Assembly (NCBI GenBank): GCA_029339195.1
Contig: JAPTJF010000195.1
Span: 41,376 to 105,375 of the forward strand
Origin: Micractinium sp. NFX-FRZ
Lineage: Eukaryota; Chlorophyta; Trebouxiophyceae; Chlorellales; Chlorellaceae
Direction: 5' to 3'
DNA length: 64,000 bases
Shown here piece after piece: positions 1 through 64,000 of this stretch. The notes beneath the pieces are model-generated. The model saw only the letters and a list, made by a program, of their open reading frames with translations, searched no databases and was not told where the DNA came from. Each line of letters starts with the position of its first letter. The first letter of the stretch is position 1. The position numbers were made by a program, and so were the translations under genes.

Positions 1-3000
1 AGGGACGTGTCTGCGAGGGCTTCAGCGCTGGTGATGCTCCCACTGCCTGCGGCCGCCCCTGCCCTCCTGCCCCCTCTTGTCTCGACCTGCCCTGTATTCA
101 AATGTTCATCAATGCTGTTGTTCTTACACCGCCCACACTAGGGCACCTCCTCTCTCTGCCTGGCTCGCCTCGGTTCTCCCTACTGCCCGCCCAACCGCCC
201 CTCCCACACGCAGATGGCTACGGCCGCATGGCAGGCAAGCCCGCCCTGACGCTCCTGCACCTGGGGCCGGGGCTGGCCAACGCGCTGGCCAACCTGCACA
301 ACGCGCGGCGGGCGGGCACGCCGCTCGTCAACCTCGTGGGTGGGTGGGTGGGTGGTGAGGTGGGTGGGCAGTAGGTGAGGTAGGCGGTAGGTGAGGAGGG
401 TGGGCGGTGGGGCCGGCACGCAGGCGTCAAGGCAGGGCGGCACTGCTGCACAGTGAATGACGCATGGGCAGACAGGGGCAGGCAGGCGCGTGTCAAGCTG
501 CAGCCCCCTGCATGCCCCTCCACCCGGCTGCCATTCTGTGCCAACACACGTACCGCTGCCCTGCTGGTGGCCCCTCCTCTTCCGCAGGTGACATGGCCAC
601 CTGGCACAAGCCCGCCGACCCGCTGCTGGATTCCGACATCCCAGCCCTGGCGGGCGCCGTGAGCGCCCACACCCACGTGTGCCGGCCCGGGGAGGACCTG
701 GGGGCGGCGATGACGGCAGCTGTGGCGGCAGCCACTGGCAGGGGCGCGGGAGACGGAACCGCTGGCGGCAGCGTGGGTGCTAACAACGGCGCCGGTGCTG
801 CCGGGGGAAGCCGAGTGGCCACCCTGGTGGTCCCACACGACCTCTCTTGGGAGCGCAGTGACAGCTGTGGGAGCCCAGCGGGCACAGGTGCGGCCGCCTG
901 CCTCGCAAGCAGCACCAGTGGAGGCACCAATGGCAGCGGCGGCGGCGCCTCCCCAGATGGGCTGCCTGGCGCCCCTCCTGAGCTGCCCCCCGATGTGCAG
1001 CAGTTTGTGCGGGGAGCAGCGGCGGCGCTGCGGGCCTGCCCCCGGGGCAAGGCAGCGCTCTACCTGGGCGGCAGGGCGGCGCTGGCCCAGGGTGCGTGGG
1101 TGTGGGGCGGCATGCATGCATGCATGCGTCAAAAAGTGCGCGGCACAACGCCAGCCTGAAGTGCCGTCGATCAAACCACACCTGCTGGCCTCGTGGTTGT
1201 ACTGTCCCTCCTCTCAGTGCAGCCTCACATCCCGTGTGCCTCTTCCCGACCCCGCCCACCCCTGCGGTGCAGGCGATGCTTTGCTCAACTGCGGGCGCAT
1301 CGCCGCCGCCACAGGCGCCGCACTGTTGTGCGAGAACGCATTTGCTCGGCTGGACCGTGGTGCCGGCCTGCCCAACCTCACCCGCCTGCCCTACTTCCCA
1401 CAGGTGCTTGGGCGGCGGCAGCTGCTGCTTGTACTGCTTGCCAGTGCCTGCCCGTCTGCCTGCCTAACGCTGCCGTCCACTGCCGCTGCTGCCATTTCTC
1501 CCATCCTGCGCCTGCACAGGCTGCCACCGCCGCCTGGGTATCTTATAGCAGCTGACGCCACTGCTGCTGCTGCCAAGTTCCGCACTCATTGCTGCTGCTG
1601 TCGGTGCTGTCACACTTGCAGGATGCCGCCGCCGCCCTGGCTCCCTTTGAGCTGCTGCTGCTGCTGGATGCGCGGCGCCCGGTGGCCAACTTTGGGTACG
1701 ACGGGGCACCCAGCCAGCTGGTGGCCCTGCCGGTGAGTGATTAAAAACACCTGGCGCAGCCGGGGGAGCGATGCATGGGAACTGCACTGTGCCGCCAAAC
1801 CATCTTAGCACGCCAGCTGCTTCAAGAGAGGCACTCACACGTGCCCACGCTCCGCATTGCTCCCAGGACGAGGCGGTGTGGGAGTTTGACAGCTGGAGCG
1901 TGGACCTGCCTGCGGCGCTGGCTTTGCTGGCTGCGGAAGTGGGCGGCACCGCCATACGGCCAGGCATCAACTGCGGCGGCGCCTTCTGCCCAGCCTCCCG
2001 CCCCGCGGTCCCGGCGGGCCGCCTGACAGCCGCCACGCTGTGCCAGGCGGTGGCGGCACTACAGCCGCCAGGTGTGCACGCCCACCCCTCCCTGCCTTGC
2101 ATTCCTGTGGGCATCCGCACCACGACTGTGGTCCGGGCTGCATGCAATCCATCCCACGCGAGCAGGTTACTCACCACCACCACCACCACCCAGTGCTGCC
2201 CTCCTGCTTTGCGCCCGCACCCCCCGGTACTCTGCCCCCTTCCTCTCCATGTCGTCAATTGGTACCACAGGCGCAGCAAGTCCTGCTTCCCTGGGTCCCT
2301 GCTCGCTGTTCCTATCAACTTTCGTTTGCTGCCTCCCTCCCTCCCCGGCAGGCGCCATCATTGTTGACGAGTCCCTCACCAGCGGCACCTCCTACTTCCC
2401 CCTCAGCCGCGGCTGCCCGCCCTTCAGCCACCTCACACTGACGGGTGGGCGGGGCGCGCTGGTGGGGTGGGCCGGACGAGCTTTACCTTGGTGCTGCAGG
2501 CAGGGAGTCGGCCAGTGTGGCCAGACCTGGCTGGCTGTGTTGCATCCCTGCTTCTGGCACGCACCTTCCGGGCAGCTCAGCCCTGCCTGCTGCTCACACG
2601 CTTTCCGCCGGTCCTGAGCTGCGCATGTGCCGCCCCCTCCTTGCAGGCGGCGCCATTGGTGCCGGCATCCCAATGGCGGTGGGCGCCGCCATTGCCTGCC
2701 CCGACCGCGTGGTCATCAACCTGCAGGTGAGGGTGTGAGCTGTCTGCGGCTGTCTGTATGCTGAATCTGGGGTTTTGTGGCTGATGGGCGAGTGGAGAGG
2801 AGGGTAGTTTGCTGGTGGGGTGGCGCGGGCAGTGTCCCGCCTTGACAGCGCCGTCACCAACCTGCAGGTGGGCGGGGAGTGTTGGGTTTCGTTGACTGGC
2901 GCAGCGGCCAGCATGTGTGTGCTGCTGGGTGGGGTCATGGCGGCGTTGTGGACCTGCGGGTGCAGGGGAGGGTGCGTGGCGACCTGAGGGGAGGCGGGTG

Positions 3001-4105
3001 AGGCAGTGCAACCTTGGCATGCCAGCGCTGGTGCAAGGTAATGGATGCACAGCGTGCAGTGCGCTGCGCCCACGCCACGCCTGATTGCACCTGGCATCCC
3101 TGGGCACCCACCCACCTGGGGGCTGCAGGCGGACGGCAGCGGCATGTACAGCCTGCAGGGGCTGTGGACGCAGGCGCGGGAGGGGCTCCGGGTGGTGACC
3201 ATCATCTGCGCCAACCGGGCCTACTCCATCCTCAAGGTGAGGGGGCGGTGGAGGGGTGGGATGGTGATGGCATGGAGCGTGCCTGCCTGCATGGCACACG
3301 CACTGGGGGTCCCCAACTCGAGCGCGGATTGCATCGACGGCAAAGGTGTGCTGCCGCGTGGTGCCCGTGTCTCACTGCTGCTGCCCCATCTTCCCGTGGC
3401 AGGTGGAGATGGCTCGGGAGAGGATCACTCCCAGGTGCGGCGCAGCCCTGCTGCGAAGCTTAGTGTTCGGGGGGTGGGAGTATGCATGTGGTGAAGCCTC
3501 GCGAGTCTATTCACCTGTGGAGTGCATAGGCCCTCTGGCTCCAACCGCACACCTGCCTTCTCCGCTCCTTCCCTTCCCTTCCCTGCCCGCCTGCCTGCCT
3601 GCAGCAACGGCAAGGCGGCACGGGGGCTCACGGAGATCGGCTCCCCCGCCATCAGCTGGGTCGCGCTGGCACAGGTGGGCGGGCACCCGTGGGAGGCAGA
3701 CATGCAATGCGACTACGCTACCTGCCGCTGTGCTTGAAGTGCTGTGGTGGGGCGACAATCACAGCGTGCACGCCGAGCACGAGTGCCCGGGCGTGATTTC
3801 TCAGGAAGGGGAGATGCAGGCCCGCCTGCACCTGGGTTAGATTGCCTGCAACTGCTGCAGCTGCTCCTGCCGCCGCCCGCCTGCCTGCCTGCCCGCCCGC
3901 TGGGTGCGCAGGTTGACACCGGTTGTGCAAGAACCCCGGTCATCCTTCACACACAACTGGCCACCCTGCGCCGCCCAACCTGCCCCTCCCCCTGCAGGGC
4001 ATGGGGGTGGCCGCCTGCCAGGCGCGCACCTGCGAGGAGCTGGCGGCGGCGCTGGCGGCCGCCCTGGAGCGCCAGGGGCCCTCGCTCATCGAGGCGCTGC
4101 TGTGA
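1..4105 (+). CDS. TPP-dependent acetolactate-synthase-like enzyme (5' end outside window)
   Basis: Visible exons are 214-339, 588-1091, 1273-1403, 1622-1732, 1867-2071, 2352-2444, 2647-2726, 3129-3236, 3403-3434, 3605-3674 and 3998-4105, giving about 521 residues. Roughly the first 75 residues of a normal ~600-residue member, including the N-terminal catalytic Glu region, lie upstream. The first visible exon reads [16 protein letters not shown], then [16 protein letters not shown], typical of the TPP PYR domain. The C-terminal PP domain has [20 protein letters not shown] followed by [10 protein letters not shown], the cofactor/Mg binding signature; the first Gly of GDG is Ala, which I recall from the bacterial IlvB-like subgroup. 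The protein ends in [10 protein letters not shown]. It resembles bacterial acetolactate-synthase-like or benzoylformate-decarboxylase-like enzymes more than plastid AHAS, so its substrate is unknown. The long stretch in exon 588-1091 rich in Gly/Ala/Ser is an algal insertion. Confidence 0.85.
2831..2874 (+). repeat. Intronic decayed copy of exon end plus 5' splice site
   Basis: The segment repeats the end of the exon at 2647-2726 with its donor. Both share CAACCTGCAGGTG preceded by a similar CCCG...CCGTC/GTC context. It sits about 130 bases downstream in the following intron, in the same orientation. Confidence 0.65.
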
Positions 4106-5009
4106 GCCCAGTGCTGCGGCTGTGGGCAGGAGGGCGCTGGCGTAAGCAACAGCGGAACCATTATTTGCTCTCCGATCACATCACCTACTGATTTCCTCTG
4201 GGATGCCTGAGTACCCAGATCAGCAATGACCCGCCCTCGACAATGTCTCGACTCTACCGTGGCACAAAGGCAATGGCATACAGTGGTGCTCAGTGGTGCT
4301 CGGCCAACTGATCCAGTGCCAACTGCCGTTGACATGACATGGCGGGGTCAGGTGGAGGTGACATGGAGGTGACGTGGCAGTCATTTACACTCTGGAGCAG
4401 GAAGGGGACAGGGGGCAACAACACAGGGCGACGGCGGCGGGGAAGGCAGGCCGGCAGCTTGACACTTGGGGGACTCTCGGGAGCGCCGCTCGTCACAAAT
4501 ATATGTGTGGGGTGGGGGAGAGCATACATGAAAACTGGGTGAGGGGAGGGGGAAGTGCCACTGGACAGTGTGGTGGGAGGCGGGCCACAGGGTTGACTGG
4601 GAGGGGCCTCAACTAGTGTAGGGCGGGCAACTAGTTGCGGGCGACTAGTTGCGGGCGACTAGTTGCGGGCGGCTGGGCTGGCAGCTGGCCTTTTGGCGAG
4701 CTGTCCTCAGCACAGGGCGCCTAACCCACAACGTGTGGTGTTTTGTGGGTGCTTCACAGCCGCTCATGGCCTGGCTAGCCGTGCCCCGGGTGGGGTGCAG
4801 ACGTGGTAGGGTGTGGTGCTTCCGGCAGGCCGCACGTGCAGCGCCCGCTCTCTCAGCTGCGGGTCGCGGGGCGCACACTGCTGCGACCCGCCCGGGGCCA
4901 GCGCAAAGCAACGAGCTGCTGGGCCTTTGCCTCAACCTCGAGCGCCTCATGCCAGGCCTCTTCCTCAGGCCGCAGCGGCAGCTGAGGGCAGGCCTAGTAT
5001 GTCCTATGC
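4106..5009. other. Convergent intergenic region with a short tandem repeat
   Basis: This lies between the 3' ends of the TPP enzyme gene (+) and OTC (-). No gene is supported. It contains a 14-base tandem repeat at 4623-4672, and a TTACA (TGTAA on the minus strand) near 4384 that could serve OTC but is far from its stop. Confidence 0.6.
4623..4672. repeat. 14-base tandem repeat
   Basis: The unit CTAGTTGCGGGCGA occurs about three times in a row, starting at 4631, 4645 and 4659, with degenerate flanks. Each unit holds the palindrome AACTAGTT or its edge. Confidence 0.9.
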
Positions 5010-9573
<4,564 letters not shown>

Positions 9574-11068
9574 TCGTCAACCGGAGGCGCCAATCTGGGT
9601 CTGAGCAGAGCAGGTGGGCAAAGCAAGTGGGCAACCGAGGTGGGCAGATATAGTGGGCAGCACAAGTGGGCGGGCATGTGGATGGCAAGCAAGGGTGCAG
9701 GCCAGGCGAGCACGTGTGCCCGGCTGCGGCGGCGGCGGCGGCGGTGGCGGCAGCGGCTGGCTTGGCAGGCGGGGGCGGCGGATTGCAGCGATGCATCGAT
9801 CGACAATTCTGCTGCTGGAGAGATATCTGCCAGCGATGGAGCGACGGGCGAGCTAGACCGGCTGGCAAGTTCTGCGGACCCAGCCCAACCCATCTCGCAA
9901 CGCAGCACTCACCCTCTCGTTACGATCCAAGCTCGTAGACAGTGCAAACTGGGTGGCCCGCACTTTCAGGCTCATGAGCCCAGTCGGCTAGGGCATTCGG
10001 CGCAGCACACAGCAGGCAGACGAGGTGTTGCAGCATCGCTCAGCGATTCGCTGTCAGGTCATGCGTCCTCCACGGCATTCATGCCGTGACTGCAGCACAC
10101 CGTATCTGCACCCTGCCCACCGCAAGGCAAGTGCGGTGCATGTGGTGCCGCAGCGGCAGCCAAGGCTCCCAGTCACATCAGCAAGCGTGCGGTGTGTGCT
10201 GCCTACTGCCAGTGGAAACGCTGGCAGCCATACCTTTTGTCATTCAGTCAGATGCCTGAGCAAATGGGGCACACCTGCTGGGGTACACCTTGGCTTCGCT
10301 CAGCCACGCAGCTTTGTTCCGCCACCTGGTTTACCTCGCATCTTGCATGCCCTCAAGTGTCCTGCTGGAAGGTCCTGGGTAGCTGCCCATAGCATGCGTT
10401 AAATCTCTATCACGCGCAGCGCTCTAACCTTCAGCAATCTCTTCTATTGTCAGCCGTGCTCACAAATGCTCTCTTCGCCCCACGTGCCGGGTTTGTACCG
10501 CACAGTGAAGTGCACTGCAAGGCAGGCGCCCAGCCAGGGAGCAAGCTGCAGTGCACACACGTCGTTTGTTGTTATGATTAGAGCATATACTAACATAATG
10601 GGATGCAGCTCCCAATAATGATGGCGGGAGCAGGCGGCATCTTTCTGCCCTTGCGTGCCCGCTGCGCTGCCGGAGGACGCTGGCCACGCCGCCTTCTCCG
10701 GCACAAGCAGGCCGCATGCGCAAGCTGTCTGCTGTTGCCACACCTCGGGTGTACCCCAGCAACCTGGCTGCAAGATGTGCAAATGAATGGAATGCTGTGG
10801 ATGTGGCCCTGCTGCTGAGCGCCGCTGATGGGGCGGCAGGAGCTGCCCACCTTTGGTTTATCTGGCTGAGGCTGCACTCTGCGGCAGAGGCGCCCGTCCT
10901 TGTTTGCGCCCCCAAAGCACACCGGACGTGTTGCATCTGTTCTTTCGAGTAGGCGGACCCAAGTGGGGCCGCTCATGGTCGGGCTCACGCCGCCGCGCTG
11001 GCTTCCTTGTGTGCGCCTGGTTCGAGACTAACTGGGGGATCTGAGGAGCCGCAGCGCTTCCGGCAGTC
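9574..11068. other. Divergent 5' intergenic region
   Basis: About 1.5 kb separate the start codons of OTC (-) and the membrane protein gene (+), so it should hold both promoters and 5' UTRs. I see no conserved protein in any frame and no TATA box that I would defend. Confidence 0.5.
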
Positions 11069-14000
11069 ATGGCAGCGACGGCAGAGGGCCTGCAGCACAC
11101 CGCGGTAGCGGCGGCAACGGCGCTGCTCTTTGGCGGCGGCTCGCCCGTGGAACCCGCTGTGCAGCACACCCTGCAGCGCCTCTTCCCAGGCTCCTGCTAC
11201 TTGGCACTGGCGGTATGGGGCACCATACGCTCCGACACCGTCGGTGGCAGCGGCACTAGCAGCCTGCTGCTCCTGAGCGGCAACCTGCTGCAGAGCGGCG
11301 GCGGGCAGCCGGCAGCGGCAGCGGCGTCTGGGCTCGAGCCGGCAGGCGCGCACGCAGTGCGCAGCAGCTTGGTGGGTGCAGCCATGCTAGCAGGCAGGCC
11401 GCAGGTGTTCAGCCTGCAAGACAGCGTGAGCAGCAGCGGTGGCAGCAGCTTTGCCGTTTGGAGTGATGCTGCAGCGGCTGCCGAGCGGCACGGTGCCGCC
11501 GACTTTCTGTGCCTGCCCTTCAAGGCAGTTGGGGCAGGTGCAGATGGGAGCTGCGCCAGCGGGGGTGGTCGAAGCGGCAGTCTGGCAGCTGCGCTGCTGC
11601 TGGGCTCACCAGAACAGCAGGCCGAACCCAGGCAACACCAGCAGCCGGTGGATGGTGGCGGCAGCAAAGGTTGCGGCGGCGGCAGCAGAAGCAGCAGCAG
11701 CAGCAGCAGTAGCAGCTCGCAGCCCTTGGTGCAGCGCATGCGGTCCCTAGCGACGCTGGCAGCGGCGCTGGCTCGGCATGCGCAGCAGGAGATGGCGCAG
11801 GCAGCGGAGGCGCTCTCGGTGCTGGGCGGGGCGCGGCCATCAGATGAGAGGGGGGAGGATCTGACGGATTCAGAGACGGAGGCAGATGAGGAGGAGGGAG
11901 AGGAGGCAAGTGATGGTGCAGGGGAAGCGGCAGCGGCAGTGGGCGCAGTGGCGGGGACAGCGTGTGCAGCAGGCACAGCGGATGTAGACGAGGCGGCAAG
12001 GGGATCAGGCACGGTGGCTGTGGCGGCGCACAACAACGCCCAGCCGGCCAGTGGCAGCGGTGAATGTACAGCGCCGTGCTGCTCCGCGGCAGCAGCATGT
12101 GGGCAGGGCAGCTGCGCAGATCAAGCCCACTTCCTGACGCCACAATGCAGCAGCAGCAGGAGCAGCAGGAACGTGCTGCCTGCCAGCCACATGCCGCCAC
12201 TAGTTGTGGACCCGTCAGCCGCCGGCCCTGAGGCAGCTGCCAGGATTGGCATAGCACCAGCGACGGAGGCGTTGCCTACAGCGGCGTCAGCGGCAGCAGG
12301 GGCGCAGCTGCCGGCAGCCGAGGCAGCACACAACCCGCTGCAAGAGCAGGCAGCGGCAGGCGGGGGCCAGGCGGCAGGCCCTTTGGCGGGCATCCGTGCC
12401 CGCCTGCGGTACGTGCTGCTGCTGTGCCACGCTGTGCTTGAGCAGCTCATGCTGCTGCCCTCCTCCCGTCGGGGCATGCACCTCGACTGGCTGCTGCGCT
12501 TCCAAGACGTGCTGCCGCAGGCGCCGCCGTGGCAGCACACTCCCGCTGGCAGCGACCCGCCAGCCCAGCAACGGCAGCAGTTGCCGGAGGCCTGGCAGCA
12601 GCGCGAGGCTGCAGCGCTGCTCGACCACCAACCTTGGCAGCTGCGCCAGCAGCCGGGGCCCTCCCTGGAGCAGCAGTTCCTGCAGTACCACTCGCGCCTC
12701 ATGGCGGACAAGGTGAGGTGGGGTGGGCGGGCAGGGGGTGGGTGGGGAGCGGTGCCGTCAGTGTGCGCCGCAGGTTGTGCGCCGTGTGTCTGCCTGTGCA
12801 GACCTCAGTGGGTGGAATGTTTGAGCTGTGGCAGTTATCACTGCCAGGTGGGTTGTGTGGCGTGGTCTGCGCCGCGGCCCCACAGGCACACGTGGCGCTG
12901 TCGACCCCTCGGGCGAGCCTTCAGCACGGCCGAGGCCGCTCGAGGCCCACTGGATGGGGTGCCATGCGAGGCTTACGCCCCGCTGTGTAGCCTTGCTCTG
13001 CGCAATGAACCTGGTCTCTCTGTCGAACAACGCACGTCTGCAAGTCCAACAGCACGTGGGCGCTGCTTGAAGCCTCGCTCTTGCAGGGCGCCGGGGTGCG
13101 TGCTCTGATCCACCCTCTCTGACAACCTGCTGTGCTGTGCTGTGCTGTGCCGCAGATGGACGCCGCGGGCAGCCTCATCCTGCTGTCCATCCTGGTGCTG
13201 CTCTCCAAAGCGCCCTCGTCCTCCGTGCGGCTGGGGCAGCCCCTGTTCTGGCTGGTGGCGGGGGTGCTCACGCTGCCGCTGGCTGCGCTCCTGCCCGGCC
13301 CGCCGGGCGCTTGGTGAGCGGGGCTTGCGCCAGCGCGCTGCAGCAACACCAGCGGCCCCCTGGCAGGACCCTGGTGCCTGGCCAGCTGTCGCGCCCTCTT
13401 GCAGCGCTGGCTTGCTGTGTGTCTTCATCTGCCGCTGAAGCCTGCATCGCAGCTCAGCACACCCAGCACCTGCCGCCCCCCTTCCCGCCCCCACCGCGTT
13501 GCAGGTATGTGGCGCAGCGTGAGCAGGTGCTGGTGGTGTTCTTCACGGCTGCCCTGCTGTACCAGCAGGCCACCACAAACCACCTCGACCTGCACGTCTC
13601 GCGGGTGGGTGCCGCACCCTGTGCCTGCGCATCGGGCATGCACTGCTGCTGGATGCTTGCTTGCCAGATGCTTGCCCGCCAGACAGCCCCATGCCTTCCA
13701 AGCCCTTCCTTCAACTGCTGTCTGCGAGGCCCTGCTTCCGTGCCCACAAGGGTGTCGCCCGTCCGGCAGCCTAACTCCGCCGCCCCTGCTGCCCCCCCGC
13801 TGGGCCGCCTGCAGGCCTCGCAGCTGCGCTACGTCAACGCCGGCTTTGCCTGGCTCACCGTGGATGGGCTGCTGCTGCAGGTGGGGCTGCGGGTCGCATG
13901 TGGATGTGCGAGCCAGCGTGGCTTCATCAAGCAGATGTGTGCATGTGCCTGTGTGCCTGTGTGCGTGTGTGTGTGCGTGTGTGCGTGTGTGCACGTGCAT

Positions 14001-15310
14001 CGCTTGGGTGTGGGCAAGCTGCTCCTGCCGGCGAGACGTGGACAAGGGGATGTATGTTGAGGCATTATGTTTGGTTTGGGCATGACGTGCGCGTGTGTCT
14101 GGGTGGATGTGATGTGCGCGTCCCCCTGGGATGGCCGGCGGCTGCAGGAGTGGCGGTGCAGCCCTGTGGAATGTGGGGTTGACGGTGGATGCACACTCAG
14201 TGCTAAAATGTAACAAATGTAATAAAAAGCCGGGCCCCACTCTTGTGCAAGCTGTCCGCACCTCAGCCTTGCCTCCCGCCCCGCCTCGCCCGCTCTTCAA
14301 ACTGCCCCCTGCAGATGCGCTTCTGCCGCCAGCTGCCCACCCTGGTGGCCTGCTTCCTGCTCAACATGAAGGTCATCCCCGAGGTGTGCCGCCGCTACCA
14401 CGCACACATGGACCCGCAGCACTGCGCAGGTGACAGAGGGGAAGGGTGGGTCGCGGCTGTGGGGCGGTGGGCAGTGGGGGAGCGTACGTACCTGAAGCCT
14501 GCCGCCGCTGCCAGGCACAGGTGCGGCCCGCAGCGCTGTGCCGATGCAAGCGATGGAATCAAGGGTGTCCGGTGGGGTGTTGAGAAGCATGGGTTCCCCA
14601 AGCCATGCCACTGCTGCCACGCGCACCCGGACCCGCAGCGCTGGGCAGGCACAGTGCAGGCAAGTCAGGGGTGTGGTGGGGTAGGGTGATGGGCAGCGGG
14701 GTCACGCAGAGGCCTGCTGGTACTGCCTGCCTGCCTGCCTGCCCACCCGTCTGCCGCTCCCAACTGCACCGCAGCGCTGCGTAGGTTCAGGTGTGTGCGT
14801 ATGCGCAGGGCAGGCTGCGCGGCGGAGCGATTGTAAACATGGGGCTGCCTGCCGGGCTCCCCACCCCGCTCCCGTGCCACACCCCCATCTGCACTCACTA
14901 CCTGCCCACACATTCCGCGCCCCTGGCCGTGCCTCGCACATGTCCCCCTCCCACCCCCCGCCGGCCGCTCCCCGCCCTGCCCCTCCCCGCCTGCAGCCTC
15001 CGGCTTCATCCGCGGCGTCCTGCTGCTCCTCATACCGCTGGTGGTGCTCTACCTGCTGGAGCTGCGCATGCGCCGCAACTGGCTGGTGCGCCGGCACATG
15101 GAGGCAGTGGAGGCAGAGGCGGAGGCAGAGGCAGCGGTGGAGGCAGAGGCCGAGCGCCTGCTGCGCCAGCAGAGGGTGCAGGAGCGGCGCGCGCTGGCCA
15201 GGGTCGCGCGGCAGCGGAGCGGCGCGGGGGCTTTGGGGGCGGGCGGCAGCGGTACCGCTGGCGAGCACAGCGTGGCCTCTGGGAGCAGGTTGGCGGGTGC
15301 TCTCGGGTGA
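11069..15310 (+). CDS. Large multi-pass membrane protein with possible GAF-like N-terminal region
   Basis: I do not recognise this gene. Exons are 11069-12712, 13156-13313, 13505-13604, 13815-13880, 14315-14429 and 14997-15310, about 798 residues. Residues ~30-250 have a pattern that may be a divergent GAF fold: helix, YLALAVWG strand, then SSLVGAAMLAGRPQVF, DFLCLPFKA and LAAALLLG. This is followed by a Ser run, a helix (MRSLATLAAALARHAQQ) and a long acidic and Ala-rich linker. The C-terminal ~250 residues hold about five hydrophobic helices, for example SLILLSILVLLSK, LFWLVAGVLTLPLAALL, VLVVFFTAALLY and GVLLLLIPLVVLYLLEL, then a charged Glu/Ala/Arg coiled-coil tail. The first exon stays open past its splice site, but the next exons are needed for the membrane part. 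TGTAA lies 37 bases after the stop. Confidence 0.7.
13951..13999. repeat. GT-rich microsatellite in intron
   Basis: An imperfect (GT)n run interrupted by GC lies in the intron after exon 4 of the membrane protein gene. Confidence 0.8.
14498..14790 (+). repeat. Three decayed copies of an exon end plus donor in one intron
   Basis: The end of the exon at 14315-14429 (…GACCCGCAGCACTGCGCAGGT) is echoed at 14498-14545, 14598-14660 and 14745-14790. The copies share GGCCCGCAGCGCTG, GGACCCGCAGCGCTGGGCAGG and CACCGCAGCGCTGCGTAGG respectively. All are in the same orientation. Confidence 0.75.
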
Positions 15311-15346
15311 TGCTGCGCCAATGTACTTCTTTTGCTTCTGCATGCC

Positions 15347-15351
15347 TGTAA
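15347..15351 (+). terminator. TGTAA poly(A)-like signal
   Basis: TGTAA, the usual chlorophyte poly(A) motif, lies 37 bases after the stop codon of the membrane protein gene. Confidence 0.6.
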
Positions 15352-16143
15352 ACCCTGCGCTGCCAGGTGATACACGAGGCGGTCGCCTACTCCTTTCTAC
15401 GACCTCCTTCCCTCCCCGCCAACTCAACCACCTCAGCACTGCCCGGCATGCTGTCACAACCTGGCCTGCACCGTACCCTTCCTACCCCCGCCGCCTTTGT
15501 ACCTGGATTTTGCTTTTGCCAGCGGTATGCCTGCACCCCGGACGAGCTCGCTGTTGTTACCCCAATACCTAAAGCAAAAAACAAGCTAGCCATCGTCCCA
15601 CCTTTAGAGAGTTCTGTTTAAGCCATACCTTACCCATCCAACTGGCGCGGCTACGCCTCGTCGTTCCTTACACTTACGGGCCTCAACCCACGTTCTTGCG
15701 CCCCTCTCGTCTGCTGATGCATTAGCCCTGGCTAGAGCCGGCAACCAATTTTACCGTGCACCCCTGTGCTTGCAAGATCAGCTGGATTTGCGCGGTTGGT
15801 TTTGCGGCCACAGCTCAAAGGGAGATGAGCAGGCACACACACCGCATTCATTGCCAAACCAGCAGGTGCCCCTGTGAACAGCAATCCCGTGTGCGACAGG
15901 CGCATGCAGGCTGGCATGCAGGGAGGGAGGGCAGGGTGCGGGTTGTGGGACAAGGTGTGGGCAACCTGACAGGCATGTGCTTGTCCAACCAGCTGTGTTC
16001 ACACACAGGCAGCATGACGCTTTCACAGCCTGCTTGCCCAACTCGCAGGGAGCGCGGCTGCCGCCCAGGGCTGCGGGCCCAGCAGTTGGAGTCCAACCCC
16101 ACATGCTGTGCACGGCGACTGTGCTTTGCAGAGTCGGTTGGGT

Positions 16144-16148
16144 TTACA
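16144..16148 (-). terminator. TGTAA poly(A)-like signal
   Basis: TGTAA on the minus strand, 139 bases downstream of the PTH2 stop codon. Confidence 0.5.
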
Positions 16149-16286
16149 CGGTTGTTGAGGTGTCAGTTAAGTGGCAGCGCTCGCTGTGGCAGCGCTGGCG
16201 GCACCTTGTCGCCTGTCCAAGGCTGCATCTCCTGCTCCGCACACACCATCCGGCAGCGATAGCACTGCCACACCCTTGACCCCGCC

Positions 16287-18039
16287 TCAGAGCAGCTTCA
16301 GGTGGCCGGTGACTTTGTCGATGGCGCTCTTGGGGGCAGGGCCAACAGCCAGCACGGTGCGGCTGCCGGGCGCCACCTGGGTGCGGCCTGCGGCAGTAGG
16401 CAGGTGCCGGTTGGTGAAGCGAGTGTGGCAGGCAGCACGCAGGGCTGTGCCTAGGCGGTAAGTCGGGGCGGATGCCAGGCGAGCAGGCACGTAGGCTGCG
16501 CACGGGCAGGCTGGCACACAGTGTGGACAGGCAGTGCACGTGAGCAATGCGGGCCGGCACGCAGAATGACAAGCCCTCACAGGCAGCCAGGCAGCAGGCA
16601 TGAACATACAGGCAGCGTAAAGTAGCAAGGCAGGCCGGCATGAGCACACGGACAGGCGTGCAGGTAGGTAGGCAGGCGGGCGGCCCACCCGCGTCCTGCA
16701 CCACAAAGGTGGGAAGCCCCCCGCTGGACGCCTGCGACGCCAGCTGGCGCAGCTCCTGCACACCAGGAAGCGCGGACAGGGGGGATATGACGAGCAAGGG
16801 ACAGGGTGCAGGGCTGAGCAAGCCAGCTGGCGCAAACTTGCACACGTGGCAGCAGGGGGCAGCAGGGGGCTGGCACAAGAGTGGGGTGGCCAGCACGGCG
16901 ACGCAAGAATGAGACGCCGCGCTAGCCAGCCAGGGCCCACCATGGATGAAGAAGCGGCATGGTGAAAGTCGCCAGGCAGCGCACACCAATAAGTGAGGAA
17001 GTGGGGGGCAACCACACAAGCCTGCATGCATGCATACCCAATACACGTCTCACCGCGGTGGATGAGGCCCGCAGGCAGATCTTGGGCTGCCCACACTGCT
17101 CCCAGTGGTGCAGCACTGCGGCCCACCCCTTCTCATGCAGCCGCTCCACAGCGCCCACGGCGGCGTGCGCGCACTGTGCGCCTGCAGAGGGGCGGGACAT
17201 GTGGGGGAGGTGGGTGGGCATGCAAGGAGTGCGTGTGCTGACGCCGCACTGCGGTCTGCAGTAGAAGGCCGTTCGAGAACCAATCCCCTCAACGGCTCCT
17301 CAGCTCACAAGGGACGCTCCTGCCGCTCGGCCCCTTCCCTCCCATCCAGCGTTGCTTAGCCCCGCCACGCCCCCTCCTCACCAATCGACAGCCCAGACCC
17401 GGCCACTCACCACCAGCGCCATCTTTGCCCTCCCGTCGCCCCCTCCCTCTCTCCAAACAAAACCGGCCTCACACCGGCTCCCCACCCCCTCACCAATCTT
17501 GCCCTTGCCCATCTTCAGCTCGTCGTTCACCACCAGCACCATTTTGAGCTCCTCGCTGGGGTGGGCAGCGGCGTGGGCGGGGCGGCGGCGCTGGCCCCGC
17601 GCCGCCGGCGCCTCGTCGCTGTCGTATTCATCATCATCATCATCATGCGCCTGCAGTGCGCACAATGATTGGCACAGATCGCACGCACCCCGTTGTGTTT
17701 ACGAGGTGTGGGGGCGTGTGCAGGGGTGTGATGCTGGCAGCGGTACGGTGCGGCCCGTGATGTGGCTGTGCAGCGGTGCTGGTGAAAGTTGAAATCTCTT
17801 TGTAGAAACATGAAAGTATAGGAGTGTTGGGAAGTTATTTGCTTGAGGCACACCGCCTTTCTGCCCGCCCTGCCGCCCGCCCGCCGCCCGCAAGCGCCTC
17901 ACCGCCCGGTCGGCTGCCCGCCTTGCCAGCGCTGCCTCTCCACTCCCCCATCCGCCCAACGATCGCCCACCTGCTGAGCCCGCGCTCCCAGCCAGCCCAG
18001 AACGACGCCAAGCGCCAAGGCCGCCACCGACTTCAGCAT
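16287..18039 (-). CDS. PTH2: Peptidyl-tRNA hydrolase 2, membrane anchored
   Basis: This enzyme cleaves peptidyl-tRNA released by stalled ribosomes. Exons are 18039-17971, 17650-17494, 17181-17054, 16755-16689 and 16387-16287, about 173 residues. The first exon encodes one hydrophobic segment ([20 protein letters not shown]), matching the N-terminal anchor of animal PTRH2. An acidic low-complexity stretch ([14 protein letters not shown]) follows. The catalytic domain then runs from [18 protein letters not shown] through [10 protein letters not shown] (conserved His), [18 protein letters not shown] and ends in [11 protein letters not shown], the standard Pth2 C terminus. All key residues seem present. 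The start lies only 187 bases from the start of the divergent WD40 gene, so a shared promoter is likely. The location could be mitochondrial outer membrane or ER; the sequence does not decide. Confidence 0.93.
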
Positions 18040-18226
18040 AGCAGCAGCTCCTCGTTCAGCGATTGTATTCGATGCAAGTATTGCTCAATTTCGTGTACTG
18101 AGCAAGGCAAATAGACTGCCGAAAGCTGGGGTTCGGAAATTGAGCCCCTGCGCTCCTGCAACATGGAATGGCGCCCAGGCTCATGCATGGACTGCCGATA
18201 TCGCTCTCTGCAGTGTTGCAATCGCT
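18040..18226. promoter_or_regulatory. Putative bidirectional promoter, PTH2 / WD40 gene
   Basis: Only 187 bases separate the two divergent start codons. If the alternative upstream ATG at 18140 is used for the WD40 gene, the gap is 100 bases. No TATA box is evident. Confidence 0.5.
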
Positions 18227-20739
18227 ATGCACGTCCGCTTTGGCTCGGACGACGAGGAGGGGCTACAGCCGGGCGGCGCGCCGGCGGCCCCCGCCCATGC
18301 CGCCCAACATGCCGCTTTCTCGGCTCAAGCCTTTCAGTGCTTGAGCACGGTGCGCGTGGATTTCGACCAGAAGGACCAGTGCTACGTCTTCGACCTGGCC
18401 CACAGCCCTGGCGCGGGAATCGTCGCCGCCGCGCTCAGCAACCGCCGAATCAAGCTGTTCAACTTCGGGTGAGTGCAGCATGTGTGCTGTGGGGAATGCG
18501 TGCGACCGCCGCCACCTGCCGCCGCCGCCGCCGCTGCCTGTTGCTGCCTGCTGCCCGCCTTCCACTGGCCCTGCTCACCCCAGCACCCCGCCGTCCGGCC
18601 TGCAGGGAGGGCGGCCTGCAATTTGTGGGTGACCTGCTGGGTCACGAGGGCATGCTGCGTGAGCTGCACTTTGGGCTGCCCGACCAGCCGCACCTCCTGC
18701 ACTCGTGCGCCGCCGACGGCAGCGTGCGCGGCTGGGACACGCGCAGCGGGCAGCAGGTGGAGAGGTGAGCAGCAGGGCCGCATGGTCGGTGTCCACCTGC
18801 TGAAGGGCTCCCCACAGCCAGCAGTCGCCTGCCCGCCGCTGTGCAGCATACTTCTGTAGCGCCACCGTCAGCTCTTTCACCTGCCTCTCACCCTTCAAGG
18901 TGTGAATCACCCTGCTTGCTGAGATTTTGACTCATTCTGTGGCCTGCAGCTACACGGTGCCACGGCTGGAGCTGCTGTCCTGCAGCACAAACGGCGCCCT
19001 GGTTGCGGCCGGCGGCGGGGACAAGGTGTTGTTTTGGGACAGACGTACGCAGGTGGGCGCAGCGTGCGGGTCGCTGATGGTGCTGAGTCGGGGGCCTATA
19101 CAGTGAGCAGTTTATAACGGCAGGGTAGTGCAGCGAAGCCAGCACAGCATTTCCACCGGGCCGCAGCTTTGCGCCGCGCTTTGCCCACCATTGCTTGTGT
19201 CCTGCCACGCAGCGTCCTCCGCCCCACCCGCCCTGCTGCTGCGCTACTTCCAGCACATGCAGCCCTCCTAGCCCCTGACCGACCGCCTCCCCGGCCCGTC
19301 GCCCTCCCCCCCTACCGCCTGCAGCGCCCCGTCACTTCTTTTGACGACACACACGCCCAGGAAGTCACCCAGGTGGCCTTCCACCCCACCCACCGCAGCA
19401 TGCTGGTCAGCGGCAGCGAGGACGGCCTCATTGCCGTGTTTGACACAGCGCCGCAGCTAGGTGGGCTTGCGGGCACGTGTGGGGGGAGCAGACGAGGTGT
19501 CGGCGCCCGACCGGTCTCCAGATGTGTGCGGCTGTGCATCTCCCGCGGGTGCTCCTGTGATGCGTACTGCACGCAGGCGGGCCCTGTCCCCGCACCGCCT
19601 GGTTCGCCTGCACGTGCCTGCACGTGCCTAGGACATCTGTTCTCTCATGCTGGCGCGAAGCTGCCCTGCAGCCATCCCCTCCTCCCGCTCCCGCACTGCT
19701 GCACACCGCCATCCCACCGTGTTGCTCTGCCCTGCCCTGCCCGCAGACGAGGACGAGGGGTTCAAGGCCGCCCTGAACATCGACACATCGGTTGCCAAGC
19801 TGGGCTTTTTTGGGCAGGCTGGCGAGAAGCTGTGGGCCACCAGCGGCGTGGAGAGCTTCCACCTCTGGGAGTGGGCGGACGCATGCAACGACAATGCAGC
19901 GGGTGCGTGGGGGGGACAGTAGAAGGGCAGGCCTGCTGGGGTGCTGCAGGCTACAGGCGGCAGGCTTCAGGCTTTCAAACCTGGGGCGCTTGCACAGCAT
20001 GGGGCTGGGGCGCTTGCAGTGGTGCTGACGCTGCGTGTCTGGCTCAAACTCCTCATGCTGCCTGCCGCGCGCCCCCTAGCTTGTATATCCACTCATTCGG
20101 CTTGCCACCTTGCCCGCCACGTCCCTGCCTGCAGGCGGCAACGGCCCGCTAGGCGAGGCACTGAACGCGCGTGAGCAGCTCACGGCAGCCGCCGCGTCGT
20201 GTGCGGTGGGCCAGGCTCTGGCCCCTGGGCTGGACTACTTGATAGGCTGTGAGTACAGCGCTGCAGCCAACCAGCTGTGGCTGCTGGCGGGCAACAATGA
20301 GGGGGCTGTGGGCTTCTTCCCTGTTGTGGAGCCGCCACCTCAGCAGGCGCCGCAAGAGCAATTCATGGATCCTGTGGGGCCCGGCGGTGGCGGCATGCAG
20401 CCGCCGCCCCAGCAGCAGCAGCAGCAGCCGGTGCAGCCGATGTTGGCGGCGCCGCAGGCGGTGCTGCCCGGCGGCGGCACCGCGCACAGCGACGTTGTGC
20501 GCTCGGTGCTGTGGCCCGGGGCTGCAGCCAACCTGTGCCTGACGGGGGGCGAGGACTCCAAGGTGTGCGTGTGGAGCCTCCAGAGTGCGGCAGCAGCAGC
20601 AGGACCAGCAGCAGCGGCACAGCAGCAGCGGCCTAGCGGCAGCAGCGGGCGAGAGGGGGGTGCCATGCGCAAGCACCAGCAGCAGCAGCAGCAGCAGCAG
20701 CCGCAGCAGCAGCGGCAGCGGCGAGGCACGCCGTACTGA
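18227..20739 (+). CDS. WDR89: WD40 protein, WDR89/GTS1-like
   Basis: Exons are 18227-18468, 18606-18764, 18950-19052, 19325-19460, 19747-19902 and 20135-20739, about 466 residues. WD40 blades are clear: SNRRIKLFNFG, SCAADGSVRGWDTRSG, AGGGDKVLFWDRR, SGSEDGLIAVFDT, ATSGVESFHLWEW and TGGEDSKVCVWSLQ. The phrase NIDTSVAKLGFFG before the Trp-rich blade and the order of blades recall WDR89 and plant GTS1, which link to ribosome biogenesis and growth; that assignment is by family memory. The last exon has poly-Gln and Gly/Gln runs between and after the final blades (about residues 345-375 and 440-460). An in-frame ATG at 18140 would add 29 residues; I prefer 18227 because the added residues are not WD40-like. 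TGTAA lies 40 bases after the stop. Confidence 0.82.
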
Positions 20740-20779
20740 GAGGCGCAGGCCAGTGCATTGCAATGGTCTGGGCACACCA

Positions 20780-20784
20780 TGTAA
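20780..20784 (+). terminator. TGTAA poly(A)-like signal
   Basis: TGTAA, 40 bases downstream of the WDR89-like stop codon. Confidence 0.6.
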
Positions 20785-21030
20785 CATACTTTGGCACGTG
20801 GCTGACTGGGTGGCTTCTGGCCGGGGTCGGCATCAGATAGGCAGTGGAGGATCTGGCGCCCCCGCCGGCTCAGCGCTGTCGCATCGCCCAGCTGGCGGCG
20901 CGCCACCCCCTTGTCCAGCAAACCACCACCCCTGCACCATTACTTTGCTGTCACCATCGCTGTGATCGCCCCTGACAGTCTCCCAGTGGCGTATCCAGCT
21001 CCGAAACCCGAAGCTTCGCCCATTCTCCAC

Positions 21031-23751
21031 ATGCAGACCGCCGTGCGTGCGCCCTTCTGTGCCGCGCCCTCTCGGGTGCTGGCCAGCCGCCAATGCGCGT
21101 CCCCCGCAGCCTTCCACCGGGCGGCGGTGGTGCCTCGTCGGCGCGCTTCTAGACTGTGCCGGGCCGCCGCAGAGGGCGAGCCTATGCCTGAGAAGGAGAC
21201 CACCTTTGCTCTGGTGCGACATGCGGGCCTTCCGGTAGTGCCTGCTTGGGGACTGGGTGGTGGGTGGCGCCGCTGGCGGCGGCAGCGGTGGCGGCTGTAG
21301 GCTCCAGCCTTTACTACCAACGCGCTGCTGCCTGGTACCTGCCTGCCAGACCACCCCATGCCCTTGTATGAGGCTGCAAGCCGTTTTGTGTGGTGTCGCA
21401 GCACCAGCGGCTGGGTCGGCCGATTGCCAGCCGCCACGTCGGTGGGCCCACGCCTCGGTGCCACCGCTGCCTGCATTCCTACCCACCCCCTGACATTCTC
21501 ACCGCACCACCGCCCGCCTCCCTGTTTGCTCCCCATGCAGGCCCCCTCCAAGCCCAAGTCCCCCACCGGCGAGATGGCGGCCTACTACCTGCAGATGTGA
21601 GCGGGACACGCTGCATGCACCTTGTTCGCCCCTGCCTGCCCGCCTGCCTGCCGTCCTCCAACAGACAGATCCGCTTCGTCATCAGGCGCACCTCTTGACC
21701 CGCCAATTGGCTTTGCCCATGTGCCGCGCTGCACGCAGCCCCGCCTGTTCTGTGCTGCGATGGGCCCCCAGGCCTTCAAGCCTCAAACCTCTTTCCACCC
21801 GTGTGCTGCTGACATCACCCCCCTGCTGCTGTTGTGCTCGCGCCAGATGCAGGCAGCCTCGCTAGGTGGCTACCTGCTTTCCTTGCATGCCAACCATTCA
21901 TTGACATGGTGATTGACAGTGGTTGATTTCGCTGCGAAATGCTCCTTCCCCCGCCTGCAGGCAGCCTCACCTGTTCCGCGAGGCGGTGGCCACCTCCTTC
22001 CAGCGCATCGTCGACGCGCGCGCCCAGGAGGCCAGCCAGGAGCAGGCTGCGCAGGACGCCGCCGCCGCTGCGGACCAGGGGAAGCAGGGCAGCGGGGAGG
22101 CTGAGCTGGTGCTGTACCGGCGCATGGCCGAGGTGAAGCGCATGGAGCAGATGGCGGCGATTGAGGACCTCATGTATGTGTGCATACTGGAGAAGTTCCA
22201 GGTGGGGCAGCCTGCCTCAGCCAGGACAAGTGTGAGGAACAGCATGCAGTGTGTGGGTGTGTGTTGGTGTGCTGTGTTTTGTTTGTGGGGATGGCGCGGG
22301 GCGTTTGTTTGTTCATGCGGGGCTGGCTCTGAGGGTCCACGGGAGGGCCTGCAGGGGTGCGGCAAAGGGCGGATGGGTGCAGTGCGCAGGCGAGGTGCGG
22401 GTGCAGTGCGCTGCAATGTGATGTCATGTGCGGCGGCAGGGGGTGTAGGGTGTGACCAACGTCGCGTGGCTCATGCCGGCGCCGCGCTGCATGCCATGGC
22501 AGCCCGCATTGCCCTGCTCTGCCTCAGCCCGTTTGCCCCTCATGCTCTCCACCTGGCATGACGTTGGCGGGCAACATGCTGCGCTGCCCCGTGTTGAGCC
22601 GATCATAGTGTGTGCCCCGGCTGCCGCCCTCCCTTCTCTCACAGCGCCTCTCTCACCCCCCCCACCCCCCCCACCCACATTTGTTCCCCTGCCCCCGCCC
22701 CGCCCCCCGCAGGAGATTGGCGTGGACATGCTGCCGCGGGTGGAGCCGATTGAGGAGAGCGCGGCCACGCTGCGCGCGCTGACCGAGGGTGTGCACAGCC
22801 GCGAGGCAATCGACATGGTGAAGGAACATGTGCTGGCGGTGCTGGGTCCCGCCTCCATGGCCTTTAGCAACACGCAGATCAAGATGAGCAAGCTGCAGGC
22901 GGCCCAGGTGTATGCCGCCTCCATCATGTTTGGCTACTTCCTGAGGCGCGTGGACAAGCGCTTCCAGCTGGCCAGCCAGGTGAGGCCGGCCCCCTCCCAT
23001 GGACTTGCCTCTCTGTTTGTGTTGAGTGGAGGAGGTTATGATGGGTGTAGGGGCGAGACGGGTGGACTGGACCAGCGGTTGTAGGGCGCGTTGGCTGGCG
23101 CCGGATGGGGGCGGTGTGGTTGGCACGGCAATGGGCGGGCAAGGGGGGCCAGGGTGCAGGCCTGGCACGGGCAGCAGCATTCGGTGGCATCGCTTTGCCG
23201 CCGCCAGCGCCACACGCATTTGTCAAACAAGAGCAGGCTGCCATCTGCTATTCCTGAACATGCTCCCGCCCCCTCCCCCACCTTGCCCCTCCTCCTGCAG
23301 CTGGGCATGCTGCCTGCCAGCCGGGAGGACGCGGTGGCGCGCCTGGAGCGCCTCTTCTCGCAGGTGGGTGGGTGGGCGCTTCTTTTTGTTGGGGGGCACT
23401 CATGGGGTGGGAGGGCACGCATGGGGTGGGAACTCGTGGTGCGGCCGGGCTGGCGCAGGCCTGGATGCGGCTGCCAGCTGCGCCCAGCTGTGTCTGGCAC
23501 CCTGCCGGGCACGCTTGCCCGCCCTCCCCGCCCCACCACGCTCCCAGCCTGCGTGCCTGTGCTGCTGCCATGCCCCAGCCATCCGTGACCTCTCCCCCAC
23601 TGCAATCACCCGCTCCCCTGCACCACCCTCGTTCAACCGCTACCCTGCCTCTGCAGGCCGACGCCGTTGAGGCCACCTCGGACCCCGACACCGCGCAGCC
23701 GTTGGAGCCCTCCGACCCCGACCGCCCCTCTTCCTCCGCTGCCGCCAGCAC

Positions 23752-23783
<32 letters not shown>

Positions 23784-24955
23784 CCGCCAGCAGCCAGGCG
23801 GAGCAGCAGGCGGCGGCGGGCCCCGGCGGGCTGGTCAAGCGCCAGAAGAGCGCGCTGCGGCGTTATGTCGAATCGTTTGACCAGGAGACGATGATGGAGA
23901 CGGCGCGGTGAGGGAGGGGGGCTGCAGCAGCGGCGCTTGGTTAGTTTATTGTATTTATTAGGCCCAGAGCGGGTGGGCGGCTTGGTGGGGGTGGCAGGGC
24001 GGAGCAGGGAGAGGGCCGGTTGGGCTGTATGTCCAACGGGGGCGGCGTTGTTGTGTGCGGTGGGCTGCTGCTGGCGGGCTGCTGCCGGCATGCGGCAAGG
24101 ATGGGCCTACGTGCTTTTCATTGCACCCTGCTGCACACAAGCTGTTGTGTGCAGATGCCCCACACCACGAGCTGCGCCCACCCACCCAGTCCTGCTCACC
24201 ATGAGCCCGCCTCCGCCTCCGCCCCACCCCGCCCCCCCCGCCCCGCAGGCTGGTGACTGTGGAGAGCGCGCAGCTGACGGAGCGGCAGACGCAGGCCCTG
24301 TTTGGCGACATCAAGGCGCTGCAGCGCAACATGCAGGAGGCGGTGGGGCAGGACGCCAGCAGCATGGTGAGGGGCAGGCGGGGGGTCGGTGGGGGGGGAG
24401 GGGCTGGTTCGGGGTGGGGGAGGGTAGAGGCGTTGGCACGAGACGCCAGCAGCCTGGTGAGGCGTTGCGTGGGTGCTGGAGTTTGCATGAAGGTGTGTAG
24501 GGGCGAGGGTTCGTACGCTCAGGCGGCACATTACGTGGGCGTGCAGTGCAAGGAGTGTCCTGGGGCAGGCATGAGGATGAGGTCACGTCCCCTACTCTAC
24601 CCCGCTTGGCTGCCACCCTGCTGCTTCTCCTGCCACTGCTCTGCCCGCTTTGGCCTTGCCGGGCGTTCAGCTGCTCAACCACCCCCCTCCTGCCGTTCCC
24701 TTTCTTCACTTTTCTTTCGACCCACACCCATGATTATGTCCAACTTGGCAGGAGGAGATAATGGCGCGGGTGCAGCAGGCGGTGGCGGATGGCCGCGTGG
24801 AGAGCATTGTGATGACGGTGGGCACGCAGCGGCGGGCGGTGCTGGAGGCTGTCGCCTACGGCTGCTTCCTGCGTGACGTGGAGAGCTGGGTGGACAGCGA
24901 GTATGAGCAGCTGCTGACGCCAGTGGGGGCGGCCGCCGGTGCCGGCGAGGCGTGA
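21031..24955 (+). CDS. DUF760 / UV-B-induced-like plastid protein
   Basis: Exons are 21031-21213, 21541-21596, 21961-22201, 22713-22979, 23301-23363, 23657-23907, 24249-24366 and 24752-24955, about 460 residues. The N terminus (MQTAVRAPFCAAPSR..., Arg/Ala/Ser rich, no acidic residues for ~45 residues) looks like a chloroplast transit peptide. Family signatures are SPTGEMAAYYLQM, HLFREAVATSFQRIV, AELVLYRRMAEVKRMEQMAA with IEDLMYVCILEKFQ, and a second half with MVKEHVLAVLG, SKLQAAQVYAASIMFGYFLRRVDKRF, then RQKSALRRYVESFDQETM and VLEAVAYGCFLRDVESWVD. This matches plant UV-B-induced protein At3g17800 (DUF760), whose biochemical role is not established. A Ser/Thr/Ala run interrupts the domain around residues 290-325. 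Confidence 0.85.
22572..22610 (+). repeat. Intronic decayed copy of the following exon start
   Basis: ACATGCTGC...GTTGAGCCGAT resembles ACATGCTGCCGCGGGTGGAGCCGAT at 22726-22751, inside the next DUF760 exon. It lies upstream in the intron. Confidence 0.55.
24435..24464 (+). repeat. Intronic decayed copy of exon end plus donor
   Basis: GACGCCAGCAGCCTGGTGAGG repeats GACGCCAGCAGCATGGTGAGG, the end of the exon at 24249-24366 with its donor, about 90 bases downstream. Confidence 0.8.
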
Positions 24956-25615
24956 GGGCGCTGGCATGCGCCGGCCTGGCGCAGTCGGGCACCCTGCGCC
25001 AGCTGGTGCGCCACACCTGGCTGCTGCTCACTTCAGCTGGTAAACCCTGGCCAAAATTGTCTGTACTGTCGATTGATGCGTCATCATGCCGTTCCCCGCC
25101 CCTTCCCTCCCCCTTCTCCCACCTGTCGCCATTTCATTCTCTTGCCTGCCCCTTGCACAGGCACCCTCTCCCACCTGTGATTGCCGGCTTTTACGCAACA
25201 ACAATGCACCCCTCCCTGTGCCACTATCCACAACCTGTAGCTGGCTATCTCGGTGCACCTGCCATCCAGCAAGTTGCAGGCCATCAGTGGGGCAAGGCAG
25301 GATACGGAATCAAGGAGGGGAAGTAGGAGGCACTGGTGGGGCCGTGTCCACTGCGGCGGCATACCCCACCTGCCATATCCAGCTTTCCTGTACTGGTGCC
25401 CTATCGCACGTGGCTGCTGCTCCACTGGGCAGCCAGCCCTCTGCTGGACATGCGTGGCTCATGATTTGCTGGTTATAATTGTTCTAACATGCAGCGTAAA
25501 GCAGCCAGCAGATGGCGAGAGCTGAGCGTCAGAGGAAGGAAGCGACAGAGGCAGGGTGCAGGAGAGAGAGCAGGCAGGAGGAATCAAGGGAGCGGGTTGG
25601 ATGAGAGGTGCAGCG
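24956..25615. other. Convergent intergenic region
   Basis: Between DUF760 (+) and the small minus-strand ORF. I see no gene and no clear repeat. Confidence 0.5.
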
Positions 25616-25786
25616 CTACCAGCGGCTGGGAGGCTCAGTGAAGGCGTGCAGGCCGCTGCTTGGCCGCCGCTTTGCCGCCTGCTGCGCCCTGATGGTCCAG
25701 AAAGCTGCCAGCAGCATGCCCACAAATGCGCACACCACGAGGGCGCCGGTGGCGTGCAGGTGCAGCACGTCGAATAGCTGCGACAT
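25616..25786 (-). CDS. Possible 56-residue single-TM protein
   Basis: This is not recognised. The unspliced frame starts MSQLFDVLHLHATGALVV and continues into one strong hydrophobic helix (about residues 13-34, VVCAFVGMLLAAFWTI), then a basic stretch QQAAKRRPS and an end EPPSRW. Third-codon positions are almost all G or C, as in the true genes here. It may be complete or may be the last exon of a gene that reaches to about 26250. Small respiratory or ER subunits look like this, but no family motif is visible. Confidence 0.4.
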   Translation of the reverse strand: MSQLFDVLHLHATGALVVCAFVGMLLAAFWTIRAQQAAKRRPSSGLHAFTEPPSRW

Positions 25787-26707
25787 GTTTCGGGCTGCCC
25801 GGCTGGGTGGGTGGGTACCTGCTGCAATGAGGTGTGGGCACAAGATTTGGCGGTCAGGGGAAGCCGCAGGTGAGTACCATATCGTCTCTGACCTTTGCTC
25901 GAGGTGAAGCGGCGGCGGAGGGCAGAGGTGCCGGCCAGGTGCAGCGGCGGCGGCGGCGGTGGGGCCAGCCAGCAGCGGCGTGCGTGCGCGCTGCACGTGA
26001 GCTTGGTAGAGTTGCTGGCCATATTTCAGCTTTAACGGTGGCAGAAAGCTTACCAGGGGTGATGGCGAATCTCGGGCCGTGTCGGGCTTGGCGCTTGCGG
26101 GGTTGTGAGCGCCGTTTAAGATCTGAAAACGCACACTTGAATACGCGTGAGAACGGGCGATTTGGGTTGTTAAGCAAGGCGGCGCATCGCTGTTGCCGCC
26201 ACCGCCGCCGCTCTGCACGCTTGCCGTTCTGCATGCTCATGAGCATGATCACCGGCCCGTGTCAGCATAGTGTGCTGCCCGGCAGTTTTTCCCGTCATCC
26301 TGCTTGAATTATCTCGGTTTCTTGAGCCAGCAAAGGGCTGGTACGGGGGAAAGAACCGCAACGCTCGGGTCGAGGCTCACCATTTGCGCCTTGCCGGTAT
26401 CTGCTGCTGCCCATGCCGAAACTCGGCACACTTCTACCGTGCCATCTTTCAAAGAATGCTACATGCAGTGGCATGGTGTGCACATGTGTGAGATTCGCAA
26501 TCTAAGGGTCCGTTTTACATATGACATGATACGTTGGGAGGGTGAACCAGCTACAGATGATAACGGGAACAGGAGAGGGGCTGCCTGGATACCATAGCAC
26601 ATACTCAGCGTGCCACACCTGCTGCTCACCACCCAGCCACGTGCACCGTGCCGCTAGCTCTGGAAGGCCCTAGCCCGCTTGCACCGACAAGTGCTGCTTG
26701 TCCATCT
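25787..26707. other. Intergenic region upstream of small ORF and downstream of ALIX gene
   Basis: It contains the probable 3' UTR of the ALIX gene with TGTAA on the minus strand at 26515-26519, and any promoter of the small ORF. Frames at 25834-26307 and 25854-26252 are open but low in similarity to anything I know. Confidence 0.45.
26515..26519 (-). terminator. TGTAA poly(A)-like signal
   Basis: TGTAA on the minus strand, 189 bases downstream of the ALIX-type stop codon. Confidence 0.5.
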
Positions 26708-29700
26708 TCAGTGCTTGCCGAAAACCGATCCAAAGAACTGCCCCACCGGGTTGCTGCTGCTCTGCTGCGGCTGCGTGGGCGGGCCCTGGGCGGGGGGCGG
26801 CGGCGGCTGCTGCGCGTACTGCTGCGGCGGGTAGCCCTGCTGCTGGCCCCACTGCTGCTGCTGCTGGGGCTGGGGCTGGGGCTGGCCGTACCCCTGCTGC
26901 TGCTGCTGCTGGGGCGGGTAGGGGCCACTGCCGTAGGAGTACATCTGAGCGGGTGGCTGCTGGCCGTAGCCCTGGGGTGGTGGCGGCGGGGCGCCGTAGC
27001 CCTGCACCTGCAGTAGGGTAGGGAGAAGGTGGATATAGGGGCGAATTGTTATTGATGCACAGGGTATGCTGGTGAGCAGCTTGTCTGTTGACTGTTGGGC
27101 AGGCAGGCGAGCAACAAGCAGGCATGGAGGCAAGGGGTCATGCAGGGCCAGGCTGCACCCCGACTTGCCTGCTGATATTGTGGGGGAGGGTACTGCTGCT
27201 GGTACTGCTGCTGGTACTGCTGCTGCTGCTGCGGCGGCTGCTGGTGCTGGTAGTAACCGCCCTGAGGCTGCTGCTGCTGCTGCTGCTGGGGTGGCGGAGG
27301 CCCGCTGGGGGGGTGAGGCGCGCCATAGGGTGCCTGCTGCTGGTGCTGGTGCGGGGGTGGCGGCGCGCCATACCCGCCGCTGCCTGCCGGCGCCATGGCA
27401 GGGGCGGGCCCAGGGGGCGGCGGCGGGGGCGCCTGCTGAGCCTGCTGCGCCTGCATGCTCAGCGCCGCCAGCTGGGAAGCTGCACGGTCTGCCTCCTCGG
27501 CCGCCTGCTTGCGCAGGTCCTCAATCAAGTCGTCGCTGCGCGGAGGGGGGTGGGGCGGGGCGGGGTGGGTGCGGTGGAGTGGGTCAGGTTGCTGATGTGG
27601 CGCGACGTGAGGGGGTGCGGCTGCCACGGCCGAGTGCAGGGTGCGGCATAGTTGCTGCCAGTAGTGCACTGCACCGGCAGGCCCGACCCTTCAGGACAGG
27701 CCGAGTAGTAGAAAAGGTGCTGCCGGGCTGTGCCCACCCCCCCTGTGACCCATCCCTCTCGGCTCACCGCTGAATGCGACGCGTCATGCAGTGGTCGCTG
27801 GCCTGCTGGCGCAGCGTGCCGATGGCGTCCTGTGGGGGCAGGGCGGGGGGGCAGGGAGCAGAGGGTGGGGATTAGGGGTTTTAGTGGGGTCAACCCTAAA
27901 CCCTAAACCCTATGGAGATTAGTGGGAGCAGAAAATGGGGTACATGCCGCTCATCACTTGCATGCAGACTGCTGCCCCGTAAAAAACGATGTCTCCGCTG
28001 CCCTACTCCCCCGTACGTGCACTCCACACTTCCTTCTCCCTCCCCGCCCGCAACCCCTGTCGACGCCCCGCCCCCCCGCCCCTCCAGGCCCCCCACCCAC
28101 ACATACACCAGCCCCCCATTCAACTGTTATAGCACCAATCCCCACACCTGCAGTCCCATGTAGAAGCGCAGCCCCTCCCCCAGGTTGTCACGCAGCTCGC
28201 GGTACATGCGGGCAGCCGCCTTCACGCCTGATGCCGCGCCCTGCAGCAACGGAATGCAACGGGGGTGGCGGTTGTGTGGCAAGGAGCAGCTCTCACTGCA
28301 TGTGGGCGCTGGCCTTCATGCACCCTGCAGCAGCGGCAATCAGAGCCAGGAATGGTGGTGAGGTTTGGAGCGCCTCCCGGCACATGCAGACCTGTCGAAG
28401 CTGCCCTGCCCTGCCCTGCCCCGCCAAGCCAAGTCGTGCTGCCCCCTTCCTGCCCCACCTCGCACGCCTTGCGCCACTCTGCGTATCCGTATGCCGAGCG
28501 GAAGGTGGCTTGGTTGGAGGCCACCACGTCCAGCAGCTGTGCAGACTTGGACACGTTGTTGTCCACCTGAGGTTAGGGGCAAGAAGGAGGAGGGGAAACA
28601 CGGGTTGCGGAGCAAGTCAAACAAGCCGCCACTCTCGCAAGCATGCGCACGGACCCAATCCACAAAGGGCACACAGGGCACCCGCAAAGAGCAGTCAGAG
28701 CCCCGGCCCCCCCTACCTCCATGACCAGGTCGTCGTACTTCTTCAGCTCCTCACGGAACAGGTCGTCTGCAGGCGGGGACCGCGGCAGAAGGGTGGGGGA
28801 CATTGGAGATATAACGAAGGGGATGATGGTCGGGCGCACGCCTCCTTACTGTCTCCGGTGAGTGCCTGTGCCTGCTTGCCCGACTAACAAAATTCCCACC
28901 TCACACCCACACACTGCCCAGAATCTACAGGCAACACTCCGTCGTCCCACCTGGCGAGTCGGAGCTGCCCCCCAGCAGCCTGGGCAGCACATTGTCCTGG
29001 TTCTTGCGCGCCTGGACAGCAGGGGGCGGGCAGCAGCGGGGTCAAAGGTGAGGTATGCAGAGGAAGGTGCCGGGGTGTGAGCAGGCCAGGGAAAGTGACT
29101 GGAAGACTGGGGACACCCCTGGGCCCCTGCACAGCTGTGCCACTTGGCTCCTGCCAGGCGGGGCAACTGTGCAAGACTGCGGTGCCGCTTGCTAAGCCGT
29201 ATCCTGCCACCGTTGTTCCCACCCTAACGCTCTCGCCCCACTTGAAGGCATCCCCACGCCACCTGCCTGAAATAGCTGTGCTCAGCACACCACTCAGCAA
29301 GTCGCTCGGCACAAGGCACACACACACGCACACACACACACACACACACACCCATCCGCCACCACCACCCACCTTGAGCGCCTCCTCCAGCGCCGCCCTC
29401 TGCCCGCTGAGCGTGTTGAGCCCCTCCAGCGCCTGGCGCAGCGTGGCCACAGCGGCGGCCGGTTCCATGTTGTCCACAGACAGCATGGGGGCCTGAGGAA
29501 GGGGGAGAGGGCGGGGTAGGAGGAGAGGCAGGGCAGGGTGAGGCAAGTGGGTGGCCACAGCGGCGGCAGGCCAGTTTGGGGGAGGAGAGAGAGGTAACAG
29601 CAGAAGAGGGGAGCAGCCGGGGCACAAGCGAGTTGGAGGGAGCAAGGATGGAAGTCTTTGGAGGGAGCGAGGATGGAAGTCTTTGGAGGGAGCAAGGATA

Positions 29701-32700
29701 GAAGTCTTTGGAGGGAGCAAGGATGGAAGTCTTCCCACTGCCTGACCTCTGCACAACTCCCACAGGTGCCCTCCTCCCCCACCGCCCCACACACACACCT
29801 GCATGCGCGGCATCTGCGTGGCCGCTGCCTCCGGGTCCAGCGCAGCAAAGGCGGCCGCCTCGGCAGCCAGCTTCGTCTCCAGCTTCTTGTCGCTCTCGCC
29901 AGCCTGGCGGGGGGCACGGCACACAGTGAACTCAAGTTGGTGCTCACAAGCGGTTGCAGGGGTGGCGGCGTCTCAAGCGACGGCACGCCCACCTCCACCC
30001 CTACCTGCAACATGCGGCATCGTGTCCCGGACCCCTTTCTTGCAGGGGCTGGGGTTTGCACATTTGATGCCGACTTCCAACATGCCGCCACCCTCGTACA
30101 CACAGGCACATGTGTGTCCACCACCCACCTGCATCAGGTTGCCCCGGTACCCAGCCAGCTTGTCCCGCATCGTCTTGGTCAGCTGGGCGCTGGCGGGGCG
30201 CGTCCAGCGGGGGCCGTAGTGCGTCCTGCGGTGCGGCGCAGAGCCGGGCGAGTGTGCGTCAGGGCAGGCCAGGCAAGTGCGGTGCAGGGCCGGGCGAGTG
30301 TGCGTCAGGACAGGGCAGGCAAGTGCGGCGCAGGGCCGGGCGAGTGTGCGTCAGGACAGGGCCGGGCGCCTGCAGCCTGCGAGCCGCTCCTCTGTTCGGC
30401 CCCCTTGCTACGCAGCTGGCCCCTGTGCCCCGGCGCTCCTCCCTGTGTTTGCCCCTTTTGCCCCGATGCTCCTCTCTGGCTCCTACATGCCCAGCCCCCC
30501 GTGCCTCCCCCCCCCACACACCTCAGGTCTGTGTCCTCCTTCTCCTCCGCCGCCAGCTCCGCCTCGATGCCGTCCAGGTCGTCCAGGCAGGTGCGGCGCA
30601 GGTCCTGCGGCGGGGGCAGTGGGGGCGAGGGGGGGGGGGGGCACATGAGTCGATGGGCATTGTGAGCACGACCAGCGGGCAGTTGGCTGCGACCAGGGAA
30701 TGCTGCCAGGCGTGGCGGTGCCCACATCCCGGATTCCTGCTGCCCATGCGCCCCCCTGCCTTGGCTCAGTACCCACCCTTGCACCAAGCGCACTTCCTTG
30801 CCTGAACTCTGCGCCTCCTGTTGTCACCACTGCCCCCTCCCCACCCACCCCGCCTCATTGCCTGAACTCTGCGCCTCCTGTGGTCACCGCTGCCCCCTCC
30901 CCACCCCCCCCGCCTCACCCGAATCTGCCCCGCCACCTCCTGCAGGTGCATCACCCCGCCACCCTCCTGGATCGCCTCCAGCTCCACGCGGACCGGGTCG
31001 GGCAGGGCAGCCACGGTGCCCGCCTCCAGCGCATGCAGCGCCTGGGGGGTAGGGGTGACAGGAGGGGTGGGGTGGGTGGGTGAAGGAGGAGGGGGTGGGG
31101 GTGGAGGATTGTGAAGGAAAAAGCGTGGGGTGGAAGGCATGGTCCACTGGCTAAACCGCCTCCCACCCGCCACGCCCCACCCAACCAAGCACTATATCCA
31201 TCCCACCACTGCCAGCCCAGCTCCTCACCTCTGGCAGCTCCCACTCGCGCAGGCGTATGCGCGCGTCGTCCGAGGCGCCGTTGAGCTTGTGCATCTGGCT
31301 GCGAATCAGGCCGTCCACCATGTCGCTGTACTTGCTCAGCGCCTTGGCGCTGCAGCGGGGGGCAGTGTGGGTACAAGGTGGGTGGGTGGTGAACAACAGG
31401 AAGCAGCGGAACGGGTAAAGCACCACTGCTGGTTGTTGCATTACGTGACCCACTGCAGCACCACGCGGCCGCCCTGCATGCGCCACGCACCCGCCTGTTG
31501 GCTAGCACCACACAGGCAAACAGGGCATAGTCTTTCCGGTGCCAGCTGCAGTCGACACCCTGCCAATTCCTCATGCACCCTGTGCCTTGTGCAATACTGC
31601 TGACCTGCCAGCCACCCAGCCACCCCGCCCCACCTGTTGTCCGGCACCACACATGTGAACATGCTGTTCTGCTCCTCCACCGTGGGGCGCAGCCCGGCGG
31701 GCGGGGTGGGCTTCACCAGGGGGGCGGGCACGATGGCGGGCAGGTCCACGTCGTTGGGGATGCGCTGCGGGGTGGGTAAGCAAGTAGAGGGAGGGCGGGA
31801 GGGGTGGTGAGGAGGGCACTTGAGTCCAAACATGTTGGCTGTGGACGCATGCAAGGCAGTGCTTTGAGCAGTGGCCGTCATAAACCCACACGCAGCAGCT
31901 CCGCCTCACTCCCCGGCTGCCCCGTGATGCTCCACCCAGAATCCGTCTCCACCCCCCCGCCCATACCGCCCCACACCTGCAGATACACGGTTGCGTTCTC
32001 CCGCTCCGCCTTGACCAGGCGCTGGGCAATCCACTGCTCCTTGTACACCACATTCTCCTGCAAAAGGTGAGCAGGGCGGGGTGTGAGTTGAGCACCAAAG
32101 GGCGCCACGACATGCACGACATGCGTCCTTGCACCACCTCAGCCGCCGCCGCAAGTGGTCAGCCAAGCAATGAAAAGTGCAGACCTCCCACACACAACGT
32201 TCCTTGGGTCCCCACAACTGCCACCTGGCGCCCCACCTGCAGCTCCTTGCTGGCGTTGCGTGCCTCCGTCTTGGCCTGGGACAGCACCGCCTGGGACGCC
32301 TGCAGCAGCAGCACAAACGGGACGCACACACAGTTGATATCAAGAGGCGTGCAATGGGGAATGTTTGGCGCTGCAAGGGGCGCGGGAGTGAGGTGCGCAG
32401 GGCCGCTTGGTCCAGGGCACAGCGCTGGTGGCCAAGCTTTGCATGCAACCTATGGTTCAGGCACCTAGCAGGCACTGGTTCACCCCAACCTGGAGCTCCC
32501 GCCCCAGAAACTGTACATCAGCAGCAAGAAAGGGGCGCACCCGGAGGCGTGCAATCTCCTTGGCCACCCCGGCAAACTCGTCTGCCGCCGACAGCGCCGC
32601 CGCGTTCTGCACCGTCGCCTCCACGTCGTACAGCAGCCCCTTGACGGTGGCGTGCGCCAGCCAGGAGCGGTCAAAGTGCTGGTTCAGGGGGGCGGCGTTG

Positions 32701-35683
32701 AGCAGGGCGGCGCAGTCGCGGTAGTACAGGGCGGCCTGGGGAGAGGTGGGGGGGTGAGGGGGAGAGGGATGGGGGCAGGGTGGGTGGGAGGGATTTTGGA
32801 GCGGTGTTCGAGAGGTGGGAGGGAGCTCAGTTTGGGTGGTTTGAGGCGGTGCCCTGCCAGGGGGCAGCCGGGCGGGGTGTGCCAGGGTGGGTGGGTGACT
32901 ACGGGGGGGAGCAGACAAGCGGGGTGGCACAAGGAAAGCAAGCAGGGGCAGGAAGGCTGGGCGCTGGCCGAGAAGTGGTATGCGCTGCGGCAGGTTATCA
33001 ACCCGCAGGTGGCAGGGGCAGGCGGGGTGCATGCACACTCGGGCGGCAGGAGCGGTGCGGTGCCCCCAGGAGGGGACGCTGGCTGCTCAGGGGCAGGCAG
33101 GTGCGGCAGCCCCCACCTCTATACCCACAACCCCCCACCTGCTTGGCCAGGCGCGCCACCACCCCGGGCGCCTTCTTGTCCATGATTGCCTTCTCCAGCA
33201 CGCACTCCTGGAAAAGAGGCAATATGGGGCGAAGTGGGGTGGGGCAATGCATGGCAGATGGCCTGGGTCCCGCAGACAAGTATCCGCCCCCTGTGCCAGG
33301 GGACTGCGCCAGCGACAGCCCCGTCCTGCTTGGCCCCAGGGCGCCTTTGCCAGCATCCGTGCTCCAGCACCGGGCACCATCACTGACCCCACACTGCTTT
33401 TTGACACAACGTCTCCACAGCCCACAAACAGCACACACCCCGCACCTGCGCCTGCGCCAGCATCAGCTTCTCCAGCATGGCGGCCGCCTCGGGGGTCAGG
33501 TCCAGCGGGCGGGGCGACTCCACCTTGAGGCAGGCAGCGTCGCGCAGGTAGCCAAAGCTGCCCGCAGACTCCTGCACCCACACACGGGGTGCAACGGTGT
33601 GGGTAGCGGAGGTGGGCTTACGGGGCGGAGGCCAGGTGGAGGGCCGCAGGCGAGCTGCCACCAGCATGTGCACACACAACGAACGCGACCGCAGCACACT
33701 CACAAGAAAGCATACTATACATATACACGTGTATAGACCGTGCCCCATGCCCTGCCCCATCCCCTGCAACCCCATTGTTCTTGCACTTGAACGAACAGGC
33801 TGGGGCTGTCGGGCCCCTCGTTGCTTAAATGCGCCGTACCCATCCAACTCACCCAACCACCACATGCAAACAATTGTTGCACCCACCCACCGGCACCCAC
33901 CTGGAAGAACTTGGCGCTCTCCTTAAGCCCCTGGTCCGTCTTGCGGTCGCACGCCAGCGCCAGCTGGCTCTGCGGGGGGGAGAGTGGAAACATGGGAAAC
34001 ACGAGAAATTGGCTGAGGTGACACTGCACCAAGTGGGCTGTAAATCCACTCACGGCGCACGCCAGCTGCAGCTGGCTTTGCGAGAGGGGCCCAGCAAAAA
34101 GCAAATGAGAGAGGGCATCAGGGAAGGGTGGCTGGGTCCCCGGCCGGCCAGGCACGTGGCGTCGCCTACTGCGGCGGTGGCGGCGGCGACGTCCCTGCAC
34201 CACCACCGCCAACCCCCTGAATCCGTCTGCCCTACGTCCACTCCACGCGCACCGGCCCTCTGCCTCTCAACGGCGTCCCCTCCTGCACATGCCCCGTCCC
34301 ACCTGCGCCCCAGGCGCGTCACCCGCCCCGCCTGCACAGCCCCAGATTGAACACCACCCCTTCTACCCACCAACGACTGCCCATCACTGCCGAGGCCCTC
34401 CAGCCAAACACACCTGCACGGCCCCCAGGTTGAACACTATCGCCGCCTTCTCAAAGTGAATGCTCGTCTGCTCCGCGTGCTTCTGAGGGCGGAAGGCGTC
34501 GTGCCAGGCAAAGGTGACGGCGGCGTGGCCGGGGTTGCGGCTGATGGGGAACCGGCTCTCCATGAGGCTGCGGGGGCACAAGGGAGTAGGGGGGTGGGGG
34601 GCGAGGAGGAATGCGAGGGTCAGCACAGGAGGTGGAGGGTGCAGGAGCCAGCAAAGGGGAAGCCAGGGAGACTGCAGCGCGGCGCCGCTCTCTGCCCCTT
34701 GCCCCAGCATCCATGCCGATGCAGCTGCACAGTCATCCCGGCAGGCAGCATGCCAGCCAGCCAGCGCAGCACCCAGCAGCAGCGGCAGCAGCAGCAAGAT
34801 CACACCACCGGCTCTTCAAACAATGGCTTGTCAGCGGAAGCGGGCAGCAGCGCACGTGAGTATGCGGTGGTACTTGGCCAGGTTGGCTGCCTGGGTGGCC
34901 AGCGGCCCCACTTGGTTGATCACGTCGTGCCTCAGCTGCACCACCTCGTCCAGATCCTGGGCCGCGTCCGCACCCGCCTGCGGCAGAGAACCGGGGCGAT
35001 TCGGAAAAGTCAATGCGTGCAGGTTGATGGAAAGTCAAGGCATGATTACGCTTGAGATGCACCGAGTCCTGAGCTGCGTCAGCACCCGCCTGAGGGACAC
35101 GAGCATGGCTGGCGGTTGGGTGAGCGGGCAGGCGGCAGCAGGGGAGTGCGCAGAGGGAGTGAGCAGGGAGGCGGGGGCGCCAGCGACGGAACAGCGAGGT
35201 CATGGATGGCACCACGGCCCACGAGTATTAATGCCTGGGGGGCTGGGTGTGTAGAGAGTGCAGCGAGCGGGCGGCGCAGCTCAGCAGGGCGGCGCTGGGA
35301 GGCAGGAACAGCGGCAGAAGAGGGGGAACAAGGCAGTAGCAGCAGGAGAGAGGTCGGGGATGGGAGGAACACACGGCCACTGGAGGCTGGGCTGCCACAG
35401 CTTTGTCCATGGGACTATTGGTGTTCTGTTTTCGCGTGCTTGCCACCCTGAGCTCTGCCCTGCCAATCCAGCGGCGGCCTCGCCTGTACACGGCCGCCAG
35501 TGCCGCCAGTGCCGCCCGCTGACCAGCTGACCTCCTGCCCAGTCCGACCCTCCCCGGCGTCCGCCCTTGATCGGGACTCACCTCCGGGCCGTAGTTCATG
35601 CGCGCATAGTCCACAAGAGGCTCCTTGAACTCCAGCAGCTCCGCCTTCTTGCAGTGCACCGCAAGCATGATTGTCTGCGGCAT
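26708..35683 (-). CDS. ALIX: ALIX/Bro1-type ESCRT-associated protein
   Basis: This scaffold links ESCRT-III to cargo at endosomes. Twenty-three exons, 5' to 3', end at 35582, 34856, 34414, 33901, 33446, 33139, 32541, 32237, 31977, 31634, 31229, 30919, 30522, 30129, 29799, 29373, 28951, 28717, 28459, 28148, 27768, 27169 and 26708, starting at 35683, 34977, 34567, 33969, 33571, 33207, 32735, 32299, 32057, 31764, 31349, 31041, 30604, 30225, 29903, 29492, 29011, 28766, 28566, 28240, 27829, 27535 and 27007. All phases join, giving ~933 residues. The Bro1 domain (1-~380) includes MLAVHCKKAELLEFK, KYHRILTLMESRFPIS, IVFNLGAVQSQLALACDR and VVYKEQWIAQR. The coiled V domain follows (VVPDNSAKALSKYSDMVDGLIR to FREELKKYDDLVME). 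Residues ~750-933 are Pro/Gln/Gly/Tyr rich with a PPQY (PPxY) motif and end GQFFGSVFGKH. The start is MPQTIM; an upstream in-frame ATG at 35752 is less likely. The last intron uses a GC donor. Confidence 0.92.
27871..27912. repeat. Interstitial telomere-like repeats, head to head
   Basis: CCCTAAACCCTAAACCC at 27894-27910 is a run of Chlorella/Arabidopsis-type telomere units. It is preceded by the opposite-strand form TTAGGGGTTTTAG at 27872-27884. The element lies in the intron before ALIX exon 21. Confidence 0.8.
29318..29352. repeat. CA microsatellite in ALIX intron
   Basis: A (CA)n run with one CG interruption, just before the donor side of exon 16. Confidence 0.9.
29634..29739. repeat. 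25-base tandem repeat, about four copies
   Basis: Units starting GGATGGAAGTCTTTGG at 29646, 29671, 29696 and 29721, period 25, in the intron between ALIX exons 15 and 16. Confidence 0.95.
30228..30366. repeat. 46-base tandem repeat, about three copies
   Basis: GCCGGGCGAGTGTGCGTCAGG recurs at 30243, 30289 and 30335, period 46. The array begins at the 3' splice site of ALIX exon 14 (exon start at 30225) and runs upstream into the intron. Confidence 0.9.
30798..30917. repeat. 60-base tandem duplication ending at a splice donor
   Basis: Two 60-base units start at 30798 and 30858 (TTGCCTGAACTCTGCGCCTC). The second unit ends at the 5' splice site of ALIX exon 12 (exon ends at 30919); the first carries a mutated version of that junction. 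Confidence 0.9.
34056..34088 (-). repeat. Intronic decayed copy of ALIX exon 4 start
   Basis: GCACGCCAGCTGCAGCTGGC resembles GCACGCCAGCGCCAGCTGGC at 33949-33968, the start of exon 4, and is followed by a similar acceptor context (TTTGCGAGA against TCTGCGGGG). Confidence 0.75.
34330..34362 (-). repeat. Intronic decayed copy of ALIX exon 3 end
   Basis: CCTGCACAGCCCCAGATTGA and ACACCA repeat CCTGCACGGCCCCCAGGTTG and AACACTA at the donor side of exon 3 (34413-34440). Confidence 0.75.
35064..35095 (-). repeat. Intronic decayed copy of ALIX exon 2 start
   Basis: GTCCTGAGCTGCGTCAGCAC then CCGCCTGAGG mirrors ATCCTGGGCCGCGTCCGCAC then CCGCCTGCGG at 34954-34983, the start of exon 2 with its acceptor. 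Confidence 0.75.
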
Positions 35684-35991
35684 CCTGGGTCCCGGTGGCC
35701 CACTGAGGTGCTGTCGCCGGGTCTCGGCAGGGGCAAGAGTCCGCGCGATCACCGCGTTTCGGAGCAGCTTAGGTCAGAAGTGCCCGATCGGTTCTTCGTG
35801 AGTGGGTATGTCCTACTGACGTCTGATGGCCCCCCATCAACGCCAGCGGGGGTCGACTTTTGCCGTGCTGTGCTGTGGCACAGCCATGGCACAGCACGAC
35901 CGTGGGGTTCTGGCACATTGCCGAAACACGCCCGTTTTGCGAACCGGTACTTTGTTGACGTTCCACTCGTGTCGAACACATCGGCTGCACC
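35684..35991. promoter_or_regulatory. Putative bidirectional promoter, ALIX / THI5-like gene
   Basis: 308 bases separate the two divergent start codons. The gap holds a local inverted repeat of GTGCTGTGCTGTGGCACAGC type near 35867-35900. No TATA box is evident. Confidence 0.5.
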
Positions 35992-38900
35992 ATGACATCC
36001 GTCAAAATCGCCCTGGACTGGACTCCCAACACCAACCACGCCGGCCTCTACCTCGCCAAGGCGCAGGGGCTTTACGAGAAGGCCGGCCTGGATGTAACCT
36101 TCATTAGCCCCCACTCAGGCGAGCAGGCACAGGGCACTAGCTGCTGGGGCACTCCTGCTGCCATGGCATGCGCGTGTGCTCGGAGCGAGCGCTGTGTCGC
36201 TGGGAGCACGCAGCCTGTCGCCGGCAGCACGCAGTGCTTTGCAATGATCGGCATGCAAGGGTCAAACATGGGCCATGCAGCTTCACCAAGGTCAAGCGCT
36301 GTCAACAGCTTGCTAAACAAAAAATGCCACCGTTGCCTGCCGCTGCCCCTGCTCTGCTCCGCTCCCTGCTGCAGACGACTACAAGGCCACCCCCGCCTCC
36401 CGCGTGGAGAGCGGCGAGGCACTGCTGGCCATTGCACCCTCAGGTGAGCCGCGTGTCTTAATTTGTGTGGGTTTACATTACTGCTGCTGCAGGGTCTCCG
36501 CCCAGGTGCCCGTGCCCATGCCCCCGCCGACAGTTCGCCCCTTGCCTCTCCCTTGCCTTTCATGCCTGTGTGTCCCATCCCACCCATGCACAACGAACAC
36601 ATGCATGCACTGCGCTGCAGAGTCAGTGATCAGCTACAACACCTGGCCCGAGGCAGACAAGCAGCGGCCCAAGCTCAAGGTGAGGCCCTGACAGGGCGGG
36701 GACCTGCTGCGCAGCAAAGAGAAGGCGAGGATCCCGGGTTGCCTTCTACACTGCCTCGAAACGTGCCGAGCCAGCCAGTAAGAGAGCCATGGCCCTGCCC
36801 TCGCTCAACCACCTACCTCAACCATTCCTCTCCCTCACCCTGTGCTCCCCACCTCCACTGTGCCCCACCTCCCTGCCCCCAGGCGGTGGCTGCCGTGCTC
36901 CAGGAGGACACCAGCGCCATAGTCACGCTGAAGAGCTCGGGCATTGACCGGCCCGCCAAGGTGGGTATTGAGAGTTGCGCTGGGGCTGGGGCATCAATGT
37001 GCAAGCAATGCGCGGCAGTTACCGCGCTGTCATGTGCACATTACATACCTCAGCTCTCGCAGCTGCCGGCGCTGCGCTGTTGGCGCCTGCACGCCCCCCA
37101 CTCCATTCAGCCAGCCTATATCAGACCCCACACCCCGCCCCCCTGCCCCGCCTTTGCCCGCGCCTGCAGCTGGAGGGCAAGCGGTACGCCTCGTATGCCG
37201 CCCGCTTTGAGGGGCGCATCGTGCAGGTGGGCCAGGGCATTGTTGCCCCGCCATAGACAAGCCTGAACATCACTCTCGTGGTTGGGAGGTGCTGGGTTGT
37301 GTCTGCTTTCAGCCTGATTGGATTGTTGAGTAGGCCTCAAACAATCATGAAGTGGTAGGTCTACATAACTGACCAGCTCTTTCGACTGCCTCTCTCCTGC
37401 AGGCGATGATCAAGGCTGACGGCGGCAGCGGGGATTACCAGGAGCTGGCGCTGCCCATGCTGGGGGTGTTCAACACCCTGCAGAAGGTGGGCTGGGGTGG
37501 GCGACGGTGTGCAGCATCACGTGTGGTGCGGGGAGGCAGCAGCTGCGTTGTTGCGTTGCTGGCGCTACCCATGCTGGGGGTGCCTGGCAGGCTGGGCAGA
37601 AGGTGGGCAGGGGGGAGCGGCAGCCGTTTGCTGGGGCTGCAGGCAAGAGTACTTGGGAGGCGGTTGGTTTGAGCCTGGAAGCAGAGGCCTGAGTCGGATG
37701 GCACCGCACCTGAGCCGCTGCTTGCCGCGCCAAAGCCTGCCCACAAGCTGCAGCTCACCGCCGCGCCCGACTCGCTACTTTACCAGACACTTCATGTGAC
37801 AAAACAAAACACGTGTTGCCCCCGCTGCAGGGCGAGGCTGAGGCCACCTGGGTGTTCATGGGGTGGGAGGGCGTGGAGGCGGCGCGCAAGGGGCTGGAGC
37901 TCAACGCGTTCAAGTGAGTTGGGGGAAGGTGGGCCCACGCATGGTGGGGCGGGGAGGGGCAGAGGCGTGTGAGTGCCACAGTGTGGGCATGACGATGGAG
38001 GAACAACTGGCGGGAGTCGTCGAATGGGAGGTACAGGCAGCATGCCGGGAATCGCAGCCTGCTCCTGCTGAGGTCATGCCGCCGCGCTCCACCGCCTGCT
38101 CCCAGCCATGGCAGCACCCCCAGCACGGCATGCTCGGAGTGATGCAAACCACCTCCTGTCTGTTGCCTCTTCCGACCGCCTGCAGGCTGGGCGACTACGG
38201 CATCCCCTACGGCTACTCCCCAGTGCTGCTGGCGCACCCCGACGCACTCAGGTGGGCGGGGGTGTCTAGTTCCAGGCAGGTCGTTGTAGCAAGCAGGGCC
38301 CCTTCTGCCTGCCAGGGCGTCTCATCAAGGATGCATGAGGGCTATTCTCTGAGCTGCTGACCCCCGTCCCCCTGGGGTACCCTCCCCCAGGCGAACAGAG
38401 GGGAGGGTTGTGAGGAGGCAGCGGGAGGGGGGACATTAGTGAAGCCACGCGCCCCTCCTTCCTTCTGCGCCCCCCACGCAGCTCCCAGGCCGACACCGTG
38501 CGCGCCGTGCTGGCCGCAGCGGCCGAGGCGTACCGCTACGCGGCGGCCCACCCCGCCGAGGCAGCTGAACTCTTTTGCCAGCAGGTGGGCAAATGAACCG
38601 AAAGACATGCAGGCTGCATTCAAGGCAGCAGTGCGGACACCTAAGCTGCCGTGGGGCCAGCATGTGGGAGCCTAGCCGGGAGCTCAAGATTTGTTGATCA
38701 GCGCCAGTGAGAGCAGCGGTGGACAGCACGTAGCATGCCGTCATCATCGGGAACAGCGGCACCGGCAAGGTCTTGAGCTGGTGGGGAAGGGTGCGGGTGG
38801 CGCAGGCTGTCTCACGCTGGCAGCAACCTGCGTGCGCCACAGTGCTGAGCTGACACCTGCCCCCGCTCACCCCCGTTGTGAGCAGGTGGCCAGGGAGCAC

Positions 38901-39878
38901 CCCGAGGGCCTGCCGCAGCCGTTGGATGCCGGCGTGGTGCTTGACGGACTGGAGCTGTGCAGCAAGGTGCGGGTCCAGGGAGGGAGGGAGGGGGAGGGGC
39001 CAAGATGCGACCTGGGAATGCCCATAGGAGGGGCAGTAGGCAAGCAGCAGATGGCTGAGGGGTTGACCCTGCTATCCCCCGGGGATTGGGCCAATGGCAA
39101 GGTTGCGGCATGCACATCTCAGGCTCTTTGCACTGCTCAGAGGTGGCATTCTTTCCTCACTCCCCCTCGCAGAGCATGCTGGCGGCGGACGGGCGGTGGG
39201 GCGTGATGCAGCAGCAGCGGTGGGACTCCTTCCTGGACTGGCTGTCGGGTGAGGGGGCTGGGGCAGGCCTGGGGAGGGCTGGGGGGCTGGCCAGGGGCAA
39301 GTGCGGGTACAGGTTGTCACGGTTCCTGTCCATCAGAAACCGCGCACAAGTGGGGGACCGTGCAGGGGTGAGCATGGTGCCCCAAGCTCGGGGATAGCAT
39401 ACACGCGGGGGACAGTGCAGGGGTGTCAATTAGACGTGTGCCAGCTGGAGACTGCTAGCCAGGGTGCCCGCTGGGCTTCTGCCATGCTGACTGCCTGTGC
39501 CACCTGGCGCCCTGCACCCTCCCCACAGCCAACGGCCTGCTGACCACCAAGGTGCAGAGCCGCAACACAAAGGTGGGCACACCGGCAGTGGGCTGCAGGC
39601 ACAGCGTGGGGCGGGGGATTGCAGCCGCCCTCCCGCTGGTAGCCCCGCTGCTTGGCGTGCTGCTGCAACGGTGCCAGCCATGCTGTGCCTGCTGCCTGGT
39701 GCCCGCTGCCTGCACTGACGCCGCACTGCACCGCCTGCCGCGCCCTCCCCTGCCTGCCCGCCCGCAGGATGGGGTGACCACCACCCTGGACGGCCTGCGC
39801 TCCGGGGATGCCGGGGAGCCTATCCCCCGCAGCAGCGTGCAGGCCAGCGCCCTCTTCACAAATGACTTCCTGCCCTGA
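35992..39878 (+). CDS. NMT1/THI5-like pyrimidine-precursor binding protein
   Basis: Exons are 35992-36118, 36375-36443, 36621-36679, 36883-36960, 37170-37226, 37403-37486, 37831-37913, 38186-38251, 38482-38584, 38886-38966, 39173-39248, 39529-39572 and 39768-39878, about 345 residues. The opening MTSVKIALDWTPNTNHAGLY with AKAQGLYEKAGLDV is the hallmark of the NMT1/THI5 periplasmic-binding-protein fold (ThiY, thiamine-pyrimidine binding; fungal Thi5). Then come PASRVESGEALLAIAPSESV, AVLQEDTSAIVTLKSSGI and GIPYGYSPVLLAH. The Cys-rich CCCFC motif of fungal Thi5 HMP synthase is absent; YGYSPV stands near the equivalent place, so HMP-P synthesis from its own His/PLP is unlikely. There is no signal peptide. 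The first intron appears to use a GC donor (SPHSD|D). TGTAA lies 343 bases after the stop. The ligand is inferred, not shown. Confidence 0.85.
37556..37612 (+). repeat. Intronic decayed copy of exon end plus donor
   Basis: CTGGCGCTACCCATGCTGGG and GCAGAAGGTGGGC repeat the end of the exon at 37403-37486 (CTGGCGCTGCCCATGCTGGG and GCAGAAGGTGGGC), about 113 bases downstream. Confidence 0.9.
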
Positions 39879-40978
39879 GGGCCGGACCATGGCCCCTACA
39901 GTGGCACTGCAGCAGCCAGATGAGCTGCTGCGCCCATTCTTGGCGCAGCTTCTGGCCAATCCACAACTTCCTGTGCTGTGGAGCTTGGCATAGTCGAGGC
40001 GGCCTGGTGCCCCAAGGCGCGCACCAGCGAACTGTGAGCCGAGTGCTGCCATTGCTTTTTCTCAGTATGTTTTAGCCCAGGACACGATTTTGCTACCGTC
40101 ATCCCAAACAGCCGCCATGCATCCGCTTTGGCGCACAAGAACGCCTGAGAGCAACAGTTCACTTTCCTTGTTTTCAGCACCGCCTGCCAACGCTCACATT
40201 TTTTCCCAAGGCACTGTGCGTGTAATATTTACATGTCGAATGACAGTAAGCATGTGACCAGCAGTGCTGCTGGGTTGCTGAGCACAGCGATTGCGCAGGC
40301 GCAGATGGATGGCATTATGGGGTATCAAAGGTGTGCCCTGGCCCAGAGGGAGAGGCGCATGTCGGGCCCTGCCATCGAGGGCCGGCATGCCTGATGCACT
40401 TGATGTGCACGTCGTGGGATCTTATGGGTGGAGGTTGGAAGAGCACAAGGGGCCCACAGAAAATCCTGCCTGCCGTGGGCACATGGAGGCGCGCTAAGTG
40501 CAAGTGTGGCATGCGGTTGCGTGGCGGGGGACCTGGGAGAGTGTAGCAGCGCTTGGGCGAGCCAGGCGTATGCATGGGGAGTGATGGATGAGCGGGAGGG
40601 GCCGGCAAGCTGCAGGGCTGGAGCATGGGGCGCAAAGGCTAAAGGTGAGAGGAGAGTGGGGGACGTTGAGGGCAGGTGTGAGAGGAAGGTAGGGAGACGA
40701 AGGAGGGTACCACACATGCACAGGGGTGGTGGATGGGGTCTGGCATTTGCAAAAAAAGTCAGTGTGTGAAATGGAATGGCAAGGAAGAGGAGGGGGATAT
40801 AGCAAGGGTGGGCAGAGCTGTAAGGGACGGGGGAGGTAGGAGGCGGGGTAGGAAGGGGCGGGGGGCCAGAGTAGCGGGAAAAGAGCAGTGGGAGATGAGG
40901 GACGGATCAGAGAATGTTTGTTGAGATCAGCAGGGCGGGGCAGGTGGGTGGGCTGTACTACACGACCGCGAGCCGCAA
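39879..40978. other. Convergent intergenic region
   Basis: Between the THI5-like gene (+) and the unrecognised gene at 40979-42997 (-). Purine-biased stretch at about 40600-40900; no supported gene. Confidence 0.55.
40221..40225 (+). terminator. TGTAA poly(A)-like signal
   Basis: TGTAA, 343 bases downstream of the THI5-like stop codon. Confidence 0.45.
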
Positions 40979-42997
40979 TCACGGCTGCTTCTTGGCAGCT
41001 GGCTGCTTGCCGCCGGCCCCCGCAGTGGCCGCCAGCTGGCGGGAGAGCACGGCCAGCCTGCCCTGCAGCTGCGTGACCGTGGCCTGCAGCTTGGCCATTT
41101 GCAGGTCCAGCACCTCCTGCATGTCGTCCAGCCGCGCGTTCAGGCGCTCCTCCACGGTGGGCGGCACCAGGTCGGGCAGGTCTGCGGGCGGGCAGGACAG
41201 GTGGCAGGAGGCAGCAGGGGCGGGCGGGGTGCATTGGAGAGAGGCAGCAGGAAGCGGCATGGACTGGTGCTGCAAGGTGCAACAGCATATGACCGCTCAG
41301 CTTAATACCCTAGCACCATGACTGACCGCTCAATCATTGATGCACTCTGCCACTTGCGGCACGTTCATAGAAGCCCAACAGGCAGCCAGGCAACCTACCA
41401 AAGCGGCGGCTGCCCACGCTTGTGGCCACAATGATTGACACCGCCTGCTTGTCCGTGCTGCCCTTCTGCCGCTCGCACTGAATGGAGTGCTTGCCGCTGG
41501 CCGCCGTCAGCATGAAGCCGGGCCTGCAGCATGGGCAAGCATGGCAGGGCTGTGTCAATCCAGTGCCAGGCTGGCACATGCATGAGCAGACCGGCAGACA
41601 GGTGCACTAGTGGGCCCTGCGTCTCTGTCACAGCCCCGTTGCTCCCTCCAGCCCCCCCTGCCAACTGCCCCCCGCCTCCCCTCACTTGATGGGCCTCCGT
41701 GCGTCGGTGAGGTACTTGCAGAAGGCGGGGCCGTTGATGGCCGAGCGCTGGAACAGCACGCCCCCCTTGTCCTTCTTGGTGTAGCCTGCAGCGGTGGGCA
41801 CGGCAGGGATGTGGGGAGTGAGCGGCACATATGGCTGTGTCGCATGACCAGCCGGCCAAAGGCCGTCCCGCTGAAGGCAGGTACCGCAAGTGTACTGCTA
41901 GCCAGGCTGAACAAGGAAGCAGGGCTGGCCCCTTGCAGGCCACCCACCCACCCAGCGTGACAGTGATGATGTTGCCGTCCTTGGAGATGACAGCGTCCAA
42001 GCTGAGGCCCGCCTGTGCCATGGTAAGGCACTCATCATACGCCGTCAGCTGCACCAATGAGGAGGATGGGCAGAGGCGAGTTAGGAAGGCGGAAGAATTG
42101 CATGTGCACCCTGCATCTCAGCCCTGCTTGATTGAACCTCCGCGCGGTGAGGACGGTGGCGGAATCATCCAGCCAGCAGCACTCGCAGCGCATGCCAGCT
42201 GCCATTACGCATGCCCTGCACGCCCTGCAGGGCAGCACTACCACTCACCACGTTGGGGTCTATCCACGCACTGTATGTTGCGATGGCGGGCATGCCGATG
42301 TTGCTGGCAGAGTTGCACAGCGAGGATCTGCGGGGCAGCGGCGGCAGCAGGTGGGCAGCATGGATCTGCCAGGGCACCAGTAGCCAGCGGCACACATCCA
42401 CTGTGCAGCCTCGTAGTTGCTACACTTCTGCAGCCACCAGCACCGATTGCATGTGTATGTGTCACCGCCATGCTGCATTCGCTTCAGCCTACTGCGGCTC
42501 ACCTGTAGATACCCAGCCGCTTCTCTGCCTCTATCGCGGAGCGTGCAAAGGCAAACTGCTGGTCCCCAATGTAGATGCCAAAGCTTTTGACGCCGCCACG
42601 GCCAGTCCACAACTCCGCAGGCTTTGTTGCAGTGGAGCACTGCAGGTGAAACACCGACACATTTGTTGTGCAAGTGAGGTGGCTGATGGTGCAGTGCGCG
42701 CAGAGGCACTGGCACGCAAGTGGAGCGCCGGGCAAGCAGCTGGTGCAAGCTCTGTGGACAGCGCCGCCGTGCACAACCGCTTCTCACCATGGCGTTTTGA
42801 AAGGCTGACTGAGCCACGCTGCGTGGCGTGGAAGGAGGCAGTGTGGAGTACCAAGTGTAGAAGACGCCGTCGGCTAAAATGCGCCCACATGCGCCACCGC
42901 CATCGACGGCAGTGTGCACCCACGCATCTGCCGACGCGGGCCGGGCCGCAAGCGCCGCTAGGGCCGCCACGGCAGCTAGCAGCACTTTGAAGCGCAT
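40979..42997 (-). CDS. Unrecognised protein with N-terminal signal sequence
   Basis: I do not recognise this family. Exons are 42997-42788, 42639-42503, 42327-42249, 42048-41952, 41785-41686, 41523-41399 and 41181-40979; phases join and give about 316 residues. The N terminus MRFKVLLAAVAALAALAARP then ASADAW looks like a cleavable signal peptide with an Ala-X-Ala site. The mature part holds spaced Cys residues (GGGACGRI, MCSTATKP, SSLCNSAS, YDECLTMA, AFCKYLTD, SIQCERQK), fitting an oxidised, secreted or lumenal protein. Segments include FGIYIGDQQFAFARSAIEAEKRLG and TLGGYTKKDKGGVLFQ. The last exon is a helical coiled-coil-like region (ERLNARLDDMQEVLDLQMAKLQ) with a basic end KQPAAKKQP. A secretory, vacuolar or thylakoid lumen location is possible. 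Confidence 0.75.
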
Positions 42998-43328
42998 GTC
43001 GGTTGCGGGGGACCCGCGCCGCCGGAGGGAGCTTGTGGGTGGGAGGCGGTTGGCCTTGACGCGTGGACAACTGAGAGCGCAAATGTCTCGACACCACTGG
43101 AATACACGCTCGGACGAGTCAAGGAACTCAATGAGCAGGCGGATCTCTCTATTCCGCGGTGAGGGGCCGCGCGCTCGGTTTGCGTGCTGAGCTGGCAGCG
43201 CCACGTGAGCGCCGCTAGCCGCAGCTCCTGCTGAAGCTGGCCCTTGGGCCTCAGGCGCATGGAAGGCGGTGGCATTGCTTACACACAACATAAAAAAGAT
43301 GTATGCAATGCACAGAGGGCGCCGACAG
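42998..43328. other. Intergenic region between two minus-strand genes
   Basis: It carries the promoter of the signal-peptide gene and the 3' UTR of PWP1. TGTAA on the minus strand at 43279-43283 lies 46 bases after the PWP1 stop. Confidence 0.5.
43279..43283 (-). terminator. TGTAA poly(A)-like signal
   Basis: TGTAA on the minus strand, 46 bases downstream of the PWP1 stop codon. Confidence 0.6.
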
Positions 43329-46300
43329 CTATTGCTCCGCCCCCGTATCTCCCGCCGCTGCCGCTATCGCCGCTGCTGCCGCGCCGCCCGCTGCTGCCGC
43401 CGCCACGTCGGGCGCATGCTGCTGCACATATGCCGCCACGCCACCCGCCGAAATGGTGTCCCACACTGACACCGTCCCCTTGGCACCGCCCGCAGCCAGC
43501 ACCAGCGGCGCATCGCTGCAGAGGTAGAGGGCAGGCAGGCGGGCGAGGGTGGGTGTGGTTGTTGGGCGGCAGTTGCTGTTGGGCGGAGCAGCTTCCAACG
43601 CCAACCGACACGCTGGCCAACAACCCAAATCAGGTTCAAGCCACCGAACACATAGCCCCACAACACGCTCTTGTTCTTTCCCTCTGCCGCATGCTGCCCT
43701 CCTTTCCATCCATTCCCACGCCCTGCGCAGCGCACCAAGCCACATGCCCCCTTCTGCCTCAGCAACCTCCAACCTCCCGCTGGCTCCGCCAGTGCCCTAT
43801 CTATCTATCTATCTGCACAAAAAAACATGTTCAGTGTGCCTGCAGACATGTGCATCCTACCTTAGCCTGCAATGCATCACGGTTGTAAGCACACCCCACA
43901 AACCGACACGGCCGTATTACGTTAAACCAAACCCCACGAACCAACACGGCTGTATTACGTTAAACCACACCCCTCGAACCTGCAGTACGCCATGGAGAAG
44001 ACGGCCCCGGTGTTGAGGCTCTGGCTGGCCAGCAGCGTGGGCTTGTTGCCCTCCATGCTCCACACCTTGACCTGCAAACAAGAGCAAGGGCGGGGGTAAG
44101 GCAAACAAAGTGGGGCGCACACACAGGGGCAGGGCGGGCAGGCACTGGTGGAGCACAGCTGAGCAATACGCTCGTCTGGGCAGCACACCATCGTGCATGC
44201 CGTCGCCAAGTCGGCTCCGTTACACAAGCTCGTTTGCCTGCCGTCCCCACCTTGTCCCGCTAGCTAAACACACCACTCTGCCACGCCCTGCGCATGCAGC
44301 CCCACCTCGGGCCTGCCATTGGCTCCCTGCTCGCTCGTGCTGCTCCTGCCACTTGCAGCACTCGTCCCTCCCAACTGCAGGCACCCTGCCCCATCCCTGC
44401 AACATCACCAACCACCAACCATCACCAAGCCTGCCCGTCCACTCCCCACCTTCTTGTCTGTGGAGGAGGTGGCGAGCAGGCCGGGCACAGCGGGGCAGAA
44501 GCTCAGCGCGCAGGTCGCCTTGTCGTGCGCGCTCAGCCGGTACAGCGGCGCGCTGCCGGCGCCCTGCAGGCGGAGGGGCAGGCGGCAGGCGGCGGGCCAG
44601 GTGAGCAGTGCAGGCAAATGGAATGATGCACGACAGTGGGCGAGAGCACTACAGCCAGCAGCTTCACCGCATGCACCCCACCTCCAGCATAAGCGCCGGC
44701 ACGCAACAACCTGGTCACTTGCACACAGCCAGCAGGCCTCACGCCTCGCCCTAGTCGGTAAACCTTTGCAAACCCGTGGACAGTGGGAAACACGCACACA
44801 CACGCAAGCACACACGCACCTGGCGCGCATCGAACGCCGCCACCACTCCGTCCTCGCTGGCCACCACAAACTGTGTGGGGTGGTGCGGGTCCCAGGCTAT
44901 GGCCTCCACATCAGCGCTCATCGTCCAGCTGGGCACGCTGGGCGCGTCAGGGGTGCGCACATCCAGCTGGGGGCGGGGGTGAGCCAGGGGAGGCAATGAG
45001 GGTTAGTGGGGACTTGGGCAGGGAGGCAGGGTGAGGGCAGGCTGGGGGGAGACGAGGGTGTTGGGGCTCATCCAAGCTGACACGGCCTGGCTGGGCGATG
45101 CCAGGCACAGGAGCGCGCTGCCCAGATCACAGATTGGGTCAGCCACAGCCAGGCAGGCAGGCAGGTAGGCAGGCAGGCTAGACACTGCACTGCACCACAA
45201 CCTGCCAATGCACCACCCCCTAGAACCCTCTCCGCGTCCCCGTCCCCGCCCGCTCACCACGCACGCGCGCTTGTCGAACCCTCCCGACAGCAGCACCGGC
45301 GCCTCTGCCGGGTTCCACGCCACCGCCTGCACCTTGCTGGTGTGGTGCGTCAGCGTGTGCTGGCACGCCTGGGTGGACACGTCCCAGATCTTGACCGTCT
45401 TGTCGGCTGCGGGCCGGGAGTGGAGGGGGTCGTTGTGGGGCAGGAGATTCAGTGGCCGTGAGGACAACACCGGTGTGCAGGGGTGGCCCCTCGCAAGGCA
45501 GGCAGGGGCACCGGCAACCAGTCGGTGCTGCAAGCACACGGGCGGCTCTGCACAGCAAGCCAGCCCATGCCCCACCTATCCTCTTCACCCCGGCCCGCCC
45601 GCTCACCTGACGCCGAGGCCAGCACGTTTCTGAAGGCCCGGTTCCATGCCAGCCCCAGCACAGCATCAGTGTGGCTACCAGGCTTCACCGGCACCTCTGG
45701 TACCCCGCTGGCCCCCTTCTTCTTCTTCTTCTTCTTCTTCTTGCCGCCCTCCTCGCCCGCGCCGCCCTCCCCCTCTGCCGCCGCCTCGGCGCTGCCGCCC
45801 GCCGCTGCTGCGCGTGCTGCCGCATAGTCTGCCCCTCCCAGCGTGGCCAGCGGCTCCACAGCGTCAATGACGTCCATGTCCCACAGCTCAATGCCCGGCT
45901 CAAAGGAGCCCACTGCTGCAATGTTGGCGCGCTCGCGCTGCACAGACGGGGATGAGGGGCAAGGGTGGGCATGGTATGGGGGAGGTGGCAGGCGGGCGGC
46001 TGGAGGGAGCTGCCTCTGCCACGGAAGGGCGGGCAGGCAGTGGCATGCCAGCGGCAGTGCCGCCCTCCTCCATCACACCACCAAAAACACAGGCACCCAG
46101 CTCTTCTTTCAGCAGCACCCCTTCCCTTCTTTCTGCACCACATGTGGCAGCAGTCGCAGCCGCTCAGGCTCCCGACGCCAAGCGCACACGCCCAGCAGGC
46201 GCAGCAGGCTCACCCGTCCAGAGGGGTCGCAGTCGAGCCAGGCCACGGAGAGCGGGAAGGCGGGCAGCATGACCGAGTGGTGCACATACAGATTGGCGGG

Positions 46301-47762
46301 GCCGCGCTCATCTGCCGCCTCGTACACCCACACCTGCAGCGAGCCGAATTGGTTCGCAGGAAGGGGTGGCACCAGGAAGAAGTGGGCTGGATTCAGCAGG
46401 AGCCAGCCTGCCGGCAGCTAGCACATGCCTCTGCTGCAGCACCCAGCCAGCCAGCCTGCCGTCCGGAAACCGCTGCCAACACAGGCAACACACCACACAT
46501 TCGCTTCCAGACACTACTGCTGTGCTGCAGTGCGTCCCAACTGGCCCCACTCCACCCTGCACCCACCTCCAGGTGGCTCAGGTCGTCCTCGTTGCGTGCC
46601 GCCAGTATGAGCAGGTCGTCCTCCCTCAGCCTGAAGGCCTCCGCCTCGCTGTCCGTGTCGCTGTCAGAGTTGCGCTGCAGGAAGGGGTCGGCGGTGGGGT
46701 CGCGGTGGTACGACATGCCTGCCGGGGGTTGGGGAGGGGGAGGGGTACAGGGGAGGCAGGGGTGAGAGCGAGAGGCACGAGGGCAGCAGCACGTACTGGC
46801 AGCATGTACTGGCAGCACGTGCTGAGCAGTGCAAGCAGGTGAGCTGCCTCCCCCTCCAGGCGCCTGCCCTCCCGTCCCCACCATGCACGCCAGCCCATGC
46901 TACCCCCCACCTCCTCATCAATCAGAGCTGCCTCAGTCCCACACCCCGACCTCTCACCCACCCGGGGTGCCTCTGCCCAGGCCACTGCCCACGGTGCTGA
47001 ACTGGCCCTCCCGCCCCCCTGTCCTCCACACACGATACACACAACTCCACCCCCTCGCTCTTCTGCCGCCAAGCACCGGTCAGAGTCGCCTCTGGCCAGG
47101 ATACGCCTGATCACATATAGGCCGTCCAGGCACACCAAGCCCAACAATTCGCTCCCGCCCTCGTTGCAAAGCAAAGAGCAAGGACCTCACCCGGGTTGCC
47201 GCTGCCCAGGAGGCGGGAGATGGCGTCCCCCTCCCCCCCGCTGTCATCATCGTAGTGATCCATGTCCAGCTCAGCCATGGCAGCTGCCAGGCGATCACCC
47301 CCCGCCGTTGCCGCCCCGCTCTCCGCCTGGTTGCTCTTGAGAGCGGCGGCCACAGTGCGCGCGCGTGCCACCGCTGCCGCCTCGTCTTCCATCTCGCTGT
47401 CGCTGCCCTCATCCTGCTCCTCATCCGAGGTGTCCGACCCCTCATCCTGCGGGCGTTGAGTATGGCGGGCGGAGAAGCAACAGGGTGAGGAAGCAGCGCG
47501 TGGCCAGCCGGCAGGCTGGCTGGGTGTGCTCGGCCATAGTGCCGCCTGCCGCCAGTGCTGCCGCCACTCTGCCGCCGCCCGCACCGAGTCGCGCGCCGAA
47601 AGTTCCGCGCGCTTTGCAGCACCCATTCAAGCGCACCGGCTCCTCCTCAGGGCCCTGCTCTGCCACCGCCCGCATGGCTTCAAGCTCCTCCGCCGTGAGC
47701 TCCGCCACTTCGGGCTCCGCCTTGGCGGCGCCCTTGGGAATCCATGCCAGAGCTGAGATCAT
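43329..47762 (-). CDS. PWP1: Periodic tryptophan protein 1, WD40 ribosome-biogenesis factor
   Basis: Exons are 47762-47637, 47446-47191, 46718-46567, 46333-46214, 45937-45607, 45406-45258, 44966-44820, 44563-44450, 44071-43980 and 43515-43329, about 557 residues. The start MISALAWIPKGAAK is the hallmark PWP1 N terminus. An acidic region follows (DEGSDTSDEEQDEGSDSEMED), then NSDSDTDSEAEAFRLREDDLLILAARNEDDLSHLEV, ASFEPGIELWDMDVIDA-type text (SFEPGIELWDMDVIDAVEP), and WD40 blades HTDAVLGLAWN, ADKTVKIWDVST, VQAVAWNPAEAPVLLSGG, VEAIAWDPHHPTQFVVASEDG, KVWSMEGNKP and GTVSVWDTIS. A lysine run of nine residues precedes the first blade, as in other PWP1 proteins. The C terminus is Ala rich. The donor of exon 1 could instead be a few bases downstream; the one chosen keeps frame. 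Confidence 0.93.
43893..43980. repeat. 38-base tandem repeat starting at a PWP1 splice donor
   Basis: Units of period 38 begin at 43893, 43931 and 43969 (ACCCCAC/TCGAACC... ACACGG...GTATTACGTTAAACC). The last partial unit is the 5' splice site of PWP1 exon 9 itself, so each unit carries a copy of the intron start. Confidence 0.9.
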
Positions 47763-48775
47763 TTTGGTTGCCTACGCAGTAGCAAAGCGCACCGGGCGCA
47801 CCGCAGCCCTGAAAATAGTGGCGGCGCGAGCTAATTGAGGTGCATGCGCCGAGCCAAGGGGTTGCACAGCCTGAGAGTGCGGTGATAAGTAACGAGGGTA
47901 CGCTAGGGAGTCACATGCATGCCGCCTCCTGAGCGCTTAATGACATGGCGGCAGCGGCAGCAGCAGCAGCGGCAGCGGCAGCAAGCGGGCAACAGGAGCA
48001 CCACTGCAGAGGGCGCACAGCTATACTTGTGCGTGTTTCAAAGAGCCACGCATGTGGTCTGACTCGTGCAACTTCGTCTGGCCCCAGGCAACTGGCACCA
48101 CAGGTCTCCTGTCCTCAAAGTTCGACAGGCGCCACTCCTCAGTTCACAGCGGAGCCACCGCAGCAGCGTTGGTGACTCCTGGATAAGCATGCTGCAGGGC
48201 TAGGAGAGGCCTTATTAGGCCCTTAACGGTGCAACAGATATTCCTGTGCAATGCCCCTCACAAAGCGAGCCTGCCTCATCAGCCTTGGCAGGTGGCGGCC
48301 ATGCCGCATGGTGCATTCCCAGAGTATGCATCAGCAACGTCCCCTGCCGCCCTGCCGCCACGCTCCCCATGCGCCCACCTGCGTATCAGACTGGCGTGAC
48401 CCACCTGGCTGCGACTTGCTGGGCGTGCACTTCAGCGGTGTTGCTGCGGATCAAGTTACAAGTTACAGATCAAGTTCAGCGGTGTGGTTCCAGCGCTGCT
48501 GGTGCCAGCAGCTGCTGCGGCCAGAGCGGTGGTCCCCTACTCGGGGACCTCGCGGAGAGTAGGAGGGGTCTGCGCTGATGCTGCCACCAGCCGTACAAGC
48601 GGGGGGGCCTCTATCCTTACACACCTGCCAGTAGGCGGGAAAAGGGGTGAAAGCAGCCCAAAGACCCTGCTGAGGGCGGAGTGAGGCCCAGACGGCTGAC
48701 CTGCCCCATGCGAAGCAAGGCAAGGGAAGTGGCAGTCTCCTCATGTCGCAGCGTGCGGCTGGCAGGCACATGGCC
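47763..48775. other. Upstream region of PWP1
   Basis: It holds the PWP1 promoter. Open frames such as 47945-48175 (an Ala run) look like low-complexity noise. No gene supported. Confidence 0.5.
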
Positions 48776-49180
48776 CTAGGCGCGGCCGTGCGGCTTGCTG
48801 ACGGAGGTGCGGGCCGGGGCTGCGCTCAGGACGGCCACATACGCCGCGCCTGACGTGGTGGGGCTGGCAGCGGTGGGGTCCAAGGAGGCGGGTGCCGCCA
48901 ATGCCCTGCCGCGATGCGCAGGGTCAGTTGCAGCAGCACGCTGCAGGGGGCATGCGAGGCAACAGCACGTTGGCCCTGCAATGAAAATGAGGCACAGAAG
49001 TTGAGAAGGCACACTCTTTTTGTGCAGACAGGTGGGCGCGCACCCGCCACACCAAGCACCAGCTGCAGCATATTTTCGCACCTGCAGCGTGCCGCATCCG
49101 CGTTTGCCCGTGGGCCAAGGGACCCCTGCTGCAGTCGACTGTGGTGCCTGCTGCGAGGCTGCCGGCGAGACCTGCCGCCT
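48776..49180 (-). CDS. Weak candidate gene, two possible exons
   Basis: A possible last exon 48940-48776 (RAAATDPAHRGRALAAPASL to TSVSKPHGRA, stop TAG) has a good acceptor and joins in frame to a segment ending at a CTGCAG|GTGCGA donor near 49081. No convincing start codon or family motif was found. The frame may be an accident of high GC. Confidence 0.2.
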   Translation of the reverse strand, partial: RRQVSPAASQQAPQSTAAGVPWPTGKRGCGTLQVRKYAAAGAWCGGCAPTCLHKKSVPSQLLCLIFIAGPTCCCLACPLQRAAATDPAHRGRALAAPASLDPTAASPTTSGAAYVAVLSAAPARTSVSKPHGRA

Positions 49181-50180
49181 GCAGTCTGGCCTGGCGGGCT
49201 GCTCTTGAAAGGTGCTCCCATGGGGGGAGCCGCAGCCGGCGGCGGCCAGAGGCGGGTTTGGGAACGGAGGCCACTGCTGCTGGCGCCAGCAGGGCAGAGG
49301 GGCCAGGACGGGAGGCGGGCTACGGCACGTGCAGGGGCGCGGCGCAGGCACGCGTGGAATGCAGCAGGTGTATTGCCGCTGATGCTCGCCAAGTGGCTGG
49401 GATTCGGTGCCCTGGCCATGCTTGCGGTCAATTTGTTCGCACACCCCTCCCACGCAATGCAGGCGCCCATGTGGGGTGGCGAGATCCTGGGCAGCTCGCT
49501 ATACAGCGCCTGCAGTGTACTATCAGGCTTCCCACCTGACAGCTCCATTTGATCTTTACCCCCAGGGCAGATGAGGGCAGGCCGCGACGCCACCAAGGTT
49601 GGTGCGCTGGGGGGAGGACGGACGGCCCTGGGTACGCAGAGCCCCGGTGTGACAACAAGCGTCAGCTCTGTGTGCAGCAATGAGCCTTCTCGCAGGCTGC
49701 GTCATGGTTGTCACATGGGGAGTGCAGGACATGCAGGCAAGCAGCAACGCCTGCAAGGCAAGACGAACTGGAGCAGCAGAAAGCGGGCAGGGAAAGCGAG
49801 GCGACGGGAGAGCGAGCAGGAGTGAAACGGGGGGTGGTGTGCCAGCAAAAGCAAGGGTACATGGAAGGGAGTTGCGGGTGCTGCCGGTGGGGCGTGGGGC
49901 AGAAGGAGAAGGGGTTGGATTGGGGAGGAGGCGTGTGAGGGCTGAGGGAAAACGGTCAGTGCAAGCGCCTGTGGGCCTGCCCCCCTGCATCAGCGTAGCG
50001 GGCGGGGCAAGGGAACAGCACGAAAGGCACGGGAGGGCCGGGAGGGCCGGGCGGGGGAGGGCACGTGGGCAGCACGAGCAGGAAAATAACAGCTGCCAGC
50101 CGGCTGCTGCCGTGCGGCGGATACCCCTGCCACGCCAGGGGCAGCAGCGCTGGGCAGTCAGGGCGGGCAGCCCTGCCAAG

Positions 50181-51761
50181 CTACCGCCCCCCCTTGTCGC
50201 TATCCCCTCCTCCCCCAAGCTCCCGCATGATCTGCTGCCAGGAGCGACGCGTGGTGGCCGCCATGTAGTTCACATTCTGCCCCATCTTGTCCACCATGCG
50301 CTTGGAGATGCGCAGGAAGCTGCGAGGCAGGTGGGGCGGCAGGGGGGGGGGCGGGGTCAGCGGGCAGGGGAGAGGCGGGGCTGACAGAAGGCACATTGGG
50401 GAGAGACATCGTTGAGGGGCATTGCTGAGGAAGCTGCGGAAAGAGTGGGGCGCGAGAGGGGCTGGGAGGGCGGGAGTGGGGCCAGAGTGGGGTGGCCTGC
50501 CAGAGAGAGGCATACGGAGGGGAGGGTGGGGTGGAACGTGGAGATAAGCCAGGAGCCAAGAAGGTAGCTGTAACCAGTGTTCTGACAGGGAAATGTTGTG
50601 GGTGCTGCGGCTGGGGAGCAGGGGCAGGCTAAGCGTGCAGGAGGGGCAGCAGGTGGCCTGGCAGGCAGGCAACAAGGCGGCGGCAGGGAGACGAGCCATG
50701 ATGTGCAATGCACTTCCCTGCACAGCGTGCAACACATCAGCCAGAGACCCTACGCCTGCTTCCAACTCGCTACGAAACAGCACATCACCCCTGCAAAACC
50801 AGCTGCTGCTGCAGTCACACACTTCCTACACGTCGCAGCCTTCAAGCCGCACCCCTGCGCTCACCGCTCCTTGAACCGGTCCCAGTCCATGGCATCGGGC
50901 ACCTCTGGTAGCCGCCCCGCCCCCGGCACAAAGCTGCGCCCGGGGCGCTGCCTCACGTCGCCGCCGCTGGGCGGCTGCGCCGCCTCTCCGCTGCTGCTGC
51001 CGCTGCCGCTGGCCACATCCGGCCCGCCTGCCCCCATCAGGTTTGGGTTCTGGTTGACCGCTGCCGCCGACACCACCTCCAGGCCCTCGCAGTACGGCAG
51101 CTGTACTGCATCACCCTGGCTCTGCCGCTCTGCTGCCGCCCGCTTCAGCGCCTCCTCATCCCACGCCGAATAGCCGAGGCACACGTACCTGCAGGAAGGA
51201 GTGGGAGCAAGGCAGGCAGGGCGGGAAGGCAGGCAGGCAAATTGGGCGGGGCAGCTTGTGTGGGCAAGGCATGCTCTGCAGAGGCGGCGGCGGAAGCAGC
51301 GGCGGCTGAGCAACATGAGGCATCCAGTGCTGCGCTATGGTAGCAGTGGCGGGCAGCAGCAGAAGGCAGCAGCAGGGGGGGCAGCGGCAGACAGCAGCAG
51401 CAGGCAGGCACCACTGACTTGAAGTCGCCGCCGGGCACCGAGTCTGTGGGCAGCTGCGTCGTGTCATCGGTGGGTTTGAGCCGCTTGGCAAAGCCAGTGC
51501 ACACCTGCGGTATTGGTGGCGGATCAGCGGCACAAGTCAGGGTGACTTGCAGGGTGCAGCAGCGCCGCCGGCAGGCGGCACTCGCTGACTGGCGGCGGCG
51601 GCGGCGGTGGCGGCGCCCCGACCCAAGCCCTGCGCGCCTTCCCCGGCCCTCACCGGCGGCTTCTGCAGCGCGTAGCGGGCCTCGCTGAAGTACAGGGCCC
51701 CCAGGCAGCACTTTGGCAGCTTCTTGGTGTCCTCTTTGCCTCCCCTGTCCCTCTGCTGCAT
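50181..51761 (-). CDS. Unrecognised ~218-residue protein
   Basis: I do not recognise this family. Exons are 51761-51654, 51504-51419, 51188-50865 and 50319-50181, joined in frame. The protein starts MQQRDRGGKEDTKKLPKCC and continues LGALYFSEARYALQKPPVCTG, FAKRLKPTDDTTQLP, FKYVCLGYSAWDEEALKRAA, then a Gly/Ser/Pro-rich stretch, and a basic helical end WDRFKERFLRISKRMVDKMG with NVNYMAATTRRSWQQIMREL and GGGGDSDKGGR. The conserved-looking core (CLGALYF, YVCLGYSAWD) suggests a real eukaryotic family. An upstream exon is possible because the first exon could begin at an acceptor at 51788, 27 bases before the ATG. No signal or membrane segment is seen. Confidence 0.7.
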
Positions 51762-52585
51762 GTTCTGGCTGGTGGAGGGGCTGGGGATCTGCAGTCACCA
51801 CCACGCGAGGTCCCTTTTGTTCGCCGTTGGACTTGCGGGCTGGCGAGCGCAGGAAGTGGCAAGCGAGAGGGTCGTAGGAGCGGGAGGGCGTGTTGGTTTT
51901 AAAGAGGGTCAGCAGGATTCGAATCAGTAATTGGCAGCCTCAACAGGGTCGCAAAGCGGTCAGTCGACATGACCTCTGGGGTGCAGCGCTCGCGGCGCGG
52001 CGCACGCAGCGGGCGGCGCCGCCGTGGCAGCATGGCGGTGGCACTTGGTTGTGAGTTGTGGTGGTAGGCGGCAATCGGGTTCTACGCGCCCCACTGATAA
52101 CCACATTGTTCGCATGCGCCTCCGAGGCAGTAAGCCGTCGACTTGATGCACCTCCCTGCCACAGCCTGTACCTAGGTGGGCTCGGCATCAGTTCAGACTG
52201 GTTCCACCCACATCGAGCTCAGCGCTCCAGGGGGTTGAACATATTCAGCCACGGTATAATATCAACGCCTTGGCACATTAGCCGCTGCACGTGACTGCAA
52301 CAAGCCGTACGTTTGGTGGACGTTTCATTCTGCCACCAATGTGCAACGGCCCCCTCTCTAGCCTGCACTAACGCATAGGGAAGACCCCCACTCGTGACAA
52401 GTTATGGGCAATTCAGCTTGGAGTTCATCAATCGAGGACGAGAGTTTGTGTGTGGTGCTGCCTAGAATGGCATCGGCGGTCAGCGGCCACCGCGGCAGCA
52501 GCGCAGCGCTCCCAGCGTGCCGCCTCTGCACCCAGGCAGCCAATCGCCCAGCCTGCTCAGTGGTTCCTGGCCGTGATCAGCCACC
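51762..52585. promoter_or_regulatory. Divergent 5' region between two genes
   Basis: It should hold promoters for the minus-strand gene ending at 51761 and the plus-strand E2 gene at 52586. An open frame at 51960-52151 (-) is Arg rich and not convincing. Confidence 0.4.
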
Positions 52586-55500
52586 ATGGAGGCCGCCCTG
52601 AAGGCCTCTGCAGCCGCAGTGAACGAGCTTCGGGACTCTCTTGAAGAGGAGAGCCTCTCGCCGATCGAGGTGGAGGGCTGCCTGGCTCGGTTCACCGTGA
52701 CGGCTGATGATGGCTCCTCATACTCCTTCACCGCCACCTTCGCTGGGCCTGCAATGCCGTCCGCGTCCTCTTTGGCCTGCACCTCCGGCTCTGTGCGCGG
52801 CTTGGCCAAGGCGAATAGCAAGCTGGCGGCCCGCAGCTCACTTTCACGCGCGGTTGCAGCTGCGGGGCGCTGTGTAGCTGTCGACCTGGACTGGGTGACC
52901 GAGGCGGAGGCCGACGGTGCGCCTGCGCCGCCCGCTGCTGAGGGGCGGGGCAGGCGGGAGGGGCCTCGGACTGTCTGGCCAGCCTGTCGCACCGCCTGAC
53001 AACCTTGTAATATTTTGAGAGTGTGTTCGCATCTGCTTGCCGCCTGGACCCTTGCGCCCCAAGTGCTGGGTGCTGCTTCTTTGCGCCTTTGCCAACCGCC
53101 GGCGCCGCCCCGTCCCGCCTCCACGCCGCTGCCTCATGCGCCTGCCCGCAACCCCCACTGCCCCGCAGGCATGGACAGCGACGAGGAGATGGCGGAGGCG
53201 GGGTCCCTGGGCGGCGGGGCCAGCGATGATGAGGGGGAGGATGAGCTGCTGAGGGAGTGGTCCAAGAGGCTGGTCAAGTGAGTAGGAGCGGGACGGGGGC
53301 CCAGGGTGGGTGCTGGGTTGTGAGCGAGGCCTGGTGGGTGCTGCAAGCGATGCCGCAAGCCAAGCACCCAAGAGAGAAGCAATTGCAGAGGCACGGATGC
53401 AGTAGGTGCGCACTGCGCGGAATGAGCGGTTGCGGGGCAGGGCGGGAACGCAACGGGCGCCTTGCCTGCAGACCCACAAATACCGCTCTGCCTTGCACGG
53501 GGCGCCGTGTGCTGGCCCTGCCTGGATCTCGCTGTGATCAGCTGCTTTTGAGCCTGCTGTTTGCCCGCAGGGTGGAGAAGGTTGAGCGTGGCATTGAGGA
53601 GCGGCAGGCCCAGGAGGAGGCGGAGGGCAACCTGGATGCGCTGCAGCAGCGGCAGGTGGGGCGGTGGCAACTGCGGTGCCGGGGGGAAGGTGACGGTTTG
53701 GGGCCGGTAGCGCAGCGGCGCTGGCATCCTCAGTTGCAGGCCATCAGATCTATGCAACCTTGGGTGCTCTTCTCGCTCCCTCCTCTTGCCCAACACATCC
53801 TGGACATGCACGCCGCCTTCTGCTGGCGGAGTCCCCCCCCTTCTTCCCCTCCTCCCTTCTCAACCTCTGTTTCTTTTCCACGGGACACGTGTTGCCCTCC
53901 CCCGCAGATCTTTGACAGCCGCGCCGCCTTCCGCCGGCTCACCAACGAGCTGGAGGAGATTTTCAAGGCGCAGGACTTCAACCTGGTGGGTTGGGGCGCT
54001 TGTTTCTGTGTGTTTTCTGTCTGTCTCTTTACTTTTGTTTCGTCAGTGTTGGGTTTGGGTTGCACTGAGTACGACGAGGCCAGTAGGCATGGCACATGGG
54101 CAGCCCGCATGAGTGTGGGCAACGGTGCAGCAGCATATGGGGCGGCTGCGTGAGGACGCTCCTTGCCGTGCGATGCAAAACCCTGCCAGGTGGGAGTCCC
54201 CGTGCTCTGTGCCCCCCTGCTCCGCCGCCACTTCTTGGCCTACAACTGTTGTCTCCTATGTGCCGCAGGTGGCCGAAGCGGCAGATGAGCCGGATGGCCT
54301 GTACCGCTGGCACGTCATCCTGGGGGGCTTTGGGACCGACTCCCCGCTGGCGCAGGTGGGCGAGGGGGCGCACAACAGATGTTGAGGTCACAGTGTGCCT
54401 GAGTGGGCACATTGGCTGCAGCGCACATCAAGGGGCATGCCAGCGGTAACGCACCTGTCGTCTCTCGGACTGTCCCTATGGCTGCCCCCTCACTTCTCCT
54501 CCCCCTCCCCCACCTGATCAATCTTCCCTGCGCCCCCTGCTGCTGTGCAGGACATGCGCGAGGCGGGGCGCCGCTTTGGCAGCAGCTCGGTGCAGCTGCA
54601 GCTGGTGTTCAAGCGCCCGCTGCACCCCTTCTACCCACCCAGCGTGCAACTGGTCAGCCCCCGCTTCAAGGGGCCCATCCTGAGGTGGGGCGGGCGACAG
54701 CGGGGAGTGGCTGGTGGCAGGGATGGAGGGGGAAAGCAGGAGGGGCTGCTGCCCGGTACGCATCACGGCCGGCTGGCAGGCGTCCAGCAGAGGTGTGCCT
54801 TTGAGGGCTGCAGGCAGGAGGCGGCGTCTCATGACCCTGTCGCAAGCGACAACAGCTGCCTGCCCGCTGCAAGCCCTGCTCCCCTGCGCCGCCGGCCACC
54901 CTCCCTCACCCACCTGTCCCTTCGTCACCCGTTCCCCTCCTTCCCCCGCCCGCAGCGCCGTGGCCTCCCACCCCCTGTTCAGCATCAAGGGGTGGGACCC
55001 CACCCGCTCCGCACGCGACGCCCTGCTGCTGCTCAAGGCATTCCTGGAGGTGGGGCGGCACTGGGCGGGGCTAGGCGGGGCTCGCGGGGCTGGGGGGCTG
55101 GGCCTTGCGGCCTGGTGATGGGGGGCCTTGGGGGCCGGGAATGTTGCCAGGCATCACACCGGGCAGGCCAGGCAGGGGCGCATGACCGCCAGCGCATGCC
55201 ACAAGCTGACCATGCCTGCACATGTGCTGTTCCTCTGCTTGCAAGCTCCTTTTTGCCCGCCGCCCCCGATCCATGTGTAGCCCCTTGACCCTGCTTGACG
55301 GTGGTGTCCCTGTGCACATCTCCCCTCCCTTCACTCGCTCCGTTTCTCCTGCCCCCACCCCCACCCCCACCCCCCACCCCCCGCAGGAACACGCGCGCGT
55401 GGACTTTGACTCAGCTCGCAACGCTGCTGGCCAGTCCGCCGCCTACCTGGGCGTGGAGGTGCTGCTGGCCAAGCTGGAGGCGCTGACGGGGACGGCGGCG

Positions 55501-58500
55501 GCGGCACAGAGCCTGCAGCAGTACCAGGAGATGTACAGGTGGGCGGGTGGGTGGGCGGGTGGCGGAGAGCCCAGGAGGTGGAGGCAGTGGAGAGGAAGGA
55601 GAGGGGGCGTGGGTTCACTGGGGTGGCGTGGTTGTGTGCAGGAGTGGTTAAAGCCAGCCATCAAGAGGAGATGCACACGGTGGCGAGTGGGTTCGGACGG
55701 GGTGGAGGGCATGCAGGCACAGGGAAGGCGCCCACTGGTTCCACACGACCTGAACTGCCCTGTCCTGCCGCCTCCCTGCCCGCCTGCAGGATGCGGGAGC
55801 AGCAGGCGGCCGCGCAGCCGGCGGCGGCTGAGCAGCAGGGTGCGGCACCGGCAGCAGCACCGGCAGCAGCGCCAGCAGCAGCACCAGCAGCACCAGCGCA
55901 GCAGCCGCAGCAGGCGCAGCAGGCGCAGCAGCAGCAGCAGAACCCCGCCAAGAAGCAGAAGTCTGGCAACGGCTCGGCGGCGGCTTGGAAGGCGGGGACG
56001 GGCTACGGCCACAGGTGGGGACAGATTCAACCCGCGCTGGTTGCCTGCTCCTGCAGCCGAGTGCGCCGGGCCGGCCAGACCGCCTGCTCTCAACGGCCGC
56101 CTGCAGCGTGCCGCTCCATGAACCATGCAATCTCACTGCTGCTGTCATCACGCGTACGCCTTGAGCCTGGTGCAGGGGCGGGGACGGCGGCGCTGTGTGG
56201 GACGCCAAGAAGTCGGAGGCGGTGCAGGCGGCGCGTGACCGGGAGCTGGGAGATGTGCTGGAGGGGCTGGCACGGGAGCTCAGCGCCAACCTGGCAGACG
56301 GCGGTGAGTAGCGGTGTGGCAGCATGGGAGGGAAGGAGAGCGGGGGAGGTGGGTGCTGTGCTGGCGGGAGAGGCCAGCGCCAGCCTGTAGACAGAGGTGG
56401 GTGGGTGGCAGGAGGGGTTTGGGTTTTAGCAATGTGAGGCGCAAGCGGGAACCAGGGGCGTCATATTGCTATGCCGCTGCTGGCGCGCGTTTGTGCTCGT
56501 CTTCAACATGCGCCTGCGCCTGCCGCAGCTCATACAGTGGAGGTCTTGCAGGATCCTTCTGCAGCACGCGTCCGCAGGCTCCTCTGAAGGCCAAACCTTC
56601 GTGCCCTGCCCTGCCCTGACCTGACCTTGACCTTGCCCACCTCTCTGCCCCATCTCTCCCCCTGTAGCCCCCCCTGCTGACCTGGCCGACTGCACTGCGG
56701 CCGTCACCAACAGCTGCCTGGCTCCCTACCTGGCGCACCAGCTGTCGGCGGCCTCCTTCCAGGACATGGCGGCCAGGTGGGGTGGGCTTTGTGGGGTGGG
56801 CGGTCTTGCGTTGAACGGATGTTGCAGTATCGGTGGTGGCAGCAGCAGTGTGTAACCAGGACGTGGCCGCCAGGTGGGGGCGCTGCAGTGGGCGGTGTGG
56901 TGTGGTGGTGAGGACGTTGAAAGCAGCTGCGTTGCTTGAGTGGGAGCAGACAGGAGCAGGCGTCCCAAGCTCGCCACTCCGCTGCTTTTTGACAAAGCGA
57001 CGCACACCCAGGCAAACCCACGCACCCGTCTGTCTCAGTCACTACCTTGCTGTTTTTCACCTGCCTGCCTGCCCGCCCGCAGGCGCCAGTTCTACCGCAC
57101 GCTGCTGCAGTGCGCCGAGGCGCTGTGCAGCCCGGCCACCGTCAGCCTGCTGACCTGGCACAGCGTGGACAGCAGCAGGAGCATCGCCTCTGCCGTGGCT
57201 TTGCTAGAGACGCAGGTGGGTGGCACCATGTTAGTCTCCCAGCGCTTTGCAGCAGCTTGACACGCTTTCTTGCGCCCTTGTCTGCTCTGCCCCAGCTGTG
57301 CTTGCGTGCCCCTGCAAGCCCCTCCCCGCCGCGCTGCTACAGGTGTCCCACTTTGTGCGTGTATACAACCAGCAAGCGGCAGCCCCCAACGCGGGGGGCG
57401 CGAGCAGCAGCAAGGGCGTGGAGACGGAGGAGGACAAGGGGGAGATCGAGCTGGCGCACTTCTTGCTGCGGGTGGCGCGCAAGGTGGCCCAGGTGGCGCT
57501 GCCCAGTGGGGGCGCAGGCGGCAGCCCTGGTGCTGATGCGCAGCAGGCGGACGCGGCAGGTGTGCGGTGTGCTGTGTGCTGTGCATGGCGTGCTGTGCGT
57601 GCGGGGCATAGCTCGCTGCTGATGCTTCACTCACATCTAGGGTTTGATGGTGTGGGAGCAGCGGTGCATGGACTGCATACAGTTCTCGTCACGTCGGCTT
57701 CCTCCCCGTCCCCACGCCCCGGTGTAGGCACGTCGGCGGAGGAGATGTACCGCCTGACCCTGTCGCAGTACCGCGTGCGCATCGCCGACGGAGTGTCAGC
57801 AAACCACAGGTGCTGGGGGGTGATGCTGGGCAGGCTTTACTTGATGATAGGCGGTCTTGGCCTGCTGGTTTGTCTGCTTTACGGTCGCTTGTGCCTGCCC
57901 CTGCCTCTTTTGTGCGCCTGCGGTGATGTTCCCCCGCCCACTCCACGCTCAACGCCAAGCATCTTCCCCCCTGCTGCCCCTCCCCGGCCCCGCTGCAGCT
58001 TGAAGGATCTGGCGCGCGCCGAGCTGGTGCAGCCCAAGCTGCGCGCGCGGCGGGTGGGGCGAGAGCTGGCATCCTGCGAGAGCGACCTGCCTGTCAGGTG
58101 GGGCGGGCGGGCCAGGGCGGGCCAGGGCGGTACAGAGGGTGAGGAGGGCAGCGGGCAGTGCGCATTGTTTGCGCGCAGTGCGTCTGTTTCCCCCTGCGTG
58201 CGCGCTGTGTGGCAGCTGCTACCCCACGGGCTGGGAGCAGCGGGGGCAGCGGCTGCGGCCCGCCCAGCACGCCTCGCCTCTCCGCGCCGCCTCCCCAAGG
58301 CTCTGCCGCCTCCCTGCGCGAGCCCTGTCACCATCTCCTCTTGCCCTTTACCAGGCGTGCCTTCCTGTCTGGCTGCCCAATCCCCGCTCCCTGCCCCAAG
58401 CCTGGTACCATCTGGTCCCTCAAGTAACTGCTGACCTGCCCCCCTCCCTGCCTGTGCCTGCCCGCCTTCCCCCCCTCTGCAGCGCCAGCTCCTCCGTGTT

Positions 58501-60944
58501 TGTTGTGGCCGACGAGGCCAACAGCAACCTGTGGAAGGCGATGATCACGGGTGGGCCGGCTGCGGGGGAGCGGGGCCGGGGGGTGGAATGCAGGGTGGGG
58601 GTGGGATGGGAGGCCCACTATCCCTGGGCGCTGTGCACGCAGGCAGAGGTGTGCGCGCCTCAGGTGAGGGCGGTGGCAGGGCGGGGCCTGCTGGCTGGTG
58701 GCGGCTGTCGCCCCGCCCTCCGAGGATGCGCCCACCGTATCCTTTCGCATCCCCTGACTCCTCACACAATTCCCCCACTTCCCCCTCCCCTCGCCTGCCT
58801 GCCCAGGCCCCGAGAACACGCCCTACTGCGGCGGCTGCTTCCTGTTTGACATCTACTTCCCCCCCGACTACCCGCGGGTGCCGCCAAAGGTGCTCATCCG
58901 CACCACGGGCGGCGGCAGCGTGCGGGTGAGTGCGCAACAGTCACACTTTGGGTCTGTGTAGACGGGGCGGACAGGTGGGGCGCAGTGGAAGAAAGGCAGG
59001 GAGGCAATCGCATACACGGGTGTGAGGCAGGATTGGCGCGTATGGCGGGCAGAGCGACAGCAGGAAGGGAGAGGATTGTCGCGGCAGCAGCAGAAGGGCC
59101 AGCGAGGCGGGATCAGCGCGCAGGAGGCAAGGGGCAGCCGTATCCATTTGCAGGCGCCGCTGCACGAGCACCGACCTGCCCTGCTTCATTATACTCCTGC
59201 TGCTCTGCGTTGGCTGACCTGCACTGCGTCCGCCTTCCCCCCCCTCCCTTCCCCTCACTCCCCCTAACTGCCCCCCCCCTCTTCGCCCGCCCCCTCCCTC
59301 TCCCTGCCGCAGTTCAACCCCAACCTGTACCAGGAGGGCAAGGTGTGCCTGAGCCTGCTGGGCACCTGGCAGGCCGGGCGCGGCGAGTCGTGGAGCGCAG
59401 AGTACTCGACGGTGCTGCAGGTCCTCATCTCCATACAGGTGGGGCAGGCAGAGGTGCTACTGTATTGATGGCCTGTTGGGGCTGGGGGGGCTCCAGGTGG
59501 ACACAATGTGGGGCGCCCGCCTACCTTGCTCCCGACCGCCCCGTCTCTCCCCTCCCCCTCTTTACCCCCTCTCCCCACCCTCTCCCGTCCCCTTTTTCCC
59601 CACAGTCGCTCATCCTGGTGGACGAGCCGTGGTACAACGAGCCCGGGTACGTGCTCTTGAATTGAAGTGAATGACTTGCTTCCTGGTCGAGCACTTGCTA
59701 CATTGAGTGCTGCAACTGTTGCAGCCCAACGACACAAATGCAAAGCAGCCCTAAGCGCTGGAACCCTGCACTCCACCCTGATTTGTTCAGATACGAGCAG
59801 CGCTCCGACGACGCCAACAGCCACCGCTACTCGGCGCAGCTCATGTGAGCGGGTGGGGCGGGGAGGTGGGGGGTGGGGCGCAAGCTAGAACGCCCTGGGG
59901 GTGCCCGCAAGGGGATGGTGGACCCAAGGTTGGCAGGGAAGGCCTGCTCTGGCTGCATCGCTCGGCTGCTCCCCCCTCCCCAGTGCTTGTTCCCACCTGC
60001 TGCCTGCCCACCCGGCCCGTTACCCCTGCCCTGTCCCCCCCGCCCGGCCCGGCACCCGCCCGCACCCGTGCAGGCCCCACACCATCAAGTGGGCGATGCT
60101 GGACCAGCTGCAGCACGGCCCCGAGTACTTCCAGCCCATCATCCGGGAGCACTTCAGGTGGGGGGTGGGGCAGGCGGGAGGGAATGGGGGCGCTGGGGTG
60201 ATGGAAACCCATTGGCTGACTGCCAGCCCATCACCAGGGGGCACTTCAGGTCAGAGACGGGCCGCGCTTTGGGAAGGCAGGCGGCGGACCGGGGGTGCGG
60301 AGAAATGTGAGGAGAGGAGGGCGGGGCGGGGCGAGGGAGGAGGCACAGAAGGATCTAGTGGCGGTCAGCTGCAGGAAACCTGCCACACGGCGGCGCGCAC
60401 GGCAGCTCTACATGGTGGAAGCAGGCTCTCGGCTCTTGCCCCTGTGCCGTGTGTACTCTTGCATGGTCTTCTGCGCTGGCTCAGGGATGCGCCACCTGGT
60501 TTGCCCCCGGCTGCGCGGCAATACAACACCTCGGAGAGCCGCCCCTGCACTGGTCTGTGCTGGCACACATACTCTGACCACAAGCCAGGGTGCCCCCTTG
60601 CATTACGGCACATGCAGGCTGCGCGGCGACTACATCCTGGACAACTGCCGCCGCTGGGTGACGTGGTGCCGCGAGAAGGGGCAGGCGGGTGAGTCGCAAT
60701 GCGGTGCTGGGCGGGCGGGCCGCTTGACACGGTGGGGACTTGGGAGCGCAGCAGGACAGTACTGGCGCCGTCCTGATGTGGGCTGCTCACCCACCCACCC
60801 ACCTACCCGCCTGCCCGCCTCCCTCTGTGCCCCACCTGCCCGCCCGCCCGTTGTGCAGCGTCCGCCCGCTCGGTGGAGCAGCAGCTGCCGGCTCTGGAGG
60901 CGGAACTGAAGAAGCTGAAAGCAGCGGATGCTGCGGCAGCATGA
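52586..60944 (+). CDS. BIRC6-type ubiquitin-conjugating enzyme with extra UBC/RWD-like domain
   Basis: Exons, joined in frame for ~903 residues: 52586-52916, 53169-53277, 53571-53655, 53908-53985, 54269-54355, 54551-54684, 54956-55049, 55387-55538, 55790-56014, 56176-56303, 56668-56776, 57083-57215, 57343-57559, 57728-57809, 57999-58097, 58483-58550, 58807-58925, 59313-59438, 59606-59646, 59791-59844, 60074-60157, 60618-60688, 60859-60944. An acidic segment ([11 protein letters not shown]) precedes a first UBC/RWD-like domain at ~180-310 ([58 protein letters not shown]) that has no catalytic Cys. A Gln/Ala linker follows. The second domain, ~690-880, is a full E2 with [37 protein letters not shown] (active Cys ~762, FNPN in place of HPN), [19 protein letters not shown] text and [11 protein letters not shown], all like the C terminus of BIRC6/BRUCE. 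A short coiled coil ends the protein. No BIR domain is seen. Confidence 0.88.
56856..56882 (+). repeat. Intronic decayed copy of exon end plus donor
   Basis: CCAGGACGTGGCCGCCAGGT repeats CCAGGACATGGCGGCCAGGT, the end and donor of the exon at 56668-56776, 97 bases downstream. Confidence 0.9.
60219..60255 (+). repeat. Intronic decayed copy of exon end plus donor
   Basis: CCAGCCCATCACCAGGGGGC then ACTTCAGGT repeats CCAGCCCATCATCCGGGAGC then ACTTCAGGT, the end and donor of the exon at 60074-60157, about 90 bases downstream. Confidence 0.9.
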
Positions 60945-61222
60945 GGCTGGGTGCCTGGAGGCTGTGCCACTGCATGAGTGGCGGTCCGGCAGCTGCACTG
61001 CCACGGCGACGTGGCGCACTCTCTAGTCAACATGTGTGCACTGCCACCAGCCAGCGCCGTGTATCATTTCACTTGTTCTTAGGGGTCAGCAGTGGCCGCG
61101 GTGCGCCCCGCCTGCTTGCCTCTCCTTCCATGGTTTGGCTCGCTGCGCAGCCCACTCCTCTTTGTCCTTGATATCAAAAGATCGTTCATGGCTGCTAGCT
61201 CTCCGCAGAGCACATTGGAAAG

Positions 61223-61227
61223 TGTAA
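61223..61227 (+). terminator. TGTAA poly(A)-like signal
   Basis: TGTAA, 279 bases downstream of the E2 gene's stop codon. Confidence 0.45.
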
Positions 61228-61845
61228 ATTTGCAAATTTTCAAGCTGCCATTGGATAGAGTGGTCGGGTTATAGACCTTGGTCCCGGTGGGCGGTGACCG
61301 AGGGACAGCGCAGCTGCCAGCGGTGTGCGCAACCAGTGTCAGGGGTGGGGCAGCTGAAGACTTGCGGCTGGCGGCGGGCTGGTGCAGTCAGAAATGTTAT
61401 CACCCCCACGCCAGGCATAAAAACTGCACTCTCCCCGACTCCCAGCTGTAGGTGCCGCCTGCTGCCGGTCTTGGCTACCCCCCGGCTGCTGGCTAGGCCG
61501 GTCAATGAGCCAGCGCAGCAGCTGCCTCCACTTGTCTTGAGCTGACCGCATGCAGAGCCATCACATGCGCAGCACTAGCTTGCTGCTCAAGTGATTTGGT
61601 TGTTCGTGAGCACTCTATTCGCTTCCCCGTGCACTCTGATTTCGAATTTCCACCCCCCAGGGCGCCCTAGCAGCGGGCAGCGGCGCCGTGCTCCCATCCC
61701 GCCTGCCCCTCCCCTTGCTCCCTTGTCGCCTCCCGCCTGCCTCCTGGCCCAACAGGCCCGCGCCTCACTGGTGGCATCACTCTTCTGTGGCATTGCCCAC
61801 TTTGCCAAAAAATCTAACATGTGCAGAGCGGCAGAGCATGAAAGC

Positions 61846-62601
61846 TCAAGTGGCAGAGACGGCTGGTTCAAGAGAGGGTGTTGGAGGGAGCGCGCAGCTC
61901 TGAACAACCGTTTGCCAGCCGATTTGCTGACCGCCCTCCGCCAGAAGCCTAGTACACTGCAGCTGGCGGCCCAAGCCAACCAGAGGCCCAGCCAACGGCC
62001 GTCTGCAGGTGCGCTGCCGCCCCACCTGCGCCTCTTCAAACCGCCCCAACGTGTGCCGCCTGCTAAAGCACAGCTCCAGCTGCCAATCCAGCTCAGCCCA
62101 CACCTCCTGCAGCGGAAGCAACAGACGCGGGCAGGCAGTTGGCAGGAGGTGGATGTGGCGGCAACAGCAGCACGGCTGCATGGCGCAGCCCCAGAGCAAC
62201 ACTCAGCATGGCAGGAACGCTGTTGCACTACCCGCCGGCACTCAGGCGGGCAGTGCACGCCTTCCCTTCCCGTCTCACCTCTTGCATTCCAGGAGCAGTG
62301 CGCTGCAGCCTGCCGGCCAGCTCATCTCTGCAGCTGACTGCCACGCCCTCCTGACAGTGAGCTGCGGCCGTGGGTACTGGCCAGCACTGTGCAGCGCCTC
62401 CACCGCCCCCTAAGCCTCCGCCAGCTGTGCAGCCAGCGAGCGCACGCCACTGCCGCTGGGGCCCCCGCTGCGCTGCTGCCAGCTCTGCAGCGCTGCCCTG
62501 TTGCTGCACGCATACCCCGCTGGGTCTTCCTCAGTGCCGTTGCCGCGCGCAACACTGGCAGCGGCACACGCCAAGCCAAAGGGAGCTGCGCTGATTCTTG
62601 C
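61846..62601 (-). other. Candidate exons of unresolved model
   Basis: Four minus-strand segments have good acceptors and donors and all join in phase 0: 62601-62446, 62350-62279 (EGVAVSCRDELAGRLQRTAP), 62106-62026 (EVWAELDWQLELCFSRRHTL...) and 61956-61846 ending in a stop. No ATG begins the chain. They could be an alternative 3' end of the gene at 62792-63775, whose exon 2 also ends in phase 0, or a separate gene. Confidence 0.3.
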
Positions 62602-62791
62602 CTGCAAGTTGCCTGCTACATCTCCCCAGCTGCCCGCCGTACACACCTTTTGCGCCCAGAATGCTGCGCTACCGCACAGCAGCCGCTGCCCCCGAGGGCG
62701 ATGCAAATGACCCCCCAGCCAACAGCAGCACAGCTGGCTTGCGCTGCGGGTGCGGCTGCTGCCGCTGCCATGTACTCACGCGCCGTACATA

Positions 62792-63775
62792 TCAGGGCTC
62801 CATGTCCACTACCGACTTGATCCTCCGCTCCATGTTAAGGTACTGCAGTGGCAGGGAAGCGGTGCCAGGCCCAGGTATTGCGGTGAGCAGATTGCACAGC
62901 AGGGCAGGGCCGGCATGGCCCAGAAGCTGCAAGGAAGCGACCTAGCCGCAGGAGCATGTGACCAGCAGCGCTGCCGCCATTGGGCAGAGCATGCGCACTG
63001 CTGCCCTCGCATGCGCTGCTGGCCCCGAGCCTCTGCCGCTGCTGCCGCTGGGGCCTCCGCTGCGCTACTGCCGCACAACCGGCCCCACAACCCGCAACAG
63101 CCTGCACAAGCGCACCTCGTCAAGCTTCTTCTGGCAGGCAGCGCAGCGGTCGATGCTGGGTGGGAGCTCATCGGGCACCCCCTCGGGCAGATGCAGCTCG
63201 AAGAGGGGCAGGGTCAGTGGCGGGTTTGGCTGCCCCTGTTCCAGGGCCTGCAGCCGGAGAGTACCGATCACCTCCCACGCCTCATGCCACGCAGCCGCGG
63301 CTTGGCAGGCGGCTACCGCCCGCTGGCGCACGCGCACGCAGTCGCGGCAGCACCCCAGGTCCAGGTTCCGTAACAGGATGTCTGCGTTGCTCCGCATCAA
63401 ATAGCTCTTGGCCTGCAAGCTGGCAGTGGAAACACGCGGTCAGCTGTGAGCACCCCACGGCGCAGCGGCTGGCGGAAGCAGGCCCGCCGGCCGGGTGTCT
63501 GAGGCGGCACAAACGTCGCTGCACGCCCACCACCAGGGCAACCAGACTAACCGCGTGAAGCAACTTTTGCGTATCACCTGGCCAGTTTGTATCTTCAGCC
63601 GCAGCACCCGCTTGGTGAGCTCCAGAAGCCGCGCCTCGTCGCGCTGGCCCGGAGGCTTAGCCAGCTCATCGTTCCGCTCTTTGACGCTGCGTAAGAGGGC
63701 CTCGCGGTGCTCTGGAGTGCCGGGCGTGGGCTCAATGCCCAGCAGCCCTGCCAGGGCCCGCAACAAGCCGGACAT
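62792..63775 (-). CDS. Unrecognised small protein with paired CxxC motifs
   Basis: I do not recognise this family. Exons are 63775-63578, 63412-63116 and 62842-62792, all phase 0, about 181 residues. It starts MSGLLRALAGLLGIEPTPGT, then a charged helix (EALLRSVKERNDELAKPPGQ, LLELTKRVLRLKIQTGQ), SYLMRSNADILLRNLDL, then GCCRDCVRVRQRAV and, 60 residues on, DRCAACQKKLDE. Two CxxC pairs could bind one zinc ion. The last exon, YLNMERRIKSVVDMEP, is short; exon 2 alone stays open to 63065 if unspliced. Exons 1 and 2 are well supported by codon use and splice sites; the 3' end is not. Confidence 0.6.
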
Positions 63776-64000
63776 GGCTCACGAAAGGAAGACGGAGCAG
63801 GCTTGACACACAGCGGATGACTTTTCGGGAGCCCAAAGAACCCAGAACCCAGGAGCTTTATCGGGTGCCCACGTGGGCGCCAGCGCGTGCGTCAATTTTG
63901 CGATGTGCTGGCGCGCGCCAAATTCCGGGCGACGCTTGTGCGCCCTTGCATGCTTCCGCAGCGCTACATCAATGTCACATTTGTTATTGAAAGCAGTTTG
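63776..64000. other. Upstream flank of the last gene
   Basis: 5' region of the minus-strand gene starting at 63775. Nothing else recognised before the window ends. Confidence 0.4.

Follow-up and report, generated by a model that had tools for sequence, protein, structure and literature searches.

The sequence analysed was a 64,000-nt stretch of DNA from Micractinium sp. NFX-FRZ (GCA_029339195.1, contig JAPTJF010000195.1, positions 41,376-105,375 of the forward strand), here called the window. Introns in the ornithine carbamoyltransferase (OTC), BRO1/ALIX, NMT1/THI5-like and ubiquitin-conjugating-domain genes, and in other gene models, carry copies of the adjoining exon edges (Table 1). Scans of the 64-kb window with Rfam (gathering scores) and for tRNAs gave no matches.

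Copies of exon edges in the window

A sequence-only reading of the window had proposed 12 intervals in which an intron holds a decayed copy of the adjacent exon edge. Introns were taken from the ab initio models of a gene finder that was blind to this claim, and all 12 intervals fell inside independently predicted introns. Each interval was compared with its neighbours within 500 bases and with random 500-base pieces of the window (up to 1,000 per interval, pieces near the interval being excluded); all 12 matched a neighbour better than any random piece tried. A junction scan was also carried out, in which a probe of 40 exon and 10 intron bases was searched through the remainder of its intron at a cut-off score of at least 28. 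Eleven of the 12 intervals held a copy by this measure; the remaining one, at 22572-22610, fell below the cut. Ten window junctions beyond the earlier list also passed.

Table 1. Exon-edge copies in introns of the window. Positions are those of the window; offsets are in bases.
Gene	Copied edge	Strand	Intron	Original	Copy	Offset	Identity	Remark
	exon end and donor	+	2727-3128	2682-2729	2822-2869	140	78%	
OTC	acceptor and exon start	-	7871-8196	7836-7890	7916-7970	80	84%	
OTC	acceptor and exon start	-	8298-8565	8260-8311	8372-8423	112	85%	
	exon end and donor	+	14430-14996	14376-14430	14595-14649	219		best copy of decayed array 14498-14790, period ~105-118
	acceptor-side exon start	+		22730-22750	22572-22610			marginal; 21 bases, score 27, below cut
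	exon end and donor	+	24367-24751	24337-24372	24427-24462	90	83%	
BRO1/ALIX	acceptor and exon start	-	33970-34413	33948-33980	34056-34088	108	85%	
BRO1/ALIX	exon end, donor end of intron	-	33970-34413	34413-34437	34330-34354	83	88%	
	acceptor and exon start	-	34978-35581	34955-34983	35067-35095	112	86%	
NMT1/THI5-like	exon end and donor	+	37487-37830	37444-37503	37558-37617	114	79%	
ubiquitin-conjugating-domain	exon end and donor	+	56777-57082	56759-56782	56856-56879	97	92%	
ubiquitin-conjugating-domain	exon end and donor	+	60158-60617	60127-60159	60219-60251	92	88%	
	acceptor junction	+		1619-1657	1517-1555	102	77%	newly found
	donor junction	-		9298-9331	9070-9103	228	79%	newly found
	acceptor junction	+		21951-21989	21724-21762	227	78%	newly found
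	donor junction	-		31623-31661	31484-31522	139	78%	newly found
	donor-side exon end	-		33448-33477	33340-33369	108	83%	newly found
	donor junction	-		43946-43980	43908-43942	38	91%	newly found; short-period tandem repeat across junction
	donor junction	-		47188-47210	46959-46981	229	91%	newly found
	exon end near donor	-		47658-47674	47567-47583	91	94%	newly found; short copy, identity over 17 bases
	acceptor junction	+		53905-53938	53794-53827	111	76%	newly found; score 28, at the cut
	donor junction	+		56266-56328	56360-56422	94	73%	newly found

Where tested, the predicted proteins ran on continuously over the outer junctions: OTC could be aligned gap-free to a chloroplast OTC (8qeu) over its two copied junctions, and when a MAPK fragment (L006) was aligned to MPK6, no gap over its three copied junctions exceeded one residue.

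Frequency, offset and decay of the copies

The scan was applied to a total of 653 introns, or 1,306 predicted junctions, from the window and from loci of the same genome. These comprised a main set of 553 introns (1,106 junctions) and a held-out set of 200 junctions. As controls, junction probes were run against length-matched introns from other genes, and the reverse complement was also scanned. A same-strand exon-edge copy was present in the adjoining intron at 105 of the 1,306 predicted junctions, compared to about 1.6 expected from other-gene introns; this corresponds to about one predicted junction in 12 in the sampled parts of the genome, and the splice site was usually included. In the main set 42 donors and 46 acceptors had a copy (expected 0.7 and 0.65, or 1.35 of 1,106 junctions), compared to no donors and one acceptor for the reverse complement of the same 553 introns. 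The held-out loci gave 17 copies among 200 junctions, compared to 0.2 expected and one in the reverse complement, with the caveat that two of the 17 belong to introns whose models may be wrong, at predicted lengths of 55 and 92 bases. The rate was similar in the window (21 of 246 junctions) and outside it (67 of 860). These results confirmed that the exon-edge copies are real and do not reflect chance similarity. Seven of the 105 copies were identical to their original, each over 14-32 bases. Within exons, copies of junctions were rare, at 6 of 898 (0.7 expected), compared to 38+38 found in introns by the same probes.

In agreement with the earlier estimate of 80-130 bases, the median distance between copy and original was 110 bases over 88 copies. 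Among 104 copies, 81 had offsets within 60-160 bases (median 107, IQR 97-117) and eight had offsets of 200-240, equal to two units. The offset was independent of the length of the copied core (r = 0.05, core length being measured with error) and showed no frame preference (27/26/25 modulo 3); a tie to exon length was rejected (rho 0.003).

Junction-reaching copies at offsets of 60-160 were found in 4 of 312 introns shorter than 250 bases and in 27-39% of introns of 400-600 bases, and in only 1 of 16 introns above 600 bases. The full length of the carrier introns differed from that of non-carriers (KS p = 1e-14); after subtraction of one offset the two distributions no longer differed (KS p = 0.76), and after subtraction of the copied core alone they still differed (KS p = 2e-6), which ruled out pasting of the 36-base core alone. 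Carrier introns were therefore longer by one whole offset, a shift that is statistical, across introns rather than event by event. A nearby same-strand copy that adds one unit, the pattern of tandem segmental duplication, was thus found. The copy excess in the main and held-out sets supported the proposal that splice junctions were repeatedly duplicated on a local scale, and together with the length shift it supported the lengthening of introns by that route.

The mismatch rate of the copies by codon position was 0.117/0.129/0.169; this near-even decay, like the offsets, was consistent with the earlier statement that the copies lose frame. The copies often retained AGGT or CAG and many had good splice-motif scores, in a set restricted by definition to copies aligned up to the junction. 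They might therefore act as decoy or alternative sites, as the sequence-only reading had suggested, although the offsets show no frame preference. When copies were ascertained from exon sequence only (58 of 105 usable), the first two bases of the intron had an identity of 0.70 for donors and 0.62 for acceptors. There was no sign of extra conservation at these bases, and conserved decoy splice sites were rejected.

The sequence beyond the copy was skewed in its bases as at an intron end. On the donor side its GC skew was 0.250 (32 cases), compared to 0.227 at real intron starts and 0.04-0.08 in ordinary sequence at +110 to +180; on the acceptor side it was -0.416 (41 cases), compared to -0.402 at real intron ends and -0.02 to -0.09 in ordinary sequence. 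The spacer between copy and original was also intron-end-like (donor 0.366, acceptor -0.432). The skew shifted abruptly at the exon-intron border.

Origin of the copies

The reading that we prefer, at a probability of roughly one half, is that the copies are relics of ~107-base tandem duplications across splice junctions, the outer sites being kept in use. Duplication of part of an exon together with part of its intron would give two donors or two acceptors. If splicing stayed with the outer site, the intron would gain one unit and the mRNA would be unchanged, so that the duplication would be tolerated. The inner copy would be released to decay. Its exon part would be recognisable longest because it is compared with a constrained exon, and its intron part would fade because both copies drift. 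Where a duplication brought the two sites to within about 80 bases of each other, it was probably purged, since the sites would compete. Repeated events would build the arrays seen at two units.

The sequence-only reading had also suggested that the duplications were tandem. Whole-unit repeats were plain in a minority of cases, for example at L023:1715-2135, where the spacer was 84% identical, and the spacer resembled its counterpart at p≤0.05 in 23 of 72 cases; in most cases the intronic half could no longer be aligned. Simulation of whole units under neutral decay at equal rates predicted an intron-half similarity of 0.70-0.79, compared to the 0.559 observed (26 strong matches, p≤2e-5, best-fitting indel rate). 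Alignments reaching 10 bases into the intron were predicted in 47-52% of cases and observed in 10%, and exon parts of at least 50 bases were seen in 5%, compared to 34-41% in simulations with free choice of breakpoints. Simulations with only old ages and many indels fitted partly, but exceeded the observed 0.108 gaps per mismatch, and were rejected. Interior repeats at 80-140 bases in copy-free introns numbered five, compared to 69 expected at equal rates and still 18 if introns changed five times faster. Because the intron half decays too fast and interior repeats are too rare, break-repair repeats with filler, or a junction-linked process, may have acted.

Repair of staggered breaks, a possible but rather doubtful source, would duplicate by fill-in a stretch of 25-55 bases over the junction and leave about 67 bases of unrelated filler between, giving a repeat-filler-repeat structure. 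Several high-identity copies stopped sharply a few bases into the intron, as judged by eye, and the spacer was unlike its counterpart in most cases, both of which point to such repair. The spacers were also not a shared element: all 1,953 pairings of 63 spacers scored below 34, which dismissed a mobile element or introner in the spacer. Repetition of only about 36 bases would better explain the few interior repeats, by argument rather than simulation. There are two precedents, namely the internal direct repeats of 55 of 90 Daphnia neointrons (PMC4202315) and the tandem duplications that arose in cultured cells at 3' overhangs of 43-50 bases (PMC8355091). However, foreign filler should lack the intron-end skew that the spacer has. 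The offset should also grow with repeat length, and it was independent of core length, a result that is not decisive given the error in that length. Inverted matches near spacers showed no excess (4 of 78, compared to 3.9 expected from 30 controls over 1,000 bases), and the excess of direct matches (12 of 78, compared to 3.9) includes the plain tandem cases. A spacer copied from an inverted template had been considered from an excess against one control (7 versus 0 of 78, score of at least 28, 1,500 bases each side); this vanished with 30 controls.

It is unlikely that the process was tied to the junction itself, either because breaks or template switches favour exon-intron borders or because selection favours mimics of exon edges near intron ends. 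Such a tie would fit the several-fold shortage of interior repeats at the same distance, the abrupt change in skew at the border, and the position of the copied cores, of which 75 of 98 extended as far as the junction, no copy lying entirely farther than 40 bases away. R-loops are favoured at G-skewed DNA and are a possible cause of breaks at borders where the G/C skew flips. However, junction contact is accounted for by survivorship, since an insertion without a duplicated junction would place the spacer in the exon, and the near-even decay over codon positions gives no sign of constraint.

The duplication of AGGT sites in a model of intron gain attributed to Rogers and Hellsten (PMC11782384, PMC4974935) had been put forward as a source of the copies, and is very improbable here despite the frequent retention of AGGT or CAG. 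Under that model the end of the upstream exon should recur at the 3' end of the intron and the start of the downstream exon at the 5' end, patterns found in one and one of 553 introns, and the intron should be as long as the duplication; the carriers were one offset longer than normal, and an intron of normal length remained once that offset was removed.

Chance similarity and assembly duplication are negligible: GC-rich, low-complexity introns do yield many weak matches, but the shuffled and held-out controls speak against chance, and duplication in the assembly, which the sequence-only reading had named as a possible refutation, is unlikely because the 21 window copies were 73-94% identical to their originals (6-27% diverged) and for three tested regions the assembly contained no further complete copy. 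Alleles or paralogues by which the copied introns might be dated were likewise absent for those three regions, with short weak matches only elsewhere.

Related systems and implications

Tandem duplication over splice junctions, the preferred reading, has partial parallels in several reports. In a potato RdRp gene (PMC4974935) a tandem duplication also spans an intron-exon boundary and splice signals are inherited from the parent; that is a single case that made a new intron, whereas the alga has about 100 candidates in which an existing intron would be lengthened and the outer sites kept. For Daphnia neointrons (PMC4202315), intronic direct repeats were likewise read as repair footprints and a passive route to longer introns was proposed; those introns are new and average 77.7 bases, and exon-edge copies at a preferred distance are not described in the part available. 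Direct repeats lying no more than 80 bases from intron borders (PMC11782384) are similarly placed, but are 4-30 bases long and join the 5' and 3' borders of one intron, whereas each algal copy pairs a border with a site inside the intron that it bounds. The gain of introns through tandem duplication of exon sequence, as covered for Drosophila and in a review (PMC2891723, PMC3443670), shares small tandem duplications with splice signals, but there exon sequence is duplicated and the new intron has the size of the duplication. The duplications from breaks with 3' overhangs (PMC8355091) are a plausible molecular source of duplications below 100 bases, although they come from a cell-culture break assay that did not have intron growth as its subject.

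More tentatively, junction-linked duplication in steps of about 107 bases may ratchet introns longer in this algal lineage and leave strong decoy splice sites at about one junction in 12. Intron lengthening is usually ascribed to transposons and neutral insertions. The copies would make a step of intron growth measurable, the exon-edge copy marking the event, its distance the step and its decay the relative age, and many thousands of cases would be expected in one genome if the sampled rate holds. They would also provide a natural experiment on which of two near-identical splice sites is chosen. Whether this growth is shaped by spliceosomal selection or by breakage at the borders of exons is the question raised by the step size and by the rarity of interior repeats.

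Gene models and the frequency of junction copies

Introns were predicted ab initio with a simple two-strand HMM, trained on the window and on loci L001-L028 (minus L005) sampled from the same genome; approximately 0.34 Mb of this one genome was sampled, from an assembly of 66 Mb in 838 contigs. After convergence, the model comprised 63 genes with 577 introns (median exon 111 bases, median intron 251 bases), with CAG/GTGAG as the donor consensus (cut after CAG) and TGCAG/G as the acceptor consensus (cut before the last G). Pfam family matches were obtained for all seven of the window proteins submitted, from 12 gene models. One predicted window protein showed 81% identity with Micractinium tetrahymenae, 77% with Chlorella ohadii and 76% with C. 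variabilis; on this single protein, the DNA probably comes from a member of the Chlorellaceae.

Probes of 40 exon and 10 intron bases were compared with the rest of the same intron (score of at least 28) for the 553 introns that had both flanking exons, using length-matched introns from other genes as the control. Matches to the same intron were found for 42 donors and 46 acceptors, compared to 0.7 and 0.65 expected; reverse-complement probes gave no donors and one acceptor. In five 10-kb regions held out from training, 17 of 200 junctions carried a copy (0.2 expected), and the training and held-out sets combined gave 105 of 1,306 junctions; the figure for the window was 21 of 246. In agreement with these results, a gene-model-free scan for complex local direct repeats detected 122 at offsets of 25-450 bases and one at 2,025-2,450, with 63 of the 122 linking an exon or junction to an intron and 49 wholly intronic. 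The sequence-only reading had listed 12 intronic copies of exon edges and held them to exceed chance similarity, which the intron control confirmed; all 12 lay inside predicted introns and 11 passed the junction scan, the interval 22572-22610 falling below the cut.

Anatomy of the copies

A longer probe re-measured 104 of the 105 copies. The offset from original to copy was 60-160 bases in 81 of them (37 donor and 44 acceptor, so that the two sides were similar), with a median of 107 (sd 18.6); median lengths were 31 bases for the exon part, 6 for the intron part, 36 for the aligned core and 67 for the spacer between core and original. A further eight of the 104 had offsets of 200-240. Among 88 copies, similarity extended past the first alignment in three on the exon side (two in the control) and in 23 on the intron side (three in the control). 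Tiling of whole exons of up to 200 bases yielded 98 copies, compared with nine probe matches in the control; 75 reached the junction to within 5 bases or crossed it, 23 ended 5-40 bases before it, and none lay wholly more than 40 bases away. No frame preference was seen in the offsets (78 of the 88 copies used), and mismatches were spread almost evenly across codon positions. Spacers from different loci were unrelated: when 63 of them were compared in 1,953 pairs, no pair reached a score of 34, and the six pairs that did so in the control set probably reflect the same intron being drawn repeatedly.

Features of the window and of one sampled locus
Region	Feature	Observation
214-4105	Gene model lying at the edge of the window	Six stops reading from the first base; start or frame probably wrong
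1404-1621, 2727-3128	Introns of this model	Copies based on exon calls alone
7871-8196, 8298-8565 (-)	Introns of the ornithine carbamoyltransferase (OTC) gene	
43893-43980	38-base tandem repeat, 2.3 copies, 90%	Spans a donor junction; a rare short-period example of the same event type as the junction copies
6434-6583	76-base tandem repeat	Separate from junction copies; this and the next three well kept (88-95% matches)
29633-29733	25-base tandem repeat	Separate from junction copies
30231-30362	46-base tandem repeat	Separate from junction copies
30798-30917	60-base tandem repeat	Separate from junction copies
27892-27912	Three perfect AACCCTA units in a predicted intron	Resemble a plant-type telomere repeat
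L006:1648-2044	MAPK gene intron	By eye, decayed versions of the upstream exon end seem to recur as an array, roughly every 33 bases

Intron length and the origin of the copies

A junction-reaching copy at an offset of 60-160 was present in just 4 of the 312 introns below 250 bases, compared with 27-39% of those of 400-600 bases and 1 of 16 above 600. The full length of 78 carrier introns differed from that of 553 non-carriers (p = 1e-14). Subtraction of the offset removed this difference (p = 0.76) and subtraction of the core alone did not (p = 2e-6), which supported the earlier suggestion that local duplication could lengthen introns: carriers were one offset longer.

Introns without a junction copy, in the window and the sampled loci, were strongly strand-skewed at either end, with a GC skew of +0.23 following donors and -0.40 preceding acceptors; 110-180 bases inward the skew was almost absent. 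For copies at offsets of 70-150, the 70 bases past the copy were skewed like a real intron end, unlike the interior at that distance, as was the spacer. Together with the lengths, this skew indicates that the inner site and the remaining intron look like a complete older intron, outside which a unit with an intron-like spacer would have been added. This pattern fits tandem duplication across the junction.

Other evidence was at odds with duplication of whole units. Simulations of such duplications (single neutral decay rate, simple mutation models, six settings) gave spacer-region identities of 0.66-0.79 for strong matches, whereas the observed value for 26 cases was 0.559, with p between 8e-4 and 2e-12 depending on the setting. 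Spacers resembled their counterpart at p≤0.05 in 23 of 72 cases, and by eye several high-identity copies stopped sharply 2-14 bases inside the intron. Repeats in intron interiors numbered 76 in 653 introns, some of them due to chance (inverted control, 37 unmerged probe matches of 11,900), and 53 had offsets below 80 bases. Eighteen were at 80-140, 13 of these in introns with a junction copy; the five left compare with 69 predicted by simulated equal-rate duplication and 18 even with a five-fold faster intron rate. Homopolymer runs made up 10% of spacers and 5% of copies and may speed spacer decay, though hardly five-fold. Due to the low spacer identity, sharp ends and scarce interior repeats, a short repeat-filler-repeat origin or a junction-linked process may instead lie behind the copies. 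Intron gain at AGGT sites, also proposed from the sequence, was unsupported, its diagnostic pattern occurring in 1 and 1 of 553 introns.

Earlier papers describe small tandem duplications or break-repair repeats in introns (PMC4202315, PMC8355091, PMC11782384), single junction-crossing duplications (PMC4974935) and intron gain by exon duplication (PMC2891723, PMC3443670). Searches of one open-access library turned up no description of exon edges copied at a favoured distance into a substantial fraction of introns, which is a weak sign of novelty.

Retained splice sites

Junction copies were rare within exons (6 of 898 exon edges, 0.7 expected), which on the gene models implies that splicing almost always stays with the outer site. 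Protein continuity supported this retention: OTC aligned without gaps to chloroplast OTC (8qeu) over residues 53-354, spanning both claimed junctions, and the MAPK fragment of L006 aligned across three copied junctions with gaps of one residue only.

Offsets below 80 bases were found in 11 of 104 junction copies and, in the gene-model-free scan, in 4 of 63 exon- or junction-linked repeats compared to 35 of 49 intronic ones. Close duplicates of a splice site may be purged because both sites compete, and larger duplications may be mutationally rare; together these would leave a permitted range near 107 bases. Donor copies had a median motif score of 5.2 (30 of 31 with GT or GC), compared to 6.2 for real and -1.0 for random sites, and acceptor copies 6.5 (26 of 38 with AG), compared to 7.6 and -3.3. 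Judged by motif, many of the copies remain close to real splice sites and would be potential decoys if seen by the spliceosome.
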